A stretch of 64,000 nt of DNA from Gibbula magus (taxonomy: Eukaryota > Mollusca > Gastropoda > Trochida > Trochidae): the NCBI GenBank assembly GCA_936450465.1, contig OW388296.1:10537867-10601866 (forward strand), given 5' to 3'. Position numbers and translations under genes: made by a program. How positions within the stretch are numbered: position 1 is the stretch's first letter; every line of letters starts with the position of its first letter. This document shows, piece by piece, positions 1-64,000 of this stretch. The notes under the pieces were generated by a model. It ran no database searches. It was not told the origin of the DNA and saw nothing but the letters and a program-made list of their open reading frames with translations.

Positions 1-970
1 TCTTGAACTCCCATTTCCACTTATCATTCCGGGTATAATGGTTGGTGAACTCGGTGAAAATCAGTTCACATCTCTGGTAGATGTGTAAATGTTCTTACTA
101 GCTTATGCATATGCTTAACAGACTACAATTAAATGACGCATTAAATGAATAATGTCTAACCCTTATTACAGTTGCATTTTAATACTGTTTCAATCAATGA
201 AAAGAAGGTAACTATCTGAGATGGAAGATGTGTAACTGCTCGGCAATTCAGGGACAACATTTGAAATGTGTTCATTGTAGTCTTATTATATAGTTTTAAG
301 CATCAATATTTGGCGTGGTAATATGTATGATATGACTGACGATGCAAAAAGCAGTCATTTATTACATTGAATTTCCAAATCTTCGTGGCATTTATAAACG
401 ATCCAAATTCTTGTGCGTAACCTAATGCTGTAGTGTATACTTAAATCTATAACTATATCATAAATTAAGTTAGACTATTCTTACAATGACAAAGACGTCA
501 CATACTTATATTTCCAGTGGTAATTCATATCTATGAAATCGTGCTTTGATAGCCTAGAGAGTTGTTTTGATTAGTTGATCCTTTTAATTCTCAAATGATA
601 ACTTGCACATTATCATACTGAAATAACATATTTTCATCATACACCCACAGTAAATATAAAACGATATCTAACAGCATACAAACTGATCTGATCACCGAAG
701 GGGGCGATCCCCTTGATAATGTCAAAGGCCTGTGGACATTAAAAGGTACTATCTTTGAAGACAATAATCAAGTTTCAAGTTGGAATGACGAAGTGTAAAA
801 ACCAAGATAATCAAAGCGGCTGCTTTATGATTGGATTCAATTGAACTAGTTTACGTGTATCGAGTCTCCTATTGTTTATGTAATCAGTCTGATACATAAT
901 GTTTACGTAAATCATTTTGAGTTATATGTTGCTGTCAATGAACAAAGTCTAGTGTTGCACCCAAACAGCC
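1..970. other. Intergenic, no gene seen
   Basis: This AT-rich stretch has no convincing open frame. Around 600-765 it contains a diverged member of a low-copy repeat family also seen near 21,010-21,200 and 21,380-21,600. The shared core reads CCTTGATAATGTCAAAG. Nothing else is recognised. Confidence 0.5.
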
Positions 971-1219
971 ATCCTCGTTCCGGGCCGAATTTTGGCTTGT
1001 TAAGAATGATTTTGATTATAAATAGAATCTTACCCTCTGTTCGAAGGTGAAGGTCAAACATGGTCGAGTCGATCGCTCGATAACATTTTTCTTGTAATAA
1101 AATCGCGGCTAAAAGGTAAGGATCGCAACATAATTCCTTTGAAGAGTCAATATACGACTGCTACTGACTGACTGTGTGTTCTCTATTTTCCAAGCCAGGA
1201 TTTCGCCCGGAACGAGGAT
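971..1219. mobile_element. MITE with 29-bp terminal inverted repeats
   Basis: The left end (971-999) begins ATCCTCGTTCCGGG. The right end (1191-1219) finishes CCCGGAACGAGGAT, so the two ends are inverted copies over about 29 bp with a few mismatches. The element is 249 bp and has no coding capacity. I could not fix a target-site duplication, so the superfamily is unknown. Confidence 0.7.
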
Positions 1220-2040
1220 AGTGTTTTTGTAAGTTACACCCCTTTATTTATGCATATGTAGGTAGCTATAAGAGAACGAAGTGTTTGACTTAGGACGTAT
1301 TATTTTCAGCAATACCAGCCCCTGTGAGCTTTTACCTGATGTTCAAGTATTCAGTTCAGTGACCTCGTCTAATAAACAAATGATATATCATTTTACTTAC
1401 GCCAAAAATTATTCAAACATGCAACCTGTCATAATTTACAACAAAGTTCAAAGAAATATGTATTCATATGCTTAACTAAATATGCTATTGAAAACGATTT
1501 ACATATAAGTATGCGCAATTTCAGGACAACATCTCTTTCGTAGACCATTGATATGAAAGGTTGACAGTTAAGCTTCATGCATTGACATCATCATTTGAGA
1601 GTGCACAATAATAAATTATTTGATGTAGCATGTTCATGAAACTTCAGAGAAAACTTATCCAATTAGTATGTAAGCTATGTTAATAATTATTACATCTACA
1701 TTTGTGGTAATCCAAGCACAACACATTCTATGTACACCTCACTATCAAAATGTTAACTGTTTTGTCCTAAATGTGACAAACATAATGAATTGGTCCAATA
1801 ATATGAGATTTTTCCATTTTCCGAGGGGCATTGTTTTGGATTTTTTGTTAGGAAACAATTGAAGATAGAGACTAGGTTGATAGCACGTCTTAAAGCAAAT
1901 AAACTTACTAATTTAGGGGATTTAGTCAAACATGGGGTTTAATGTCAGGTGGATGTATTGAGGAGTATTGATGCGTCAATCGTAGTTATCATTATTATTA
2001 CAACCGACTAAAATAGGCTCACGTTTGCCTAGCAACCATT
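1220..2040. other. Intergenic, no gene seen
   Basis: Only short chance open frames of about 60 codons occur (1281-1475 and 1677-1862). They have AT-driven codon use, no recognisable domain and no splice context. Confidence 0.5.
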
Positions 2041-2335
2041 GTTTAAATGTGACTTGACGTATATTGTCGCCTTGACGTCATAAAACAATTGTTCGTGACG
2101 TCACCGTGACTTGCCGTCGCGAGAGAACGGGGCCGTTTCCTGATTAGTTTTATCTGTTTCAAATGGAGTAGGATGGGTAATAAAGAAAATACGAAAGTCG
2201 TGCAAATTTGTGTATAACTCTCGCTCGGGTAATACAAACAAATCACGCTTGTTTCGTAAAAGTCATATTCCACACTTCCTCGGGTAATAATTTCTGTACA
2301 TTGTAAATGGTATGCCTCCATACACTACTTACATC
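2041..2335. repeat. Dispersed ~300-bp repeat, copy 1
   Basis: This GC-richer island with several GACGTCA motifs recurs in the same orientation at 4205-4515. Shared landmarks are ATATTGTCGCCTTGACGTCA, GGATGGGTAATAAAG and CACGCTTGTTTCGTAAAAGT. The short open frames on the minus strand shift between the two copies, so they look non-coding. The repeat class is not recognised. Confidence 0.65.
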
Positions 2336-3172
2336 AACAACGTTATTAACGATTTACCGTCGATGTTAGTTACAGCTATTTAGCAATGGACAAGGAATAT
2401 TTATTCACGATTAGCATCTGGCACGATAGTTATTATCTTGTAATATGTACTCGTAGCTTTCATACACCCATGTAGAACCGCACAGCGTAAATATATAGAA
2501 CGTCATAGGTAAGCGGGATAAGCGGAAATAGACAGTTTACTGATACTTTGTCGGCACAGAGATGGATTACACCATTGTATTTGTGCAGCAAGTCAGACGA
2601 GGTCACTGGGTTGATTGTTCGTAAATGATAAACTGACAAATGTCAGCGATTTTCATTAAACTTTCCTCCTGAGAATTCCGCCGTTTCTAAAACTTCAATA
2701 GTTTTTTCTTGACCTTTTGGAAATGGTTCTGAGTTGAGGATTAACGTGATTACATGTCATTACAGTTTATAAACGTATGAATCCCCAATGTGCCTGTATC
2801 ATCTGTGAAAGACAGCAACACATCGGATTGCAGAGCAACTGAATTTAAGGTCTCGAAAAGAGCTGCGATCGAGCTTACTGAAACTATGCTATTAATTAGA
2901 ACGTTTAGGTATCATACATACGCATAGGGCAACACTGAACAAACGGAATATATGTTCATTGACAGTGCTGTAGTGTGATAACAAACTATCAAAATATTAC
3001 CTGACCTATTTCTTTACTTTCCTGTAGCACAAATGAATAAACACTTAACACATCCATCGACAATAATATTGAATTATTCATTGTTTTACTGTTCTCATAA
3101 ATATAAGATATACTATTCATCAATATGGTGTTGCCATATTCTTGTTTATGTAAATAAGAAACAACCCATCGA
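2336..3172. other. Intergenic, no gene seen
   Basis: AT-rich sequence without a supportable gene or repeat boundary. Confidence 0.45.
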
Positions 3173-3320
3173 AAACAAACGACATTCACAAGACAAAAAG
3201 TGGTGGAATCCGCTTGCCGGATCCTTTCGAATTCTTCAAGATCCGCCAAAATTTGGGAGAATCTGGTAGGATCCGGCAAATGGATTCCACCACTTTTTGT
3301 CTTGTGAATGTCGTTTGTTT
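3173..3320. mobile_element. Foldback MITE (near-complete palindrome)
   Basis: The 148-bp element can fold back over nearly its whole length. The outer 39 bp are an exact inverted repeat, starting AAACAAACGACATTCACAAG at the left and ending with its complement at the right. The inner part (GCCGGATCC on both sides) is an imperfect continuation of the stem. Open frames in both directions across it are a by-product of the palindrome. Confidence 0.85.
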
Positions 3321-4204
3321 GTACTCGTCGTCCTGTCATCAAAGTGTTGGTAATGCCTATTACAACAATTAAAGAACGCTAACTTGAAAGTAATGAACGT
3401 ATACTAATATACTATGTGTTAAGAGTAGGAACTCGTATATGTTACAGTACATGTATATGACATTCGTATTATCTACTTATCTAATAAATATATATTTAGT
3501 TTAAAACAAAACTTATTAGTTCATTAATTGTTTTCAGTTTAACAGAAGTTTTGGTTCACCTTATTAATTCAATGAAAATCGCCCCGCAGTAAATACATGT
3601 ATATCATTAGTAGATAAACTTCAAGTATCCCATCTAATGGTGACTCATACTCATACACCTGGAGCTATATAATCTCCAGTCAGCTAGTGTGCTCAAATTG
3701 AGGTACTTGATATATCAACCATTACTATCCCATTCCAAGAACATAATAACCATACCATATTGATTTCTTGGCTTGCAAATTCAGAGTTACACAGTTAAAA
3801 ATGATTATTTTCTTCTAAATGATGTTATTGATAAAATGAACACATATTAATCATTGTAAATTTAGAAAAGCTTCAATCATGAATCATTGTAACTTTCAAA
3901 ATTCAAATCTTAAATCAAGGCACACAACTGCTGATACATGACACGTGACATATTGCTTTATTGACTTTTTCATTCGCAATATCAATTTCAAAATTGAAAA
4001 TGGCTTAATTTCTTAATTTAACATGTTTTATTTTATGATTATGTGATCTCGATCACTGTTGCATTCAGAATAGTTTCATTCATGGAGGGTAATAACTCAA
4101 CATTCAAAATCACATTACATTAGTCAAAGTGATATGAACTTTATTTATAGTCAGAATGAACAGTCAGAAGCTCTCGTATTTTTCTCATATGTTTAACTGA
4201 AGCT
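3321..4204. other. Intergenic, no gene seen
   Basis: Very AT-rich sequence with no supportable feature. Confidence 0.45.
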
Positions 4205-4515
4205 GTTGCAATATGATTGTTTAAATGCGACTTCCCGTATATTGTCGCCTTGACGTCATAAAAATATTCTTCGTGACGGCACCGTGGCTTGGGGTCGCGA
4301 GAGAAGTGTGCCGTCTCCTGATTAGTTTTACCTGTTTCATATGGAATAGGATGGGTAATAAAGAAAATACGAAAGTCGTGCAAAATTGTGTATAACTCTC
4401 GCTCTCGCTCTCGCAATACAAACAATCACGCTTGTTTCGTAAAAGTCACATTACACACTTCCTCAGGTAATAATCTCTGTACATTGTATATGGTATGCTT
4501 CCAGACACTACTTCC
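4205..4515. repeat. Dispersed ~300-bp repeat, copy 2
   Basis: Second copy of the repeat at 2041-2335, in the same orientation, with scattered substitutions and an expanded (CTCTCG)n stretch near 4400. Neither copy has obvious terminal inverted repeats. Confidence 0.65.
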
Positions 4516-6184
4516 AGCATGACTAAATTATTCTAAAATATTCAATGGATGGTTAGTTCGAAACTTAAGTTTAGATTACAGCTGGTCTTCATGCATATAT
4601 GCTCCTGAGATACAACTGAAAGAACTCTCACGAATCCAGGATTATATAGTCCTAATCAAGTGCAAAAACTCTCAACCCCACTATTAAAAATGAATGCAGT
4701 CGATATGAGGAATGTATATTTCATTCAGACGTTTCTGTCTTAGCAGTTGTATCAACTTTGTGATTTCAAGTTTTCGCTTGCTTGAAAATACTCATTTAAA
4801 CCAAATTCCACGTGTATAAAGTCATACCCTGTATCATATACAAATGTAGTATAGTTTGGTTTGAGCATTATGATAGACTTATTCACTTAAATAAAAATCC
4901 ACCATATGAAAAATTTATGAAGATATGAGGGAAAATATGACAGTACTGAATTTCTACCTAAAATAACTATTGTATTGGGAGATAAACTACTGTACAAAAT
5001 TTGAATTTGAATACCACGTTGACATTCATACAAAAGTTATTGTTGTATCATGCATGATAAAAAAGCTTGCCAGACATTAAACTTTCAGTCTTTTTTAACA
5101 ATAATTGAGAAAACCGCTAGAATCATAGCATCTGTGAATAAATTTGCGGTTATTTGAGTTCAATCTGTTACATAAACATTTCTTCTTGCTTTAGATAAGC
5201 TAATACCGTTAATATTGACCGTATTTGTTAATTAAAACAATTTTAATGAATTTGACAGATTCGTGATTTTGTGAGTTTGAAGGTTCATACTGTTTAAACG
5301 AGTGACCTTTTAAAAAAGTCAGTTAGTAAATTGTCAAAACTTCACTTGAAGGAATGACCCTAATCACATTACAGCAACGAATATTGAATTCCATATCCAT
5401 TTTAACAGAACTTCGATTATTACCCAAAAAGTACAAAGCTATTGCAAAAACCGTTATCTAAAAATAGTTGACCGTTATAGTCTGTGAAAACATACCGATG
5501 AATGTCTAGTTTTAACAGAAAAGTCAATTTAATACGATGAAATGAAAACTGCGAATTTTCATAATTTTATATAAATGAAACATATTATCTTAAAAAGTCG
5601 TTTAACAAACGATCATAGTTCGAAGTGGCTGTTATTTGTTTGTGTTACAGGGTGTTTTGATGAGTTCACAAATACGCATGAATTGCGTGATCAACGTAAA
5701 CATAGGATACCGTAGTCTCATTATTAACTTGATCATCGCTATACTGTTAGAAGAGAAAATAGATAGGCATAAGCTTCCCAGTTCGTTAATACACAGTATG
5801 CAATGCAATAGCCTATCTCTTATTGTATTTATTAAAACGTTTTAGATTTAGAAACAAGTGAATTTATGTCATTAGCCCAATCGATAAACAGTGTTATAGT
5901 AAATACGCCCAAATGAAATTCTCAAAAGAAGGGGTCATCTCAAAACCAAGAAAGCATGGAATCTAGACGGCTGTCAAAGCGAATGTGTATGAAATTTTAT
6001 TATAAATTACATTTATTTAATATTTTTTCTTCAATTTATTGAGAAGACAGTGATATGTATGGATTATCAATTTCTTTATTTCACTTTAATACTGAATCTT
6101 GAATGTGATCATATATCAAATAACAGAAGATTCGTTGACGCTGATATAAAACAATGATTAATCCATATGTTGTGGTCCAAGTAG
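4516..6184. other. Intergenic, no gene seen
   Basis: AT-rich sequence. The open frame at 5636-5845 shows no recognisable domain and no supporting splice signals. No repeat boundary was recognised. Confidence 0.45.
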
Positions 6185-6224
6185 AACATGTATGTCTAAA
6201 ACAGTCAGGGACATCACGGCTTTC

Positions 6225-6420
6225 CGTCTCGTTACAAAGAGACGGTATGCCGTCTAAAAATTATCATGAAATTAGTGTCTTATGATGATGGCATGCCGTC
6301 TATAAAACGTATTCGACGGTATCCCGTCTTAATGATTCAGGGAGAGTTCATTGTGTCAAAATGCTAAAATTAAGACGGCATGCCAGCTTCATATTTAACA
6401 AGACGGCATGCTGTCTCATA
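6225..6420. repeat. Left subterminal palindrome cluster
   Basis: About five degenerate copies of GACGGCATGCCGTC occur here, near 6229, 6288, 6313, 6373 and 6402. Several carry one or two substitutions. They mirror the larger cluster at the other end of the element and are plausible protein-binding sites. That role is inference. Confidence 0.7.
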
Positions 6421-8189
6421 TTTTAAAATATAGCAGCGTGACTGTCTTGAGCTTGCGTGGTTCCTACCGACTGAGATCGAGGTGTGCCAGTTAGAACCCT
6501 CGCGCACGTGAATCATAAGGCCGAGATGTTCATGTTTCACGTGCTCGATGGTTCATCTGACTTGAACCATAGCTCAACACTACATCAAACCACAAACAGA
6601 ATTGACAAAAGTTTAGTTTTAATTTCAGTTTTCGTTTGTTTAACATAATAGGGTAAAGGAAACCGTGCCCTTGTTAGAAAAATGTGTCTATATTAGGCAG
6701 CTCACACAAAGCATGAACTAATCGTGATGCACGTTGAACACATGGAAATGTACAAGTTGGTACTGTCAATGTCAATATCGTCAGCTTACATACAATAAAA
6801 AATACAACATATTGTAAAAAAATTTGCAATTCCGTTTTAAGTCACTCTCAATTGTGTCGTTTATTTAATATCTATTAAAGTTTATACAATATATTACGTT
6901 TAGAGGGTAAAACATATCATTACCCGACCCAAGCCGTATCAGTAGAAAATGGTTATCCGTATTGATTCATAATGGTGCGATCTGTTTGCTTGGTCTCATG
7001 CAATTTGGAGAGGTTAGACAGCAAGATGACAATGCCATCAGGCCATAATTTAAAATCCACTCTGAGCGTTTAAGAGCCATCGAGTATTTTAGTGTTTTAA
7101 ATACAACATTATGTTTAGGAAAACATACTTATGACATCAATCGCTAGAGACAACTACAAAACATATGATAAATAATTTTCATATCAATATCCGATGAAAT
7201 TTGGTTTTAAAGACAAGTTTGCCTTAGATTAAAACGCGTCAATAGAATTCAACGTCATATTAACAGCCTTTCCTTTTCTGCATAAAAAAGTACCACAGAG
7301 TAACAAGGATTTCCTAGGCGTGTTGGCTTATCAATTTCACGAAGCTCGTTTTTTCAACTGTTTTCGTCCCTTCTCACACATTACTGAATGTGACAATTGT
7401 TATATTATCATGTTTCAAAATACCCTGTGAATATACAAATTATTGACTTTTTACCTGTTAAATGGTACTTGCTTGTGATTATACGAGCAAACTATGACAG
7501 ATATAGTATGTATATTATACAATTCAAGCAACGTACCTTGTTGGGTAATACATTTATTTTAATATCTGTAGAAACTACATAATTGAAAGAAATGCATGGT
7601 AAATGAATAAATAAACGCCAAAAACTGTATATTTATATTTTGTGGAGTAATCATAAATGGTCTATTTTATTTGTTTGTTTACATTGTGGGAGTAAACCAC
7701 AATGTTTTGCGCTTGAAAATAATACACATGATCTATATGTAGACTTGAAAACATCTTTATTATTTAAGTGCGAATTCTCTGCTTATTTTTGGTCGAAAAA
7801 CTAAATCTGCGAAAAATTAAGAGTATATATTTCAATACGACTGGTTTTTAGAAATGTCTATTAACATAATCAATGGCTTTTACAGAAATAGCTAAATCAG
7901 TCTGAATGCTTGAACTACTTTCGAATGTTTAGAATGAACACCTTAAAATGGCCGCTAAGGGAAAAAATCGTTTTAAGATTATTTTATTGTTCCAGGGGTC
8001 TTATTTCGCCATTGGTAACACTTACATTTTATGTTTCTTTTCGTGAGAGCAATGTATTTTAGAAAGAACAGCGTGCTACAGTTCCTTTAAAGTTACACAA
8101 ATAAAACAACTATGCAAACTTATAACAGTTGTGATGAAATAAAATCTAATACTCTTTTCAATTGCTTAGAAATGTCCTTCTCATGTCAT

Positions 8190-8290
8190 CTGGTTGCAGT
8201 GTTAGTTCACTCGCCCAGAAACCATCAGTTTGCCGGTTCGATCCCGCATTTCCCCGAACGTATTTCTGATCAGTGTGGAAGTGCCAATTC
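8190..8290 (+). repeat. Possible tRNA-derived SINE fragment
   Basis: GGTTCGATCCC at 8235-8245 matches a pol III B box in an otherwise unremarkable context (TAGTTCACTCGCCC upstream). No cloverleaf could be drawn, so this is at best a SINE relic. Confidence 0.3.
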
Positions 8291-8612
8291 ATCTGCCATC
8301 TTATGCAAAAGTTTGATGTCAAATGAGGGAGATTGTAACAGTATTAACATTTTACATCGAAATATTAACATTTTTGACTGTGGAAATCGAGTTATTACAT
8401 AACAACAGTGATCTTTCTGAGTTTAAATTATGTTGTTTCAAAATAGCCTGCATCATTAACGTTTTGATAGTCAATAGCAACAGTGTAAGAGATGTTTCCA
8501 TTGTGAAGACACGAATAAAATTCACCATTGATCATTGATGTTTTTTTGTAATGAAGGCCTTCAGTGGTATAGATAATTAACATATATAAATAAAGACATT
8601 AACCCACTTTCA

Positions 8613-8709
8613 GGGATGTCATTCATGTTGTTTTACAACACTTGTGCCAATAAAATTATGTTTCCCTTACTTTTTCTCGGAAAAAGATGTAAAAACATTA
8701 TGACATCCC
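8613..8709. repeat. 97-bp hairpin / micro-MITE
   Basis: Left GGGATGTCATTCATG pairs with right CATTATGACATCCC, with further pairing at TTTTAC/GTAAAA. It lies inside the 3.7-kb element, so it is either a nested insertion or an internal hairpin. Confidence 0.5.
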
Positions 8710-8934
8710 CACTTGAATATGAATCTCTATATATTCGATTGTGGAGAACTTGGTTCACCACACCATATAAACAATGTTAAGATAGTTTACAATTACCAAA
8801 ACTAAACTATCATCAAAACTTGTAAAACGAAAATGTAGCTCTTTGCTGACATACTGTCCAAACATACTTGGCTCTATAACTGATCAGACCTTAAATAATA
8901 ATTTAAAAAATGAGGTTGAAAACTTACATTTTCC

Positions 8935-9150
8935 AAATCGACAATTTATAACCCATCGCCGGCCATATTTGCAAAGACGACTGTACACTTATTTTGGGGG
9001 CAACACCAGATCTACAACTTATAATCCCCATATGCCAAGCTGTCGACGAAGAAGACGACTTATGATGATTGTTTTACCCGTGGTCCTTGCTTGGGGTCAT
9101 AGAATCAACAAATCTACAATTTATAATTCCAATGGCCAAAGAGTCTAAAC
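8935..9150 (+). repeat. Relic of pearl-type core repeat
   Basis: The phrases AATCTACAATTTATAAT and CCAATGGCCAAAGAGTC match the core unit found many times at 35-48 kb. A 101-codon open frame crosses this relic but is not conserved in other copies, so it is not called as a gene. Confidence 0.45.
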
Positions 9151-9194
9151 ACAATATTTCAGATTTCGAACCATGCAATGTCACCGGCCTTTGT

Positions 9195-9480
9195 TTCGAC
9201 GGCATGCCGTCTTTCTAAGACAATATATATTAGACGGCATGCCGTCTTTAAAAGACAATATGTTTTAGACGGCATGCCGTCTTTATAAGACAATATGTTT
9301 AAGACGGCATGCCATCTTTGTAAGACAATATTTTTCAGACGGCATACCATCTTTTATATTTAAAATTTCAAATAATGATGTCTCCCTTCTGACAATAAAG
9401 ACGGCATGCCGTCCAAATTATTTAGAGATGGCATGCCGTCCAGAATTATGTTTTTATTAGACGGCATGCCGTCTGATATC
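9195..9480. repeat. Right subterminal palindrome array
   Basis: Eight copies of GACGGCATGCCGTC or close variants lie here. Five are in near-tandem at about 34-35-bp spacing, separated by a TAAGACAATAT spacer, and three follow after a gap. A ninth lies at 9836-9850, just inside the right inverted repeat. Each copy is itself a 14-bp perfect palindrome containing GCATGC. Confidence 0.85.
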
Positions 9481-9900
9481 ACAACATATACCAAAATATC
9501 CCCATTTACTAAACAAAATTATTCTCTCAATAAAAGAAATGATATACATGTTTTTGCATATCCGTATGCTATAATATCTTATCTTTGAGTATGCACTCTT
9601 TGAGTTAAATTCTTGGCACAGATATTAAGATATTTCGATATAATCACTACCACTCCTCACTCTGCTTTTCAATGTTTTTGTCATTTTCTCTGGTCTGAAA
9701 TAGATTACCTATCTTTTTGTAGTTCAGATCGTCAGAGGGAAGGGGGCATTTATTGTTTCCAAAATATTAAGCTTTGTCTGATCCTGTGTTTTCTATATGC
9801 TTGAATGAATGGTTAAGCTATCTTATCGTGTTTAAGACGGCATGCCGTCGAAAATCAAGGACGGAAAGCCGACGTGTACCTGACTGTTAAAAGACATGTT

Positions 9901-10675
9901 ATATATTTACAGAAAACCTTTGAATTCAGTTTGAAATATACATTGCATAATTAAGGATAACTTATTATTGAAGTAATAACAAAGTAAACGTGATAAATGG
10001 CTTCGGGTTTTCTCAACCAAAATATCACATGGGTATCAGCATCAGTCATACTGCACATTAGGAGTTGGTGTCATCGGGAGTTACAAGAAATACATACCTC
10101 ATGGTATCCTAGTCGACATCTCAGAATAATGAATTTTCGATACAACATACAAGCAACATTAAAACAAATAATTCAAACCAAGTCTACTACACTTAACCGC
10201 AAGATTATTCAATCCACGAGTGATAAACACGACTGAAACATAGATACACTTTATCTTCAGAACCTAACCTAACTAAATTATGAAACTCAAAGTATTATCT
10301 ATTCATATTTCTTCAAACACACGTTTTAAATATCATCGGTTTAATCTCCATAACTGGACCAGTAAGGAGAGTCAAAAAGAACATTTTTGGCTGGTTTTAT
10401 GACGTCATACAGCAAAGACGCGTCAACAAAGTTAAAGGTAGGGTTCTGTCGCCATATTGGATATTTTGCATTACATGAAATCAAAACACGCTATATTGTA
10501 CCCAATTTTGCATCTTTTTGATAACTAAAGACATACACTGATAGAGTATTCACGTAGTAACACATAACATGTCATAAAACTACTAAACAAGTTGCTGTTA
10601 TGCTGAAGCGAAACTTTCCCGACTCGAAGCGCCTATGAATGGCTTCAGTTCTCATTGTTTTATTTTTCAACAAAT
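9901..10675. other. Intergenic, no gene seen
   Basis: The open frame at 9997-10236 has no recognisable domain. Nothing else is supportable. Confidence 0.45.
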
Positions 10676-11371
10676 CGTCCCATGAGAACCACGTTGTTCT
10701 ATCTCCATTTTTGTCAAAAGTGAGTTATGGTGTTCTGACTACTTCTGGTGGTTTATTCTATCTCCACAGCAAGTTTCATGGTAGTATATAGCTTAGAAAT
10801 TGGTTTTCTAGGTATTTTCGTGGTTCTAACTCCAGATATTTCATACAATTGCTCACATCCAAAGTGTTCTATGTATCATCACCCAATCCAATATAAGCTT
10901 TTGATCACGTGACATGGACATAGAACAGTTTGGAACTAATGGTATCTTCAAAATTTCCGGCTATTTCCCTCCTTTATACGCTTATTTCAGGTCAAATATC
11001 GATAAACTGGTATGGAAATCCCTTGTTTTGAAATTCTTTACAAACAGATCTAGAATATATAATATGTTTTGTAATCTCCATGTGTAGAAAGATACCAGTT
11101 AGAACAATCTTGAACTAAACTTATTTTGAGAAAAATGAGATAAATGTTCTATGTCCAAAAAGAAATACGAATATTTACGAAAACATATGTTTTTTATCGA
11201 ATATATGTCAATTGTTTTACATTATGGATGCAATTTTACATATGCGTACAAAATGTTATTAAATTCCAATGAGTATTACAAATATTATGAACATTAGAAC
11301 TTTAGAATGGCTGTAGCTCCAAAGTAACTTAAGCTTTTCTGGAGTTGGAACAACGTGGTTTTCATGGGACG
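10676..11371. mobile_element. 696-bp MITE with AAAT target-site duplication
   Basis: The left end starts CGTCCCATGAGAACCACG. The right end finishes CGTGGTTTTCATGGGACG, giving an inverted repeat of at least 24 bp with one or two mismatches. The flanks are AAAT at 10672-10675 and AAAT at 11372-11375, consistent with a 4-bp target-site duplication. There is no coding capacity. Confidence 0.8.
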
Positions 11372-13357
11372 AAATGTGCGCTTGTGTTTATGAAGTTGTG
11401 AAATATAAAGTCATTAAAATGTTACCTTCATTATTATCTTTCAATTTCACTGTGTTTTAATCATGTATTAATAACATATATTTGTAAACAGGAATATCCT
11501 CCCGAATTTCGTTTCCACAAAAAATACCCCGATAGAATCCTCCTTTAAGTCTTGGGCGGTTATTTATGTTCACAACATCTTTTATTATTAACATTTCTTC
11601 ATTTTATGATTGTTCAAGTGAAATGGTTAACATTCTGGCCAAAAACCATTTTGAAAAAGTGATTTCAAGACCCTAAGTGTAGTTGAAGAGGCATAAAAAT
11701 AAAAGCATTATACTCTGATGTATGCAATTGCGGGTACCTCTTTACCAATGTCCCAATGAAAGTCATTGAAAATCGACTTTCTCCGAAAAAGGCAACATAA
11801 TTTCATGTTTTACACTGTTGAATATGTGGTGACGTTTCTTTTGAGGTTGAGTATATGTGCATAAATTGTAACTTGTACTCTAAACTCCAATTACTGCATA
11901 AACGGAGTCAAATATGAATTTAAAGAGGAGTCATACATATACCTCAATACAATTTCATTTAAAAGTTCAAATTATAACTTAAGTAAATATTTTGAAACCG
12001 TCCCTGTATGTTCCTGGTTTTCCATACACTGTGCTTACCTCCTTGCCATACAAATCAATAACAGCCACTACAAATCTTAAACAACTTTTACCTATGTTAA
12101 TAAAATTCTGAAAATTAATGCTTATTTTGCTATGTAAAACTATGAGGGTTCGTAATTTGAATTTAAATTTCACCGTAATTGATTTACTTTTCTGTTAAAC
12201 TCGAAATTCATCGCTACGTTTTCACGACAAACAGACTATAGTCGATTGAACTTTCGTTTCAACACTGCTGCCTGATTGTTCTAGCTAAAATCACTAATTG
12301 TTTTCCTGTCATGTTATGTTCATTCTTATTAGAACGATTTTGCTGTAAAAAGATTCGGCGTTGCTTAATTAATTTCCAAGTGTATGTGTAATCTATTAAG
12401 AGGACCCACAAGCCACAATCCACAGTCAATAACTGGTTTACAAGAAGGTAGAGGTTGGATGTTTCATTCAACATAGACCCCTGTATTTCACCTTACGTTA
12501 TTACAGAAAATCTCCTTACATTCATCGAATCAATGTTACACATTTTGGGAGGACTTAATTCGACATGAAACATGAATAATTAAAAATAAGAACAATACAT
12601 TCCTGTCAAATAACATTCACACCCGCACGGATTTACGTTATATGTTATAAAGATTACAATTAACGGTTCTGTTACGATTTATCAACATTTTTCAACATTA
12701 ATTGCTTTTTGTTGTAATACTTTTCAAACAACTAACAGTTAGGATCATTGGGTGCACAATGCATTGTATGGCATGAACTTTGGCGCTGTCTTCGCACAGA
12801 CATCCACGACACCTTCACATGTTCAGCAAGCCTACTCAATCACAGAAAGCACATTCCCTGTGTCAGTATGACACGCTAAATCTATATATTACGATGTCTC
12901 ATAACGAAAAACATTTTGATCCCTTCCAATTTTCACTTGCGTCTAGTCGGTAAGTGTATTCCTACATGTATTCAATTGCGTGAACACTTTAGTGTCATAT
13001 GCGTAAATTTGTCATGTGTTATATCAGTCTTCTAGATACTGTATCAGGGTTGTTTATCAAATGATACAAACGCATGACATTAACATGCAACGAGGTTATT
13101 TGCACTGCATAAAATGTATCATTTACTCAGAAAATCACAGTAAAGGATCCTTATTTATCTATATTCGTGTCAATTGTCGTTCCTGTCATATACTGATTTT
13201 TAATTTAGATGTTTTATGAATTGTTTATCAGATCACATTATGCATAAAACCTTTCTTATTGTATAAATAGATGAAATACCTGTCATACTTAGATCTTAAT
13301 GTCTGCTTGGAGCTTCTTGGCTTCAATTGAAATTGAGTGAAATATGTGTCATTTAGA
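11372..13357. other. Intergenic, no gene seen
   Basis: AT-rich sequence. The minus frames at 11979-12173 and 12259-12474 have no recognisable product. Confidence 0.45.
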
Positions 13358-13591
13358 TTAGACATTAATGATTCTATCTATACTGGGAGGAACGGGAGGC
13401 ATGTCGCGTACATTGTACAAATCTAAATATCTGCAGAGGGTCGCAATATCAGAAGTATCTCCATTCCAGATAATTTCCAACCGGGAACTCTTAGTCCATG
13501 GTTTATAATTTATTGTATTAAGGACAAACGTCATGTTTAAAAACGGGTTTGTCATGGCTTTCATTATTCCCATTGGGCACATCGTGGACTT
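13358..13591 (-). CDS. Possible terminal exon, unknown protein
   Basis: An open frame of about 77 codons on the minus strand ends at a TAA at 13358-13360. It is richer in GC than its surroundings, and its amino-acid composition looks protein-like, for example LEIIWNGDTSDIATLCRYLD and a proline-rich MPPVPPS tail. A plausible splice acceptor (CTTACAAG) lies immediately upstream at about 13592. I see no upstream partner exon and no AATAAA close downstream. It could be a terminal exon, a decayed gene fragment or chance. The family is not recognised. Confidence 0.3.
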   Translation of the reverse strand, partial: KSTMCPMGIMKAMTNPFLNMTFVLNTINYKPWTKSSRLEIIWNGDTSDIATLCRYLDLYNVRDMPPVPPSIDRIINV

Positions 13592-14714
13592 GTAAGGTTA
13601 ACTGAATAGCTGCCATCACATGTACTTGTGCTATTGAAAATGTTGGTTGGTGGTTGTATATTTCAATGCAAGAAGTGCTTACTGCATGTACGTTTCAAGT
13701 GTAAGGCTTTAATTGTTGCAAGTTCCTAACCTATTCATTCAGGCCATAACAGAAACGCGAAGAACCTGTAGGAAGAAAGTATTTCAAGGAAAAGAGTCGT
13801 TTTCCAAAGCAGAAAGTGGAAATATCTTGGTTGTACTGGATTCTAGCTTGTTTCGATATACATATAGTGGTCTTGTGTTGTTAATAGAACACATACATGT
13901 ATCATCAACTTTACCTATTCATTCAACCATATGGTGCCTAAGGAATACAAAGAATTAAATCGTAGGTGAAAAGTGTGTGAATGTTTTCCAATAATTATAT
14001 GTTTGCTTTGCTTTCCACGTTCTCTGACATAGGGACAAATGAAACTAATAATTGTGATAAACGTGTCTGATTGTTGTACATGAAAGGAAATCGTATTACC
14101 AGGACCCGTTTGTCCAGATAGATGAAAGGGTATTTATTTAGTTATGGAAATTTAATCATCCTTAGTAAAATCCTCGCAAATTGATTTTATCACTTATGGA
14201 CTGATATCAGCTTACATTCATTTTAATTCAGTACAAGAAAACATACACAAAAATACACAATAACGTGCAATTACCTTGTTAAACATCGGTACCATCTTGG
14301 CTGGAAGTAGTGTGTTGATTTACTGAATGAAGATAATTTATATATACCAAGGTTTAACTTAGTAACGTCCTGTGGCATTCGGACCTGCCGACGTTTCAAT
14401 ATTAGCGAAGTGACTGAGGGCTGGTGGTTTGTTAAATGCCATATCTAATGGTTAATCAGGCAATTGATCAAGTCAGAAATTAAAATGGAAATTACCCCGA
14501 CAAAACAACACTGACAATCTAGAATAGATTACAGAATTAACTTTATTTTAAAAGTAAAGTGTTTTTTTTTAAATTTGAAAAAAAACTTATTCAATTTGTA
14601 AATATTCTTTCGATTTCCAGACTGGTATCGGTAATATTAGCCTGCATGTAATACAAACTAATCAATATTCTTCGCATTATAAAACCTAAGTTACATTCAG
14701 TGCTTCTTATTCAT
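13592..14714. repeat. Intergenic with duplicated segment
   Basis: About 13,960-14,240 is a diverged direct copy of 24,915-25,135, with shared blocks around TATATGTTTGCTTT and ATCAGCTT/GCAGCTTCCATTCATTT. The plus frame at 13713-13958 follows an acceptor-like CATTCAG but has no other support. Confidence 0.5.
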
Positions 14715-14900
14715 CAATCTACTGCTTTCTGCGTTATCAGTCCATCAACCTTATAGGTTTACATTCACAAACGCATATATTGTACCGGCATGTCCCCATA
14801 CATCAGGCTACTTTGGCAAAGAACAGGATCTCACGGTTTTTGCTATCTTCCTGATAATTGGCAATTTGTACCGTGTTCTAAGGTAATCAGGTCCTCAACA
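14715..14900. repeat. Duplicated segment (pair with ~57,290-57,500)
   Basis: This is a direct, diverged copy of the segment beyond the giant inverted structure. Shared blocks include GCGTTATCAGTCCATCAACC, ATAGGTTTACATTCAC and TTGGCAATTTGT. An open frame here (14790-15011) is broken in the partner copy, so it is unlikely to be coding. Confidence 0.65.
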
Positions 14901-15409
14901 AATCGTGTTTGCACAGAGCAAATGATAACGTTCCTAGATAAGAGAGATAAACATTTAGGAGATAAACATACTGTGTTTGAAAATCAGCGACATATAACGG
15001 AATTATTATAGATCTAAATTTAATGTAAAGTCGAACGCGTTATTGATGTTTATCTCCATTCTACCATATCAACGATTTAATATTGAACTATATTCGGACG
15101 CTTTCATTTGGTAGTGATTTGTCATTCAACGCCGTGCATAAATTCCATGGTCCGGCATTTATAAAGATGTGACGTATTTGGTGATCTCGAATGACGTGGC
15201 TTGTTATAAGGCTTCGGAAAACAGCGATCTGATATTGTTCTAAACTTTTTCAATCACATTTCGCATGAAAAATTGTCAACGTTAATGATAAAAGGAACGT
15301 AAGCAATTAACTTGTGTGATAAAACTGTGTCCGCGAATGAGCATGCAAAAGGTTGAAGTAATCTCGTTTAGTTATGCTATAACAAAAATATGGTTGCATT
15401 TTCATCATC

Positions 15410-15995
15410 AAACAGCCAAAAACAAGTTTAAAATTTGAAAAGGCACAGTGACCAACCATATTTGTTCTATCAAGTTTCATCGAGCTTGGTCTTATTGCCT
15501 TGAGTTATGTTTCGGAAACAACAAAATTCTAAGATGCATTTCCATGGAAATGGCAAGGCAAAAGATCAAAGAAGTAGAAAACTAACACAGAGTCACAATG
15601 ACAAGGTTCATTGAGGTTGGTTTGCATTCGTAAAAAAAAAAAAATTCTCAAATTTCTATATAGCAAAAGGCACACATAGACTACTTGGTTGATACCTGTA
15701 CAAAGTTTCAGCAAAATATATTGAATAGTTTTGAAGTTTGAGACCGGAATATAGTTTTCCCTCTTCTTGGTTCTAAGTCCAGACTGTTTGCATTCGTAAA
15801 TTTTTTTTAAAATATTCTCAAATTTCTTTATAGCAAAAGGCTCATCTAGAATACTTGGATGATACCTGTACAAAGTTTCAGCAAAATAGATTCAATAGTT
15901 TTGAAGTTTGAGGTCGGAATGGAAAAGCCCGGACGCACAGACGGACGGACGGAGCTCATTTCTATATCTCCCGCCAACTTCGTTGTGGCGGGGGA
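15410..15995. mobile_element. Pearl-like element
   Basis: Two ~180-bp core units are visible (about 15,605-15,785 and 15,786-15,925), each with TACAAAGTTTCAGCAAAATA and ATAGTTTTGAAGTTTGAG. They are followed by a short GGAC microsatellite and a terminal hairpin, CCCGCCAACTTCGTTGTGGCGGG. This order of core repeats, tetranucleotide run and terminal hairpin is the pearl type known from bivalves, related to non-autonomous Helentrons. Frames inside it are not genes. Confidence 0.65.
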
Positions 15996-16639
15996 TAAAA
16001 AGTGAAAAAGAATATCTACAAACTCGTTCCTATCTTGGTTATGCACCTCTCCTAATAGTGTAGAAGATGTTGCATCGCTCTTAAGTAATCGGATGAGTAG
16101 TTTCTCTGTGAACAGTTGGACCCAAAAGTTCCTTGGAAGGACGAAAAGACGGACAGAGGAAATCCTTGATATTTCTATATGCCTCGAGAACGATGGTTAC
16201 ATCTACATTGCATGCATTTTCAACAAATAACACAACATTTCCACAAACTTTGATATAATAAATGTGTCACACGTACGATGAAATGTGAATTAATGCCTCT
16301 TGTTTTAATGACGAAGGATTATATGAGATTAATATTCATGAATCAGTGTCAACTCCCCACATATGTATGTATATCTGAAATTAAGCATTCTTTGAATCAG
16401 AATAAATGATAGGAATCTGGAACTGGAAAGGTTGAGCAATGAATGTGTAGATTTTGATTATGTGTTCAATGTAATGTGATATGCTGATGAACATAATAGA
16501 GGCGTTTTCCTGTTTTTTCTAACCAACATGTTTTAAAGTTTATACTAAAAACTTAAAGGCCAATATAATGATCGCATTTGATTTTTCGAACCACTTCGCG
16601 ATGACAGGGGGACATAATACTATGAATGTACATTCAAAC
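15996..16639. other. Intergenic, no gene seen
   Basis: No supportable feature. Confidence 0.45.
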
Positions 16640-17835
16640 ATATATATTATTGTTCAGGCAATTATTAAGATTTTAAAGTAAGTGAAAAAGGTCAACATTT
16701 GTGATTGACGTATAATGCCTTGTTATCAGTTAACCATATCAGCTGCAAGTTTTTTTTATACATAATTCGTTCGTCTGTTGAGGAGCAGAATGAGGAAGAT
16801 GAATAGCTGTATTTCACATTATTTACCTAAATGGTGAAATCATTAGTAAATTAGGTATGTTCCGTATGGACATATGCTGCTGATGAACAACCCAACGGAT
16901 TAGGAACTATAATAAAGACTCTTTAATTACTTCTTTATCTACGGAGACAAAATTGTGCTTTTGTGTCACATGAGAGTGGAGAGTTTTATGTGTCTAAATT
17001 CTATTCTCAGGAATCGATCAAGGCATATGTAGGAAATAAAATGAAAACATAATTGGAAATGTCAAAGTTGCTTCATGGTACTATTAAGACTGATTGGATT
17101 CAATGAATCAACCAAAGCATTGATTGCTGATGAACCAACTAACGGATTATGAATCGAATTAAGGAGGCCTCAACGTAATGAGGTAGTGTTATTGGCTGGT
17201 GATAGCCGCTTTAGTTACGGTGGTGCTTTTTAGTCACTTGTGACTAGATTTCTCGATCTCCAAAAGTTACTAACAGGAATCGATGAGGACATTTGTTTAG
17301 GCAATAACATTAAGACGCAATTCATAAATGTCAGCATTGCAGCGTTATATTGATGTATTCACACGAATATTAATCAAGTCAACCAGTGCTCAAGATGTAT
17401 CAAATGTACAGATGCAAATAATGGAGATTTGGATGCAAATACGAAACGCTATTCTGCTCTTCTGGTGAACAGGTCAGATCAGGTCAGTCGTATAAAAAAG
17501 ATCAACTTTTATCTGGGGAATAGGCGGATATACGTTTTTGAAAATCATTAAACCGTAGCAGGAATCTAAGGACACGAAGTTCAAAGTAATGAAATCAGAT
17601 ATCAGTTTGGTGCAGGAGAGTCAAGTATTGATCATGCCAAGGAGTGTTGTAAACCGATTGTCATCTCGAATTAGCCAGTAACTTTCAGTTGAAGTGATCT
17701 CCCATTGGGCACTTTTCACACTAGCTGCTAACACAATGCTTATATTGATTACAGCGCTTCAACTTGAGGAGATAAATCTATCTTAGCGATGATCACCTCT
17801 GTAATTAAAGAGGGTTGTTTTTCTGCATTGGCATG
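16640..17835. repeat. Block of diverged duplications
   Basis: About 16,870-17,110 and 17,115-17,370 resemble each other (TGCTGATGAAC, AACGGATTA, CAGGAATCGAT). They also resemble 22,870-23,165 and 62,745-62,960. About 17,395-17,560 matches 23,214-23,380 (GGAGATTTGGATGCAAATAC), and 17,600-17,830 matches 63,135-63,365 (AAATCAGATATCAGTTTGGT). All copies are direct and old. No conserved frame runs through them. Confidence 0.7.
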
Positions 17836-19085
17836 AATGTGTAATTAGTTTTAACTATTAAACTGGAAAACTCTATCTCCCATTTAAAAATGTTTCTTGC
17901 TTTCCAAAACAGCTCTTTGATGTGGTCACATTTAACTTTGAGCAAAGCATTCTACTAAGAGCAAAATCACATCAGTTACTGTATTCGAATTCTTGTTAAT
18001 AGATACAAATTTGACCATGTAGATAAATTAGAAATGAGGCCAGTTGCTACTTTCCTTTTCTTTAATTAAATGTTGTGTGATTCAGATGTCAAATTCACTA
18101 TGTAGTTAAAGAACTGTACGTCAAGGTATTGAGAATAAAATTATTAATCCAACAGATTTTTTATCTTTAGAAAACTTCCAAATGATAAAGATTCAAATTC
18201 AAATGTTGGTTTTCTCTCACATGATTTTCAAAGATCCTGAAAAATAAACATGTAATGACATTGAATGTATGTCTGTATGCACATGAATGTATGACTTTGA
18301 TCTGATCTGATTTGTTGTTCATCCTCAAAGATACACCATCACAATAGTTTATATACCATGTGTCGATCTGTTACAGTGATATTTATTTTTGAAGATAATC
18401 TATCTTTCTGTGGAAAAGTGATAATGTTTATAAAACGTATAATTAAACTAATGAACTCACCTTTCAAGTAATATTACATCGTACCCGTTCAGAATCTTAT
18501 TGCGTGTAAATTATGTTTGTTGTATAGAAGTAACAGACTGTAAATTTTTTAAAAAGGTTTAAATGAACATTGAATTATATATAAAATCCGTAAATAGTAC
18601 CAATATCTGTATCAATTACTATAGAAACATGATGGTGTGTATAAACACATACACTTCACAGACGTGATTGTGAGAACAAAGGGATTCGAATCTGAGACCC
18701 ACGGTGAAAGTCCTACTCTCTAGGAGTTGAGCCTTTTGAATATCCGACTACTCGCAAACAGTAGGAACACTTTCCTTTCACACTATCACACATCCTAGAA
18801 CTCGCCAGTAGTCATTCTAATATTATGATCGGTAAATGTTGCTTCGGGACTGCATTTGATCTCACCTATGATGTGTACATTATGTTTGTAGCAGCTAATG
18901 GTTTCAAATACAAGAATACTAAAGTTGACACTCTTAATTAATACCGCTGTCAAGTCCATATCAAATTCAAAGTCACTAATATGTGAACATGCTTCAAGTA
19001 ACAGTTTTCAATAATATATGAATCATTAAAATTTAATGTCCCGGCATGATACAGATTTCGATTCCGCAAAGGGATTCTGCTGAAC
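17836..19085. other. Intergenic, possible SINE relic
   Basis: No gene was seen. On the minus strand, about 18,790-18,675 contains GATTCGAATCC preceded by GGACTTTCACCGTGGGTCTC. This resembles the 3' half of a tRNA-Glu-type sequence and is probably a tRNA-derived SINE relic. No complete cloverleaf is present. Confidence 0.35.
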
Positions 19086-20470
19086 TTATTATTATTTATT
19101 AATATTATTTATTAATGTTTGAATAATAGTATCTTTGGTATTTAGGCCATGGGCCCATGTACAACAAAGATTATACATAAATGTCCATAGTGATAGTGAC
19201 ATAAACTATGTATCAAATGCGGAGAGAAAAGCAATGTTAAACATATTTGGCAACATTTATAACAGTTTCATGATCTTTACTGCATACAAGTAATTTATAA
19301 GAATGAAATGTAGGGTTATCAGAAACTTTTAGTGGAATGTACTTACTCCTTATTGAATTATAATTAGAGCAAACAAACAAATAGTTTATAACATCTTCAA
19401 CTACATTTCCATTACAATTGTTACAAATACAAATTAAAACATTTATCTATACCCTGCCGTCGGCCAATGGTCGTTTGAATAGGTAATTCGTCTAATCTGA
19501 GTAAACACAGATATCTCCTAAACTCTCTATTTCTAATATTCATAATGTTATGTATGGAAAAGTGATTTTATTTGAAGATAATATCTTAACCTATCAGACG
19601 AATGTATGTTGCTGAAAATTACCTGAAAATTACATTCACATAAACATTGCCTAAACAACCTAAAAAACTTATCCATATTTCCAATATCCTGAGACAGCCA
19701 CACATCACAAAATCCAAAACTGAAAAGTAATTGCCTTACACAACTCGCCCATGTCGTTCTACCAGCTTCATCCTACCAGAATACTCTGCCTGGGATACCT
19801 ATTATGTTCAATCCTCAAACGTTTAACAAATACTTAACACATTCAAAATTATAATCAACATACAATTGATGCCTACCACATTCCACCAAAACAATATTAC
19901 TAGAATTATATTTGCTAAATCCTAAGACAAATTTAAAGAAATTAGTATAGAATGATTCTAGCGCTTGATATCTCTGAAACCCCATAACTTCGGCACCATA
20001 CAATAATAATTTTGGCAAAAAATAATTTAAACAAAATATTAGCCGGTAATCCTGATAACTTGTTAAGTAACTGTTTAATGACAAATAGAGCCTTATTACC
20101 TTTGATAACTAACGTATCTACAGTCAAGCCGCGATAGTCCGGCCTCCGATAATCCGAATCTCGCAGTGTCCGAACGGTAGCAAGCTGTAACCAAACTAAT
20201 CTCTATATAAACTCATCAAATGTTGATTCATACACTTTAACCAACATAAATTATTAGATAACAAATACCCAAATAATCATAATAAGTTGTAAAATTAATC
20301 CGAGAACCACTGAATAACCATTTTTCATAATGTCGTAATATACCACCATTAATGAAAAAACATGTCTTCTGCAAGTTTACCTGAAGACCCCACTTTTTAC
20401 AAAACTATCCAAAATAGCTATCTTCCGCTGTAAACCAATGGCACTATCGACAACTAAACAGAAATCATAC
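19086..20470 (-). pseudogene. Decayed LINE (non-LTR retrotransposon) reverse transcriptase end
   Basis: Read on the minus strand in shifting frames, the C-terminal part of a LINE reverse transcriptase is recognisable. It begins LVVDSAIGLQRKIAILDSF, then WGLQVNLQKTCFF, YEKWLFSG and YDYLGI, then KALFVIKQLLNKLSGLPANI, LLLYGAEVMGFQRYQALESF and VECGRHQLYVD, and later RNREFRRYLCLLRLDELPIQ. Known jockey/CR1-like LINEs have the same order, with a YADD box before SAIGLQ and an LLYGAEVWGF block. Here the YADD box is eroded to about VYDF. Several frameshifts and stops make it inactive. The 3' tail on the minus strand ends in an ATTAATAAATAAT-type repeat at about 19,115-19,086. The clade assignment is tentative. 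Confidence 0.85.
20126..20200. mobile_element. Pogo/Tigger-like end fragment inside the LINE
   Basis: Immediately after a TA dinucleotide the sequence reads CAGTCAAGCCGCGATAGTCC, with GATAATCCGAATC further in. This resembles pogo-type terminal repeats of the CAGT..CGATAATCCGAA form, and it interrupts the LINE reading frames. The opposite end was not located, so it may be a truncated insertion. Confidence 0.4.
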
Positions 20471-20509
20471 ACTAATAATGAATAATGTTTGAATAGATCA
20501 GTGAGGAAT

Positions 20510-21460
20510 GCTTAAGTTGCAGACCGTTGCTTTTTGATTGTTGATTCCTATTTAAACTTTCAATACACGTTTCATAAATTGCATAATAAAACAGTTGTAC
20601 AAAGACAGTTTTTGTGGTAAAATGTGTAACACAATAGGAATAAACATAAAGTTAGAAAACACAGCAACCTCTCATGGATTATAAGAGACAATTTACCGTA
20701 AAATAAGAAATGAATTAATTCAGATGATACTTAAAACCTAACTCACAAACTATCTTGATTTCAATTTATATAAATTATTGCTGAGATCCTAATCGATAAC
20801 CTCGTGTGTACCTCATACGTCGTTTTTAATTAGGTACATAACACCACAACTATCCATCAAAAGTCGAGTTTCTAGTATCAGTGTTGTTAATCCGATACAT
20901 CGCCTCTGGTCATTCAGATACATTACCGTCGCGCTGTGATGGGTTAGGATCTGTAAGAGTTGGTTTGAGCAGTATATGTTTTCTGTGAATGAAAATCATA
21001 CTAATTCGTAAATGATACAATGTTCAATATCGTACTGAGTTCCATGTCTATTCAGCGTTCACCAACTGTGAATCTCATTAATAAAAGGACATCTAATAGA
21101 ACACAAACTGATCAGAGCTCATAACGCCAGCAAATCAGACACTACATTCGGGGATGGTCTTCATGATAATGTCAGTAGGTCTCCACCCACATTAAAAAAG
21201 TAATTTCTCTGAATAACATTATTTATTATACATCTAATAACTACCAAACGTGGTATAGTTAAATCACCGGTATATGCATTTAGATTTTTGTCATATTTTG
21301 GGACTCGAGACACGAGACTATTATTGAAAGGAAATCCTTTTAATTCGTTAATGATACTGTGTACAATAAAACAAACAATGGAATAAAAGTATTTTCAACA
21401 TATACACATGTACCCACGGTGAAACCAATTGAAAAAATATATTTACAAACTAATCTGTGA
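20510..21460. repeat. ~0.9-kb segmental duplication, copy A
   Basis: Direct copy of 23,610-24,480. Shared blocks include GTGTAACACAATAGGAATAA, TTAGGTACATAACACCAC, AAAGGAAATCCTTTT and ATGGAATAAAAGTATTTTCA. Divergence is clear but the order is fully conserved. Confidence 0.75.
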
Positions 21461-22512
21461 TTAGACTTTCTGAATATCAGATACTATGTAAGGGGGTGGA
21501 CTCCTTGATAATGTCAAAGAGTCTCTGTTCACATTAAACAAATAGTAGCTCTGCAGGACATACACAAATTCAGGTTGTAATGACAATGCCTCAAACATAA
21601 TTTGCTCAATTCGACAGATTAATGATAAGATTTAATTAATATAGGTTAATATGTATTGAACCTATTGTTCTTCAAAAGCTCGGTCATATAAATGTACTTG
21701 TAACCATTTGATACAGGTAGAAAACTGTGTTTAATGGCAATCAATTAGCTTATGTAAGGATTACTACTTTATTTGGGTTACGACCTGCTATCTATGGTAC
21801 ATGTAGTTATTGATAGGTATCAAGTTTATTCTCTAATGAACTGCGTTTTACATGTCTCCGTGATGCACAAGAACAAACAACCCGTGACATTTTAGCAATT
21901 CGGACTCGTTAACGTTTTGAGGTTACCCTATTTTTATTCAAATTAAAACGATATTTATCAAACATTTGATACTATACTGTAATAGTTTTGTCAGATAATA
22001 GCGCACGTACATTATAGGACCCCAACAACGATATGATTTCAGACTATATACGAGTTCACGGCGCAATTAATGTCAGTATTGTGAATAAGTGGAATGATGC
22101 CTTCTATTCAAATCTCAACTTCATTGCAACTTATTTCAAGCCAGTTTAATTTATCTTGATCACTTGAAACGATACAATATTTATCAAAACGTCGTGCCCA
22201 TGAAATAAACAAATTATTCATAAACTACTGTTCTTATTAAATGATGTTGACTGAATTTAGGTGATATACGAAAATTCAAATCATTTAAAGTAGGAAATTG
22301 TATTTGTCATCCAAATTAATTATAAAATTCATTAAAAAACCAAACGATGTCATTTAAAATTGGTGGGAACTCTTATAATTATTGAAGGCCCGGTGCCGAA
22401 TATTGATTTGCAATGGAGAGTTAAGTTAAGAGGATGTTAACTTTCACTGCTTTATTAACAAATGAAATTCCAAATGAAATCTCCAACAATCCTACCAACT
22501 GGAAACTATTAA
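21461..22512. other. Intergenic, no gene seen
   Basis: The start (to about 21,600) belongs to the low-copy family also present at ~600-765. The rest is AT-rich with no supportable feature. Confidence 0.45.
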
Positions 22513-22864
22513 AGGGGCAGTAGCACGTTTTTGGCAAATATTATTTTTTCAAATTTCCCATGTATAATGATAGTTTATGTCATTTATATTTACTACAGAG
22601 GGTAAAACATCATATTACACAAACCAATTATCCGTAGTGGGTATAACGGTGTTGCGTATAAAGCAGAAATTATATGGCGGCAATTTTATTGTGAACACAT
22701 TTTATTATTTCGAATGATGAAAACGATTCTCATTGCTTTACAGAACAATATACACTCACTTTTAATTTAACTTCCGAAGAGAGAGGGTGTTGTACTATTG
22801 GTGACATTATTTTTCAAATACATTTCATTGACTTATTTCAGAGAAAAAACGTCCTGCTGCCCCT
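22513..22864. mobile_element. 352-bp MITE with TTAA target-site duplication
   Basis: The left end AGGGGCAGTAGCACGTTTTT and the right end AAAAAACGTCCTGCTGCCCCT are inverted with a few mismatches. TTAA flanks both sides (22509-22512 and 22865-22868). TTAA duplication is typical of piggyBac and Kolobok elements, but the exact superfamily cannot be settled here. It has no coding capacity. Confidence 0.82.
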
Positions 22865-22869
22865 TTAAG

Positions 22870-23400
22870 GCATATAAATGAAAACATAATCGGTGAATGT
22901 CAACGTTGCGATAAGATATTGTTAGAACTGCTTTATTCCAGATAACCAACCAGAGCTATGACTGCTGATGAACCAACCATCAGTATATGTGTATAATTGA
23001 GGAGGCTTGTTTTCTTAGTGATCATAGCATCTTTAATTACGGTTTTGCGTTACACTTACTTAAGACTAGATTTTTTTTCAAAAGCTACTTACAGGAATCT
23101 ATGAAGACATTTGTTAGGTGATAAAATAAAAACGAAAGAAATAATTCATAAATGTCAGCATTGCAGAGTTATATTGATGACTTCACACGATTCCAGTCAA
23201 CCAGTGCTCAAGATATATCAAACGTTCAGATGCAGATTAAGATGGAGATTTGGATGCAAATACGATACGCTATACTATATTACTGCTCTTCTGATGAACA
23301 GGTCGGATCAGGTCAGTCCTATAAAGAAGATCAGCGTTTATCTGGGGAATATGCAGATATACGTTTTTGAATATCATTAAACTGTAACAAGAATCTAAGT
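22870..23400. repeat. Diverged duplication (pair with 16.9-17.6 kb)
   Basis: A direct copy of parts of 16,870-17,560. Two overlapping frames (23,111-23,380 and 23,152-23,370) cross it. The matching region at 17,395-17,560 is disrupted in those frames, so coding is unlikely. Confidence 0.65.
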
Positions 23401-23609
23401 ACACTAATAGTATAGGCCTCTTTAGCCACGGAGTACTATTTCTACTTCTCAGTCACTGGAGACTGGAGACACTGGAGACATAGGCTTTGATGTTCCTTAA
23501 AGCCACTTACATACGCCCAATTATGTACAGGATAAATGTTAACGTTGTTTCATAAGGGTTATTTTGAAAAATGCCAGGAACAAATCCAGTCAACCAAAGC
23601 TCACAATAT

Positions 23610-24480
23610 ACACTGTTGTTTTTGATTGCCGATTCTAAATTCAAAAATTAAAACCCGTTTCATAAATTTCAAATTAATACAGTTGTATAAAGAAAGTTTT
23701 TTTGGCAAAATGTGTAGCACAATAGGAATAAACTTTAGATAACATAACACCATCTCATTATTGATTATAAGAGACAATTCTCCGTACAGTAAGACATACG
23801 TGTATTCAAATGATAACACACACAAAACAATCTCACAAACTATCTTGTTTTCAATTTATCTATTTCTTGCTGACATTTGATGATGATCCTAATTGATAAC
23901 CTCGAGTTAATCTCATATGTCGTTTGTAATTAGGTACATAACACCACACCTATCCAACAAAGTACAGGTTTCTGGTATCAGTGTTACTCATCTATACCTG
24001 TGATACAGTTACATCGCCTGTGGGCATTCTGATACATTTCAGTCGAGCTTTGATGGGTTGGATTCTTTTAGAGTTGATTTGAGCAAGTTATTATATTATT
24101 GAAATAAAATCATATTAATTTATCAATGATACTACATGTATGTACAGTATCATACTGACTTCAATGTTTATTACGCCTTCACCAACTGTGAACAAGCCCA
24201 TAATCCCAGCACATCAGACACTGTACATGTGGTGGGGGTGGCGAGGGGGACCTCATATAGTTCAATCACCGGTATTCATTTAGATATATGTTTGTCATAC
24301 TTCGTTACTCGAGAATACGTATGCGTTGGTGTGATTAGTTTATTTTATTATTGAAAGGAAATCCTTTTTATTCATAAATTATAATGTGTACTGCAATACA
24401 ATGGAATAAAAGTATTTTCAACATACACCCACTATGAAACCAACTGATAAAATATATTTACAAACTTGATAATTAAATAC
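23610..24480. repeat. ~0.9-kb segmental duplication, copy B
   Basis: Partner of 20,510-21,460 in the same orientation. It lacks part of the middle section present in copy A and contains a short G-rich run (about 24,229-24,250) not seen there. Confidence 0.75.
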
Positions 24481-25542
24481 AAATTCATTGTTGTATTTTT
24501 ACATCAAAATACATACAACGTCAAAAGTAAAATAATGCTCATTTCCCCCGTCTCATAATCATGTGAAAAACTATGATCAGGATAGCAAAGATCTCTAGTT
24601 CATAACCTGTTTCATACCATCTTAAAGGCGCTGTATTTCAAATTCTCAACCTACATATGTATTCACATGTGACGAACCTATATGAAAACGTCTTTGATCA
24701 AAGCAGGAAATGGAATTATATGTGATATGTTCGCTTCTCTAATACTTGTTCACATAAACACACTGTTGAATACATCAATCTATTAACTTATTCAATCAAC
24801 CCTACAGGCGAATTCCGGACCTCAACATTTAATGGGTACACAATAAAAAAAAATTATAATGAAAACACAATTATTCAAATTTTATAATGACATATCAAAA
24901 GTAGATAGTAGAAATCGTGTGAATGCATGAACCGTTTGTTATATGTTTGCTTTACTTATCAACTTCTCGGACACAGGAACAAACGAAACAAATAAATGTA
25001 ATTAATGTGTCTGTTCTCTTGAAATACCAGAACTCCTTTGATCAGGTGGATTGGAGGAATTGTGACAATGAAATTATATCACCCTTAGTCAAATTCTTAC
25101 TAATAGACTCATAGCAGCTTCCATTCATTTGTTATTTAATACAAAAGAACTCTAGCAATAAATGACGTTTCAAGAATGCCTAATATTGCTCATTATTGCC
25201 CCACAGATGTTACTCAAGTCATTATCTCCTCACATATATTGCTCAATTCGTTCTCTCCTCACAGATGTTACTCAACGCATTTTCATTCCGAATAACCTCT
25301 GTTGAAAATGAATCACATTTTCGGCAAGAATTAAAGAATACTGATGGCTGGCATTTAAAGAAGTTGTGCAATCAGCGACATAATTGTGAAGATTAATGAC
25401 ACACCATAATGCTAGTTTAAGTAACAGAAACATAAACGACGGGACCCAGAAATCGAACTCACTTACAGTAACATTTTGCGACAACAATGTATAGTTGTAA
25501 ATAAGTCTCAAAATATGTGCAATATATCTAGCAGTAGAGGCG
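24481..25542. repeat. Intergenic with duplicated segment
   Basis: About 24,915-25,135 pairs with 13,960-14,240. Frames of 60-90 codons at 25,196-25,553 on both strands lack domains or splice context. Confidence 0.5.
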
Positions 25543-25725
25543 TATCCGTACACTAACGGAAATCGTTTAAATATACCGTAAAGCCTTTTTAACGGTCATT
25601 TTACGACATGATGCATGACGTTACCGTCACCTATATCCGTACACTAACAGAAATCGCTTAAATTTACCGTAAAGCCTTTTTAACGGTCATTTCACGACAT
25701 GCTGCATGACGTTACCGTCACCTAT
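25543..25725. repeat. Two-copy 90-bp tandem repeat
   Basis: Units start at 25543 and 25633 and are about 93% alike by eye. Each contains CCGTAAAGCCTTTTTAACGG and ATGCATGACGTTACCGTCAC. Confidence 0.85.
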
Positions 25726-26247
25726 ATTCGCGGTAAATATGTTACTCCGTGTATTATTCCGATTACATACATATCTTAAGCTAGTCATGAATTTAGATTG
25801 CCTTGTATGATTAACTGATATTTCTTCTTCCAACATGCACTTTACGATTGATAGTGTATTCAATGATAGGCCGTCAAAGTTACACTTGAATAGATCAAAA
25901 CTGTCGTGACCTCAGGTTTTTACGTTTATGTATTAATTTAAAAAATTACGTTAAAGTGATCGGTGATCCCCTATTATTATTTCTGAATTAGTTTGTTTAT
26001 TTAACTGCGCCTATCATATTACACTTTTAGCAATATCTAAAATATGTGTGTCAGTAAAAAATCCTGTTGAATATGCAAAATTGGATTATAATTTTTTTGT
26101 TTTTATTTAAAAAGTGCTTAATTTCATTTTGTTTCACTTAGCAGTGACATTAATTTTCAAAATATAAACTTGCTATGTATTTGCAATTAAATTGTACCTG
26201 AAAGGATTCGGAGTTTGTTCGTTGAAAGCGCGTGCTTCATTTAAGTG
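25726..26247. other. Intergenic, no gene seen
   Basis: AT-rich left flank of the giant inverted structure. No gene, and no target-site duplication matching the far flank, could be seen. Confidence 0.45.
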
Positions 26248-26288
26248 CGCTAACTTCACAGACCCTCAGAGGGTCTGTGAAGTTAGCG
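26248..26288. repeat. 41-bp palindrome at the left tip
   Basis: The arm GCTAACTTCACAGACCCTC (26249-26267), one A, and its exact complement (26269-26287) form a hairpin, extended by one more C/G pair on the outside. The outward-facing half is identical to the sequence at the far right tip of the structure (~55,268-55,287). The left tip therefore carries the terminus in both orientations. Confidence 0.9.
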
Positions 26289-26552
26289 AACAGTTCCTTA
26301 TTCCTTATTCCCTATTCAAAATGTGAAGTTAGCATACAGTTCCTTATTCCTTATTCCCTATTCAAAATGTGAAGTTAGCATACAGTTACTTATTCCTTAT
26401 TCCTTATTCAAAATGTGAAGTTAGCATACAGTTACTTATTCCTTATTCCTTATTCAAAATGTGAAGTTGGCAAACAGTTACTTATTCCTTATTCCCTATT
26501 CAAAATGTGAAGTTGGCGAACAGTTACTTATTCCTTATTCAATTTTTTAGCA
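26277..26552 (+). repeat. Six 46-bp subterminal repeats, left arm
   Basis: Units begin GTGAAGTTAG or GTGAAGTTGG at 26277, 26323, 26369, 26415, 26461 and 26507, an exact 46-bp period. Each contains CAGTTACTTATTCC or CAGTTCCTTATTCC and ends TATTCAAAAT. The last unit is truncated. Confidence 0.95.
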
Positions 26553-26693
26553 ATTCACGCTTGTTCGTAGGTTATTATTTAATATTTAAGACTGCAAACA
26601 ACAAAAACGTTCTTTTCTTGTGTGCCGGTAGTTTAAAACTAAACGCAGAAAGCCCACAGCGTTGTACACAGCTGAACCGAGCGCTCCACGAGC

Positions 26694-26722
26694 TATAAAT
26701 AGCACGCAGTCGATTCAACATG
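26694..26722 (+). promoter_or_regulatory. Inward-facing TATA promoter, left arm
   Basis: A consensus TATA box (TATAAAT at 26694-26700) lies in a GC-richer segment conserved in the other arm. ATG GCG TCG follows at 26720, about 26 bp downstream, so a transcript would start close to that ATG. In this arm the frame stops after nine codons. The first AATAAA downstream is at 27039-27044, in the first satellite unit, so a transcript of about 320 nt is predicted. Promoter activity is inference. Confidence 0.55.
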
Positions 26723-26891
26723 GCGTCGCTTCAATCTGTTGCTGTTTAAATCAAATCAAAGATAGATTCCATGTCAGCACATAGAGATTTGAATACAATA
26801 AACAAATGTTAAGTTTAACTCAAAAGCTCATGTGAGGAGTAACAGTAGTTTATAAACGACCGGGGACGTGCTCCCCGAACATCGAAATAAA

Positions 26892-29800
26892 GGTCAATCT
26901 GAATCCGTTGCTGAGAGTGTGAAGTTAGTTACTTATTCGGTATTGGACATTTCTGTCGCTGGCACCCGTTTCGGATTACATAGTTTTATTTATGAATCAG
27001 AACATGTAAGCTCCGTCTCTAGGGTACATTTCAGCTGTAATAAAGTTTTAGTTACGGCCTTGAACTAGCGCTGTGGACTCATCATAGGTCAATCTGAATC
27101 CGTTGCTGAGAGTGTGAATTTGGTTACTTATTCGATATTGGACATTTCTGTCACTGGCATCCGTTTCAGAATATATAGGTTTATATACGAATCAGCACAT
27201 GTTAGCTCCGTCTCAAGGGTACATTTTAGCTATAATAAACTTTTAGTTACGGCCTTGAACGTGCGTTGTGGGCTCGTCATAGGTCAATCTGAATCCGTTG
27301 CTGAGAGTGTGAAGTTGGTTACTTATTCGATATTGGACATTTCTGTCACTGGCATCCGTTTCAGAATATATAGGTTTATATACGAATCAGCACATGTTAG
27401 CTCCGTCTCAGGGGTACATTTTAGCTATAATAAAGTTTTAGTTACGGCCTTGAACTAGCGCTGTGGGCTCGTCATAGGTCAATCTGAATCCGTTGCTGAG
27501 AGTGTGAAGTTGGTTACTTATTCGATATTGGACATTTCTGTCACTGGCATCCGTTTCAGAATACATAGGTTTATATACGAATCAGCACATGTTAGTTCCG
27601 TCTCAAGGGTACATTTTAGCTATAATAAAGTTTTAGTTACGGCCTTGAACTAGCGCTGTGGGCTCGTCATAGGTCAATCTGAATCCGTTGCTGAGAGTGT
27701 GAAGTTGGTTACTTATTCGATATTGGACATTTCTGTCGCTGGCACCCGTTTCAGAATACATAGGTTTATATACGAATCAGCACATGTTAGCTCCGTCTCA
27801 AGGGTACATTTTAGCTATAATAAACTTTTAGTTACGGCCTTGAACCAGCGCTGTGGGCTCGACATAGTCAATCTGAATCCGTTGCTGAGAGTGTGAAGAT
27901 AGTTACTTATTCGATATTGGACATTTCTGTCGCTGGCACCCGTTTCAGAATACATAGGTTTATATACGAATCAGCACATGTTAGTTCCGTCTCAAGGGTA
28001 CATTTTAGCTATAACAAAGTTTTAGTTACGGCCTTGAACCAGCGCTGTGGGCTCGACATAGTCAATCTGAATCCGTTGCTGAGAGTGTGAAGTCAGTTAC
28101 TTATTCGATATTGGACATTTCTGTCGCTGGCACCCGTTTCAGAATACATAGGTTTATATACGAATCAGCACATGTTAGTTCCGTCTCAAGGGTACATTTT
28201 AGCTATAATAAAGTTTTAGTTACGGCCTTGAACTAGCGCTGTGGGCTCGTCATAGGTCAATCTGAATCCGTTGCTGAGAGTGTGAAGTTGGTTACTTATT
28301 CGATATTGGACATTTCTGTCACTGGCATCCGTTTCAGAATATATAGGTTTATATACGAATCAGCACATGTAAGCTCCGTCTCAAGGGTACATTTTAGCTA
28401 TAATAAAGTTTTAGTTACGGCCTTGAACTAGCGCTGTGGGCTCGTCATAGGTCAATCTGAATCCGTTGCTGAGAGTGTGAAGTTGGTTACTTATTCGATA
28501 TTGGACATTTCTGTCACTGGCATCCGTTTCAGAATACATAGGTTTATATACGAATCAGCACATGTTAGTTCCGTCTCAAGGGTACATTTTAGCTATAATA
28601 AAGTTTTAGTTACGGCCTTGAACTAGCGCTGTGGGCTCGTCATAGGTCAATCTGAATCCGTTGCTGAGAGTGTGAAGTTGGTTACTTATTCGATATTGGA
28701 CATTTCTGTCGCTGGCACCCGTTTCAGAATACATAGGTTTATATACGAATCAGCACATGTTAGCTCCGTCTCAAGGGTACATGTTAGCTATAACAAAGTT
28801 TTATTTACGGCCTTGAACGTGCGTTGTGGGCTCGTCAAAGGTCAATCTGAATCCGTTGCTGAGAGTGTGAAGTTAGTTACTTATTCGATATTGGACAATT
28901 CTGTCGCTGGCACCCGTTTCAGAATACATAGGTTTATATACGAATCAGCACATGTTAGCTCCGTCTCAAGGGTACATTTTAGCTATAATAAACTTTTAGT
29001 TACGGCCTTGAACTAGCGCTGTGGGCTCGTCATAGGTCAATCTGAATCCGTTGCTGAGAGTGTGAAGTTGGTTACTTATTCGATATTGGACATTTCTGTC
29101 ACTGGCATCCGTTTCAGAATATATAGGTTTATATACGAATCAGCACATGTAAGCTCCGTCTCAAGGGTACATTTTAGCTATAATAAAGTTTTAGTTACGG
29201 CCTTGAACTAGCGCTGTGGGCTCGTCATAGGTCAATCTGAATCCGTTGCTGAGAGTGTGAAGTTGGTTACTTATTCGATATTGGACATTTCTGTCACTGG
29301 CATCCGTTTCAGAATACATAGGTTTATATACGAATCAGCACATGTTAGTTCCGTCTCAAGGGTACATTTTAGCTATAATAAAGTTTTAGTTACGGCCTTG
29401 AACTAGCGCTGTGGGCTCGTCATAGGTCAATCTGAATCCGTTGCTGAGAGTGTGAAGTTGGTTACTTATTCGATATTGGACATTTCTGTCGCTGGCACCC
29501 GTTTCAGAATACATAGGTTTATATACGAATCAGCACATGTTAGCTCCGTCTCAAGGGTACATTTTAGCTATAATAAACTTTTAGTTACGGCCTTGAACCA
29601 GCGCTGTGGGCTCGACATAGTCAATCTGAATCCGTTGCTGAGAGTGTGAAGTTAGTTACTTATTCGATATTGGACATTTCTGTCGCTGGCACCCGTTTCA
29701 GAATACATAGGTTTATATACGAATCAGCACATGTTAGTTCCGTCTCAAGGGTACATTTTAGCTATAACAAAGTTTTAGTTACGGCCTTGAACCAGCGCTG

Positions 29801-31617
29801 TGGGCTCGACATAGTCAATCTGAATCCGTTGCTGAGAGTGTGAAGTCAGTTACTTATTCGATATTGGACATTTCTGTCGCTGGCACCCGTTTCAGAATAC
29901 ATAGGTTTATATACGAATCAGCACATGTTAGTTCCGTCTCAAGGGTACATTTTAGCTATAATAAAGTTTTAGTTACGGCCTTGAACTAGCGCTGTGGGCT
30001 CGTCATAGGTCAATCTGAATCCGTTGCTGAGAGTGTGAAGTTGGTTACTTATTCGATATTGGACATTTCTGTCACTGGCATCCGTTTCAGAATATATAGG
30101 TTTATATACGAATCAGCACATGTTAGCTCCGTCTCAAGGGTACATTTTAGCTATAATAAAGTTTTAGTAACGGCCTTGAACTAGCGCTGTGGGCTCGTCA
30201 TAGGTCAATCTGAATCCGTTGCTGAGAGTGTGAAGTTAGTTACTAATTCGATATTGGACATTTCTGTCGCTAGCACCCGTTTCAGAATACATAGGTTTAT
30301 ATAAGAAGCAGCACATGTTAGCTCCGTCTCAAGGGTACATTTTAGCTATAATAAAGTTTTAGTTACGGCCTTGAACGTGCGTTGTGGGCTCGTCAAAGGT
30401 CAATCTGAATCCGTTGCTGAGAGTGTGAAGTTAGTTACTTATTCGATATTGGACATTTCTGTCGCTGGCACCCGTTTCAGAATACATAGGTTTATATACG
30501 AATCAGCACATGTTAGCTCCGTCTCAAGGGTACATGTTAGCTATAACAAAGTTTTATTTACGGCCTTGAACGTGCGTTGTGGGCTCGTCAAAGGTCAATC
30601 TGAATCCGTTGCTGAGAGTGTGAAGTTAGTTACTTATTCGATATTGGACAATTCTGTCGCTGGCACCCGTTTCAGAATACATAGGTTTATATACGAATCA
30701 GCACATGTTAGCTCCGTCTCAAGGGTACATTTTAGCTATAATAAACTTTTAGTTACGGCCTTGAACTAGCGCTGTGGGCTCGTCATAGGTCAATCTGAAT
30801 CCGTTGCTGAGAGTGTGAAGTTAGTTACTTATTCGATATTGGACATTTCTGTCGCTGGCACTCGTTTCGGAATACATAGGTTGATATATGAATCAGCACA
30901 TGTTAGCTCTGTCTCTAGGGTACATTTCAGCTGTAACAAAGTTTTAGTTACGGCCTTGAACTAGCGAAGTGGACTCGTCATAGGTCAATCTGAATCCGTT
31001 GCTGAGAGTGTGAAGTTAGTTACTTATTCGATATTGGACATTTCTGTCACTGGCACCCGTTTCAGAATACATAGGTTTATATAAGAAGCAGCACATGTTA
31101 GTTCCGTCTCAAGGGTACATTTTAGCTATAATAAAGTTTTAATTAGGGCCTTAACTAGCGCTGTGGGGTCGACATAGGTCAATCTGAATCCGTTGCTGAG
31201 AGTGTGAAGTTAGTTACTTATTCGATATTGGACATTTCTGTCGCTGGCACTCGTTTCGGAATACATAGGTTGATATATGAATCAGCACATGTTAGCTCTG
31301 TCTCTAGGGTACATTTCAGCTGTAACAAAGTTTTAGTTACGGCCTTGAACTAGCGAAGTGGACTCGTCATAGGTCAATCTGAATCCGTTGCTGAGAGTGT
31401 GAAGTTAGTTACTTATTCGATATTGGACATTTCTGTCACTGGCACCCGTTTCAGAATACATAGGTTTATATAAGAAGCAGCACATGTTAGTTCCGTCTCA
31501 AGGGTACATTTTAGCTATAATAAAGTTTTAATTAGGGCCTTAACTAGCGCTGTGGGGTCGACATAGGTCAATCTGAATCCGTTGCTGAGAGTGTGTAGTT
31601 AGTTACTTATTCGATAT
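26892..31617 (+). repeat. Left satellite array, ~25 units of 194/195 bp
   Basis: Unit starts (at the GTG of GTGTGAAGTTAG) fall at 26919, 27114, 27309 and so on to 31593, mostly 195 bp apart. Units are 194 bp where CGTCATAGGTC is shortened to CGACATAGTC. A nine-unit higher-order repeat of about 1,753 bp is visible: 27699 pairs with 29452, 27893 with 29646, and 28672 with 30425. A two-unit repeat covers the inner end (30,815-31,593). One frame is open for about 65 codons per unit and occasionally across two units (27114-27458, 28672-29016, 30371-30769), because the TAG at the unit end is lost in some variants. I regard this as a by-product of the unit sequence. Confidence 0.95.
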
Positions 31618-32120
31618 AAGTATGTACTACACATGTACACACACACATATATACACACGTACTTACTTCGTATGTGTAGACACATATGTATGAGTAGGCA
31701 CATATATAATCATATGCACGTATATCTCTTTTCGCATGCATGCACTTACTTATGATTACGTACTGGAGTACCTTTGCGTAGATACGTACGTATGCATACG
31801 CATGTACAAAATCGAAAGCATGTATATCTACTTAGTTACAATACGTAGCACGTATGCATCCGTAAGTAAGTGAACGTGTACATATCTGCTTACGCACACA
31901 CAGACAAATGCACGTATGTATGTTGCGCACAAAGTTAATTGTAAGGACGTACATCTGCTTGCGCATGCAAGGACAAAGGCACGTACGCAAGTACATATGC
32001 ATAGGCACGTTCACAATCGTACCCATGTAATCTTCTTACGCTCACAGGGACACAACCACGTACGCATTACCTTACGTACGAATGAGTAGGTACGAACGTA
32101 TACTTACGCAATCGTTCGCA
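31618..32120. repeat. Alternating ACGT-rich tract, left
   Basis: About 500 bp dominated by TACGTACG, GCATGCATGC, CACACACATATA and CGTATGCATACGCATG-like runs with no exact period. The matching tract at 49,700-49,930 lies just inside the other arm. Alternating purine-pyrimidine sequence of this kind can adopt Z-DNA or cruciform structures. Confidence 0.8.
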
Positions 32121-33417
32121 TGTGGACGACACCCATAGCCTCACTGACGTATAATAATAACTCAGTGATGAGATTTCTATCTTGACAATTAACATGTAAA
32201 AAGAAATGCCAACAGAGCATAAATAACAATCCAATTCATTTTATTAACAAAAGTATTAACTTGTGCAAGTGATACATAACGGGGAAACAACTAATTGTTT
32301 TTAAAACAGATTGGAGATGAGTTGTTTATACAATAAATAGAGTTGATAGTCAAAGGTTGAATAGCTAATTAAGTGGAATGAATAGAGACTGCATGAAGGA
32401 TTAGCAAGGTGATTGGAAGCCATTTGAATGATTTTACAATAGATGAAATAGATGTATACAGGGAAAAGTAAGTTGATTAAAATCAAATACTTTTTTCAAT
32501 AAAAAAAAAGTTTACACCTTCATGCAAAAATGTTATGTTAAGAATTTTTTAATATGATGACAATTTATACAAAGATCAGCATGACATTACTTGACTTTCA
32601 ACTATAAAGTTTGACTGATTGATTTAATCAAAAATTTCAGCTCTTTAAAGTCATTGGGTTTGGAGAAGAAGAAGTTTACGGATGGAAGCCATGTCATGCC
32701 ATGAGCACATGAACTAAACATACAGATTACAAAATGCTTTTCTACAGTTAATTATATTGTCATCGCATTGCTTCTTCTTCAAATTCAATATATGGTCGTT
32801 AATCAAAACTCAATAGTAAAGGAATAACTATGTTGACACAAGATCAGCAAACGTTCACAAAGTTATTTCAAATTATCTATAAACGGACTTCATCTCACTT
32901 CCAAAATTGAATATTTTAAGAACAGTTATGAATAAACTAGGTCTGGTCACGGACTTAAATTATGTAATTTAAGTCCGTGGTCTGGTTAACATTCAAACCT
33001 ACACAATAAGGGATGATAACAATTCTTTAAGAAAGTGACATAAATCATTAATAATGACTGTTTGAAAATATACTGTCATATTGTGCTAGAAATTAACACT
33101 GTAAAAGCTTTATCACCTTAATGCCCTAGCCCTGACATATATTTATTTCCTGAATCACTTTGCAATAGTCAGAGTGACAGTCTGTGTTTTTATCTTTACC
33201 AGTCATTGGAGAAAAATATATCAAAATTAACAATTTCTTTAATTTCTGGATAATAGACATTATAGATTATCAAGTCTCGTAGTTTTATTTCTAGGTAATA
33301 AATACTAAAACAGGTTATGTTTAAAATCTAAATGCAGATTTAATTTATGAATTTTATTTCAAAGCCACAAATCTTATCTCGTACATGACAAAAGTCCAAT
33401 ATAATATACCTATAAAT
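32121..33417. other. Non-coding, inner loop; small hairpin
   Basis: AT-rich sequence downstream of the minus-strand gene. A perfect 15-bp hairpin with a 2-bp loop (CACGGACTTAAATTA and its complement) lies at 32948-32979. Confidence 0.5.
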
Positions 33418-33865
33418 TAAGGCTGGATATTGTGGCAAAATTCATATTGCGATATATTGGGATATACAGGACACATATTGCAATAATACTGCGATATATT
33501 GAATGACTTCTACATTGAGCTTTTATACATCGTTATGCGATTTAAACATGAAATATTTGATAAAATGCCTTTCAGATCTTATAAACTATATACAACAAGT
33601 TATTAAGGTAAATATGTAAGCAAAGTCTAATGATATTTACATAAAAAAATGTCTCCCATCATTTGTCCAACACATATTCCTGCACATCAAACATGTTTTG
33701 GAGAATTAAACCATGTGTCTGTGCCTAAAAGGAATATTTTAAACTTAATTTTACTTGAAATGCATTGGTGCGATATATTGCGATATCACAAATCATATTG
33801 CAATTATTGCAATACACACTTTGTACCGATATATACCGGTATATCGATAATATTGCACAGCCCTA
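33418..33865. mobile_element. hAT-type MITE, 448 bp, with 8-bp target-site duplication
   Basis: The element begins TAAGGCTGGATATTG and ends ATTGCACAGCCCTA, with interior GCGATATATTGCGATAT runs. CTATAAAT is perfectly duplicated at both flanks (33410-33417 and 33866-33873). An 8-bp duplication with TAGGGCTG-type ends is characteristic of hAT MITEs. Confidence 0.9.
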
Positions 33866-34084
33866 CTATAAATATGATAAATTTCTAAAACAATTCATGT
33901 ACGGATATTCTGTTGGTTACAGGATCAAATATTAAAAAGCTTTTTAAATGGCAAAGTCTGATTATGATAGTACATAGTTATGAAATGAAGAAAATGATTC
34001 AATTCTTTTTCAGTTCAATTTCTTACCATAAGTAATGGAGGACTGTCAAAATGCCTTAAAAATGTTTAATTTGAATACAACAAG

Positions 34085-35037
34085 TAGTTGTCACTAAGGT
34101 GACATGATCCCCCGCCGAAAATTAATACTTCAAAATTTAAAAATAATGTCAAGATCAGCAAAATCGACTGTCAAACATGTCGAAAAAGTCAAAGCTCCAC
34201 TGTGACCTTGACAAAAATGTCAAGGTCATCAAATCTAATCAGCCCTTTGTCTTTCCTAGGAAGTGCATTATGTAAGATATGATGAAATTCCAGTGAATGG
34301 TTCTTGAGATATCCCGCTGACAACCTTTACTTGTACATTAACATGTCGAAAAATTTTAAATTCCACTGTGACCTTGAGAATAATGTCAAGGTCACCATAA
34401 TCTAATCAGTCCTTTTGCTTTGTGTAAGATATGATGAAATTCCGGTGAATGGTTCTTGAGATATTCTGCTGACAACCTTTACATGTACATTAACATGTCG
34501 AAAAATTCAAAGTTCCACTGTGACCTTGAAAATAATGTCAAGGTCACCAAAATCTAATCAGCCCGTCGTCTTCCCCAGAAGGTGCTTTGTGTAAGAAATG
34601 ATGGAATTCCGGTGAATGGTTCTTGATATCCCGCTGACAAGCTTTACATGTACATTAACATGTCGAAAAATTCAAAGTTCTTCTGTGACCTTGAAAATAA
34701 TGTCAAGGTCACCAAAATCTAATCAGCCCGTCGTCTTTCCTTGGAGAAGCTATGTGTAAAATATGAAGAGAATCCAGAGAATGGTTAATGAGATATCCCG
34801 CTGACAAGGGTAAAATAACAAAGTCTTGTTGTGACCTTGAAATGAAGGTCAAGGTCACAAACCTATGTAAGAACATTACTCTTCCCATGATGAACCTATA
34901 TGCAAAATATGAAAAGAATCCAGTGAATAGTATTTGAGTTATTCCATTTCGTACGGACGTACGTACGGACGGAAGGACGGACGCAGCCGAAGACTATATC
35001 CCCCGCTTCGCGCTAAACGCGCGGCGTGGGATAATAT
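34085..35037. mobile_element. Pearl-like element with ~4-5 core repeats
   Basis: The 5' end has GACATGATCCCCCGCCG. Core units of about 165-190 bp follow, each with TGTGACCTTGA, TGTCAAGGTCACC and GAGATATCCCGCTGACAA. The element then has a GGAC/GTACGGAC run (~34,955-34,985) and ends TATCCCCCGCTTCGCGC..GGGATAAT. It is non-coding and lies just beyond the 3' end of the minus-strand gene. Confidence 0.75.
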
Positions 35038-35131
35038 ACATATCAAGAAAATATTTGATTCTAGCAAGCCAAATCATTCATGTATTTCCCTTCGGTCTTC
35101 ATGAAAGTTGCTCCGATGCAGCATCATAATG

Positions 35132-35137
35132 TTTATT
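35132..35137 (-). terminator. Polyadenylation signal of minus-strand gene
   Basis: AATAAA on the minus strand, about 50 bp downstream of the stop codon at 35186-35188. This supports the adjacent frame as a terminal exon. Confidence 0.65.
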
Positions 35138-35185
35138 TTTTAAATGCACGGTCTGAGGTATTATCAATGTGACCGTCATCAACAT

Positions 35186-35312
35186 TCATTCAGCTTGTAT
35201 CTCTTTTTTCTTTGAACTGGGGATGAAATATACTGGATCTGCAGAAGTGAGTCTTTTGTAGTCCTCCATGGGCAGCTTGTAGAATTGGCATCCTTGAAGA
35301 AATCCACATACT
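35186..35312 (-). CDS. Terminal coding exon of spliced gene, unknown family
   Basis: A strong acceptor (TTTATTTGCAG) precedes 35312. The exon opens by completing an arginine codon from the upstream exon and then reads VCGFLQGCQFYKLPMEDYK, later TSADPVYFIPSSKKKEIQAE, and a TGA stop. About 42 residues are encoded, with two cysteines near the start and a lysine-rich end. Phase agrees exactly with the donor at 37,426 (AG + A = Arg). The family is not recognised. The gene lies wholly within the loop of the giant inverted structure and runs toward the left arm. Confidence 0.65.
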
Positions 35313-35549
35313 CTGCAAATAAAGTGTTATAGATAAAGTGAGTGATAGAGACAGGATTTCATAAAATAATCAATCAGAGAGCCCATGTTAATATTTTATT
35401 GTGGCCAATATCTGTAGACACAATTTATAGTTTTCAAATGTACCTAGATTTTATAATGAAATCATTCAGAGTCAAGCAATCATATTGTCCAAAGAAAAAG
35501 ACAAACAACAGGAAAAGTTGTAATTATGTTAAACTTATTCATAAAAAGA

Positions 35550-36200
35550 ACTAGAGCCATTGGCTTTGTAGCTCATCTGTAGACACAATTTATAATTTTC
35601 AAATGGATCTAGATTATATAATGAAATAATTCAGACAAGAGTAAAGCAACCATAATGTCCAAAGAAATTGACAAACAGGAAAAAGTTGTCATAATGTTAA
35701 ACTTATTCATATATAAACAAGTACCATAGGCTCTGTAGCTCAACAGGCTTAAACAACACACTAAATAGGTTTCAAACTGTAAATTTTCCAGAAGTATTTA
35801 TCAGAAGTATAAAAAACACTCAAGTAGTTTTCATAATGGAAAAGAAGATGAAAATATATATCTTTATGTTGTGACCTCTGTGTACCCATTTTTTAGGCCA
35901 CTGTGGCACAGAGTCACCAAATATACTATTTACTGAATTTAGAATCCCCAAAGGCTAAGGAGTCTGTACGCAACATTTCAGCTTTCTATGGCTTTAGGTG
36001 CCAGAGATGATGTAAAAAGGTTTTTCGGTCATGACCCCTGTGACCCATATTTGGGGCCACAAGGTCACCAAACCTATAATCTCATTGGCCAAGGAGTCCA
36101 AGTGTACATAAAATTTCAGCTCTCAGGCTCTATATTCATTGGTTCTTAAGAAGTCTAAGAAGCTAAAAGATTACGGACAGTCACAGATGGACGGACCAAT
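35550..36200. mobile_element. Pearl-type element (GTAGCTCATC family)
   Basis: Begins near AGAGCCATTGGCTTTGTAGC. The core units contain GACCCATATTTGGGGCCACA, GGTCACCAAA and GCCAAGGAGTC. It ends near a short GGACGGACC motif. Non-coding. Confidence 0.55.
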
Positions 36201-36391
36201 GCAATATCACAATACTTAAGCAATGATAGACAATTAGCTATTGTAGACAATAGTAATAAATAGTCCATTTGAATAGGGTTATTTCCATGACCAAAGCACA
36301 CAATTTATATTTTTACCCACAAGGAATTGTACTTATGGTACTTTTTTGTACTGTTTAGGTACCCGTTTAAACAGCTGGGTGGACTGAGTGC

Positions 36392-36841
36392 TAAGGCTGT
36401 GCAATATTATTGCAGTACCAATATATTGCAATACAGACTTGTGCAATACGTGTATTGCAATACGATTTTCATATCGCAATATATTGCACCAACAAATATG
36501 AAGTAAAATGTATTCATTCATCTTGTAAAAGGCACATTTACTGGCTTAACTTGTATTAGAAAATTATTTTCAAGTGCTAGAATGTGTGTTGGACTGTATT
36601 ACAAATGATCTTTTTAAAGATCTTAAAGTAATTTTGTCAAAGGTGTCTTGTTTAAACTGCCAAAAAATTGAATGTAGAGTTTATTAAGTATGTTGCAATG
36701 TCATTGGCACTAGTTAATATGGTCTTTATAGAAATATCTCATTGTCAGAGGATCTTACAATATATTGTGGTACGTATTGCAATACATTACAGTTCAGCAA
36801 TACATATCGCAATACAAAGATTGAGGCAATACACAGCCCTA
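36392..36841. mobile_element. hAT-type MITE, 450 bp, second copy
   Basis: Starts TAAGGCTGTGCAATATTATT and ends CACAGCCCTA. It is the same family and nearly the same length as 33418-33865, in the opposite orientation. GAGTGC occurs immediately outside both ends, offset by one base, which suggests a worn 8-bp duplication. It is inserted in older repeat DNA and lies in the intron before the last exon of the minus-strand gene. Confidence 0.75.
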
Positions 36842-36849
36842 CGAGTGCA

Positions 36850-37250
36850 TATGGATGAAGTGCCTTGTCCAGGGATACAAAACAGTATGAGGCACCAGGC
36901 CACATGTTTGATGTCTCAATATGCTAACACCTACACCACTGTGGTCCAAAATAATAATTTGAGTCATGTCATCCCTATCTCACAAAATCTACAATTTAGA
37001 ATCCCCATTAGCCAAGGAGTCTGTACACAACGTTTCAGCTCTCTTAACCTTATGGAACTGGAGAAGAAGTTGAAAATAGGTTTTTAAGGTTGAAATCTAC
37101 AATTTAGAATCCCCATTAGCCAGGAGTTTGTATGTAAAATTTCAGCTCTCTAGAGTCATTGGTTCTGGAGAAGAAGTCGAAAAAGCGAAAAGTTTACAGG
37201 TGGATGGACGGACGCCGGTATCCATGCCATGCCTTAAGCCACCGGGCACA
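36850..37250. mobile_element. Pearl-type element remnant
   Basis: About two core units (AATCTACAATTTAGAATCCC, ATTAGCCA, AGGAGT) followed by AAAAGTTTACAGGTGGATGG and a short ACGG run, ending ATGCCATGCCTTAAGCC. A plus frame crossing it and the neighbouring MITE (36668-37087) is a composite of repeats, not a gene. Confidence 0.6.
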
Positions 37251-37425
37251 TATTGATTCAGATTTAACTGCAGTGTAAAATTTACCATTTGATTTGACAA
37301 AATAACACTTTTGTATTGGTTTCTTTTCAAGGTTGGTTCATTCACTGATAAACATCAAGACAAGCTTTTATTCTGATTTTGCTCTATTTACAAATAATCT
37401 ACCCTTTTCCTCAATTTATATTTAC

Positions 37426-37615
37426 CTCTCTGCATCCCATCTCTCTTGGTTAGGCTGACCATGGGAACAATTTGTATCAAGCTTGCCATGATGAGTGATG
37501 AATATGTTGATTCGAGAAGTCCACTTTGACATCAAGAGCTGTGGCACTGTCACATGTGGTTCGAGATGGATTTGATTCAGCTGCTCAAAGCAGCAGTCTT
37601 TCTTCTTTCGTATAC
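37426..37615 (-). CDS. Internal coding exon of the same gene
   Basis: The exon is 190 bp, with an acceptor (TTTTGTCAAAAG) and a good donor (GAGAG|GTAAAT). The translation includes IRKKKDCCFEQLNQIHLEPH, then VTVPQLLMSKWTSRINIFIT and HHGKLDTNCSHGQPNQERWD. It enters in phase 1 (G + GT = Gly) and leaves in phase 2 (AG + A = Arg), matching the exons on both sides. Composition is balanced and clearly unlike the AT-rich intron around it. Three cysteines and two adjacent histidines are notable. I do not recognise a family, so no function is assigned. Confidence 0.7.
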
Positions 37616-37679
37616 CTTTTGACAAAATATTTTAATATTATTCAACGATGAAGAAGTGTAAGATTTAAAAAATATAGCC

Positions 37680-40280
37680 ATTGCCTCTGTAGCTCATCAG
37701 TATTTGAATGATTTATTATCTTAGATTGCATATCTCGAGCCATTGGCTCTGTCAACCTTTTGCATGATTTGTAGGTCTAATGAGAAATACTCTGAGTGTT
37801 TAGGCACTGCAACATCAGTCACATCACTTGAAGTTCCTTCGAGCGGATATTTTAATGTAAACACATTAAAATGACCCCTCCATAGACAATGGACTTGCGT
37901 GGCTTAACCGAACCATGTACACTCATTTTAGAACTCTTTTTATTGATTCAGGAGTATTACTTAGGTATTTATTTATTTAGGGGTGAAACGGTTCACAAGT
38001 ATAGTTGGTGAACTGCTATATTTTGAGATTTGTGAGTTTTCGGTAGATACCGAATACGTAATTTAATTAAACAATTATCTTTATTAACTCAAATACAATG
38101 CAAAATTTCTGAAAGTCAAGGGTTCATTGGTTTGAGACAAACATTCTTGACTCAAATATCATGACTGACAAGTCATCCAAGGTTTAAAAAACAACTTGAT
38201 AATTTTGTTCGTAAAAGGTTGTACCACTAAGTAGATAACTACTGCAAGCTTTTAAAATGTACAGACAGAATACTGTGTACTAATTTGATTTACATCTGAG
38301 TGACAGGAAGTTCTGTATATCATGTGATTGTTCAACAAATCAGTCTTTGAGTTTCAGTTTTATTTGTTTTGTTGTAACATTATTACAACATTTATTTATG
38401 TTATCCAATATCCATTTGAGAAATTAAAAATTTTATTGTAAGTTTCAATTTTACAATTTTAAAAACATTTCCATACCCTATACACCTGTTTTCAGGAAAA
38501 AACATTTGATGTGTTGTGGTTTTAGTTTATATATTAAATTACATTCATGGTTGGAATCCCAGTGGATACACCAAAAATAGAACCATGGCCTCTGTAGCTC
38601 ATCAGGAGATAATAAGTGAGGTATGTTATGGAGTGGGCTTCATAGCAATTGTCAGATAATGGAATATAGTAATAAGAATTGAGTGAAACGATTAAAGCAA
38701 TTCAAACATATTTTTTTAACCATAACTGTGCCAATCTGCTATATATGTGTTGAAAGAGCAACAAAAAGTTTTACAGAAACATGTTATTTGTCATAAAATG
38801 TTAGTATGACAATATATGCATGGATAATAAATGCCAAAGATATTTTTCATGTAAAATATGTGCAATTGTTTTGTAGCTTGGAAATAAATTGCTGGTTTCA
38901 AATGAATAATAACGTTGTGGAGAGGTAATACTACTTTTTAATACCATACACACAAATTATGAATATACAATTCTTTGCATACAATTCACCACTGTCTGCT
39001 ATCGCGATAGATAATGACCTGGGGCTGTAGAAGGAAAAGGAAAATACCTTTTTAGGTCATGATTCCTGCGAATTATAAGACATTGCCAAGTCATCAAATT
39101 TTTGTTTTACATTAAAATTGGTAATACTATTAATCCACACAATAAATATTATAGACCTTTGCATTCTATTGTTTTAATTCTTAATTGTAATCTGGAAACA
39201 TCAACATTTATTACATATATAATGAACAGGAGCCTCAGTTTTTGAAAATCCCATTTCTCATAGGCTCCATTTCAATACTTTCTTGGAAAGCAGTCTCGAA
39301 CACAGTCTGTAAAACTACACAGAAGTTTGAAGTAACCTAAAACCTCTGTGATACTATCAGTTTTCATCCTTCTGCCAGGGAGGTGTCACCCCCAGGTCAA
39401 CACAATGCAATTACATAACATGCAGACACAGACAGTAAAATTTATATTTTAGATTTTGTTTTCTCTACAATTAATTATTGTTTCTGTACTGGAGAAGAAG
39501 ATGAAAATAGGTGTGATGTCACAATCACATGTAGATGCTTCTTATAGTCCTATGTTATTGTTTCATCACCAGTCATATTCAGTTCACATATCTCATGTAA
39601 AATAACAAAATTTTAATTCTTCTTCAAATTATTCCTTTGTTTCCTGTCACAATATTTAGTTCAAAGGGTATTCAGTAGTTCTCATTTCAAATAGATTCAC
39701 ATCAAACATGTCCATAATGTAGATAAATTAACTGCAAAGTTAATAGAAACTAAATTAGTTAATAGTTATACAGTATAAACTATGATATAAATATCATATG
39801 GTATACCAAATTGACTCATACTGGAAATTCTCATTAATTAATTACACAATATCATGAGATACTCAAAAATTCCATTATTTACTCTTAAATTTCAAAGAAC
39901 ATAATATTAAATTTAATAAAACATTCTGTATTAAGTTTTTGAAATACTTTTAGACTAGTGTACCTTTATCAGCAATTCAATTGCAAAATACAAATAATTA
40001 CTCATATGTTAAATATGTGAAATGTTACTCTAGCTATAGGTGAAATGTGACATATAATTTTTGTTAGACCGCCAATTTTTAGTTTTTAATTCTCAACATC
40101 TCTTTTTCATCAAACATATTATATTCTCAAAGCACATGTTAGAACTCTCACATCAGAAAGTTGAAATGACTAACTCTCAGGTCCTTTCTTTGGGATTACC
40201 TCCCTTACCTACTTACTGGCTGAAGAACTCATAAAATCTCAGAATAAATTATGATGGTCTAAACTACAATAGGCTTTTAG
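37680..40280. other. Intron of minus-strand gene, no exon seen
   Basis: AT-rich sequence with scattered starts of the GTAGCTCATCAG repeat family (about 37,690 and 38,590). No open frame of note and no further exon found. Confidence 0.45.
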
Positions 40281-40720
40281 GTTGTAAACATCACTACATT
40301 GTTACCCATATTTGGGGTCACAGGCTCACCAAATCTACAATTTAAAATCTCTTATAGCCAAGGAGTATGTACATAAAATTTCAGCTCTCAAGAGGTAATT
40401 ATTGGGACTGGAGAAGAAGATGAAAATAGATTTTTAGGTCATGACCTCTGTGACCCATATTTGGGTTCTCCTTTTACATTTTTAAGGTCATGACCTCTGT
40501 GACCCATATTTGGGGTCACATGGTCACCAAATCTACAATTTAGAATTTCTTCAGCCAAGGAGTATGTACATCATATTTCAGCTCTCTAGAGTCATTGGTT
40601 CTAGAGAAGAAGTTGAAAAAATGAAATGACGCCATAAGCCCATGTGTAACCTGGGTCTCATACTGTGTTGTGCCCCTGGGCAAGGCACTTCATCAACAAT
40701 GTACTCATTCCACCAGACTG
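40280..40720. mobile_element. Pearl-type element remnant
   Basis: Core units with GACCCATATTTGGGGTCACA, CACCAAATCTACAATTTA and GCCAAGGAGTATGTACAT, followed by ATGACGCCATAAGCCCA, lie in the intron. Confidence 0.55.
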
Positions 40721-41109
40721 TTTAAATGGGTACAAGGACATAGGAAGTATTCAGGCCTCAAAGTGAATTTTTTTTAAGGAGCAGACATACTCTTGACATA
40801 AAAGAAAATTGCAAGCAGTGAATAAATAAGATTGCTAAAAGTACCTATATATGAATGAATATAAGCAAACAAACTGTAAGCTAGCTAATATTCAATACCA
40901 TTTTGTAGCAATAATGATGGATAATGGTTATAATTGGTGAAGAAACAGTTTATTTCAGGGGACCTAAAATTTTGTAAAGGAGCAAGTGTGCTCCTAACTC
41001 AAAATTACAGGTTATCTTAAAGTTTAAATTTTATTTTTAAATTACAAACTGAATCAAAAGTTGAAGCAAACACAGCTCACATACCCCAGCTTCCAAATAT
41101 AGTTTGACA

Positions 41110-42085
41110 AAATTAACAAGAGTCATCAGAAGATGACATATCCCACCGGTTCCACAAAATTTGTAAAACACATCTTTTACAGATACTTGTGTAACTACTA
41201 CCGTACTTCAGTTAGTGGGTATTACAGATGCTGAGTTTCAGGCATGTTAAGGGTTTTAGACTTCTGCTCCAGAAGCAGACAAAATCAACAACAACCAACA
41301 TCCCTCTCATGTTTCTATGGAAACAGAACAAAATTAATTTTTCAGAAAAAATCTGAAAATATCAAAAGGCACCACTTCAGTCAATGGGTAATACACATGC
41401 AAAGTTTCAGGAAGATATGATGAACGGTTTTGAAGCTGTGCTCCGGAAACGAACCTGTCTCTGAACAAAGTCCAACTTCAACATGTTTCTATGGAAACGA
41501 AACAAAAAAAATTTATCAGAAATCTGAAAATATCAAAAGGCACCACTTCAGTTAGTGGGTAATACACATGCAAAGTTTCAGGAAGATATGATGAACGGTT
41601 TTGGAGCTGTGCTCCGGACACGAACCTGTCTCTGAACAAAGTCCAACTTCAACATGTTTCTATGGAAACGAAAAAAAATAAAATTTTCAGAAATCTGAAC
41701 ATATCAAAAGGCACCACTTCAGTTAGTGGGTAATACACATGCAAAGTTTCAGGAAGATATGATGAATGGTTTTTTAGTTCTGCTCCGGAAACGAACATGT
41801 CTCTGAACAAAGTCCAACTTCAACATGTTTCTATGGAAACGAAAAAAAATAAAATTTTCAGAAATCTGAAAATATCAAAAGGCACCACTTCAGTTAGTGG
41901 GTAATACACATGCAAAGTTTCAGAAAGATATCATGAATGGTTTTCGAGTTCTGCTCCGGAAACGAAATGATTACGGACGGACGGACAGACGGACGGACGG
42001 ACGGACAGACGGACGGACGGACGGACGGACGGACAGACGGACGGGGCGATGACTATATCCCACGGTATTACATACCGGTGGGATA
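41110..42085. mobile_element. Pearl-like element with long GGAC microsatellite
   Basis: Starts near GAAGATGACATATCCCACCG. About five cores of ~165-190 bp contain GGCACCACTTCAG, GTGGGTAATACACATGCAAA and CAACATGTTTCTATGGAAAC. A ~65-bp (GGAC/GGACA)n run lies at about 41,973-42,043, and the element ends in a CCGGTGGGATAA hairpin that mirrors the start. Confidence 0.8.
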
Positions 42086-42087
42086 AA

Positions 42088-42965
42088 AATAGAGACACTC
42101 GCTCTGTAGCTCATCAGGCCTTATACATTAACTAAATCAAAATGTCAACTTCCAAGGTCAGAGGTACAAATAGGAAACACTTTAAATGGAGAAAATGAAA
42201 TAGGTCCTTACCCCTCTGACCTATCTCTGAGGCCAGATATAAAATCACCATCAAATAAAGACACACTTGAACATTTAATTCATCACTGTTGTTTAATTAC
42301 CTCCCTTTTAAGAGCACATAAAATCTCAAGATGAAAATAGCTTTTCAGGTCATGACCTCTATGACCCAATTTGGGGTCACAGTGTCACGGAATCCCCTTT
42401 GGCCAAGGAGTCTGCACACAACTTTTCAGTTCTCTATACCTTTTGGAACAGGAGAAGAAGATGAAAATAGGTTTTTAAGGTTGTGACCCCTGTGACCCCA
42501 TTTGAGGTCACAGGGTCACGAAATCTACAATTAAGAATACCCATTAGCCAAGGAGTCTGCAAACAACTTTTCAGCTTTCTTGACCTTTTGGAACTAGAAA
42601 AGAAGATGAAAATAGGTTTTTGGAGCTGTGACAGCTGTGACCCCAATTGAGGTCACAGGGTCACGAAATCTACAATTCAGAATCCCCATTATCCAAGGAG
42701 TCTTCACGCAATTTTTCAGCTCTCTATACCTTTTGGAACTGGAGAGGAAGATAAAAATAGGTTTTTAAGGTTGTGACCCCTGTGACCCTATTTGGGGTCA
42801 CGGGGTCACCAAATCTACAATTTAGAATCCCCCTTGGCCATGGAATGCACATAAAATTTCAGCTGTGAAGTCATTGGTTCTGGAGAAGAAGCCGAAAAAG
42901 TGAAAAGTTTACGGACGCCATGCCATGCCATAAGCCCATCGGGCCTTTCAGGCCTGATGAGCTAA
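42088..42965. mobile_element. Pearl-type element with matching ends
   Basis: The left end CTGTAGCTCATCAGGCC and the right end GGCCTGATGAGCTAAAAATT are short inverted repeats. Four core units of about 150 bp lie between them, each with TGTGACCCC, GGTCACGAAATCTACAATT and GCCAAGGAGTCTGC. The microsatellite is reduced to a single ACGGACGCC before ATGCCATGCCATAAGCCC. Confidence 0.75.
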
Positions 42966-43570
42966 AAATTGAAAATTTGAGAATAAAATAATTAGAAAAA
43001 AACATGCTTAGGCATTGGGGAAGGTAGGAGCCATGAGCTATATTTTGCACATTGGAAGAAAAAATGACTCATTCAAATTTGAAATTTTACTATTGCCAAA
43101 TAGGAGAATGGCCCAATTAAAATTGAGAAAATTACTCAAAGCTCTTTAAATGACCCAATGTCAAAGGTCTTTCCCAATCCTTGCATGCTACAGTGGTTTT
43201 AACCCTTTCACCCCTACACACCTAAAAACTACAAAATTAGGCAAGTAAACGTATAAGCATTCAGGTTTCTTAGTGGTGAAAAGGTTAAATACCTAATAAG
43301 CCACAGAGCCACTACTATAACGTATTACATATTAATCTTCCAGAGCTTAGTTCAATGTCCAGGGGTAGAAATTAAATTGAAACACATGGTAGTCTGCAGG
43401 GTTGAGTTCTTATTTTGACTACTACTGCTGCCCAGCTAAAGTTGCATCAATCCATATTGATAAAGTCGACTCCGTATTGATAAATCTAAACTTCTGTGTT
43501 TGAAAGACACACTTTTTTCCATTCAATTACTTGTTAACACTAGTTGAGCGTTTGTGGGACACCGCAAATG
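42966..43570. other. Intronic, no feature seen
   Basis: AT-rich intron sequence. No exon or repeat boundary recognised. Confidence 0.4.
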
Positions 43571-44695
43571 CAGAGCAGCTCCGAAACTTTGGGTCTCTCC
43601 TTTCCCTGTTCCGCCTTCTCCTCAGCATAAATAAAATGGGAATTTTTTTGGACAAAAAATTGTTCATTATTCAAGTTATTCTAACAAGTTGAATCATCAC
43701 TGGGGTCACTTTTCACAAGTTTGTTCTTAAAACCTATTTCTGATTTCAAAATTGGATCAAAGGATTAACATGGCCTTAACCAATATCTCATGACCTTGAC
43801 CTTTGACCTTCAAGGTCACACCATCAATGATTACTTTTCATTGTGTATAACCATCATGCAATGACTCAAAGTGTTCATTGTTAACATAAGGCATTCACAA
43901 TAGCAAAAATAGCAAAAAGTTGTGACCTTGCTGTGACCTTGACCTTTGACAGATTTTAGCGAAAACGTTTTCAAATCTTGGTCTTTCTCCGTAGCTGATA
44001 TATATCAAATAAGAGCCTGACAGCACAAAATTTGTTAAAGTTATCATGTTTACAAGGATTATTGTAGTGATTTAAGAACTCATGACCTTGACCTTTGACA
44101 TTGAATGTGAGCATGTCAAAATAATTCCCCAGATGTACAAGAAAGAAGCTATATATATGAGGTGTTGATACCTTCATGGAAAAAAGTTATTTAGTGTTTC
44201 CAGAACTGGTGACCTTGACTCTATCTCGTGACCTTGACCTTTAAAATTCAAGGTCCCACAATCAGTGATCACTGTTCATTGTGTATCAAAATCATGTAAT
44301 GATTCAAAGTGTTACTAGTTGAAATAAGACATTTTCGCAAAAGCATGCTTAAGTTGTGACCTCGCTATGACCTTGAACATTGACGGATGTTAGCGAAAAC
44401 CTTTTCAAATCTTGGCCTTTCTCCATAGTTGATATACAACAAATAAGAGCACAAATATTTTTTAAGTTATCATGTTTACAAGGATTTTTTTAGCGATTTC
44501 AGAACTCGTGACCTTGACCTTTGATCTTGAATGCGAACATGTCAAAAAAATTCCCCAGGGGCATAAGTAAGAAGTTTTGTAAATGAGTTCTCAAAACCTT
44601 CTAGGAAAAAAGTTATAGCGAATACAAAACGCGGCGGCGGAAACTTCACAAAAACTGATAGCAGCTCCGACTAAGTCGGAGCTGCTAATGATTGT
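43570..44695. mobile_element. GACCTTGACC-type repeat element
   Basis: Two to three ~500-bp units rich in GACCTTGACCTTTGAC, with CATGTTTACAAGGATT and GCGAAAAC landmarks, run from about 43,730. The element ends in a hairpin, AGCAGCTCCGACTAAGTCGG (~44,665-44,690). A start near 43,573 (GCAGCTCCGAAACTTT) would give matching ends. This repeat style is common in molluscs. Confidence 0.6.
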
Positions 44696-44759
44696 CTCTT
44701 GCTATGATTGAGTATTTCAAAGGCAGGGGTATAAAACTAACCTCAAACATAAAGTAGTC

Positions 44760-45195
44760 TGCAGGGCTAGTCGTTCAGATTTTTACTAGCCCAATAGGAG
44801 TATCACTAGTAACCAGTATCTGCGAGTAATCTAACAGTTATAGAATTTTAAGTTTGAACTACAAAGGCAAATATTTTCCCCACTTAAATCATTCACATCT
44901 GATGTACCCATAGTTGCTGATAAAGACAAGAATCTCTACTCATACTTTGTGTCTTCCTTAATGATTCAGGAATATTTAGAGGCCCACAGGGCTAGCAGAA
45001 GCTAGTATTTGCTAGCATGACATCATTTTTATTTGACTCGGGCCGAAGGACTACGGTAATGTTAATTTCTAGCCCTGAATGTGATTCAGAAATTGTTCTG
45101 GCCCACAGGGCTAGAAGTATCCAAATTTTGATAGCCAAAGGTATTTTTTTACTAGCCTCGGGCTGAAGGACTAGTGTTTCTAGCCCTGATGTCAG
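44760..45195. repeat. CTAGCCCTG-type short repeats
   Basis: Two ~105-bp direct units (about 44,985-45,080 and 45,100-45,190) share GCCCACAGGGCTAG, CTCGGGC(C/T)GAAGGACTA and TTCTAGCCCTGA. A weaker third copy precedes them at ~44,765. Confidence 0.65.
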
Positions 45196-45349
45196 TTACA
45201 ATGTAGATTGTCAATTGACCACAAATTCTACACACAAGATTCTAGCTTATACGAATGTAAATTCTGGAGAGTGATGAGCTAGAAATGAGGACATATATTG
45301 GCTTTATCAGATCAATAATATTAAACAGACTACAGTAATATAAACATAC

Positions 45350-45525
45350 TTGAGCATGTCAGGACTGGTACAATCTGTCATCATCCCTCTGATAAGCGTC
45401 GTCTCACAACACTGTTGTAGGGGTCAACATGAGTCTGTCTGTATTGTCCTTGTTATTCTGACCACTGGAACCGTTTGCACCCATCTAGTTTATACCTGGG
45501 CCTGCAGGTACTGCAACTAAAAATA
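45350..45525 (-). other. GC-richer block in intron, possible exon
   Basis: This block stands out from the AT-rich intron. On the minus strand it has acceptor-like TTTAGTTGCAG and donor-like CCAG|GTATAA and TT|GTGAGA motifs. No frame runs through it, so it may be a micro-exon (15 nt between the first two signals, phase-compatible), an untranslated exon or a repeat. Evidence is weak. Confidence 0.2.
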
Positions 45526-45599
45526 CACATATTGTATATTATTAGTTTCAGATTTTTTACAAAATGTTCATTCTCTCAAAGAAATCTAGAATTATGTTT

Positions 45600-46010
45600 T
45601 TAACTAGAAATATGTGCATGTGATGCACTGTGATGTCCCCCGCTCCAACTTTCAATCCAACTAAGTCATATTACCCTTATTTTTCACTTATGCTAAGCAC
45701 TAAGTTCAATACTGCATTAATAACGAGAAATAAAAACTAGAAAGTGTTTTTACCCGTAAAAACAGATGTCTCCCCCTTCCTCAAATGCTCGAAACCTCTA
45801 AACAATACTATCATAAAGCACCATTAATGTTCTCTGTATAATTCAACTTGAATAAATAACCTATCAACTCCACATTAATAAAAAAAAATTAAATTATCTC
45901 TAACCCCCAAAAGGCACATCTACACGATATGGAGAGACAGTATACCAAGTTTGGTGATGATTGGTCACACAGTTTTAGAGATCTGCTCCGGAAACGAATA
46001 CACCCTTGAA
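45600..46010. repeat. Truncated pearl-like repeat
   Basis: GATGTCCCCCGCTCC at the start, then TTTGGTGATGATTGGTCACA and GAGATCTGCTCCGGAAACGA, match the style of the elements at 41-42 kb, but there is no microsatellite and no end. Confidence 0.4.
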
Positions 46011-46432
46011 AAAGACTAAGTCCAAATCGATGAGATGCCCATTTAGCAAATGCCTCAATCAGATTTCTTGGAATATTCTAATTATGAAAGAATGCTATAT
46101 TTATACTAATTACTTAAATCATAGATATTCTTTACAAGTCAAGGTATATGAAGATTACCCTTCACACATCTACCCTTATGCCTTGATATATTGACATATC
46201 ATTATTCTATTAGAATTTACAAATAATACAATTTATGACATTTTATGATTTCTTAATTGTTGTTAATTGACTTCCAAAATGTTTGCAAATCAAATATTTT
46301 AAAACTTATTTCAGAATTTCACTGCACGCAATTAATTTATGAATTGACACATTCAACAAATGAAGTCTGAATACATGAAACCTGGCATTGGAAATGATGT
46401 CGTTGACTCAATGCGGGCTCTCTGAGTCTCAC

Positions 46433-46540
46433 CTCTCCCAGTAACGCTGGCAGGCAGGTGGAAACTTGTCAACTCAAGATTCGTTTCCCCTGGTCCTATG
46501 GCGCCGTCCTGCGATGACCTTCGACAGTGTCGTTTATTAC
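46433..46540 (-). CDS. Internal coding exon of the same gene
   Basis: A 108-bp exon bounded by an acceptor (TTTGTTCCAG) and a consensus donor (GAGAG|GTGAGA), with phase 1 at both ends. It encodes about 36 residues, including RHCRRSSQDGAIGPGETNLE followed by LTSFHLPASVTGR. Joined to the exon at 37,615 it gives a continuous frame with a glycine at the junction. GC content is well above the flanking intron. The upstream partner exon is uncertain. The family is not recognised. Confidence 0.6.
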
Positions 46541-46685
46541 CTGGAACAAATATTGAATTGACATAAGTATTTGATAACATGGGATCCTATAGGAAAACAT
46601 ATTGTTGCAATACTTTTGGTACGTCACTGTAATGTACTTTTAGCTCTACGTATGGGACAGTAGATAATCGCCAATTATAAAAAAT

Positions 46686-48112
46686 AGAGCCATGGTCTCT
46701 GTAGCTCATCAGTACTTGAATGATTTATTATTTAAGATTGAAGATCTGAATAAATAGAACCATTTGCTCTGTTATCCTTTTGCATGCTTCATAGTTTTAA
46801 GTATTTTATCATACAAACCAAGGGTCACAAAATGTGATGACTATTTGCTAAGTAAGACAAACAGACCAGGTACTAACTGCTAATTCAATAAAATTTATTT
46901 TATATTTTTTAATTTAATACTTACTCTGCCAGATAGGAGGTTCATTCAATTATTAAATGCAGTCAACATGCTGTTAAAAGAAGGCTCAGACAAAGTAACT
47001 TAAAAGCATAAACATGCAAACCATTAATTTCAAAACAGAAAAAAAGAACATCTTTCTATGAAACAAACACTAGCTTGCAGCTAAAAATGCACCCAGTCAA
47101 CATCCCCGCCCTCACCCACCCGACCCCAATCAACCCCATCCCACACCCTCTATCCCCCCAACCCCTAACCCACACCAGCTTACTGTAACCCAATACCCCA
47201 TATCACTGTTCCTCTTGTATCTAATTATAGCATTATGCAATCCTATGTACAACACTGACTAAACCAACTAAGGTAAGTAAAAGAATCCTGAATTTAAAAT
47301 AGCTCTGACGTTTTTAATTTAAGAGGTAAAAGTATGAAACTTTCAAGTCTTGGTCTCCTTCATACAAAGATGAGATTTGCCACATTTTAGGTTCTTAACA
47401 TTATTAGTTCCTGGAGTGAAATTAAAGGAGTTTAAAAACAACCTTCAACGCCCATATTTGAGGAGGCATTTTTTCCAAATGAACAAACTAAGTTGTCCAC
47501 ATCTACATGTTTATAAAGATGCTTTTCTGAAAATTGTAACTTTCTGTATCAAATGGTTTTTTAGGAGAAGTTGTTTAAAGAGTCTAGGGTGGACCCCCCT
47601 GGCACGCCCATATTTGACAGGGGGTCAGGTCGGATTATTTGGGGCCACAGGTCACCAAATCTACAATTTAGAATCTCCATTGGCTTCAGAGTCTGGACAC
47701 AATAATACAGCCTTCTAAATCAATAAAATGTTTTCTTTACGGAGAAGAAGACGAAAATAGATTTTTCGGTCATGGCCTGTGAGGCCCTTATTTGGGGCCA
47801 CAGGGTCACCAATACTACAATTTAGAATCTCCATTGGCTAAAGACTATGCACACAATATCTCAGCCTTCTAAGTATTTTTGTTCTTAAGAAGAAGATGAA
47901 AATAGGACTTTAAGTCATGGCCTGTAAGGCCCTTATTTGGGGCCACAGGGTCATCAAATCTACAATTTAGAATCTCCATTGGCTAAAGACTATGCACACA
48001 ATATTAGAGCCTTCTAGGTCTATTTGTTCTGGAGAAGAAGATGAAAACAGGTTTTTGCCATGCCATGCCATAATTAAGCCCACCGGGCCTTTCAGGCCTG
48101 ATGAGCTAAAAA
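46686..48112. mobile_element. Pearl-type element(s), GTAGCTCATCAG family
   Basis: Starts CATGGTCTCTGTAGCTCATC and ends GGCCTTTCAGGCCTGATGAG, the same ends as 42088-42965. Three core units (~47,620-48,050) carry GGGGCCACAGG, CAAATCTACAATTTAGAATC and CTCCATTGGCT. The left part includes a C-rich, CCCACCC-like stretch near 47,100-47,180. A plus frame at 47377-47718 runs into the cores and is not a gene. Confidence 0.6.
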
Positions 48113-48900
48113 TTGTCCATGGCGAAAAAAAAATTAGGTGAACCGAAATAATTCTGTCACAATTATTTTACAGCAGATAATTGAAAAGAAAATTTTACTT
48201 GAGAAATAAAACAGTATTGAAAATTAAACTAGATTCTAGTTATTTTCAAGTATAGGCCTATCTATTTTTTAACAATGAACTATTAAACATATTCATGAAT
48301 GTCATGCATACGTGTATAGGCTTCTGCACAATGCTGTCGGGTAAAGCTACGCACCTTAGAGATAACTGACCTGTAAAAACATGTCAAAAATCTATCTCAA
48401 GATGAAGGTTTGGGCTTTTATTAATCCCATTAATGTAGAAATTTTAAGTAGACTTGTTAAATACATTGACACTGAAAGTAATCAGATGACTATACCCCCC
48501 TATTTCCATAGGTCAACAATTAAGTGTAGGCTAAAGATTTATACGCAGTCAGAGTTTGATTATATCATACACATGGCAGTAGAGCAGAGATATTTTGGTT
48601 TCCTATGACATTTGGTATTGGATAGAGCAAAATGTTTTATAATGTCTTATTTGTTGCAATTTATTTAAATTTTCAGTAATTACTAATTTGTCACTGTTTT
48701 GGTCAATCAACATCATTCTAACAAACAATAATTGAAGTCAATACAGTCTCTACATTTGTTTATGTTCTATTTTTTGCCAGTGCGACTGCGTATATCTTTA
48801 CTGTACCCTCCGCGTATCTTTACCCGACACAACTGTACATCAAAATATACGTCACCTATCATCCAAGTGCAATCCCAATGGCATGATCCTCTCTTGTCTT
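48113..48900. other. Intronic or promoter-proximal, no gene seen
   Basis: A plus frame of 75 codons (48381-48608) has fairly protein-like composition but no splice context or recognised family. The segment near 48,780-48,840 is richer in CpG. Confidence 0.4.
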
Positions 48901-49260
48901 GATCAAACTTTTGACTCAAGTGGAGCAAGTCGGTCTGTCGCTGTCAGCTGAATTTCTTTGCTGACCAGTGGAATGTCGGGCATCCTTGAATAGCTTTGGG
49001 CTGGCATTCTGGTAGATCTACAACCGAAAGTCTGGATTCCTCTCGCACTTGGCTTGTTGCGTCAGTGAAATGACTCGATGATGTGACGTCATTGTCGGAA
49101 ATAGCCGAAGTAGATCGGACAAATTCATTTGTTTGGACAAGCTGTAAGTGGTAACACAGTGCAGCAGACAACAAAGGGACGGTCTTCGACGCTACATTGA
49201 TAGTCGAAGGGAGACAAATCAAACAGCTGACGTCTGTGGCAGAAGTGCAAGTGCACCCTG
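48900..49260 (-). other. CpG-rich block, probable 5' end of the gene
   Basis: All three minus frames are open over long stretches here, and CpG is far more frequent than nearby. One frame (49222-48944) runs 92 codons without an ATG. Another contains MPDIPLVSKEIQLTATDRLA (from an ATG at 48983) and ends at 48903. A strong acceptor-like TTACCACTTACAG lies at about 49,145. The position upstream of the exon at 46,540 suggests a first exon and promoter, but no donor with the required phase 1 was found, so the start cannot be fixed. Confidence 0.35.
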
Positions 49261-49699
49261 ACAGATCATTTTAGTAGATAAAATAACTAATTTCTATCAC
49301 TTTGTTACCTTTTATGACCGAAGTTTATTTATTAAATATGATTGACAAAATTAACCTCAATGTTTGAGACCTCAGGTTATGATCAATAATGACAATATTA
49401 AATAATTCCAGATAATCAAAAACAAAATTAGGTCAAAGAATATGTCAGATACCCCAAAATATTATGTAATCTGTGTATATAAAATATTGGCCGGGACATA
49501 GGCCTATTTTAAATTGTGTAAATATTTATTGCATACAGTATATTTTTTAAATTTACACATTTTCCGATCACATTTTTTTTTCTTATAGAAATATTTAAAT
49601 CAATATTTATGAAACGTTAAGTTTAATTCCTTTGACATAAAACATTTGACATAATTGAACTGAATTATGTTATTGTCTGACATTTTAATCATTTTAATA
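49261..49699. other. Non-coding, no feature seen
   Basis: AT-rich sequence between the putative gene 5' end and the right ACGT tract. Confidence 0.45.
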
Positions 49700-49930
49700 T
49701 TAAGCAGGCTTTACGCACACAGGGACACACGCACGTACGTATGCATACGCAAGTACGTACGAAAGCGTACGCAAGAACGCAATTGCACGCACGTAGGTCC
49801 TAATCTGCTGACGTATGCACATACGCACGCACTAACTTACGAATGCGTATCCATGCGTACGCACATACACAGGCCTATGCGTAAGCACGTACATAATCGT
49901 ACGCACGTAATCCTGTTACATATGTAGGCT
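49700..49930. repeat. Alternating ACGT-rich tract, right
   Basis: ACGTACGTATGCATACGCAA and similar runs abut the right satellite array. It shares CACAGGGACACA and CACGTACG phrases with the left tract (near 32,047-32,065), there in the same, not inverted, orientation. It is about half the length of the left tract. Confidence 0.8.
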
Positions 49931-52900
49931 ACGTATGTATTGTGAAACGGGTGCCAGCGACAGAATTGTCCAATATCGAATAAGTAACTCACTTCACACT
50001 CTCAGCAACGGATTCAGATTGACTATGTCGAGCCCACAGCGCTGGTTCAAGGCCGTAACTAAAACTTTGTTATAGCTAACATGTACCCTTGAGACGGAGC
50101 TAACATATGCTGATACTTATATAAACCTATGTATTGTGAAACGGGTACCAGTGACAGAAATGTCCAATATCGAATAAGTAACTCACTTCACACTCTCAGC
50201 AACGGATTCAGATTGACCTATGACGACCCCACAGCGCTAGTTCAAGGCCCTAATTAAATCTTTATTATAGATGAAAGGTACCCTAGAGACGGAGCTAACA
50301 TGTGCTGGTTCTTATATAAACCTATGTATTCTGAAACGGGTGCCAGCAAAAGAAATGTCCAATATCGAATAAGTAACTCACTTCACACTCTCAGCAACAG
50401 ATTCAGATTGACCTATGACGAGCCCACAGCCCTAGTTCAAGGCCTTAACTAAAACTTTATTAGAGCTGAAATGTACCCTTGAGACGGAGCTAACATGTGC
50501 TGATTCGTATATAAACCTATGCATTCTGAAACGGGTGCCACTAAAAGAAATGTCCAATATCGAATAAATACTAACTTCACACTCTCAGCAACGGATTCAG
50601 ATTGACTATGTCGAGCCCACAGCGCTGGTTCAAGGCCGTAACTAAAACTTTGTTATAGCTAAAATGTACCCTTGAGACGGAGCTAACATGTGCTGATACT
50701 TATATAAACCTATGTATTCTCAAACGGGTACCAGCTACAGAAATGTCCAATATCGAATAAGTAACTGACTTCACACTCTCAGCAACGGATTCAGATTGAC
50801 TATGTCGAGCCCACAGCGCTGGTTCAAGGCCGTAACTAAAACTTTGTTATAGCTCACATGTACCCTTGAGACGGAGCTAACATATGCTGATACTTATATA
50901 AACCTATGTATTGTGATACGGGTACCAGCTACAGAAATGTCCAATATCGAATAAGTAACTCACTTCACACTCTCAGCAACGGATTCAGATTGACTATGTC
51001 GCGCCCACAGCGCTGGTTCAAGGCCGAAACTAAAACTTTGTTATAGCTAACATGTACCCTTGAGACGGAGCTAACATGTGCTGATACTTATATAAACCTA
51101 TGTATTCTGAAACGGGTACCAGCTACAGAAATGTTCAATATCGAATAAGTAACTCACTTCACACTCTCAGCAACGGATTCGGATTGACCTATGACGAGCC
51201 CACAGCGCTGGTTCAAGGCCGTAACTAAAAGTTTGTTATAGCTAAAATGTATCCTTGAGACGAAGCTAACATGTGCTGATTCTTATATAAACCTATGTAT
51301 TGTGAAACGGGTGCCAGCGACAGAATTGTCCAATATCGAATAAGTAACTAACTTCACACTCTCAGCAACGGATTCGGATTGACCTATGACGAGCCCACAG
51401 CGCTGGTTCAAGGCCGTAACTAAAAGTTTGTTATAGCTAAAATGTATCCTTGAGACGGAGCTAACATGTGCTGCTTCTTATATAAACCTATGTATTGTGA
51501 AACGGGTGCCAGCGACAGAATTGTCCAATATCGAATAAGTAACTCACTTCACACTCTCAGCAACGGATTCAGATTGACTATGTCGCGCCCACAGCGCTGG
51601 TTCAAGGCCGTAACTAAAACTTTGTTATAGCTAAAATGTACCTTTGAGACGGAGCTAACATATACTGATACTTATATAAACCTATGTATTCTGAAACGGG
51701 TGCCAGTGACAGAAATGTCAAATATCGAATAAGTAACTCACTTCACACTCTCAGCAACGGATTCGGATTGATCTATGACGAGCCCACAGCGCTGGTTCAA
51801 GGCCGTAACTAAAACTTTGTTGTAGCTAAAATGTACCCTTGAGACGGAACTAACATGTGCTGATTCTTATATAAACCTATGTATTGTGAAACGGGTGCCA
51901 GCGACAGAATTGTCCAATATCGAATAAGTAACTAACTTCACACTCTCAGCAACGGATTCGGATTGACCTATGACGAGCCCACAGCGCTGGTTCAAGGCCG
52001 TAACTAAAAGTTTGTTATAGTAAAATGTATCCTTGAGACGAAGCTAACATGTGCTGATTCTTATATAAACCTATGTATTGTGAAACGGGTGCCAGCGACA
52101 GAATTGTCCAATATCGAATAAGTAACTCACTTCACACTCTCAGCAACGGATTCAGATTGACTATGTCGCGCCCACAGCGCTGGTTCAAGGCCGTAACTAA
52201 AACTTTGTTATAGCTAAAATGTACCTTTGAGACGGAGCTAACATATACTGATACTTATATAAACCTATGTATTCTGAAACGGGTGCCAGTGACAGAAATG
52301 TCAAATATCGAATAAGTAACTCACTTCACACTCTCAGCAACGGATTCGGATTGATCTATGACGAGCCCACAGCGCTGGTTCAAGGCCGTAACTAAAACTT
52401 TGTTGTAGCTAAAATGTACCCTTGAGACGGAACTAACATGTGCTGATTCTTATATAAACCTATGTATTGTGAAACGGGTACCAGCTACAGAAATGTCCAA
52501 TATCGAATAAGTAACTCACTTCACACTCTCAGCAACGGATTCAGATTGACTATGTCGCGCCCACAGCGCTGGTTCAAGGCCGTAACTAAAACTTTGTTAT
52601 AGCTAACATGTACCCTTGAGACGGAGCTAACATATGCTGATACTTATATAAACCTATGTATTCTGAAACGGGTGCCAGTGACAGAAATGTCCAATATCGA
52701 ATAAGTAACTCACTTCACACTCTCAGCAACGGATTCGGATTGACCTATGACGAGCCCACAGCGCTGGTTCAAGGCCGTAACTAAAAGTTTGTTATAGCTA
52801 AAATGTATCCTTGAGACGAAGCTAATATGTGCTGATTCTTATATAAACCTATGTATTGTGAAACGGGTGCCAGCGACAGCATTGTCCAATATCGAATAAG

Positions 52901-54695
52901 TAACTCACTTCACACTCTCAGCAACGGATTCAGATTGACTATGTCGCGCCCACAGCGCTGGTTCAAGGCCGTAACTAAAACTTTGTTATAGCTAAAATGT
53001 ACCTTTGAGACGGAGCTAACATATACTGATACTTATATAAACCTATGTATTCTGAAACGGCTGCCAGTGACAGAAATGTCAAATATCGAATAAGTAACTC
53101 ACTTCACACTCTCAGCAACGGATTCGGATTGATCTATGACGAGCCCACAGCGCTGGTTCAAGGCCGTAACTAAAACTTTGTTGTAGCTAAAATGTACCCT
53201 TGAGACGGAACTAACATGTGCTGATTCTTATATAAACCTATGTATTGTGAAACGGGTACCAGCTACAGAAATGTCCAATATCGAATAAGTAACTCACTTC
53301 ACACTCTCAGCAACGGATTCAGATTGACTATGTCGCGCCCACAGCGCTGGTTCAAGGCCGTAACTAAAACTTTGTTATAGCTAAAATGTACCCTTGAGAC
53401 GGAGCTAACATATGCTGATACTTATATAAACCTATGTATTCTGAAACGGGTACCAGCTACAGAATTGTCCAATATCGAATAAGTAACTCACTTCACACTC
53501 TCAGCAACGGATTCAGATTGACTATGTCGCGCCCACAGCGCTGGTTCAAGGCCGTAACTAAAACTTTGTTATAGCTAAAATGTACCCTTGAGACGGAGCT
53601 AACATATGCTGATACTTATATAAACCTATGTATTCTGAAACGGGTACCAGCTACAGAAATGTCCAATATCGAATAAGTAACTCACTTCACACTCTCAGCA
53701 ACGGATTCAGATTGACCTATGACGACCCCACAGCGCTAGTTCAAGGCCCTAATTAAATCTTTATTATAGATGAAAGGTACCCTAGGGACGGAGCTAACAT
53801 GTGCTGGTTCTTATATAAACCTATGTATTGTGAAACGGGTGCCAGCGACAGCATTGTCCAATATCGAATAAGTAACTCACTTCACACTCTCAGCAACGGA
53901 TTCAGATTGACCTATGACGACCCCACAGCGCTAGTTCAAGGCCCTAATTAAATCTTTATTATAGATGAAAGGTACCCTAGAGCCGGAGCTAACATGTGCT
54001 GGTTCTTATATAAACCTATGTATTGTGAAACGGGTGCCAGCGACAGCATTGTCCAATATCGAATAAGTAACTCACTTCACACTCTCAGCAACGGATTCGG
54101 ATTGACTATGTCGCGCCCACAGCGCTGGTTCAAGGCCGTAACTAAAACTTTGTTATAGCTAAAATGTACCTTTGAGACGGAGCTAACATATGCTGATACT
54201 TATATAAACCTATGTATTCTGAAACGGGTGCCAGTGACAGAAATGTCCAATATCGAATAAGTAACTAACTTCACACTCTCAGCAACGGATTCAGATTGAA
54301 TATGTCGAGCCCACAGCGCTGGTTCAAGGCCGTAACTAAAACTTTGTTATAGCTCACATGTACCCTTGAGACGGAGCTAACATATGCTGATACTTATATA
54401 AACCTATGTATTCTGAAACGGGTACCAGCTACAGAAATGTCCAATATCGAATAAGTAACTCACTTCACACTCTCAGCAACGGATTCAGATTGACCTATGA
54501 TGAGCCCACAGCGCTAGTTCAAGGCCGTAACTAAAACTTTATTACAGGTGAAATGTACCTTAAAGACGGAGCTAACATGTTCTGATTCATATATAAACCT
54601 ATGTATTCTGAAGCGGGTGCCAGCGACAAAAATGTCCAATACCGAATAAGTAACTAACTTCACACTCTCAGCAACGGATTCAGATTGACCTTTAT
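49931..54695 (-). repeat. Right satellite array, ~25 units of 194/195 bp
   Basis: This is the same satellite unit as the left array in inverse orientation. The landmark CACACTCTCAGCAACGG recurs about every 195 bp from 49,995 to 54,661, by hand count 25 times, the same as on the left. Many units carry right-arm-specific variants such as CTGATACTTATATAAACC and a GCGCCC change. Multi-unit blocks are themselves repeated: the GATCTATGACGAGCCC unit recurs at about 51,770, 52,355 and 53,130. Confidence 0.95.
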
Positions 54696-54859
54696 TGCGA
54701 TGTTCGGGGATCACGTCCCCGGTCGTTTATAAACTATTGTTACAGCTCACATGAGCTTTTGAGTTAAACTTAACATTTGTTTATTGTATTCAAATCTCTA
54801 TGTGCTGACATGGAAGCTATCTTTGTTTTGATTTGGACAGCAACAGATTGAAGTGACGC

Positions 54860-54888
54860 CATGTTGAATCGACTGCGTGCTATTTATA
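54860..54888 (-). promoter_or_regulatory. Inward-facing TATA promoter, right arm
   Basis: The minus-strand TATAAAT box (54888-54882) and ATG GCG TCA (54862-54860) have the same spacing as in the left arm. Here the frame continues for about 30 codons (MASLQSVAVQ...), whereas the left arm stops after nine. The first minus-strand AATAAA is at 54543-54538, giving the same predicted ~320-nt transcript length. Confidence 0.55.
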
Positions 54889-55042
54889 GCTCGTGGAGCG
54901 CTCGGTTCAGCTATGCTCAACGCTGTGGGCTTTCTGCATTACGTTATAAATACCGGCACACAAGAAAAGAACGTTTTTGTCGTTTGCAGTCTTAAATATT
55001 AAATAATGAGCTACGAACAAGTGTGAATTGCTAAAAAATTGA

Positions 55043-55280
55043 AGTTCACATTTTGAATAGGGAATAAGGAATAAGTAACTGTTCGCTTACTTCACATTTT
55101 GAATAAGGAATAAGGAATAAGTAACCGTTCGCCAATTTCACATTTTGAATAAGGAATAAGGAATAAGTAACTGTATGCTAACTTCACATTTTGAATAAGG
55201 AATAAGGAATAAGTAACTGTATGCTAACTTCACATTTTGAATAAGGAATAAGGAATAAGGAACTGTGCGCTAACTTCACA
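55043..55280 (-). repeat. 46-bp subterminal repeats, right arm
   Basis: About six units of the left-arm 46-bp repeat in inverse orientation. Each reads CTTCACATTTTGAATA and AAGGAATAAGTAAC on the plus strand. The array ends with GTGCGCTAACTTCACAGACC at the tip. Confidence 0.92.
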
Positions 55281-55287
55281 GACCCTC

Positions 55288-55776
55288 AGAAATAGCACAA
55301 TTTGATGACAGGTGTTCTACTTTTAAATCATTAGGTGACCCCCAAATTTTCTTTCATTTTTTTTATAAAAGACATAGTAAACTAGCTATTTTGAAAAAAT
55401 AAGCGAATTCTAAAATATTTGTTTCATCGTCCCATCTCTCCTTAAACACGCTGATGTATAAAGAAGACCAAATCAAAGACAAACTCTGAAAAAAGGTTAT
55501 TTGCCTCATATATATCAGACATAATCAAAGTGGGTGCGCAATTTAGAAAGACCCATTACAGTCAAAGCCAAAGAAATTTGAAGTAACATTTTTGAAGTAA
55601 TGTATTCAACATTAGACGTGATTTCATTAACTAGCAAGTAGAGAAAGTAGAGAAAGATTCTGTGGTACGATTTGTCTACACAAGGGGATTTTTTAAGAAT
55701 CAAGAAATATGGGCCATTTGCAAAATAGGTTAACTTGAAAAGATCTAAGTTTGGGGAGAATGGATTAACGTATTGA
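55288..55776. other. Right flank of giant structure, no gene seen
   Basis: AT-rich gap between the tip of the inverted structure and the solo LTR. Confidence 0.45.
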
Positions 55777-55780
55777 CTAT

Positions 55781-57003
55781 TGTCACAACTTGACTATGTC
55801 AGTCGATTTGAGTGTTTGGAAGCTGAAGCAAGGCTAGCAGATTGTTTGTCTGGCGTGACTGTACGGGCGGATTGCGCACATGTGAGTGTCGCCAGACGAG
55901 AGAGCGACTGCGTGAGAGAAGGTCGTCTATTGGTATTCACAGGTCGAATGGACGCGAGTTTTGCATTTTGACTGTTTTGATTTTGAAAGAATGTTTCAGT
56001 AGTATACAGCTAAAGGAATTGTGTCATATTAATGCATATTGTTATCAATGTGGGAAGTTATATTTTAACATAATATCATTGAATAATGATGTGAAGTTTT
56101 GGTGAATTGTGAATTTATGAATAGTGAATATGCAGTAATGTTGTTATGAAATGTATAAGTATTCTATGTACATGAAAACCATGTTTGCATTGTTTACCAT
56201 TGTTGCAGCTATTAACCCTGGACCGTGACGCCAGTCCAGCACCATGCATGAGGGACCGTATACTCACTGAGCTTGTCTGCACGTTGTTGCTGATACCCTG
56301 GTGCTTGTTCTGGAGCGTGGCGACGTGTTGCAGGGATGACGTGGCAGCTTGAGTTTGTCTGCACCCTCTGCAGTGTTTTTGTGTGAACTGTGTGTAGTCC
56401 CGATGTCAATGGACTAGTCGTCTGACGGACTAGACGATGTTGAGGCCTCTGTGTACCCTCGGAGTCGAGACTCGTGACACCCTCGACGTACTGAGGAAAC
56501 CCTTTCCAAGTACTACGCCTTGGCGCATCTCGTGTTGTTAGAACACAAAACCATATCCTTGGCCACACGGGTCATGTAATTGGACATGTAATTGGACACT
56601 TGTAACTGTAATTGAGCTCATGTAATTTGTAATTTGTTTCTGCACTCTTAAGTATATCTTGTATTGTAGACATGTATGTTACAGCACTGTAATGTTATGA
56701 TCTGAAAGGCATGAGAGCGGGTCGAACGACGGATGTTTCGTGGCTTTATGGTGTGTTCGAAGTGAGTACGTGAATCAGGTTGTTAATGTGGATTGTGTTT
56801 GAGGGAAGGTTGCAGAATGTGGTTCAGTAAGGCAGTGATGTGTGTGCGCTTGTGATGCGAGATGTGGACTGGAATGATGTTTGTCGTGTTTTGAATGGCT
56901 GTGTACAGAGTGGGATTGTTTTGTTGTTGTGGGTAATAAACTTATAAAACAGAAAAGTGTTTTGTTGTGAGCTTTGACGTGGGTGACACCACTACTTGTG
57001 ACA
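55781..57003 (+). mobile_element. Solo LTR with CTAT target-site duplication
   Basis: A 1,223-bp unit starting TGTCACAA and ending TTGTGACA, the TG...CA ends of an LTR. CTAT is duplicated at 55777-55780 and 57004-57007. An AATAAA at 56935-56940 lies near the 3' end, as expected for an LTR polyadenylation site, and fixes the plus orientation. GC content is higher than the surroundings. Short open frames inside on both strands (up to 118 codons) are LTR sequence. There is no internal retrotransposon region, so it arose by LTR-LTR recombination. Gypsy-like by size and duplication length, but not proven. Confidence 0.88.
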
Positions 57004-57007
57004 CTAT

Positions 57008-59788
57008 TAAATCATCATAAATCACAATAATTGAACGTGTTTTACATTGTAGATTCACGAAAGACTCATGTTGGTCAAATAAGTAAGGTTTAGTTAGGCG
57101 ATTAACATTGATTTAACCACCAACATAAGGACTCACATTCCCATTAGAGACCAGATTAAAGAGGTGTTGCACAGAAGAAATGAAAGTACTTACACAAACT
57201 GTTACAGTTCTGAATGTTCTTTCCTAACTCAGAATAGAATGTTATCAGTTTTTCCCCATCACAGAAAACTTACATAGCGAAGTTTTCATCCATAAATTGC
57301 CTACTATATGCGTTATCAGTCCATCAACCTGATAGGTTTACATTCACGACAGACATCATATTGTTCCGGCATGTTTCCTTGTATCAGGCTGATTTGAACA
57401 CATTACAGGATGTAATGTTTTTGTAATCTTCCTGACAACTGGCAATTTGTCATGTTATCAGTTAATCAGGTCCTCTGAAAATCGATGGTGCACAGAACCG
57501 TTGATAACTTTCCTTGATAAAAATAATATGAGACCCACTTTACCTGACATCATACAGTTAGTCATCGTTGTGTAAACATGCTATTTTATCGCATTTCTAG
57601 TGCCTAAATTGTCAACTGCAAAAGATAAATGTGATATCTCTCAATGCAAGCAACACACTCAATTGTCAAATAATTTTATTAAGTCTCGTTTAACCATGCT
57701 CTATGGAGAAGTGTTTTCTCGTCTTCAATTATGACTCAACTCAAATTACTCTAGTAATATAAATCTTTGAACACGATCATGATTCCAACCCATTTTGAAG
57801 GAAACCAAAGTACCAATTACAATTTTGCACGGGAAGTTAAGCAAGTAGTTCGTTTAAGTATTTACTCCCGCGGTTCAGCAAACATTAAGTATACGAAATA
57901 ATTAGTCTTTCCTTAGATTCAGATTTCTCAGGTTCAAAGCTCTGAAATTCGGGTCATTGATTACTGACCCCCCATGCAATGCCTTCCTTTCCATCACATT
58001 ATCATGATTCCAAGACAAACCAATCGGTACTAATCCATAAACATTAAACACATACTCTTCATATAAGCGCGTTTACACTTATTTTTTTTTACAATAAGAC
58101 TAATTTCATAGAATTATGTCCATATTTCTTTTATCAAAAACGTGTGTTGCCCCTCATTGTCGACCAGTCTCTTGGTAAAGTATTTACATGTGTAAAATTG
58201 GTCATCTATTATCATGTCACATTACATCATATCATTTTAGTCTTCAAACTTCCAAGTTCCAGTCATTTGTTTGGTCTCAAAAACTGCTGTATATGTATAT
58301 TGAGATGTATATAGGATTGGGGACTTCGGACTCCAATCAAGATACACGAAATAATAGTTGATTGGTGTCCAAAAATACCCTAATCCTTTATATGTCTCAA
58401 ACATTCACCCATTACTCATTTCGTGTCGGAGACAAATCCGGAAAGCTCCATACAGCCACCAATCACACATCAATCCGAGCCAATTGGTCTTTATACTGCA
58501 AATCTTCATTGTAAAACTCATCAACCCAAACAACAGTGGATACAACACTTCAATGAAGCATATTGGCGAGTGTTGTTTTATTCATCAAATATTACCCTCT
58601 CTCATCTTGGTATTGCAAATCATCATTGTATTGCCCATTCATCTTCATTGTATAACTTACTCTGCACAATTTTTTAATATTCTGAATAAAGGTATTCTAC
58701 CTTGTTATATCCTACATTCCACCTCATGAAGGAGAAAGCATTTATTCCGAAACCTCGTCTATCATATAATAGACTAGTTTGTTATCGATGCAATAAAGCA
58801 GGCTGATAAACTGTTCTTTTCTTTTTCTCTTTTTCTTTTTTAATTGACCTATTATAAGAACAAAAGAGGTAGAGAGAAAAGTATATGGATCGTCTATGGA
58901 ACTTCTTTCGCAAACTGCCATACATTTCATACCGATCCTAAAACTGTATATTTCCCATTGAAAGGCGAGTTCAAGAAATTATTTCTGCTTGACGAACATT
59001 AAACACAAAACTCTTGTATGGTACAATACATTTATAACATATAACAAGGTGAAGACAATTGTAGATTTGTTCTAAGATCATACAATAATTCATTGCTTTA
59101 TTGACAATCAGCATGAATCGAGGAGCTCCAATTGCATGTATACACAATGAATCTTAAAGGGGCCGACCGTCGTACTGTAGCACCTAGTATACATTGAAAT
59201 AACCATTTAGCAGTTCTTAACTCTTGAGGGATGAATAATTTATTAGGTACATTAATAGGTCTATCATAAACAAAGCAAACAATCCCTATTTACATAAATA
59301 GACGCTAAGTCTTAAGAATACTATTCAGCAACGCGATCTAGACCACCAACGCAGCTTTTACAACGTTAAATCAAACTAAAGTTATTTCCTCTGCTCTTCC
59401 CTAGCCTTCCTGACTAAGTAATTTGTGAGTTGTTTAAATTATTGATAACGATGAACTGATTTAACATTTCCTTGTGAACGGGAAATAAAGGATCTATTGT
59501 CGACATATTTTAAAAGAGTAGCATACATCGTATTTTTTAAATGCTTAATTCAGCACTATCTGCAGGCAGTTCACAGCCATATATCACCGACATAGTGGCT
59601 TTCACCAGGTTGTACTGTCAATGTAATTACTTCGCAAAAATGGGTCAATTTTCTTTTAAAATTTTCCCATCAAATATAATGGCATTATATGATAAAGAGA
59701 TGATAAACAGGGTGTATTATCATTAAATTAATTATCATATACTTGCTTATAAATACGAAGATTTTGCATGTATAGATCCTCTTCCAAA
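57008..59788. other. Intergenic with duplicated segment
   Basis: About 57,290-57,500 pairs with 14,715-14,900 in direct orientation. Two overlapping plus frames at 58,358-58,729 and 58,423-58,677 coincide with a C-rich, imperfect ~125-bp tandem repeat (CTGCAAATCTTCATTGTA versus TTGCAAATCATCATTGTA) and are not called. Nothing else seen. Confidence 0.5.
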
Positions 59789-60329
59789 CACCCTGTATCA
59801 GTCTTGCGGGCAGATAACCTGTATCAGCCCGTCGTCAAGGGCAAAAACCTGTATCAGCCCGTCGTCAAGAGACTTGAACCTCGAACGTACGAGACAAATA
59901 ACTCGAAGTCACGAGGAATTTAGAGTTGTCTTCCTTTGAATTGCAACATGGCGGACATCACTGATAAACGCCGCAGTTATTTTCAGACCTTATCTGTGAG
60001 CTTGACTCGAGGATAGAATCGGTAATTGCCGTAGAAAAAAGGTAAACTTTGAACCAAGAGAAACCAGAGAAAATGCGAAACCAAAACTGCGTAAGAAAAA
60101 ACACAGGTTACTTAAGAAAACATTTTGAGGAAGTTATGTTTTGTCATTATAATAAATCGATTCAGGAATTAAAGTTTATGAATGTTAAACTTACCTGGGT
60201 TTTTTTTTTGGTAAATGTATGTGATAAACATACCATGATATGGGTGTTTTAATATCACACCCTGTATCAGCCCTCGACTGAAGCCCTCGGGCTGATATTG
60301 GCGTCTCGGGCTGATACAGAATGTGATAT
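59789..60329. mobile_element. Decayed element with CCTGTATCAGCCC repeats
   Basis: The left end has three variants of CCTGTATCAGCCCGTCGTC (59,790-59,870). The right end is a hairpin, ATATCACACCCTGTATCAGC (60,252) with its complement (to 60,329). In between, an ATGGCGGACATC at 59,948 opens a short frame, and a 67-codon frame (60,049-60,252) contains NQNCVRKNTGYLRKHFEE. That phrase recalls the N-terminal PKNTxxxTxWxxxxFxxW region of DUF3504/Crypton-like tyrosine-recombinase proteins common in molluscs. Stops and shifts show it is dead. The protein link is tentative. Confidence 0.4.
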
Positions 60330-62189
60330 GAAAACATCCATACAATACTATCTATATATTCGGAATCACAATCAATGTATTATTCTCGTATAATACACTT
60401 TCCGTTTCAAATGTATGATATTATGATACGGAAACACATTTAGTTTGTAATCTTTATGTATATATATTATGTATCGTAACTTACATATTAAACTTCCATT
60501 TATTTACAATTTGGCACCATAATTAATGCATTTGAATGATGAACAATGATTATAATTAAAAAAGTGTATTTTACACATCTATTCATTATTTGAAAATTGG
60601 TACAACTGCAAATCGATCACTCAATTTCGAATTTCTCCCTAAGATGACATTTTCTTTCCTTTCCTAAATAACAGAGGTTATATAAATAGTATGTTATACT
60701 CCTTACTTATTAATGAATACCATTCACATCACACAACACGCCAGAAACACATACTGAAAAGAAGTTAGATAGAAATAGTTGCTCTCATGAAACACCACTT
60801 ATCACTGAATCAATATGTCGTAGTAGTCGTTCAACATGGGGAGGAAATCCCTATTGTTCAGGCAATATTCTCATTTTTCATAGCGATTGCACACAAAAAT
60901 AATGCAAAGTTTAATATTTTCTGCTTTTGAGCCTTGTTATCAGATAATCATGTCCGCTGCAAGTCGTGTGTGTACATAATAAGTTGGCCGGATCGTGGAT
61001 AGGGGAAATATAGCATGATCTCAAATCGTTATTAATTATTGTCCATAATTACCATATGCATGGCTAATGTATCAATTGTGTTCTATATTTTACAATAATG
61101 ATTGCTAGATTTTGTTCATGACATTTGAACACACACATGTATGCATGTTTCAATGGCAGATTTAATTACGGTTCCGTGCAACCTTCCCTTTTTCTCTGAC
61201 TTCACACAAAGGAATCCTACTAGATTGTGATTCGAATCATATGATATAAGAACAAATGTGATTGTCTTGAAGGAGCAGTTCGTTTGTGTTTCATTGAATG
61301 CACAAATCCGAAAGCTTAATGACCAAGTGATTAAGTTAGAAAATGATACATTGTACAATGTTAAGGAAAACAATGTTAAAGGACTTCCACAAACGATACC
61401 ATGTATATACCTGAAGATACGCTTCGAAGTTTTTCACAAAACTTACATTAAAACAATTTAAAATGTCGAGATGTATTTATGTAAACGTGTTAATTCTGCT
61501 ATGAAAATGATAGAATGTAAAGATGTTATGTAAAAAACTGAATCGTACAACATGTGATAAGATCTTATCTACGTCAATAAACACTCTGTAATAAACATGT
61601 GATTGAAAACTTTCATATAAAAGTTATTAGATATGGATAGCTACAATATCCATACGATATCTATTTCTTTTTAAAACATTAACCATCGTTAATTATTTAG
61701 TTTATTATGTAGGTGAATATCACTCTTTTTATATAAATACAAGTTAACATCTACAATTTTACATCACATATTACATTTCTGTTATTTTGGGTTCACTTGA
61801 GATATAAAAAACACCAAACAATGAAACGTCAAATTATTAGTCTGATTGTGCTTGTACATGAAGCAGTACATAATTAACGGGATCAGCGGAGTAGCTGTCT
61901 AGCCGGCCCCGTCTGTCGCTTATTACAGTCACGCCTCAGTGAGCATTTTCAAAATGAATTGCCCAACTAATTGCGATAGTGTTAAAATGGGTGAATTAAA
62001 ATCGTCTTAATTATCAATTGCAAGTGTATATTGTCTCGAATTTATGCTCAATTGATTCCGATATACAAACTACGTAGAGGTAATCATCTGTCATTCTTGA
62101 GAAAAATGCATTTCATCAGATCTTTAAGCATTTTGCCAACTTATTCATTAAATTAAAGCAGTGATGTGTTATTGTCTACAGTGAAATCA
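60330..62189. other. Intergenic, no gene seen
   Basis: About 60,835-60,990 is a diverged direct copy of 16,640-16,770 (CCTTGTTATCAG, GCTGCAAGT). Overlapping frames near 61,116-61,461 on opposite strands have no domain. Confidence 0.45.
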
Positions 62190-62465
62190 TGTATTAAGGT
62201 GTGGATCTATCTATATCAAGAGGTCCGAGGTTCGAATCCCGCCAGGGGCACGGCAACTTTGTCTGCAGTAGAGAACTGTTCTACACGCAGTAAGGTATGG
62301 GTGCACTGATACATCGAATCTCAGGGAAGTACCACCCATGGTTCGCTAGTTCCAGCCGATGCTCGCAGGTTTCACCGCAATGCATAGCCACATGACGTTG
62401 CGGGCTTCTCCCTGCTATAATACTATCAGCCGCGATATAAAGCGGCGTAAAACGTCACCTCACCT
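62190..62465 (+). mobile_element. tRNA-derived SINE
   Basis: A pol III B box, GGTTCGAATCC, at 62229-62239 begins the element. The body has GTACCACCCATGGTTCGC and GGTTTCACCGCAATGCATAG, and the tail is GCCGCGATATAAAGCGGCGT followed by AAAACGTCACC. This tail style, a GCGGCGT(T/A)AAA stem near the 3' end, is common in molluscan SINEs. The A box and the exact 5' end are unclear. Confidence 0.65.
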
Positions 62466-62744
62466 ATCTATACATTAACTAATTCTGTGAAATTGTTTAT
62501 TAAACCAGTTTTAATCAGAATAATGCTTGGGTAATATTCGTGAATTTCACCAAGCCCCACATCTTATATTATATGACGTGTTTAAAAGTGTATACTATGT
62601 ATCTATATATTAGTATACATACAGTCATGTTTATACATATTGCTTTATGGCCAACATACACATGAAACATTTGACTAAGCAAATAACGTTCGTCGTGGGC
62701 GGATGAATAAGGTAATTGAGGTCTTCAACTAAATCGGGTCCCAA

Positions 62745-63370
62745 GATTATAGGCCTCTTTGGCAACGGAGTACACTCTCTACTTGTCAGTCACTGGAGAC
62801 TTATGTAGGCTTTTATGTATCTTAAAGCTACCATCGTATGGCGAATTTGTAAGAAAACATGATATAAACGTAAATGGTTCATGTCAACGTTGTTTTAAAA
62901 GGGTTATTTTAACGGGTGCCCGGAACGAATCCAGTCAATGTGAGCTCAAGCTTTGCATTGCCCAGTGTTACAGTACAGATAAAAGATAATGACGATGTGG
63001 ATGCAGGCGAAACACTTCTCTGCATTTCTGCTCTTCTGCTTAACAGTTTAGAGACAATCACCTCTGTACTGTTGGAATAGGTAGATACACGTTTTGCCGT
63101 ATGATAAACTATCTATAAGAGAAATGAAGATCAATGAAATCAGATATCAGTTTGGTGCAGAGGAGTCACGTCTTTATCGCCCCGAGGAGTGTTTTAAACC
63201 GATTGTGTGTCTAGAATTAGCCTTCAAGTCCAAGTAAGTGTGATCTCCCATAGGGAACTCCCAAACTAGCTGCTCAAACAAAGCATATATTGATCACAAC
63301 TCTTCAATGTGAGGAGTTACATGTCTTATAGATGGTCACCTCTTCAGTCGGGGAGGACAATTGCTTCAAT
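62745..63370. repeat. Diverged duplication (pair with 17.1-17.8 kb)
   Basis: 62,745-62,960 resembles 23,400-23,600 and 17,115-17,370. 63,135-63,365 matches 17,600-17,830 block by block (ATCAGATATCAGTTTGGTGC, TGATCTCCCAT, ACTAGCTGCT). Direct orientation. The frame at 62,759-62,989 is not conserved. Confidence 0.65.
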
Positions 63371-64000
63371 ATTTCTGTAAAGTATAAAAGTGAATTTTTA
63401 ATTCTGAAAGCATGAAAATATATCTGCCGCACTCAAGAAGTTCTTGTTTTTCAAAACGCTCTTAAACAAGGCATGTTGAATAAATTATCGAGAGACTTCA
63501 TATTCTTGTCACGTTCGCCAGCTGAGAAAGAGCAACATTATATCTTAAGGGTGATCACATTTTAACTATTGAAAACACCGTGGTAATAAGCGAAACCTAT
63601 TATATGTAGCTTTCCTGACTGCTTTTGTGAAATAAATTATTTGAGATAAGAAGGTCAACTGATATGTTTCTGCCCAAGTGCCTTATAGAAGAAAAGCTTG
63701 GTGCTTTTGAAAGAAGAACGTTTTAATAATGATAATGAGGATACTTCTCACACATACAGCCAAATATATGGTTCAATGATTCCATCTGCTTGTGTGCTGA
63801 TGTCTACAAAAATGGTCGTTTTGGTATATCCATAACTATCGGAGATTGGGTAGTGAAATAGGAAATGTTTGCTTGTTTTATTACGTCTTACAGGTAATTT
63901 AGGTCATCTTTAATTTCCATCTTTCATATCTTTCATCGTAAATGCAAACCATTTTGAAATGGCGACTTCAGGATCCAATGTTTGTTTGAACAGACCTACA
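63371..64000. other. Intergenic, no gene seen
   Basis: AT-rich end of the window with no supportable feature. Confidence 0.45.

Follow-up and report, generated by a model that had tools for sequence, protein, structure and literature searches.

A 29,015-bp structure in the genome of the gastropod Gibbula magus is very probably a giant, non-autonomous foldback DNA transposon that is moved in trans; its family would have gained the cargo in one capture and then spread, and the left end of this copy would bear a later repair scar. It lies in the window, by which we mean the whole 64,000-nucleotide stretch that was analysed. The features expected of a foldback element are present: long inverted arms holding tandem repeats, dispersed copies with target-site duplications, and a repeat number and a middle that vary between copies, the middle being absent in C6 and of another kind in C7 and C18. 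The original prediction of a foldback-type element with satellite arms and a very large loop is upheld by many copies, 9-bp duplications and loop variants.

Architecture of the window element

By comparison with other copies, the ends of the element were placed at 26271 and 55285. The original prediction had given 26269..55287; the structure stands, but the outer GA/TC belongs to the flank by the same comparison. The parts are as follows.

26271..55285, no strand: whole element, giant-family copy G000:C8:10564137-10593151, 29,015 bp (recurrence, duplications, junction comparison)
26245..26270, + strand: copy of the element's own right junction (GTGCGCTAACTTCACAGACCCTCAGA), 26 bp, read as a repair scar
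26271..26287, + strand: left tip GGGTCTGTGAAGTTAGC, shared with other copies
26276..26540, + strand: left 46-bp repeats, 5.8 copies (TRF)
26549..26890, + strand: left non-repeat segment with inward TATAAATA (by eye); matches the right arm at 93.8% identity and is found again in other copies
26891..31617, + strand: left satellite array, 24.3 units of ~195 bp (TRF and unit parsing)
31618..32123, + strand: left ACGT-rich tract, probably not mirrored (alignment and copy comparison)
32124..49711, no strand: cargo, or loop, 17.6 kb, colinear with the interior of CACTA-like family Y
34081..35032, no strand: nested insertion within the cargo, shared with C1 but lacking in C3 and C5
41117..42083, no strand: nested insertion within the cargo, found in none of C1, C3 and C5
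49712..49933, + strand: right ACGT-rich tract, best aligned directly to the left tract (alignment and copy comparison)
49934..54691, - strand: right satellite array, 24.4-24.5 units of ~194-195 bp (TRF and unit parsing)
54692..55036 (approximate limits), - strand: right counterpart of the TATA-bearing segment (arm comparison)
55045..55280, - strand: right 46-bp repeats, 5.1 copies (TRF)
55269..55285, - strand: right tip, inverted GGGTCTGTGAAGTTAGC, shared with other copies

The mirror-image arms were borne out by an inverted alignment of 26269-31617 with 55287-49973 (92.1% identity across 5,354 alignment columns), and TRF recovered the predicted 46-bp repeats (5.8 and 5.1 copies) and satellite units (24.3 and 24.5 copies) in both arms. 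The 20-letter tip is matched three times within the window, whereas 100 shuffles gave no match. Within the window no tRNA genes and no Rfam families at gathering threshold were found. Searches of the left arm against phage records, and of the tip and satellite core against viral contigs, gave no match, as expected because the DNA is eukaryotic.

The 46-bp units and the 195-bp satellite both repeat the motif TGTGAAGTT...AGTTACTTATTC in the same orientation, and the score of this sharing was reached by none of 1,000 shuffles. Allowing at most one mismatch, TGTGAAGTTAG is present in 30 and 29 copies in the two arms; it is found neither reversed nor in the loop. Judged from their arrangement, these arrays are probably binding sites for a transposase encoded elsewhere in the genome. 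That the segment once called a promoter derives from the satellite was also considered and is unsupported (a score as high was obtained in 107 of 1,000 shuffles). The ACGT-rich tracts, described in the original prediction as a mirrored part, are probably not mirrored: they align better directly (score 114; mean 60.5 and maximum 89 in 300 shuffles) than inverted (score 82; mean 51.3 and maximum 75 in 300 shuffles), although this evidence on orientation is moderate because the tract is partly self-complementary and the inverted score also exceeds all of its shuffles.

Three other giant copies were read through, with satellite unit numbers in the two arms of 18.3/38.4 (C1), 36.2/16.5 (C3) and 14.3/20.4 (C5). 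With the window, the range is 14-38 units per arm and arm lengths are ~3.4-8.5 kb. The nearly equal arms highlighted in the prediction are incidental to the window copy and not a family trait, as those of C1, C3 and C5 are all unequal. The two window arms diverge by 5-7%; the nearest neighbour of a satellite unit lies within its own arm for 44 of 47 units, and the outermost units of the left and right arms are mutual nearest neighbours.

Dispersed copies and origin of the structure

The original prediction had proposed searching the host assembly for the tips, for target-site duplications and for copies with other loops, and was to be abandoned if the structure proved single and its tips occurred nowhere else. 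Instead, many dispersed copies were found with both tips. The best 40 of 315 first-look candidates were scored for the left tip, many matches being 98-100% identical, and the best 40 of 316 for the right tip; the tip pattern is GGGKCTGTGAAGTTAGC. Loop piece 45380-46620 recurs at 96-100% in at least 27 places (best 40 of 3,198 candidates scored). Both tips were read in 18 giant copies of ~23-41 kb, 17 of which (12 + 5) have an exact 9-bp target-site duplication, each different in sequence; the window copy is the only one of the 18 without it. Shorter relatives carry 9-bp duplications in three of three cases, namely C6, which is 6 kb and loop-less, and C7 and C18, which are 13 kb and have another loop. 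A ~880-bp stretch related (93%) to the nested insertion at 41117-42083 lies inside the C7 and C18 interiors.

The window, C1, C3 and C5, which were all read from end to end, have four inner junctions in common, which argues for one capture of the cargo. The insertion at 34081-35032, common to the window and C1 and absent from C3 and C5, further indicates that the whole unit moved. Across core interior 44640-47600, the window shows 12 mismatches to C1 and 18 to C3 (2,962 columns), and 19 to C5 in 2,964 columns (two pieces). The C5 copy also belongs to a 33-kb tandem duplication, so not every extra interior copy reflects transposition. Cargo content is not uniform either, since C13:62886163 matches loop piece 48100-49700 and piece 45380-46620 is not among its matches listed.

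At the left end of the window copy, a third copy of the tip (26248-26267) lies directly beside the element. The 26-bp stretch 26245-26270 matches the right junction, with five flank bases included, and this favours a copied right junction; the arrangement resembles a repair scar, in which repair would have copied the element's own right junction after insertion. An unscarred left junction would then read TCAGAAATA next to GGGTC. A palindromic hairpin origin of this tip copy is disfavoured, though not disproved, by the five matching flank bases.

Two explanations without movement of a single unit were weighed. A one-off inverted duplication, the alternative named in the original prediction, or a misassembly of one arm would fit the nearly equal arms of the window and the difficulty of assembling satellite arrays. 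Such an origin is contradicted by the 17 further giant copies in which both tips and an exact 9-bp duplication, different each time, were read, and the arms, 5-7% apart with satellite units that cluster by arm, are therefore not a mis-joined copy of one arm; the dispersed copies with duplications likewise rule out a tandem or assembly artefact, and we regard this origin as extremely improbable. Two separate foldback elements could instead have trapped a host segment between them. Such macrotransposition is known for FB-flanked segments in Drosophila, no paper on it was found in the open-access literature, and the family does include a foldback without a loop (C6). Against a composite, each arm has one tip and an inward end at the ACGT tract in the four copies read through, and the tracts align best in direct orientation, like one tract split by an insertion (moderate evidence). 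A composite thus appears unlikely, and a single foldback unit remains the preferred reading.

The cargo and its relation to family Y

The original prediction placed a spliced protein-coding gene in the loop, which the scans did not bear out. A six-frame Pfam scan of the whole loop gave no domain above cut-off; the only matches were three sub-cutoff Ig models, all on a 171-bp tandem repeat (41308-41966), and an Ig-domain gene was rejected. No homologues of the 108-aa candidate exon were found, and no loop reading frame stands out against the 84%-identical relative. The same scan agrees with the earlier remark that no transposase is visible: a MULE transposase (PF10551) was found neither in the window loop nor in L018:5500-10000 of the C18 interior, where a copper-fist match of 14 residues was below cutoff. 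Another possibility considered was that small exons of the loop itself encode a transposase that goes unrecognised. Such an autonomous element would be in line with splice-like signals and blocks of good local conservation on the minus strand, and with several short frames that remain open in both the giant family and family Y. Besides the missing Pfam domains, however, both strands carry matching frames of similar identity, and the two candidate exons (48947-49270 and 46356-46586) contain stops and gaps when compared with Y, which makes autonomy very unlikely.

On sequence comparison, a second transposon superfamily carries this cargo too. The loop is colinear with the interior of family Y in 27 pieces (6,682 columns, 84.0%) spanning 49711 to 32129. 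CACTA/EnSpm elements have CACWG-type tips. Family Y has tips CACAGCAAAAATAACTTC (CACAGC...), 3-bp duplications in both copies with both ends read (TAA at C12, TGT at C11) and subterminal repeats, in keeping with CACTA/EnSpm; its right ends on C10 and C16 were not found in the sequence stretches examined. The window element resembles Y in its interior and bears no relation to it in its tips, subterminal parts or length of duplication.

Alternatively, the foldback family and Y may each have captured the same host locus as cargo, without passage from transposon to transposon. In line with this, the edges of the giant-family cargo do not coincide with Y's own ends, and ~770 and ~610 bp of the Y termini have no match in the window. 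Among the best 40 candidates per search, however, no copy was identified outside both families; this counterpoint is weakened by C14:67190265 (93%) and C15:15664252 (85%), which could belong to either family or to neither, and by the 82-85% matches to loop piece 45380-46620, of which a minority were inspected. Independent capture is possible, but we consider it the less probable history.

Movement, significance and known systems

Duplications of 9 bp are not unique to Mutator. They fall within the 8-11-bp target-site duplication given for the MULE superfamily in the available part of the source (PMC6446971), and, judging by this length, the family is probably moved by a Mutator-type transposase through cut-and-paste. 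The enzyme, made elsewhere in the genome, would bind the arm motif arrays, pair the two tips, excise the element and insert it by a 9-bp staggered cut. Unit relationships and copy-number differences imply that the arm arrays expand and contract independently, probably through unequal exchange. An ancestor would once have gained the 15-18-kb cargo inside its ACGT-rich tract, and the resulting single chimera would then have reached 18 or more sites.

The efficiency of DNA transposition is said to fall above ~6 kb of cargo, and artificial constructs have moved 100-200 kb, according to the available part of one review (PMC6431247). The family described here is natural, its elements measure 23-41 kb, and it has spread recently to many sites with duplications intact. 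In the four giant copies read through, the arm repeat number varies (14-38 per arm) with the same cargo and tips, so one can test the idea that the arm repeats are stacked transposase binding sites. Because two superfamilies carry one cargo, exchange of modules between superfamilies on a large scale is suggested, and the arms illustrate a transposon end turning into satellite DNA. More speculatively, and in our view rather improbably, the 15-18-kb interior could be a transferable module carried to many sites by two unrelated superfamilies (Mutator/foldback, 9 bp; CACTA, 3 bp) and possibly serving its carriers, for example through a noncoding transcript, and ~30 binding sites per satellite arm would allow cut-and-paste transposition of units of 23-41 kb, a size normally too large.

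In titles and the beginnings of abstracts in the open-access literature, we found no description of such a foldback in molluscs, nor of giant, composite or captured elements of this kind. Helentron-type satellite carriers of oysters reportedly lack target-site duplications and long inverted arms, and the 9-bp duplications and 5-kb inverted arms speak against such an identity. Galileo generates 8-bp duplications. This foldback-like member of the P superfamily has long, internally repetitive arms with multiple transposase binding sites, which may be a model for what the arm repeats do here; it differs in its P-type transposase, and no comparable cargo is mentioned in the available text (PMC3688188).

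Tetris, a foldback of Drosophila virilis, likewise has arms with an outer domain followed by ~220-bp tandem repeats that share a short stretch with it, repeat numbers that vary among copies and no transposase found; its duplications are 8-10 bp (9 bp here), its arms reach at most 1,735 bp, against ~3.4-8.5 kb for those giant copies of the present family that were read through, and the portion of the report available describes no large shared cargo (PMC4079207). Tm1, a Mutator/Foldback family of root-knot nematodes, also has inverted terminal repeats of composite structure that contain tandem motifs, duplications of 8-10 bp (mostly 9 bp) and non-autonomous members with different interiors, according to the accessible sections of its description (PMC3169594). 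In those sections, one Tm1 member encodes a Phantom-type enzyme, whereas none was found in the interiors scanned here, and the present elements differ in their size (~23-41 kb), multi-kilobase satellite arms and 15-18-kb cargo (PMC3169594).

Pack-MULEs have Mutator-type ends carrying foreign DNA and are moved in trans, as proposed here; those of Jiang et al. 2004 were all 7 kb or shorter, according to the part of the review available (PMC6431247). The present family may resemble them, with a cargo colinear with Y and bounded by one set of junctions in four copies, its ends being putatively Mutator-type and the direction of capture presumed. It differs from Pack-MULEs in that the cargo alone measures 15-18 kb and doubles as the interior of another transposon family.

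Structure and dispersal of the giant family

The window element belongs to a family that spreads with 9-bp target-site duplications, whose satellite arrays turn over and in which one cargo arrangement is common to four copies. The two mirror-image arms of the original prediction were borne out (26269-31617 versus 49973-55287; 92.1% identity over 5,354 columns). The inverted alignment does reach the predicted ends, 26269 and 55287, but comparison with other copies reset the true limits to 26271 and 55285, giving a length of 29,015 bp.

Parts of each arm, from the outside inward
Tip, outermost, 17 bp: GGGTCTGTGAAGTTAGC
46-bp repeats, next inward from the tip: 5.8 copies (left), 5.1 copies (right)
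Unique segment, inner side of the 46-bp repeats, ~340 bp per arm: contains an inward-pointing TATAAATA (by eye)
Satellite array, inner to the unique segment: 24.3 units (left), 24.4 units (right)

The outer repeats of the two arms are 94.9% identical, against 93.8% for the unique segment and 92.6% for the satellite. On the minus strand of the right arm (54770-54862), a 30-aa open frame, MASLQSVAVQIKTKIASMSAHRDLNTINKC, follows a TATA-bearing segment and is broken in the left arm; judged by eye, it may be left over from the start of an ancestral gene.

The genome (1.47 Gb, 140 contigs) was searched for further copies of the tips, and many were found, left and right alike; the best 40 of 315 (left) and 40 of 316 (right) candidates were scored, making copy counts lower bounds. 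Loop piece 45380-46620 matched at least 27 places at 96-100% identity among the best 40 of 3,198 candidates. Giant copies span ~23 to 41 kb when left and right tips are paired by position; in the window copy, the cargo loop between the satellite arms is 32124-49711. Both tips were read in 18 of them, window included, on contigs C1, C2, C3, C5, C8, C10, C13 and C15. The target-site duplications looked for were exact and 9 bp long in 17 of the 18 (12 by script, 5 by reading) and all differed in sequence (e.g., TCTGTAGGA, AGGAACTCG, ATTAGATTA), the window copy being the sole exception. The 18 exclude C16:16471665, with a truncated left tip, five right ends for which no left tip was located, and a further C5 right end, which is part of a tandem duplication. 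At C5:2182260-2242620 a giant copy is apparently part-duplicated in tandem, as interior matches and right end repeat 33,165 bp onward with an identical right flank.

Three of three short copies also carry 9-bp duplications (C6, GTCAGCAAC; C7, ATTTAATGT; C18, TGGGAATTG), and among them are the copies with other loops that had been sought. C6:6697772-6703828 is a loop-less 6-kb foldback belonging to this family, its two satellite arms abutting, while C7:53150102-53163478 and C18:40169708-40183048 have a tip variant, GGGGCTGTGAAG, unequal arms and a different, shared interior of several kb, 97-98% identical over the stretches compared and in opposite orientation.

Beside the left tip of the window copy lies GTGCGCTAACTTCACAGACCCTCAGA, 26 bp identical to the same copy's right junction, including 5 right-flank bases. 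Repair of the left end with the right junction as template would account for this stretch; alternatively, it could stem from insertion beside an older remnant. Beyond the element, the G+C-richer stretch 55820-57010 resembles by eye a retroelement end, with AATAAA and then a short tail ending TGTGACAC.

Whole-unit movement and array turnover

Four copies were read through end to end (window, C1:87389810, C3:72682625 and C5:2182260); for the other giant copies, the loop is judged from piece matches. At C13:62886163, piece 48100-49700 matched and piece 45380-46620 was not among the matches listed (best 40 of 3,198). All four inner junctions (satellite/tract, tract/cargo, cargo/tract and tract/satellite) are common to the four copies, the exceptions being a 24-bp gap close to where the C3 tract starts and single-base changes. 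Core interiors differ from the window by 12 (C1) and 18 (C3) mismatches in 2,962 columns and by 19 (C5) in 2,964. An insertion at 34081-35032 is present in the window and C1 and absent from C3 and C5, and another, at 41117-42083, occurs among these four in the window only. The giant unit moves as a whole, and has done so recently.

The near-equal arms noted in the window are not a trait of the family: left/right unit numbers are unequal in the giant copies on C1 (18.3/38.4), C3 (36.2/16.5, the former being 12.4 + 23.8 with other sequence between) and C5 (14.3/20.4), and in the short copies on C18 (25.2/8.5), C7 (21.5/12.2) and C6 (6.2/18.3). The 46-bp and 195-bp units have TGTGAAGTT...AGTTACTTATTC in common (score 34; 0 of 1,000 shuffles). 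Allowing at most one mismatch, the arms contain 30 and 29 occurrences of TGTGAAGTTAG, none of them reversed, and the loop contains none. For 44 of the 47 full satellite units compared (23 left, 24 right), the nearest relative lies in the unit's own arm, and L01 and R01, the outermost units of opposite arms, are mutual nearest relatives. Units lie on average 0.049 apart within the left arm and 0.071 within the right, compared with 0.078 between arms, which, with the nearest-relative pattern, argues for arms of common origin whose arrays were amplified separately. The left array contains a recent nine-unit block duplication: in the eight pairs running from 4/13 through 11/20, the difference is 0-0.5% for six and 1.5% for pair 8/17, and units 9 and 18 are not close to each other. 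Pairing units in order from the tip barely beats random pairing (0.0754 versus 0.0784; 3.9% of permutations as low), so the equal array length in the window was not simply inherited.

Family Y and the cargo

The right part of the loop matches at least 10 places at 77-85% identity (best 40 of 627 candidates scored), those on C12 and C11 among them. A second transposon family, family Y, has an interior that resembles the cargo.

Family Y copies with both ends read
C12:16549368-16564937, family Y copy
C11:45131744-45146822, family Y copy

Family Y copies are ~15.1-15.6 kb long, with tips CACAGCAAAAATAACTTC and 3-bp duplications (TAA at C12, TGT at C11; 2 of 2 copies with both ends read). Both copies begin at the same point, CACAGCAAAAATAACTTCATTTC, and are 99.5% and 99.8% identical over compared stretches of 633 and 824 bp. 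The tip recurs on at least six more left ends, one having TACAGC for CACAGC, and GGAAATGCAATGG repeats are subterminal. In its tips, 3-bp duplications and subterminal repeats, the family is CACTA-like.

Between the C12 interior and the window loop, 27 pieces align colinearly (6,682 columns, 84.0%), running from 49711 to 32129. The termini of the C12 copy had no match in the window, nor did the giant family's motif in the eight family Y locus pieces tested. The ACGT-rich tracts bounding the cargo (31618-32123 and 49712-49933), originally described as mirrored parts of the arms, align best in direct orientation, though the inverted alignment also exceeds its own shuffles; direct tracts are as expected if the cargo entered a single tract and split it. 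The cargo may have belonged first to the giant family or first to family Y, or both may have acquired it from a host locus. An interior piece at C14:67190039-67190860 is 93% identical, below the giant family (96-100%) but above the Y-like group (82-85%). Within C15:15661501-15667500 (stretch positions 2752-3421), a piece from the right part of the cargo lies beside a partial, inverted copy of itself (85-91%).

No support was found for a protein-coding nature of the spliced gene noted in the loop. Six-frame scans of the loop gave no Pfam domain above cut-off, and three sub-threshold immunoglobulin (Ig) matches, all on a tandem repeat, were rejected. No homologue of one candidate exon was found. 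Against the 84%-identical family Y interior, short frames on either strand match about equally well, some of them stop-free, and the two candidate exons contain stops and gaps; a coding gene is thus unsupported. There are still splice-like signals, so the loop may give rise to a noncoding transcript.

Comparison with known systems

The giant family would move by cut-and-paste, through a putative Mutator-type enzyme that works in trans on sites stacked along the arms. The analogy is with Tm1 (PMC3169594), Tetris (PMC4079207) and Galileo (PMC3688188). No description of such an element in molluscs was found in the open-access literature, judged by titles and abstract starts. According to a review (PMC6431247), Pack-MULEs measured at most 7 kb in one survey and transposition efficiency falls above 6 kb of cargo, yet artificial constructs have moved 100-200 kb. 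What is unusual about the giant family is therefore its size and the cargo it shares with family Y.
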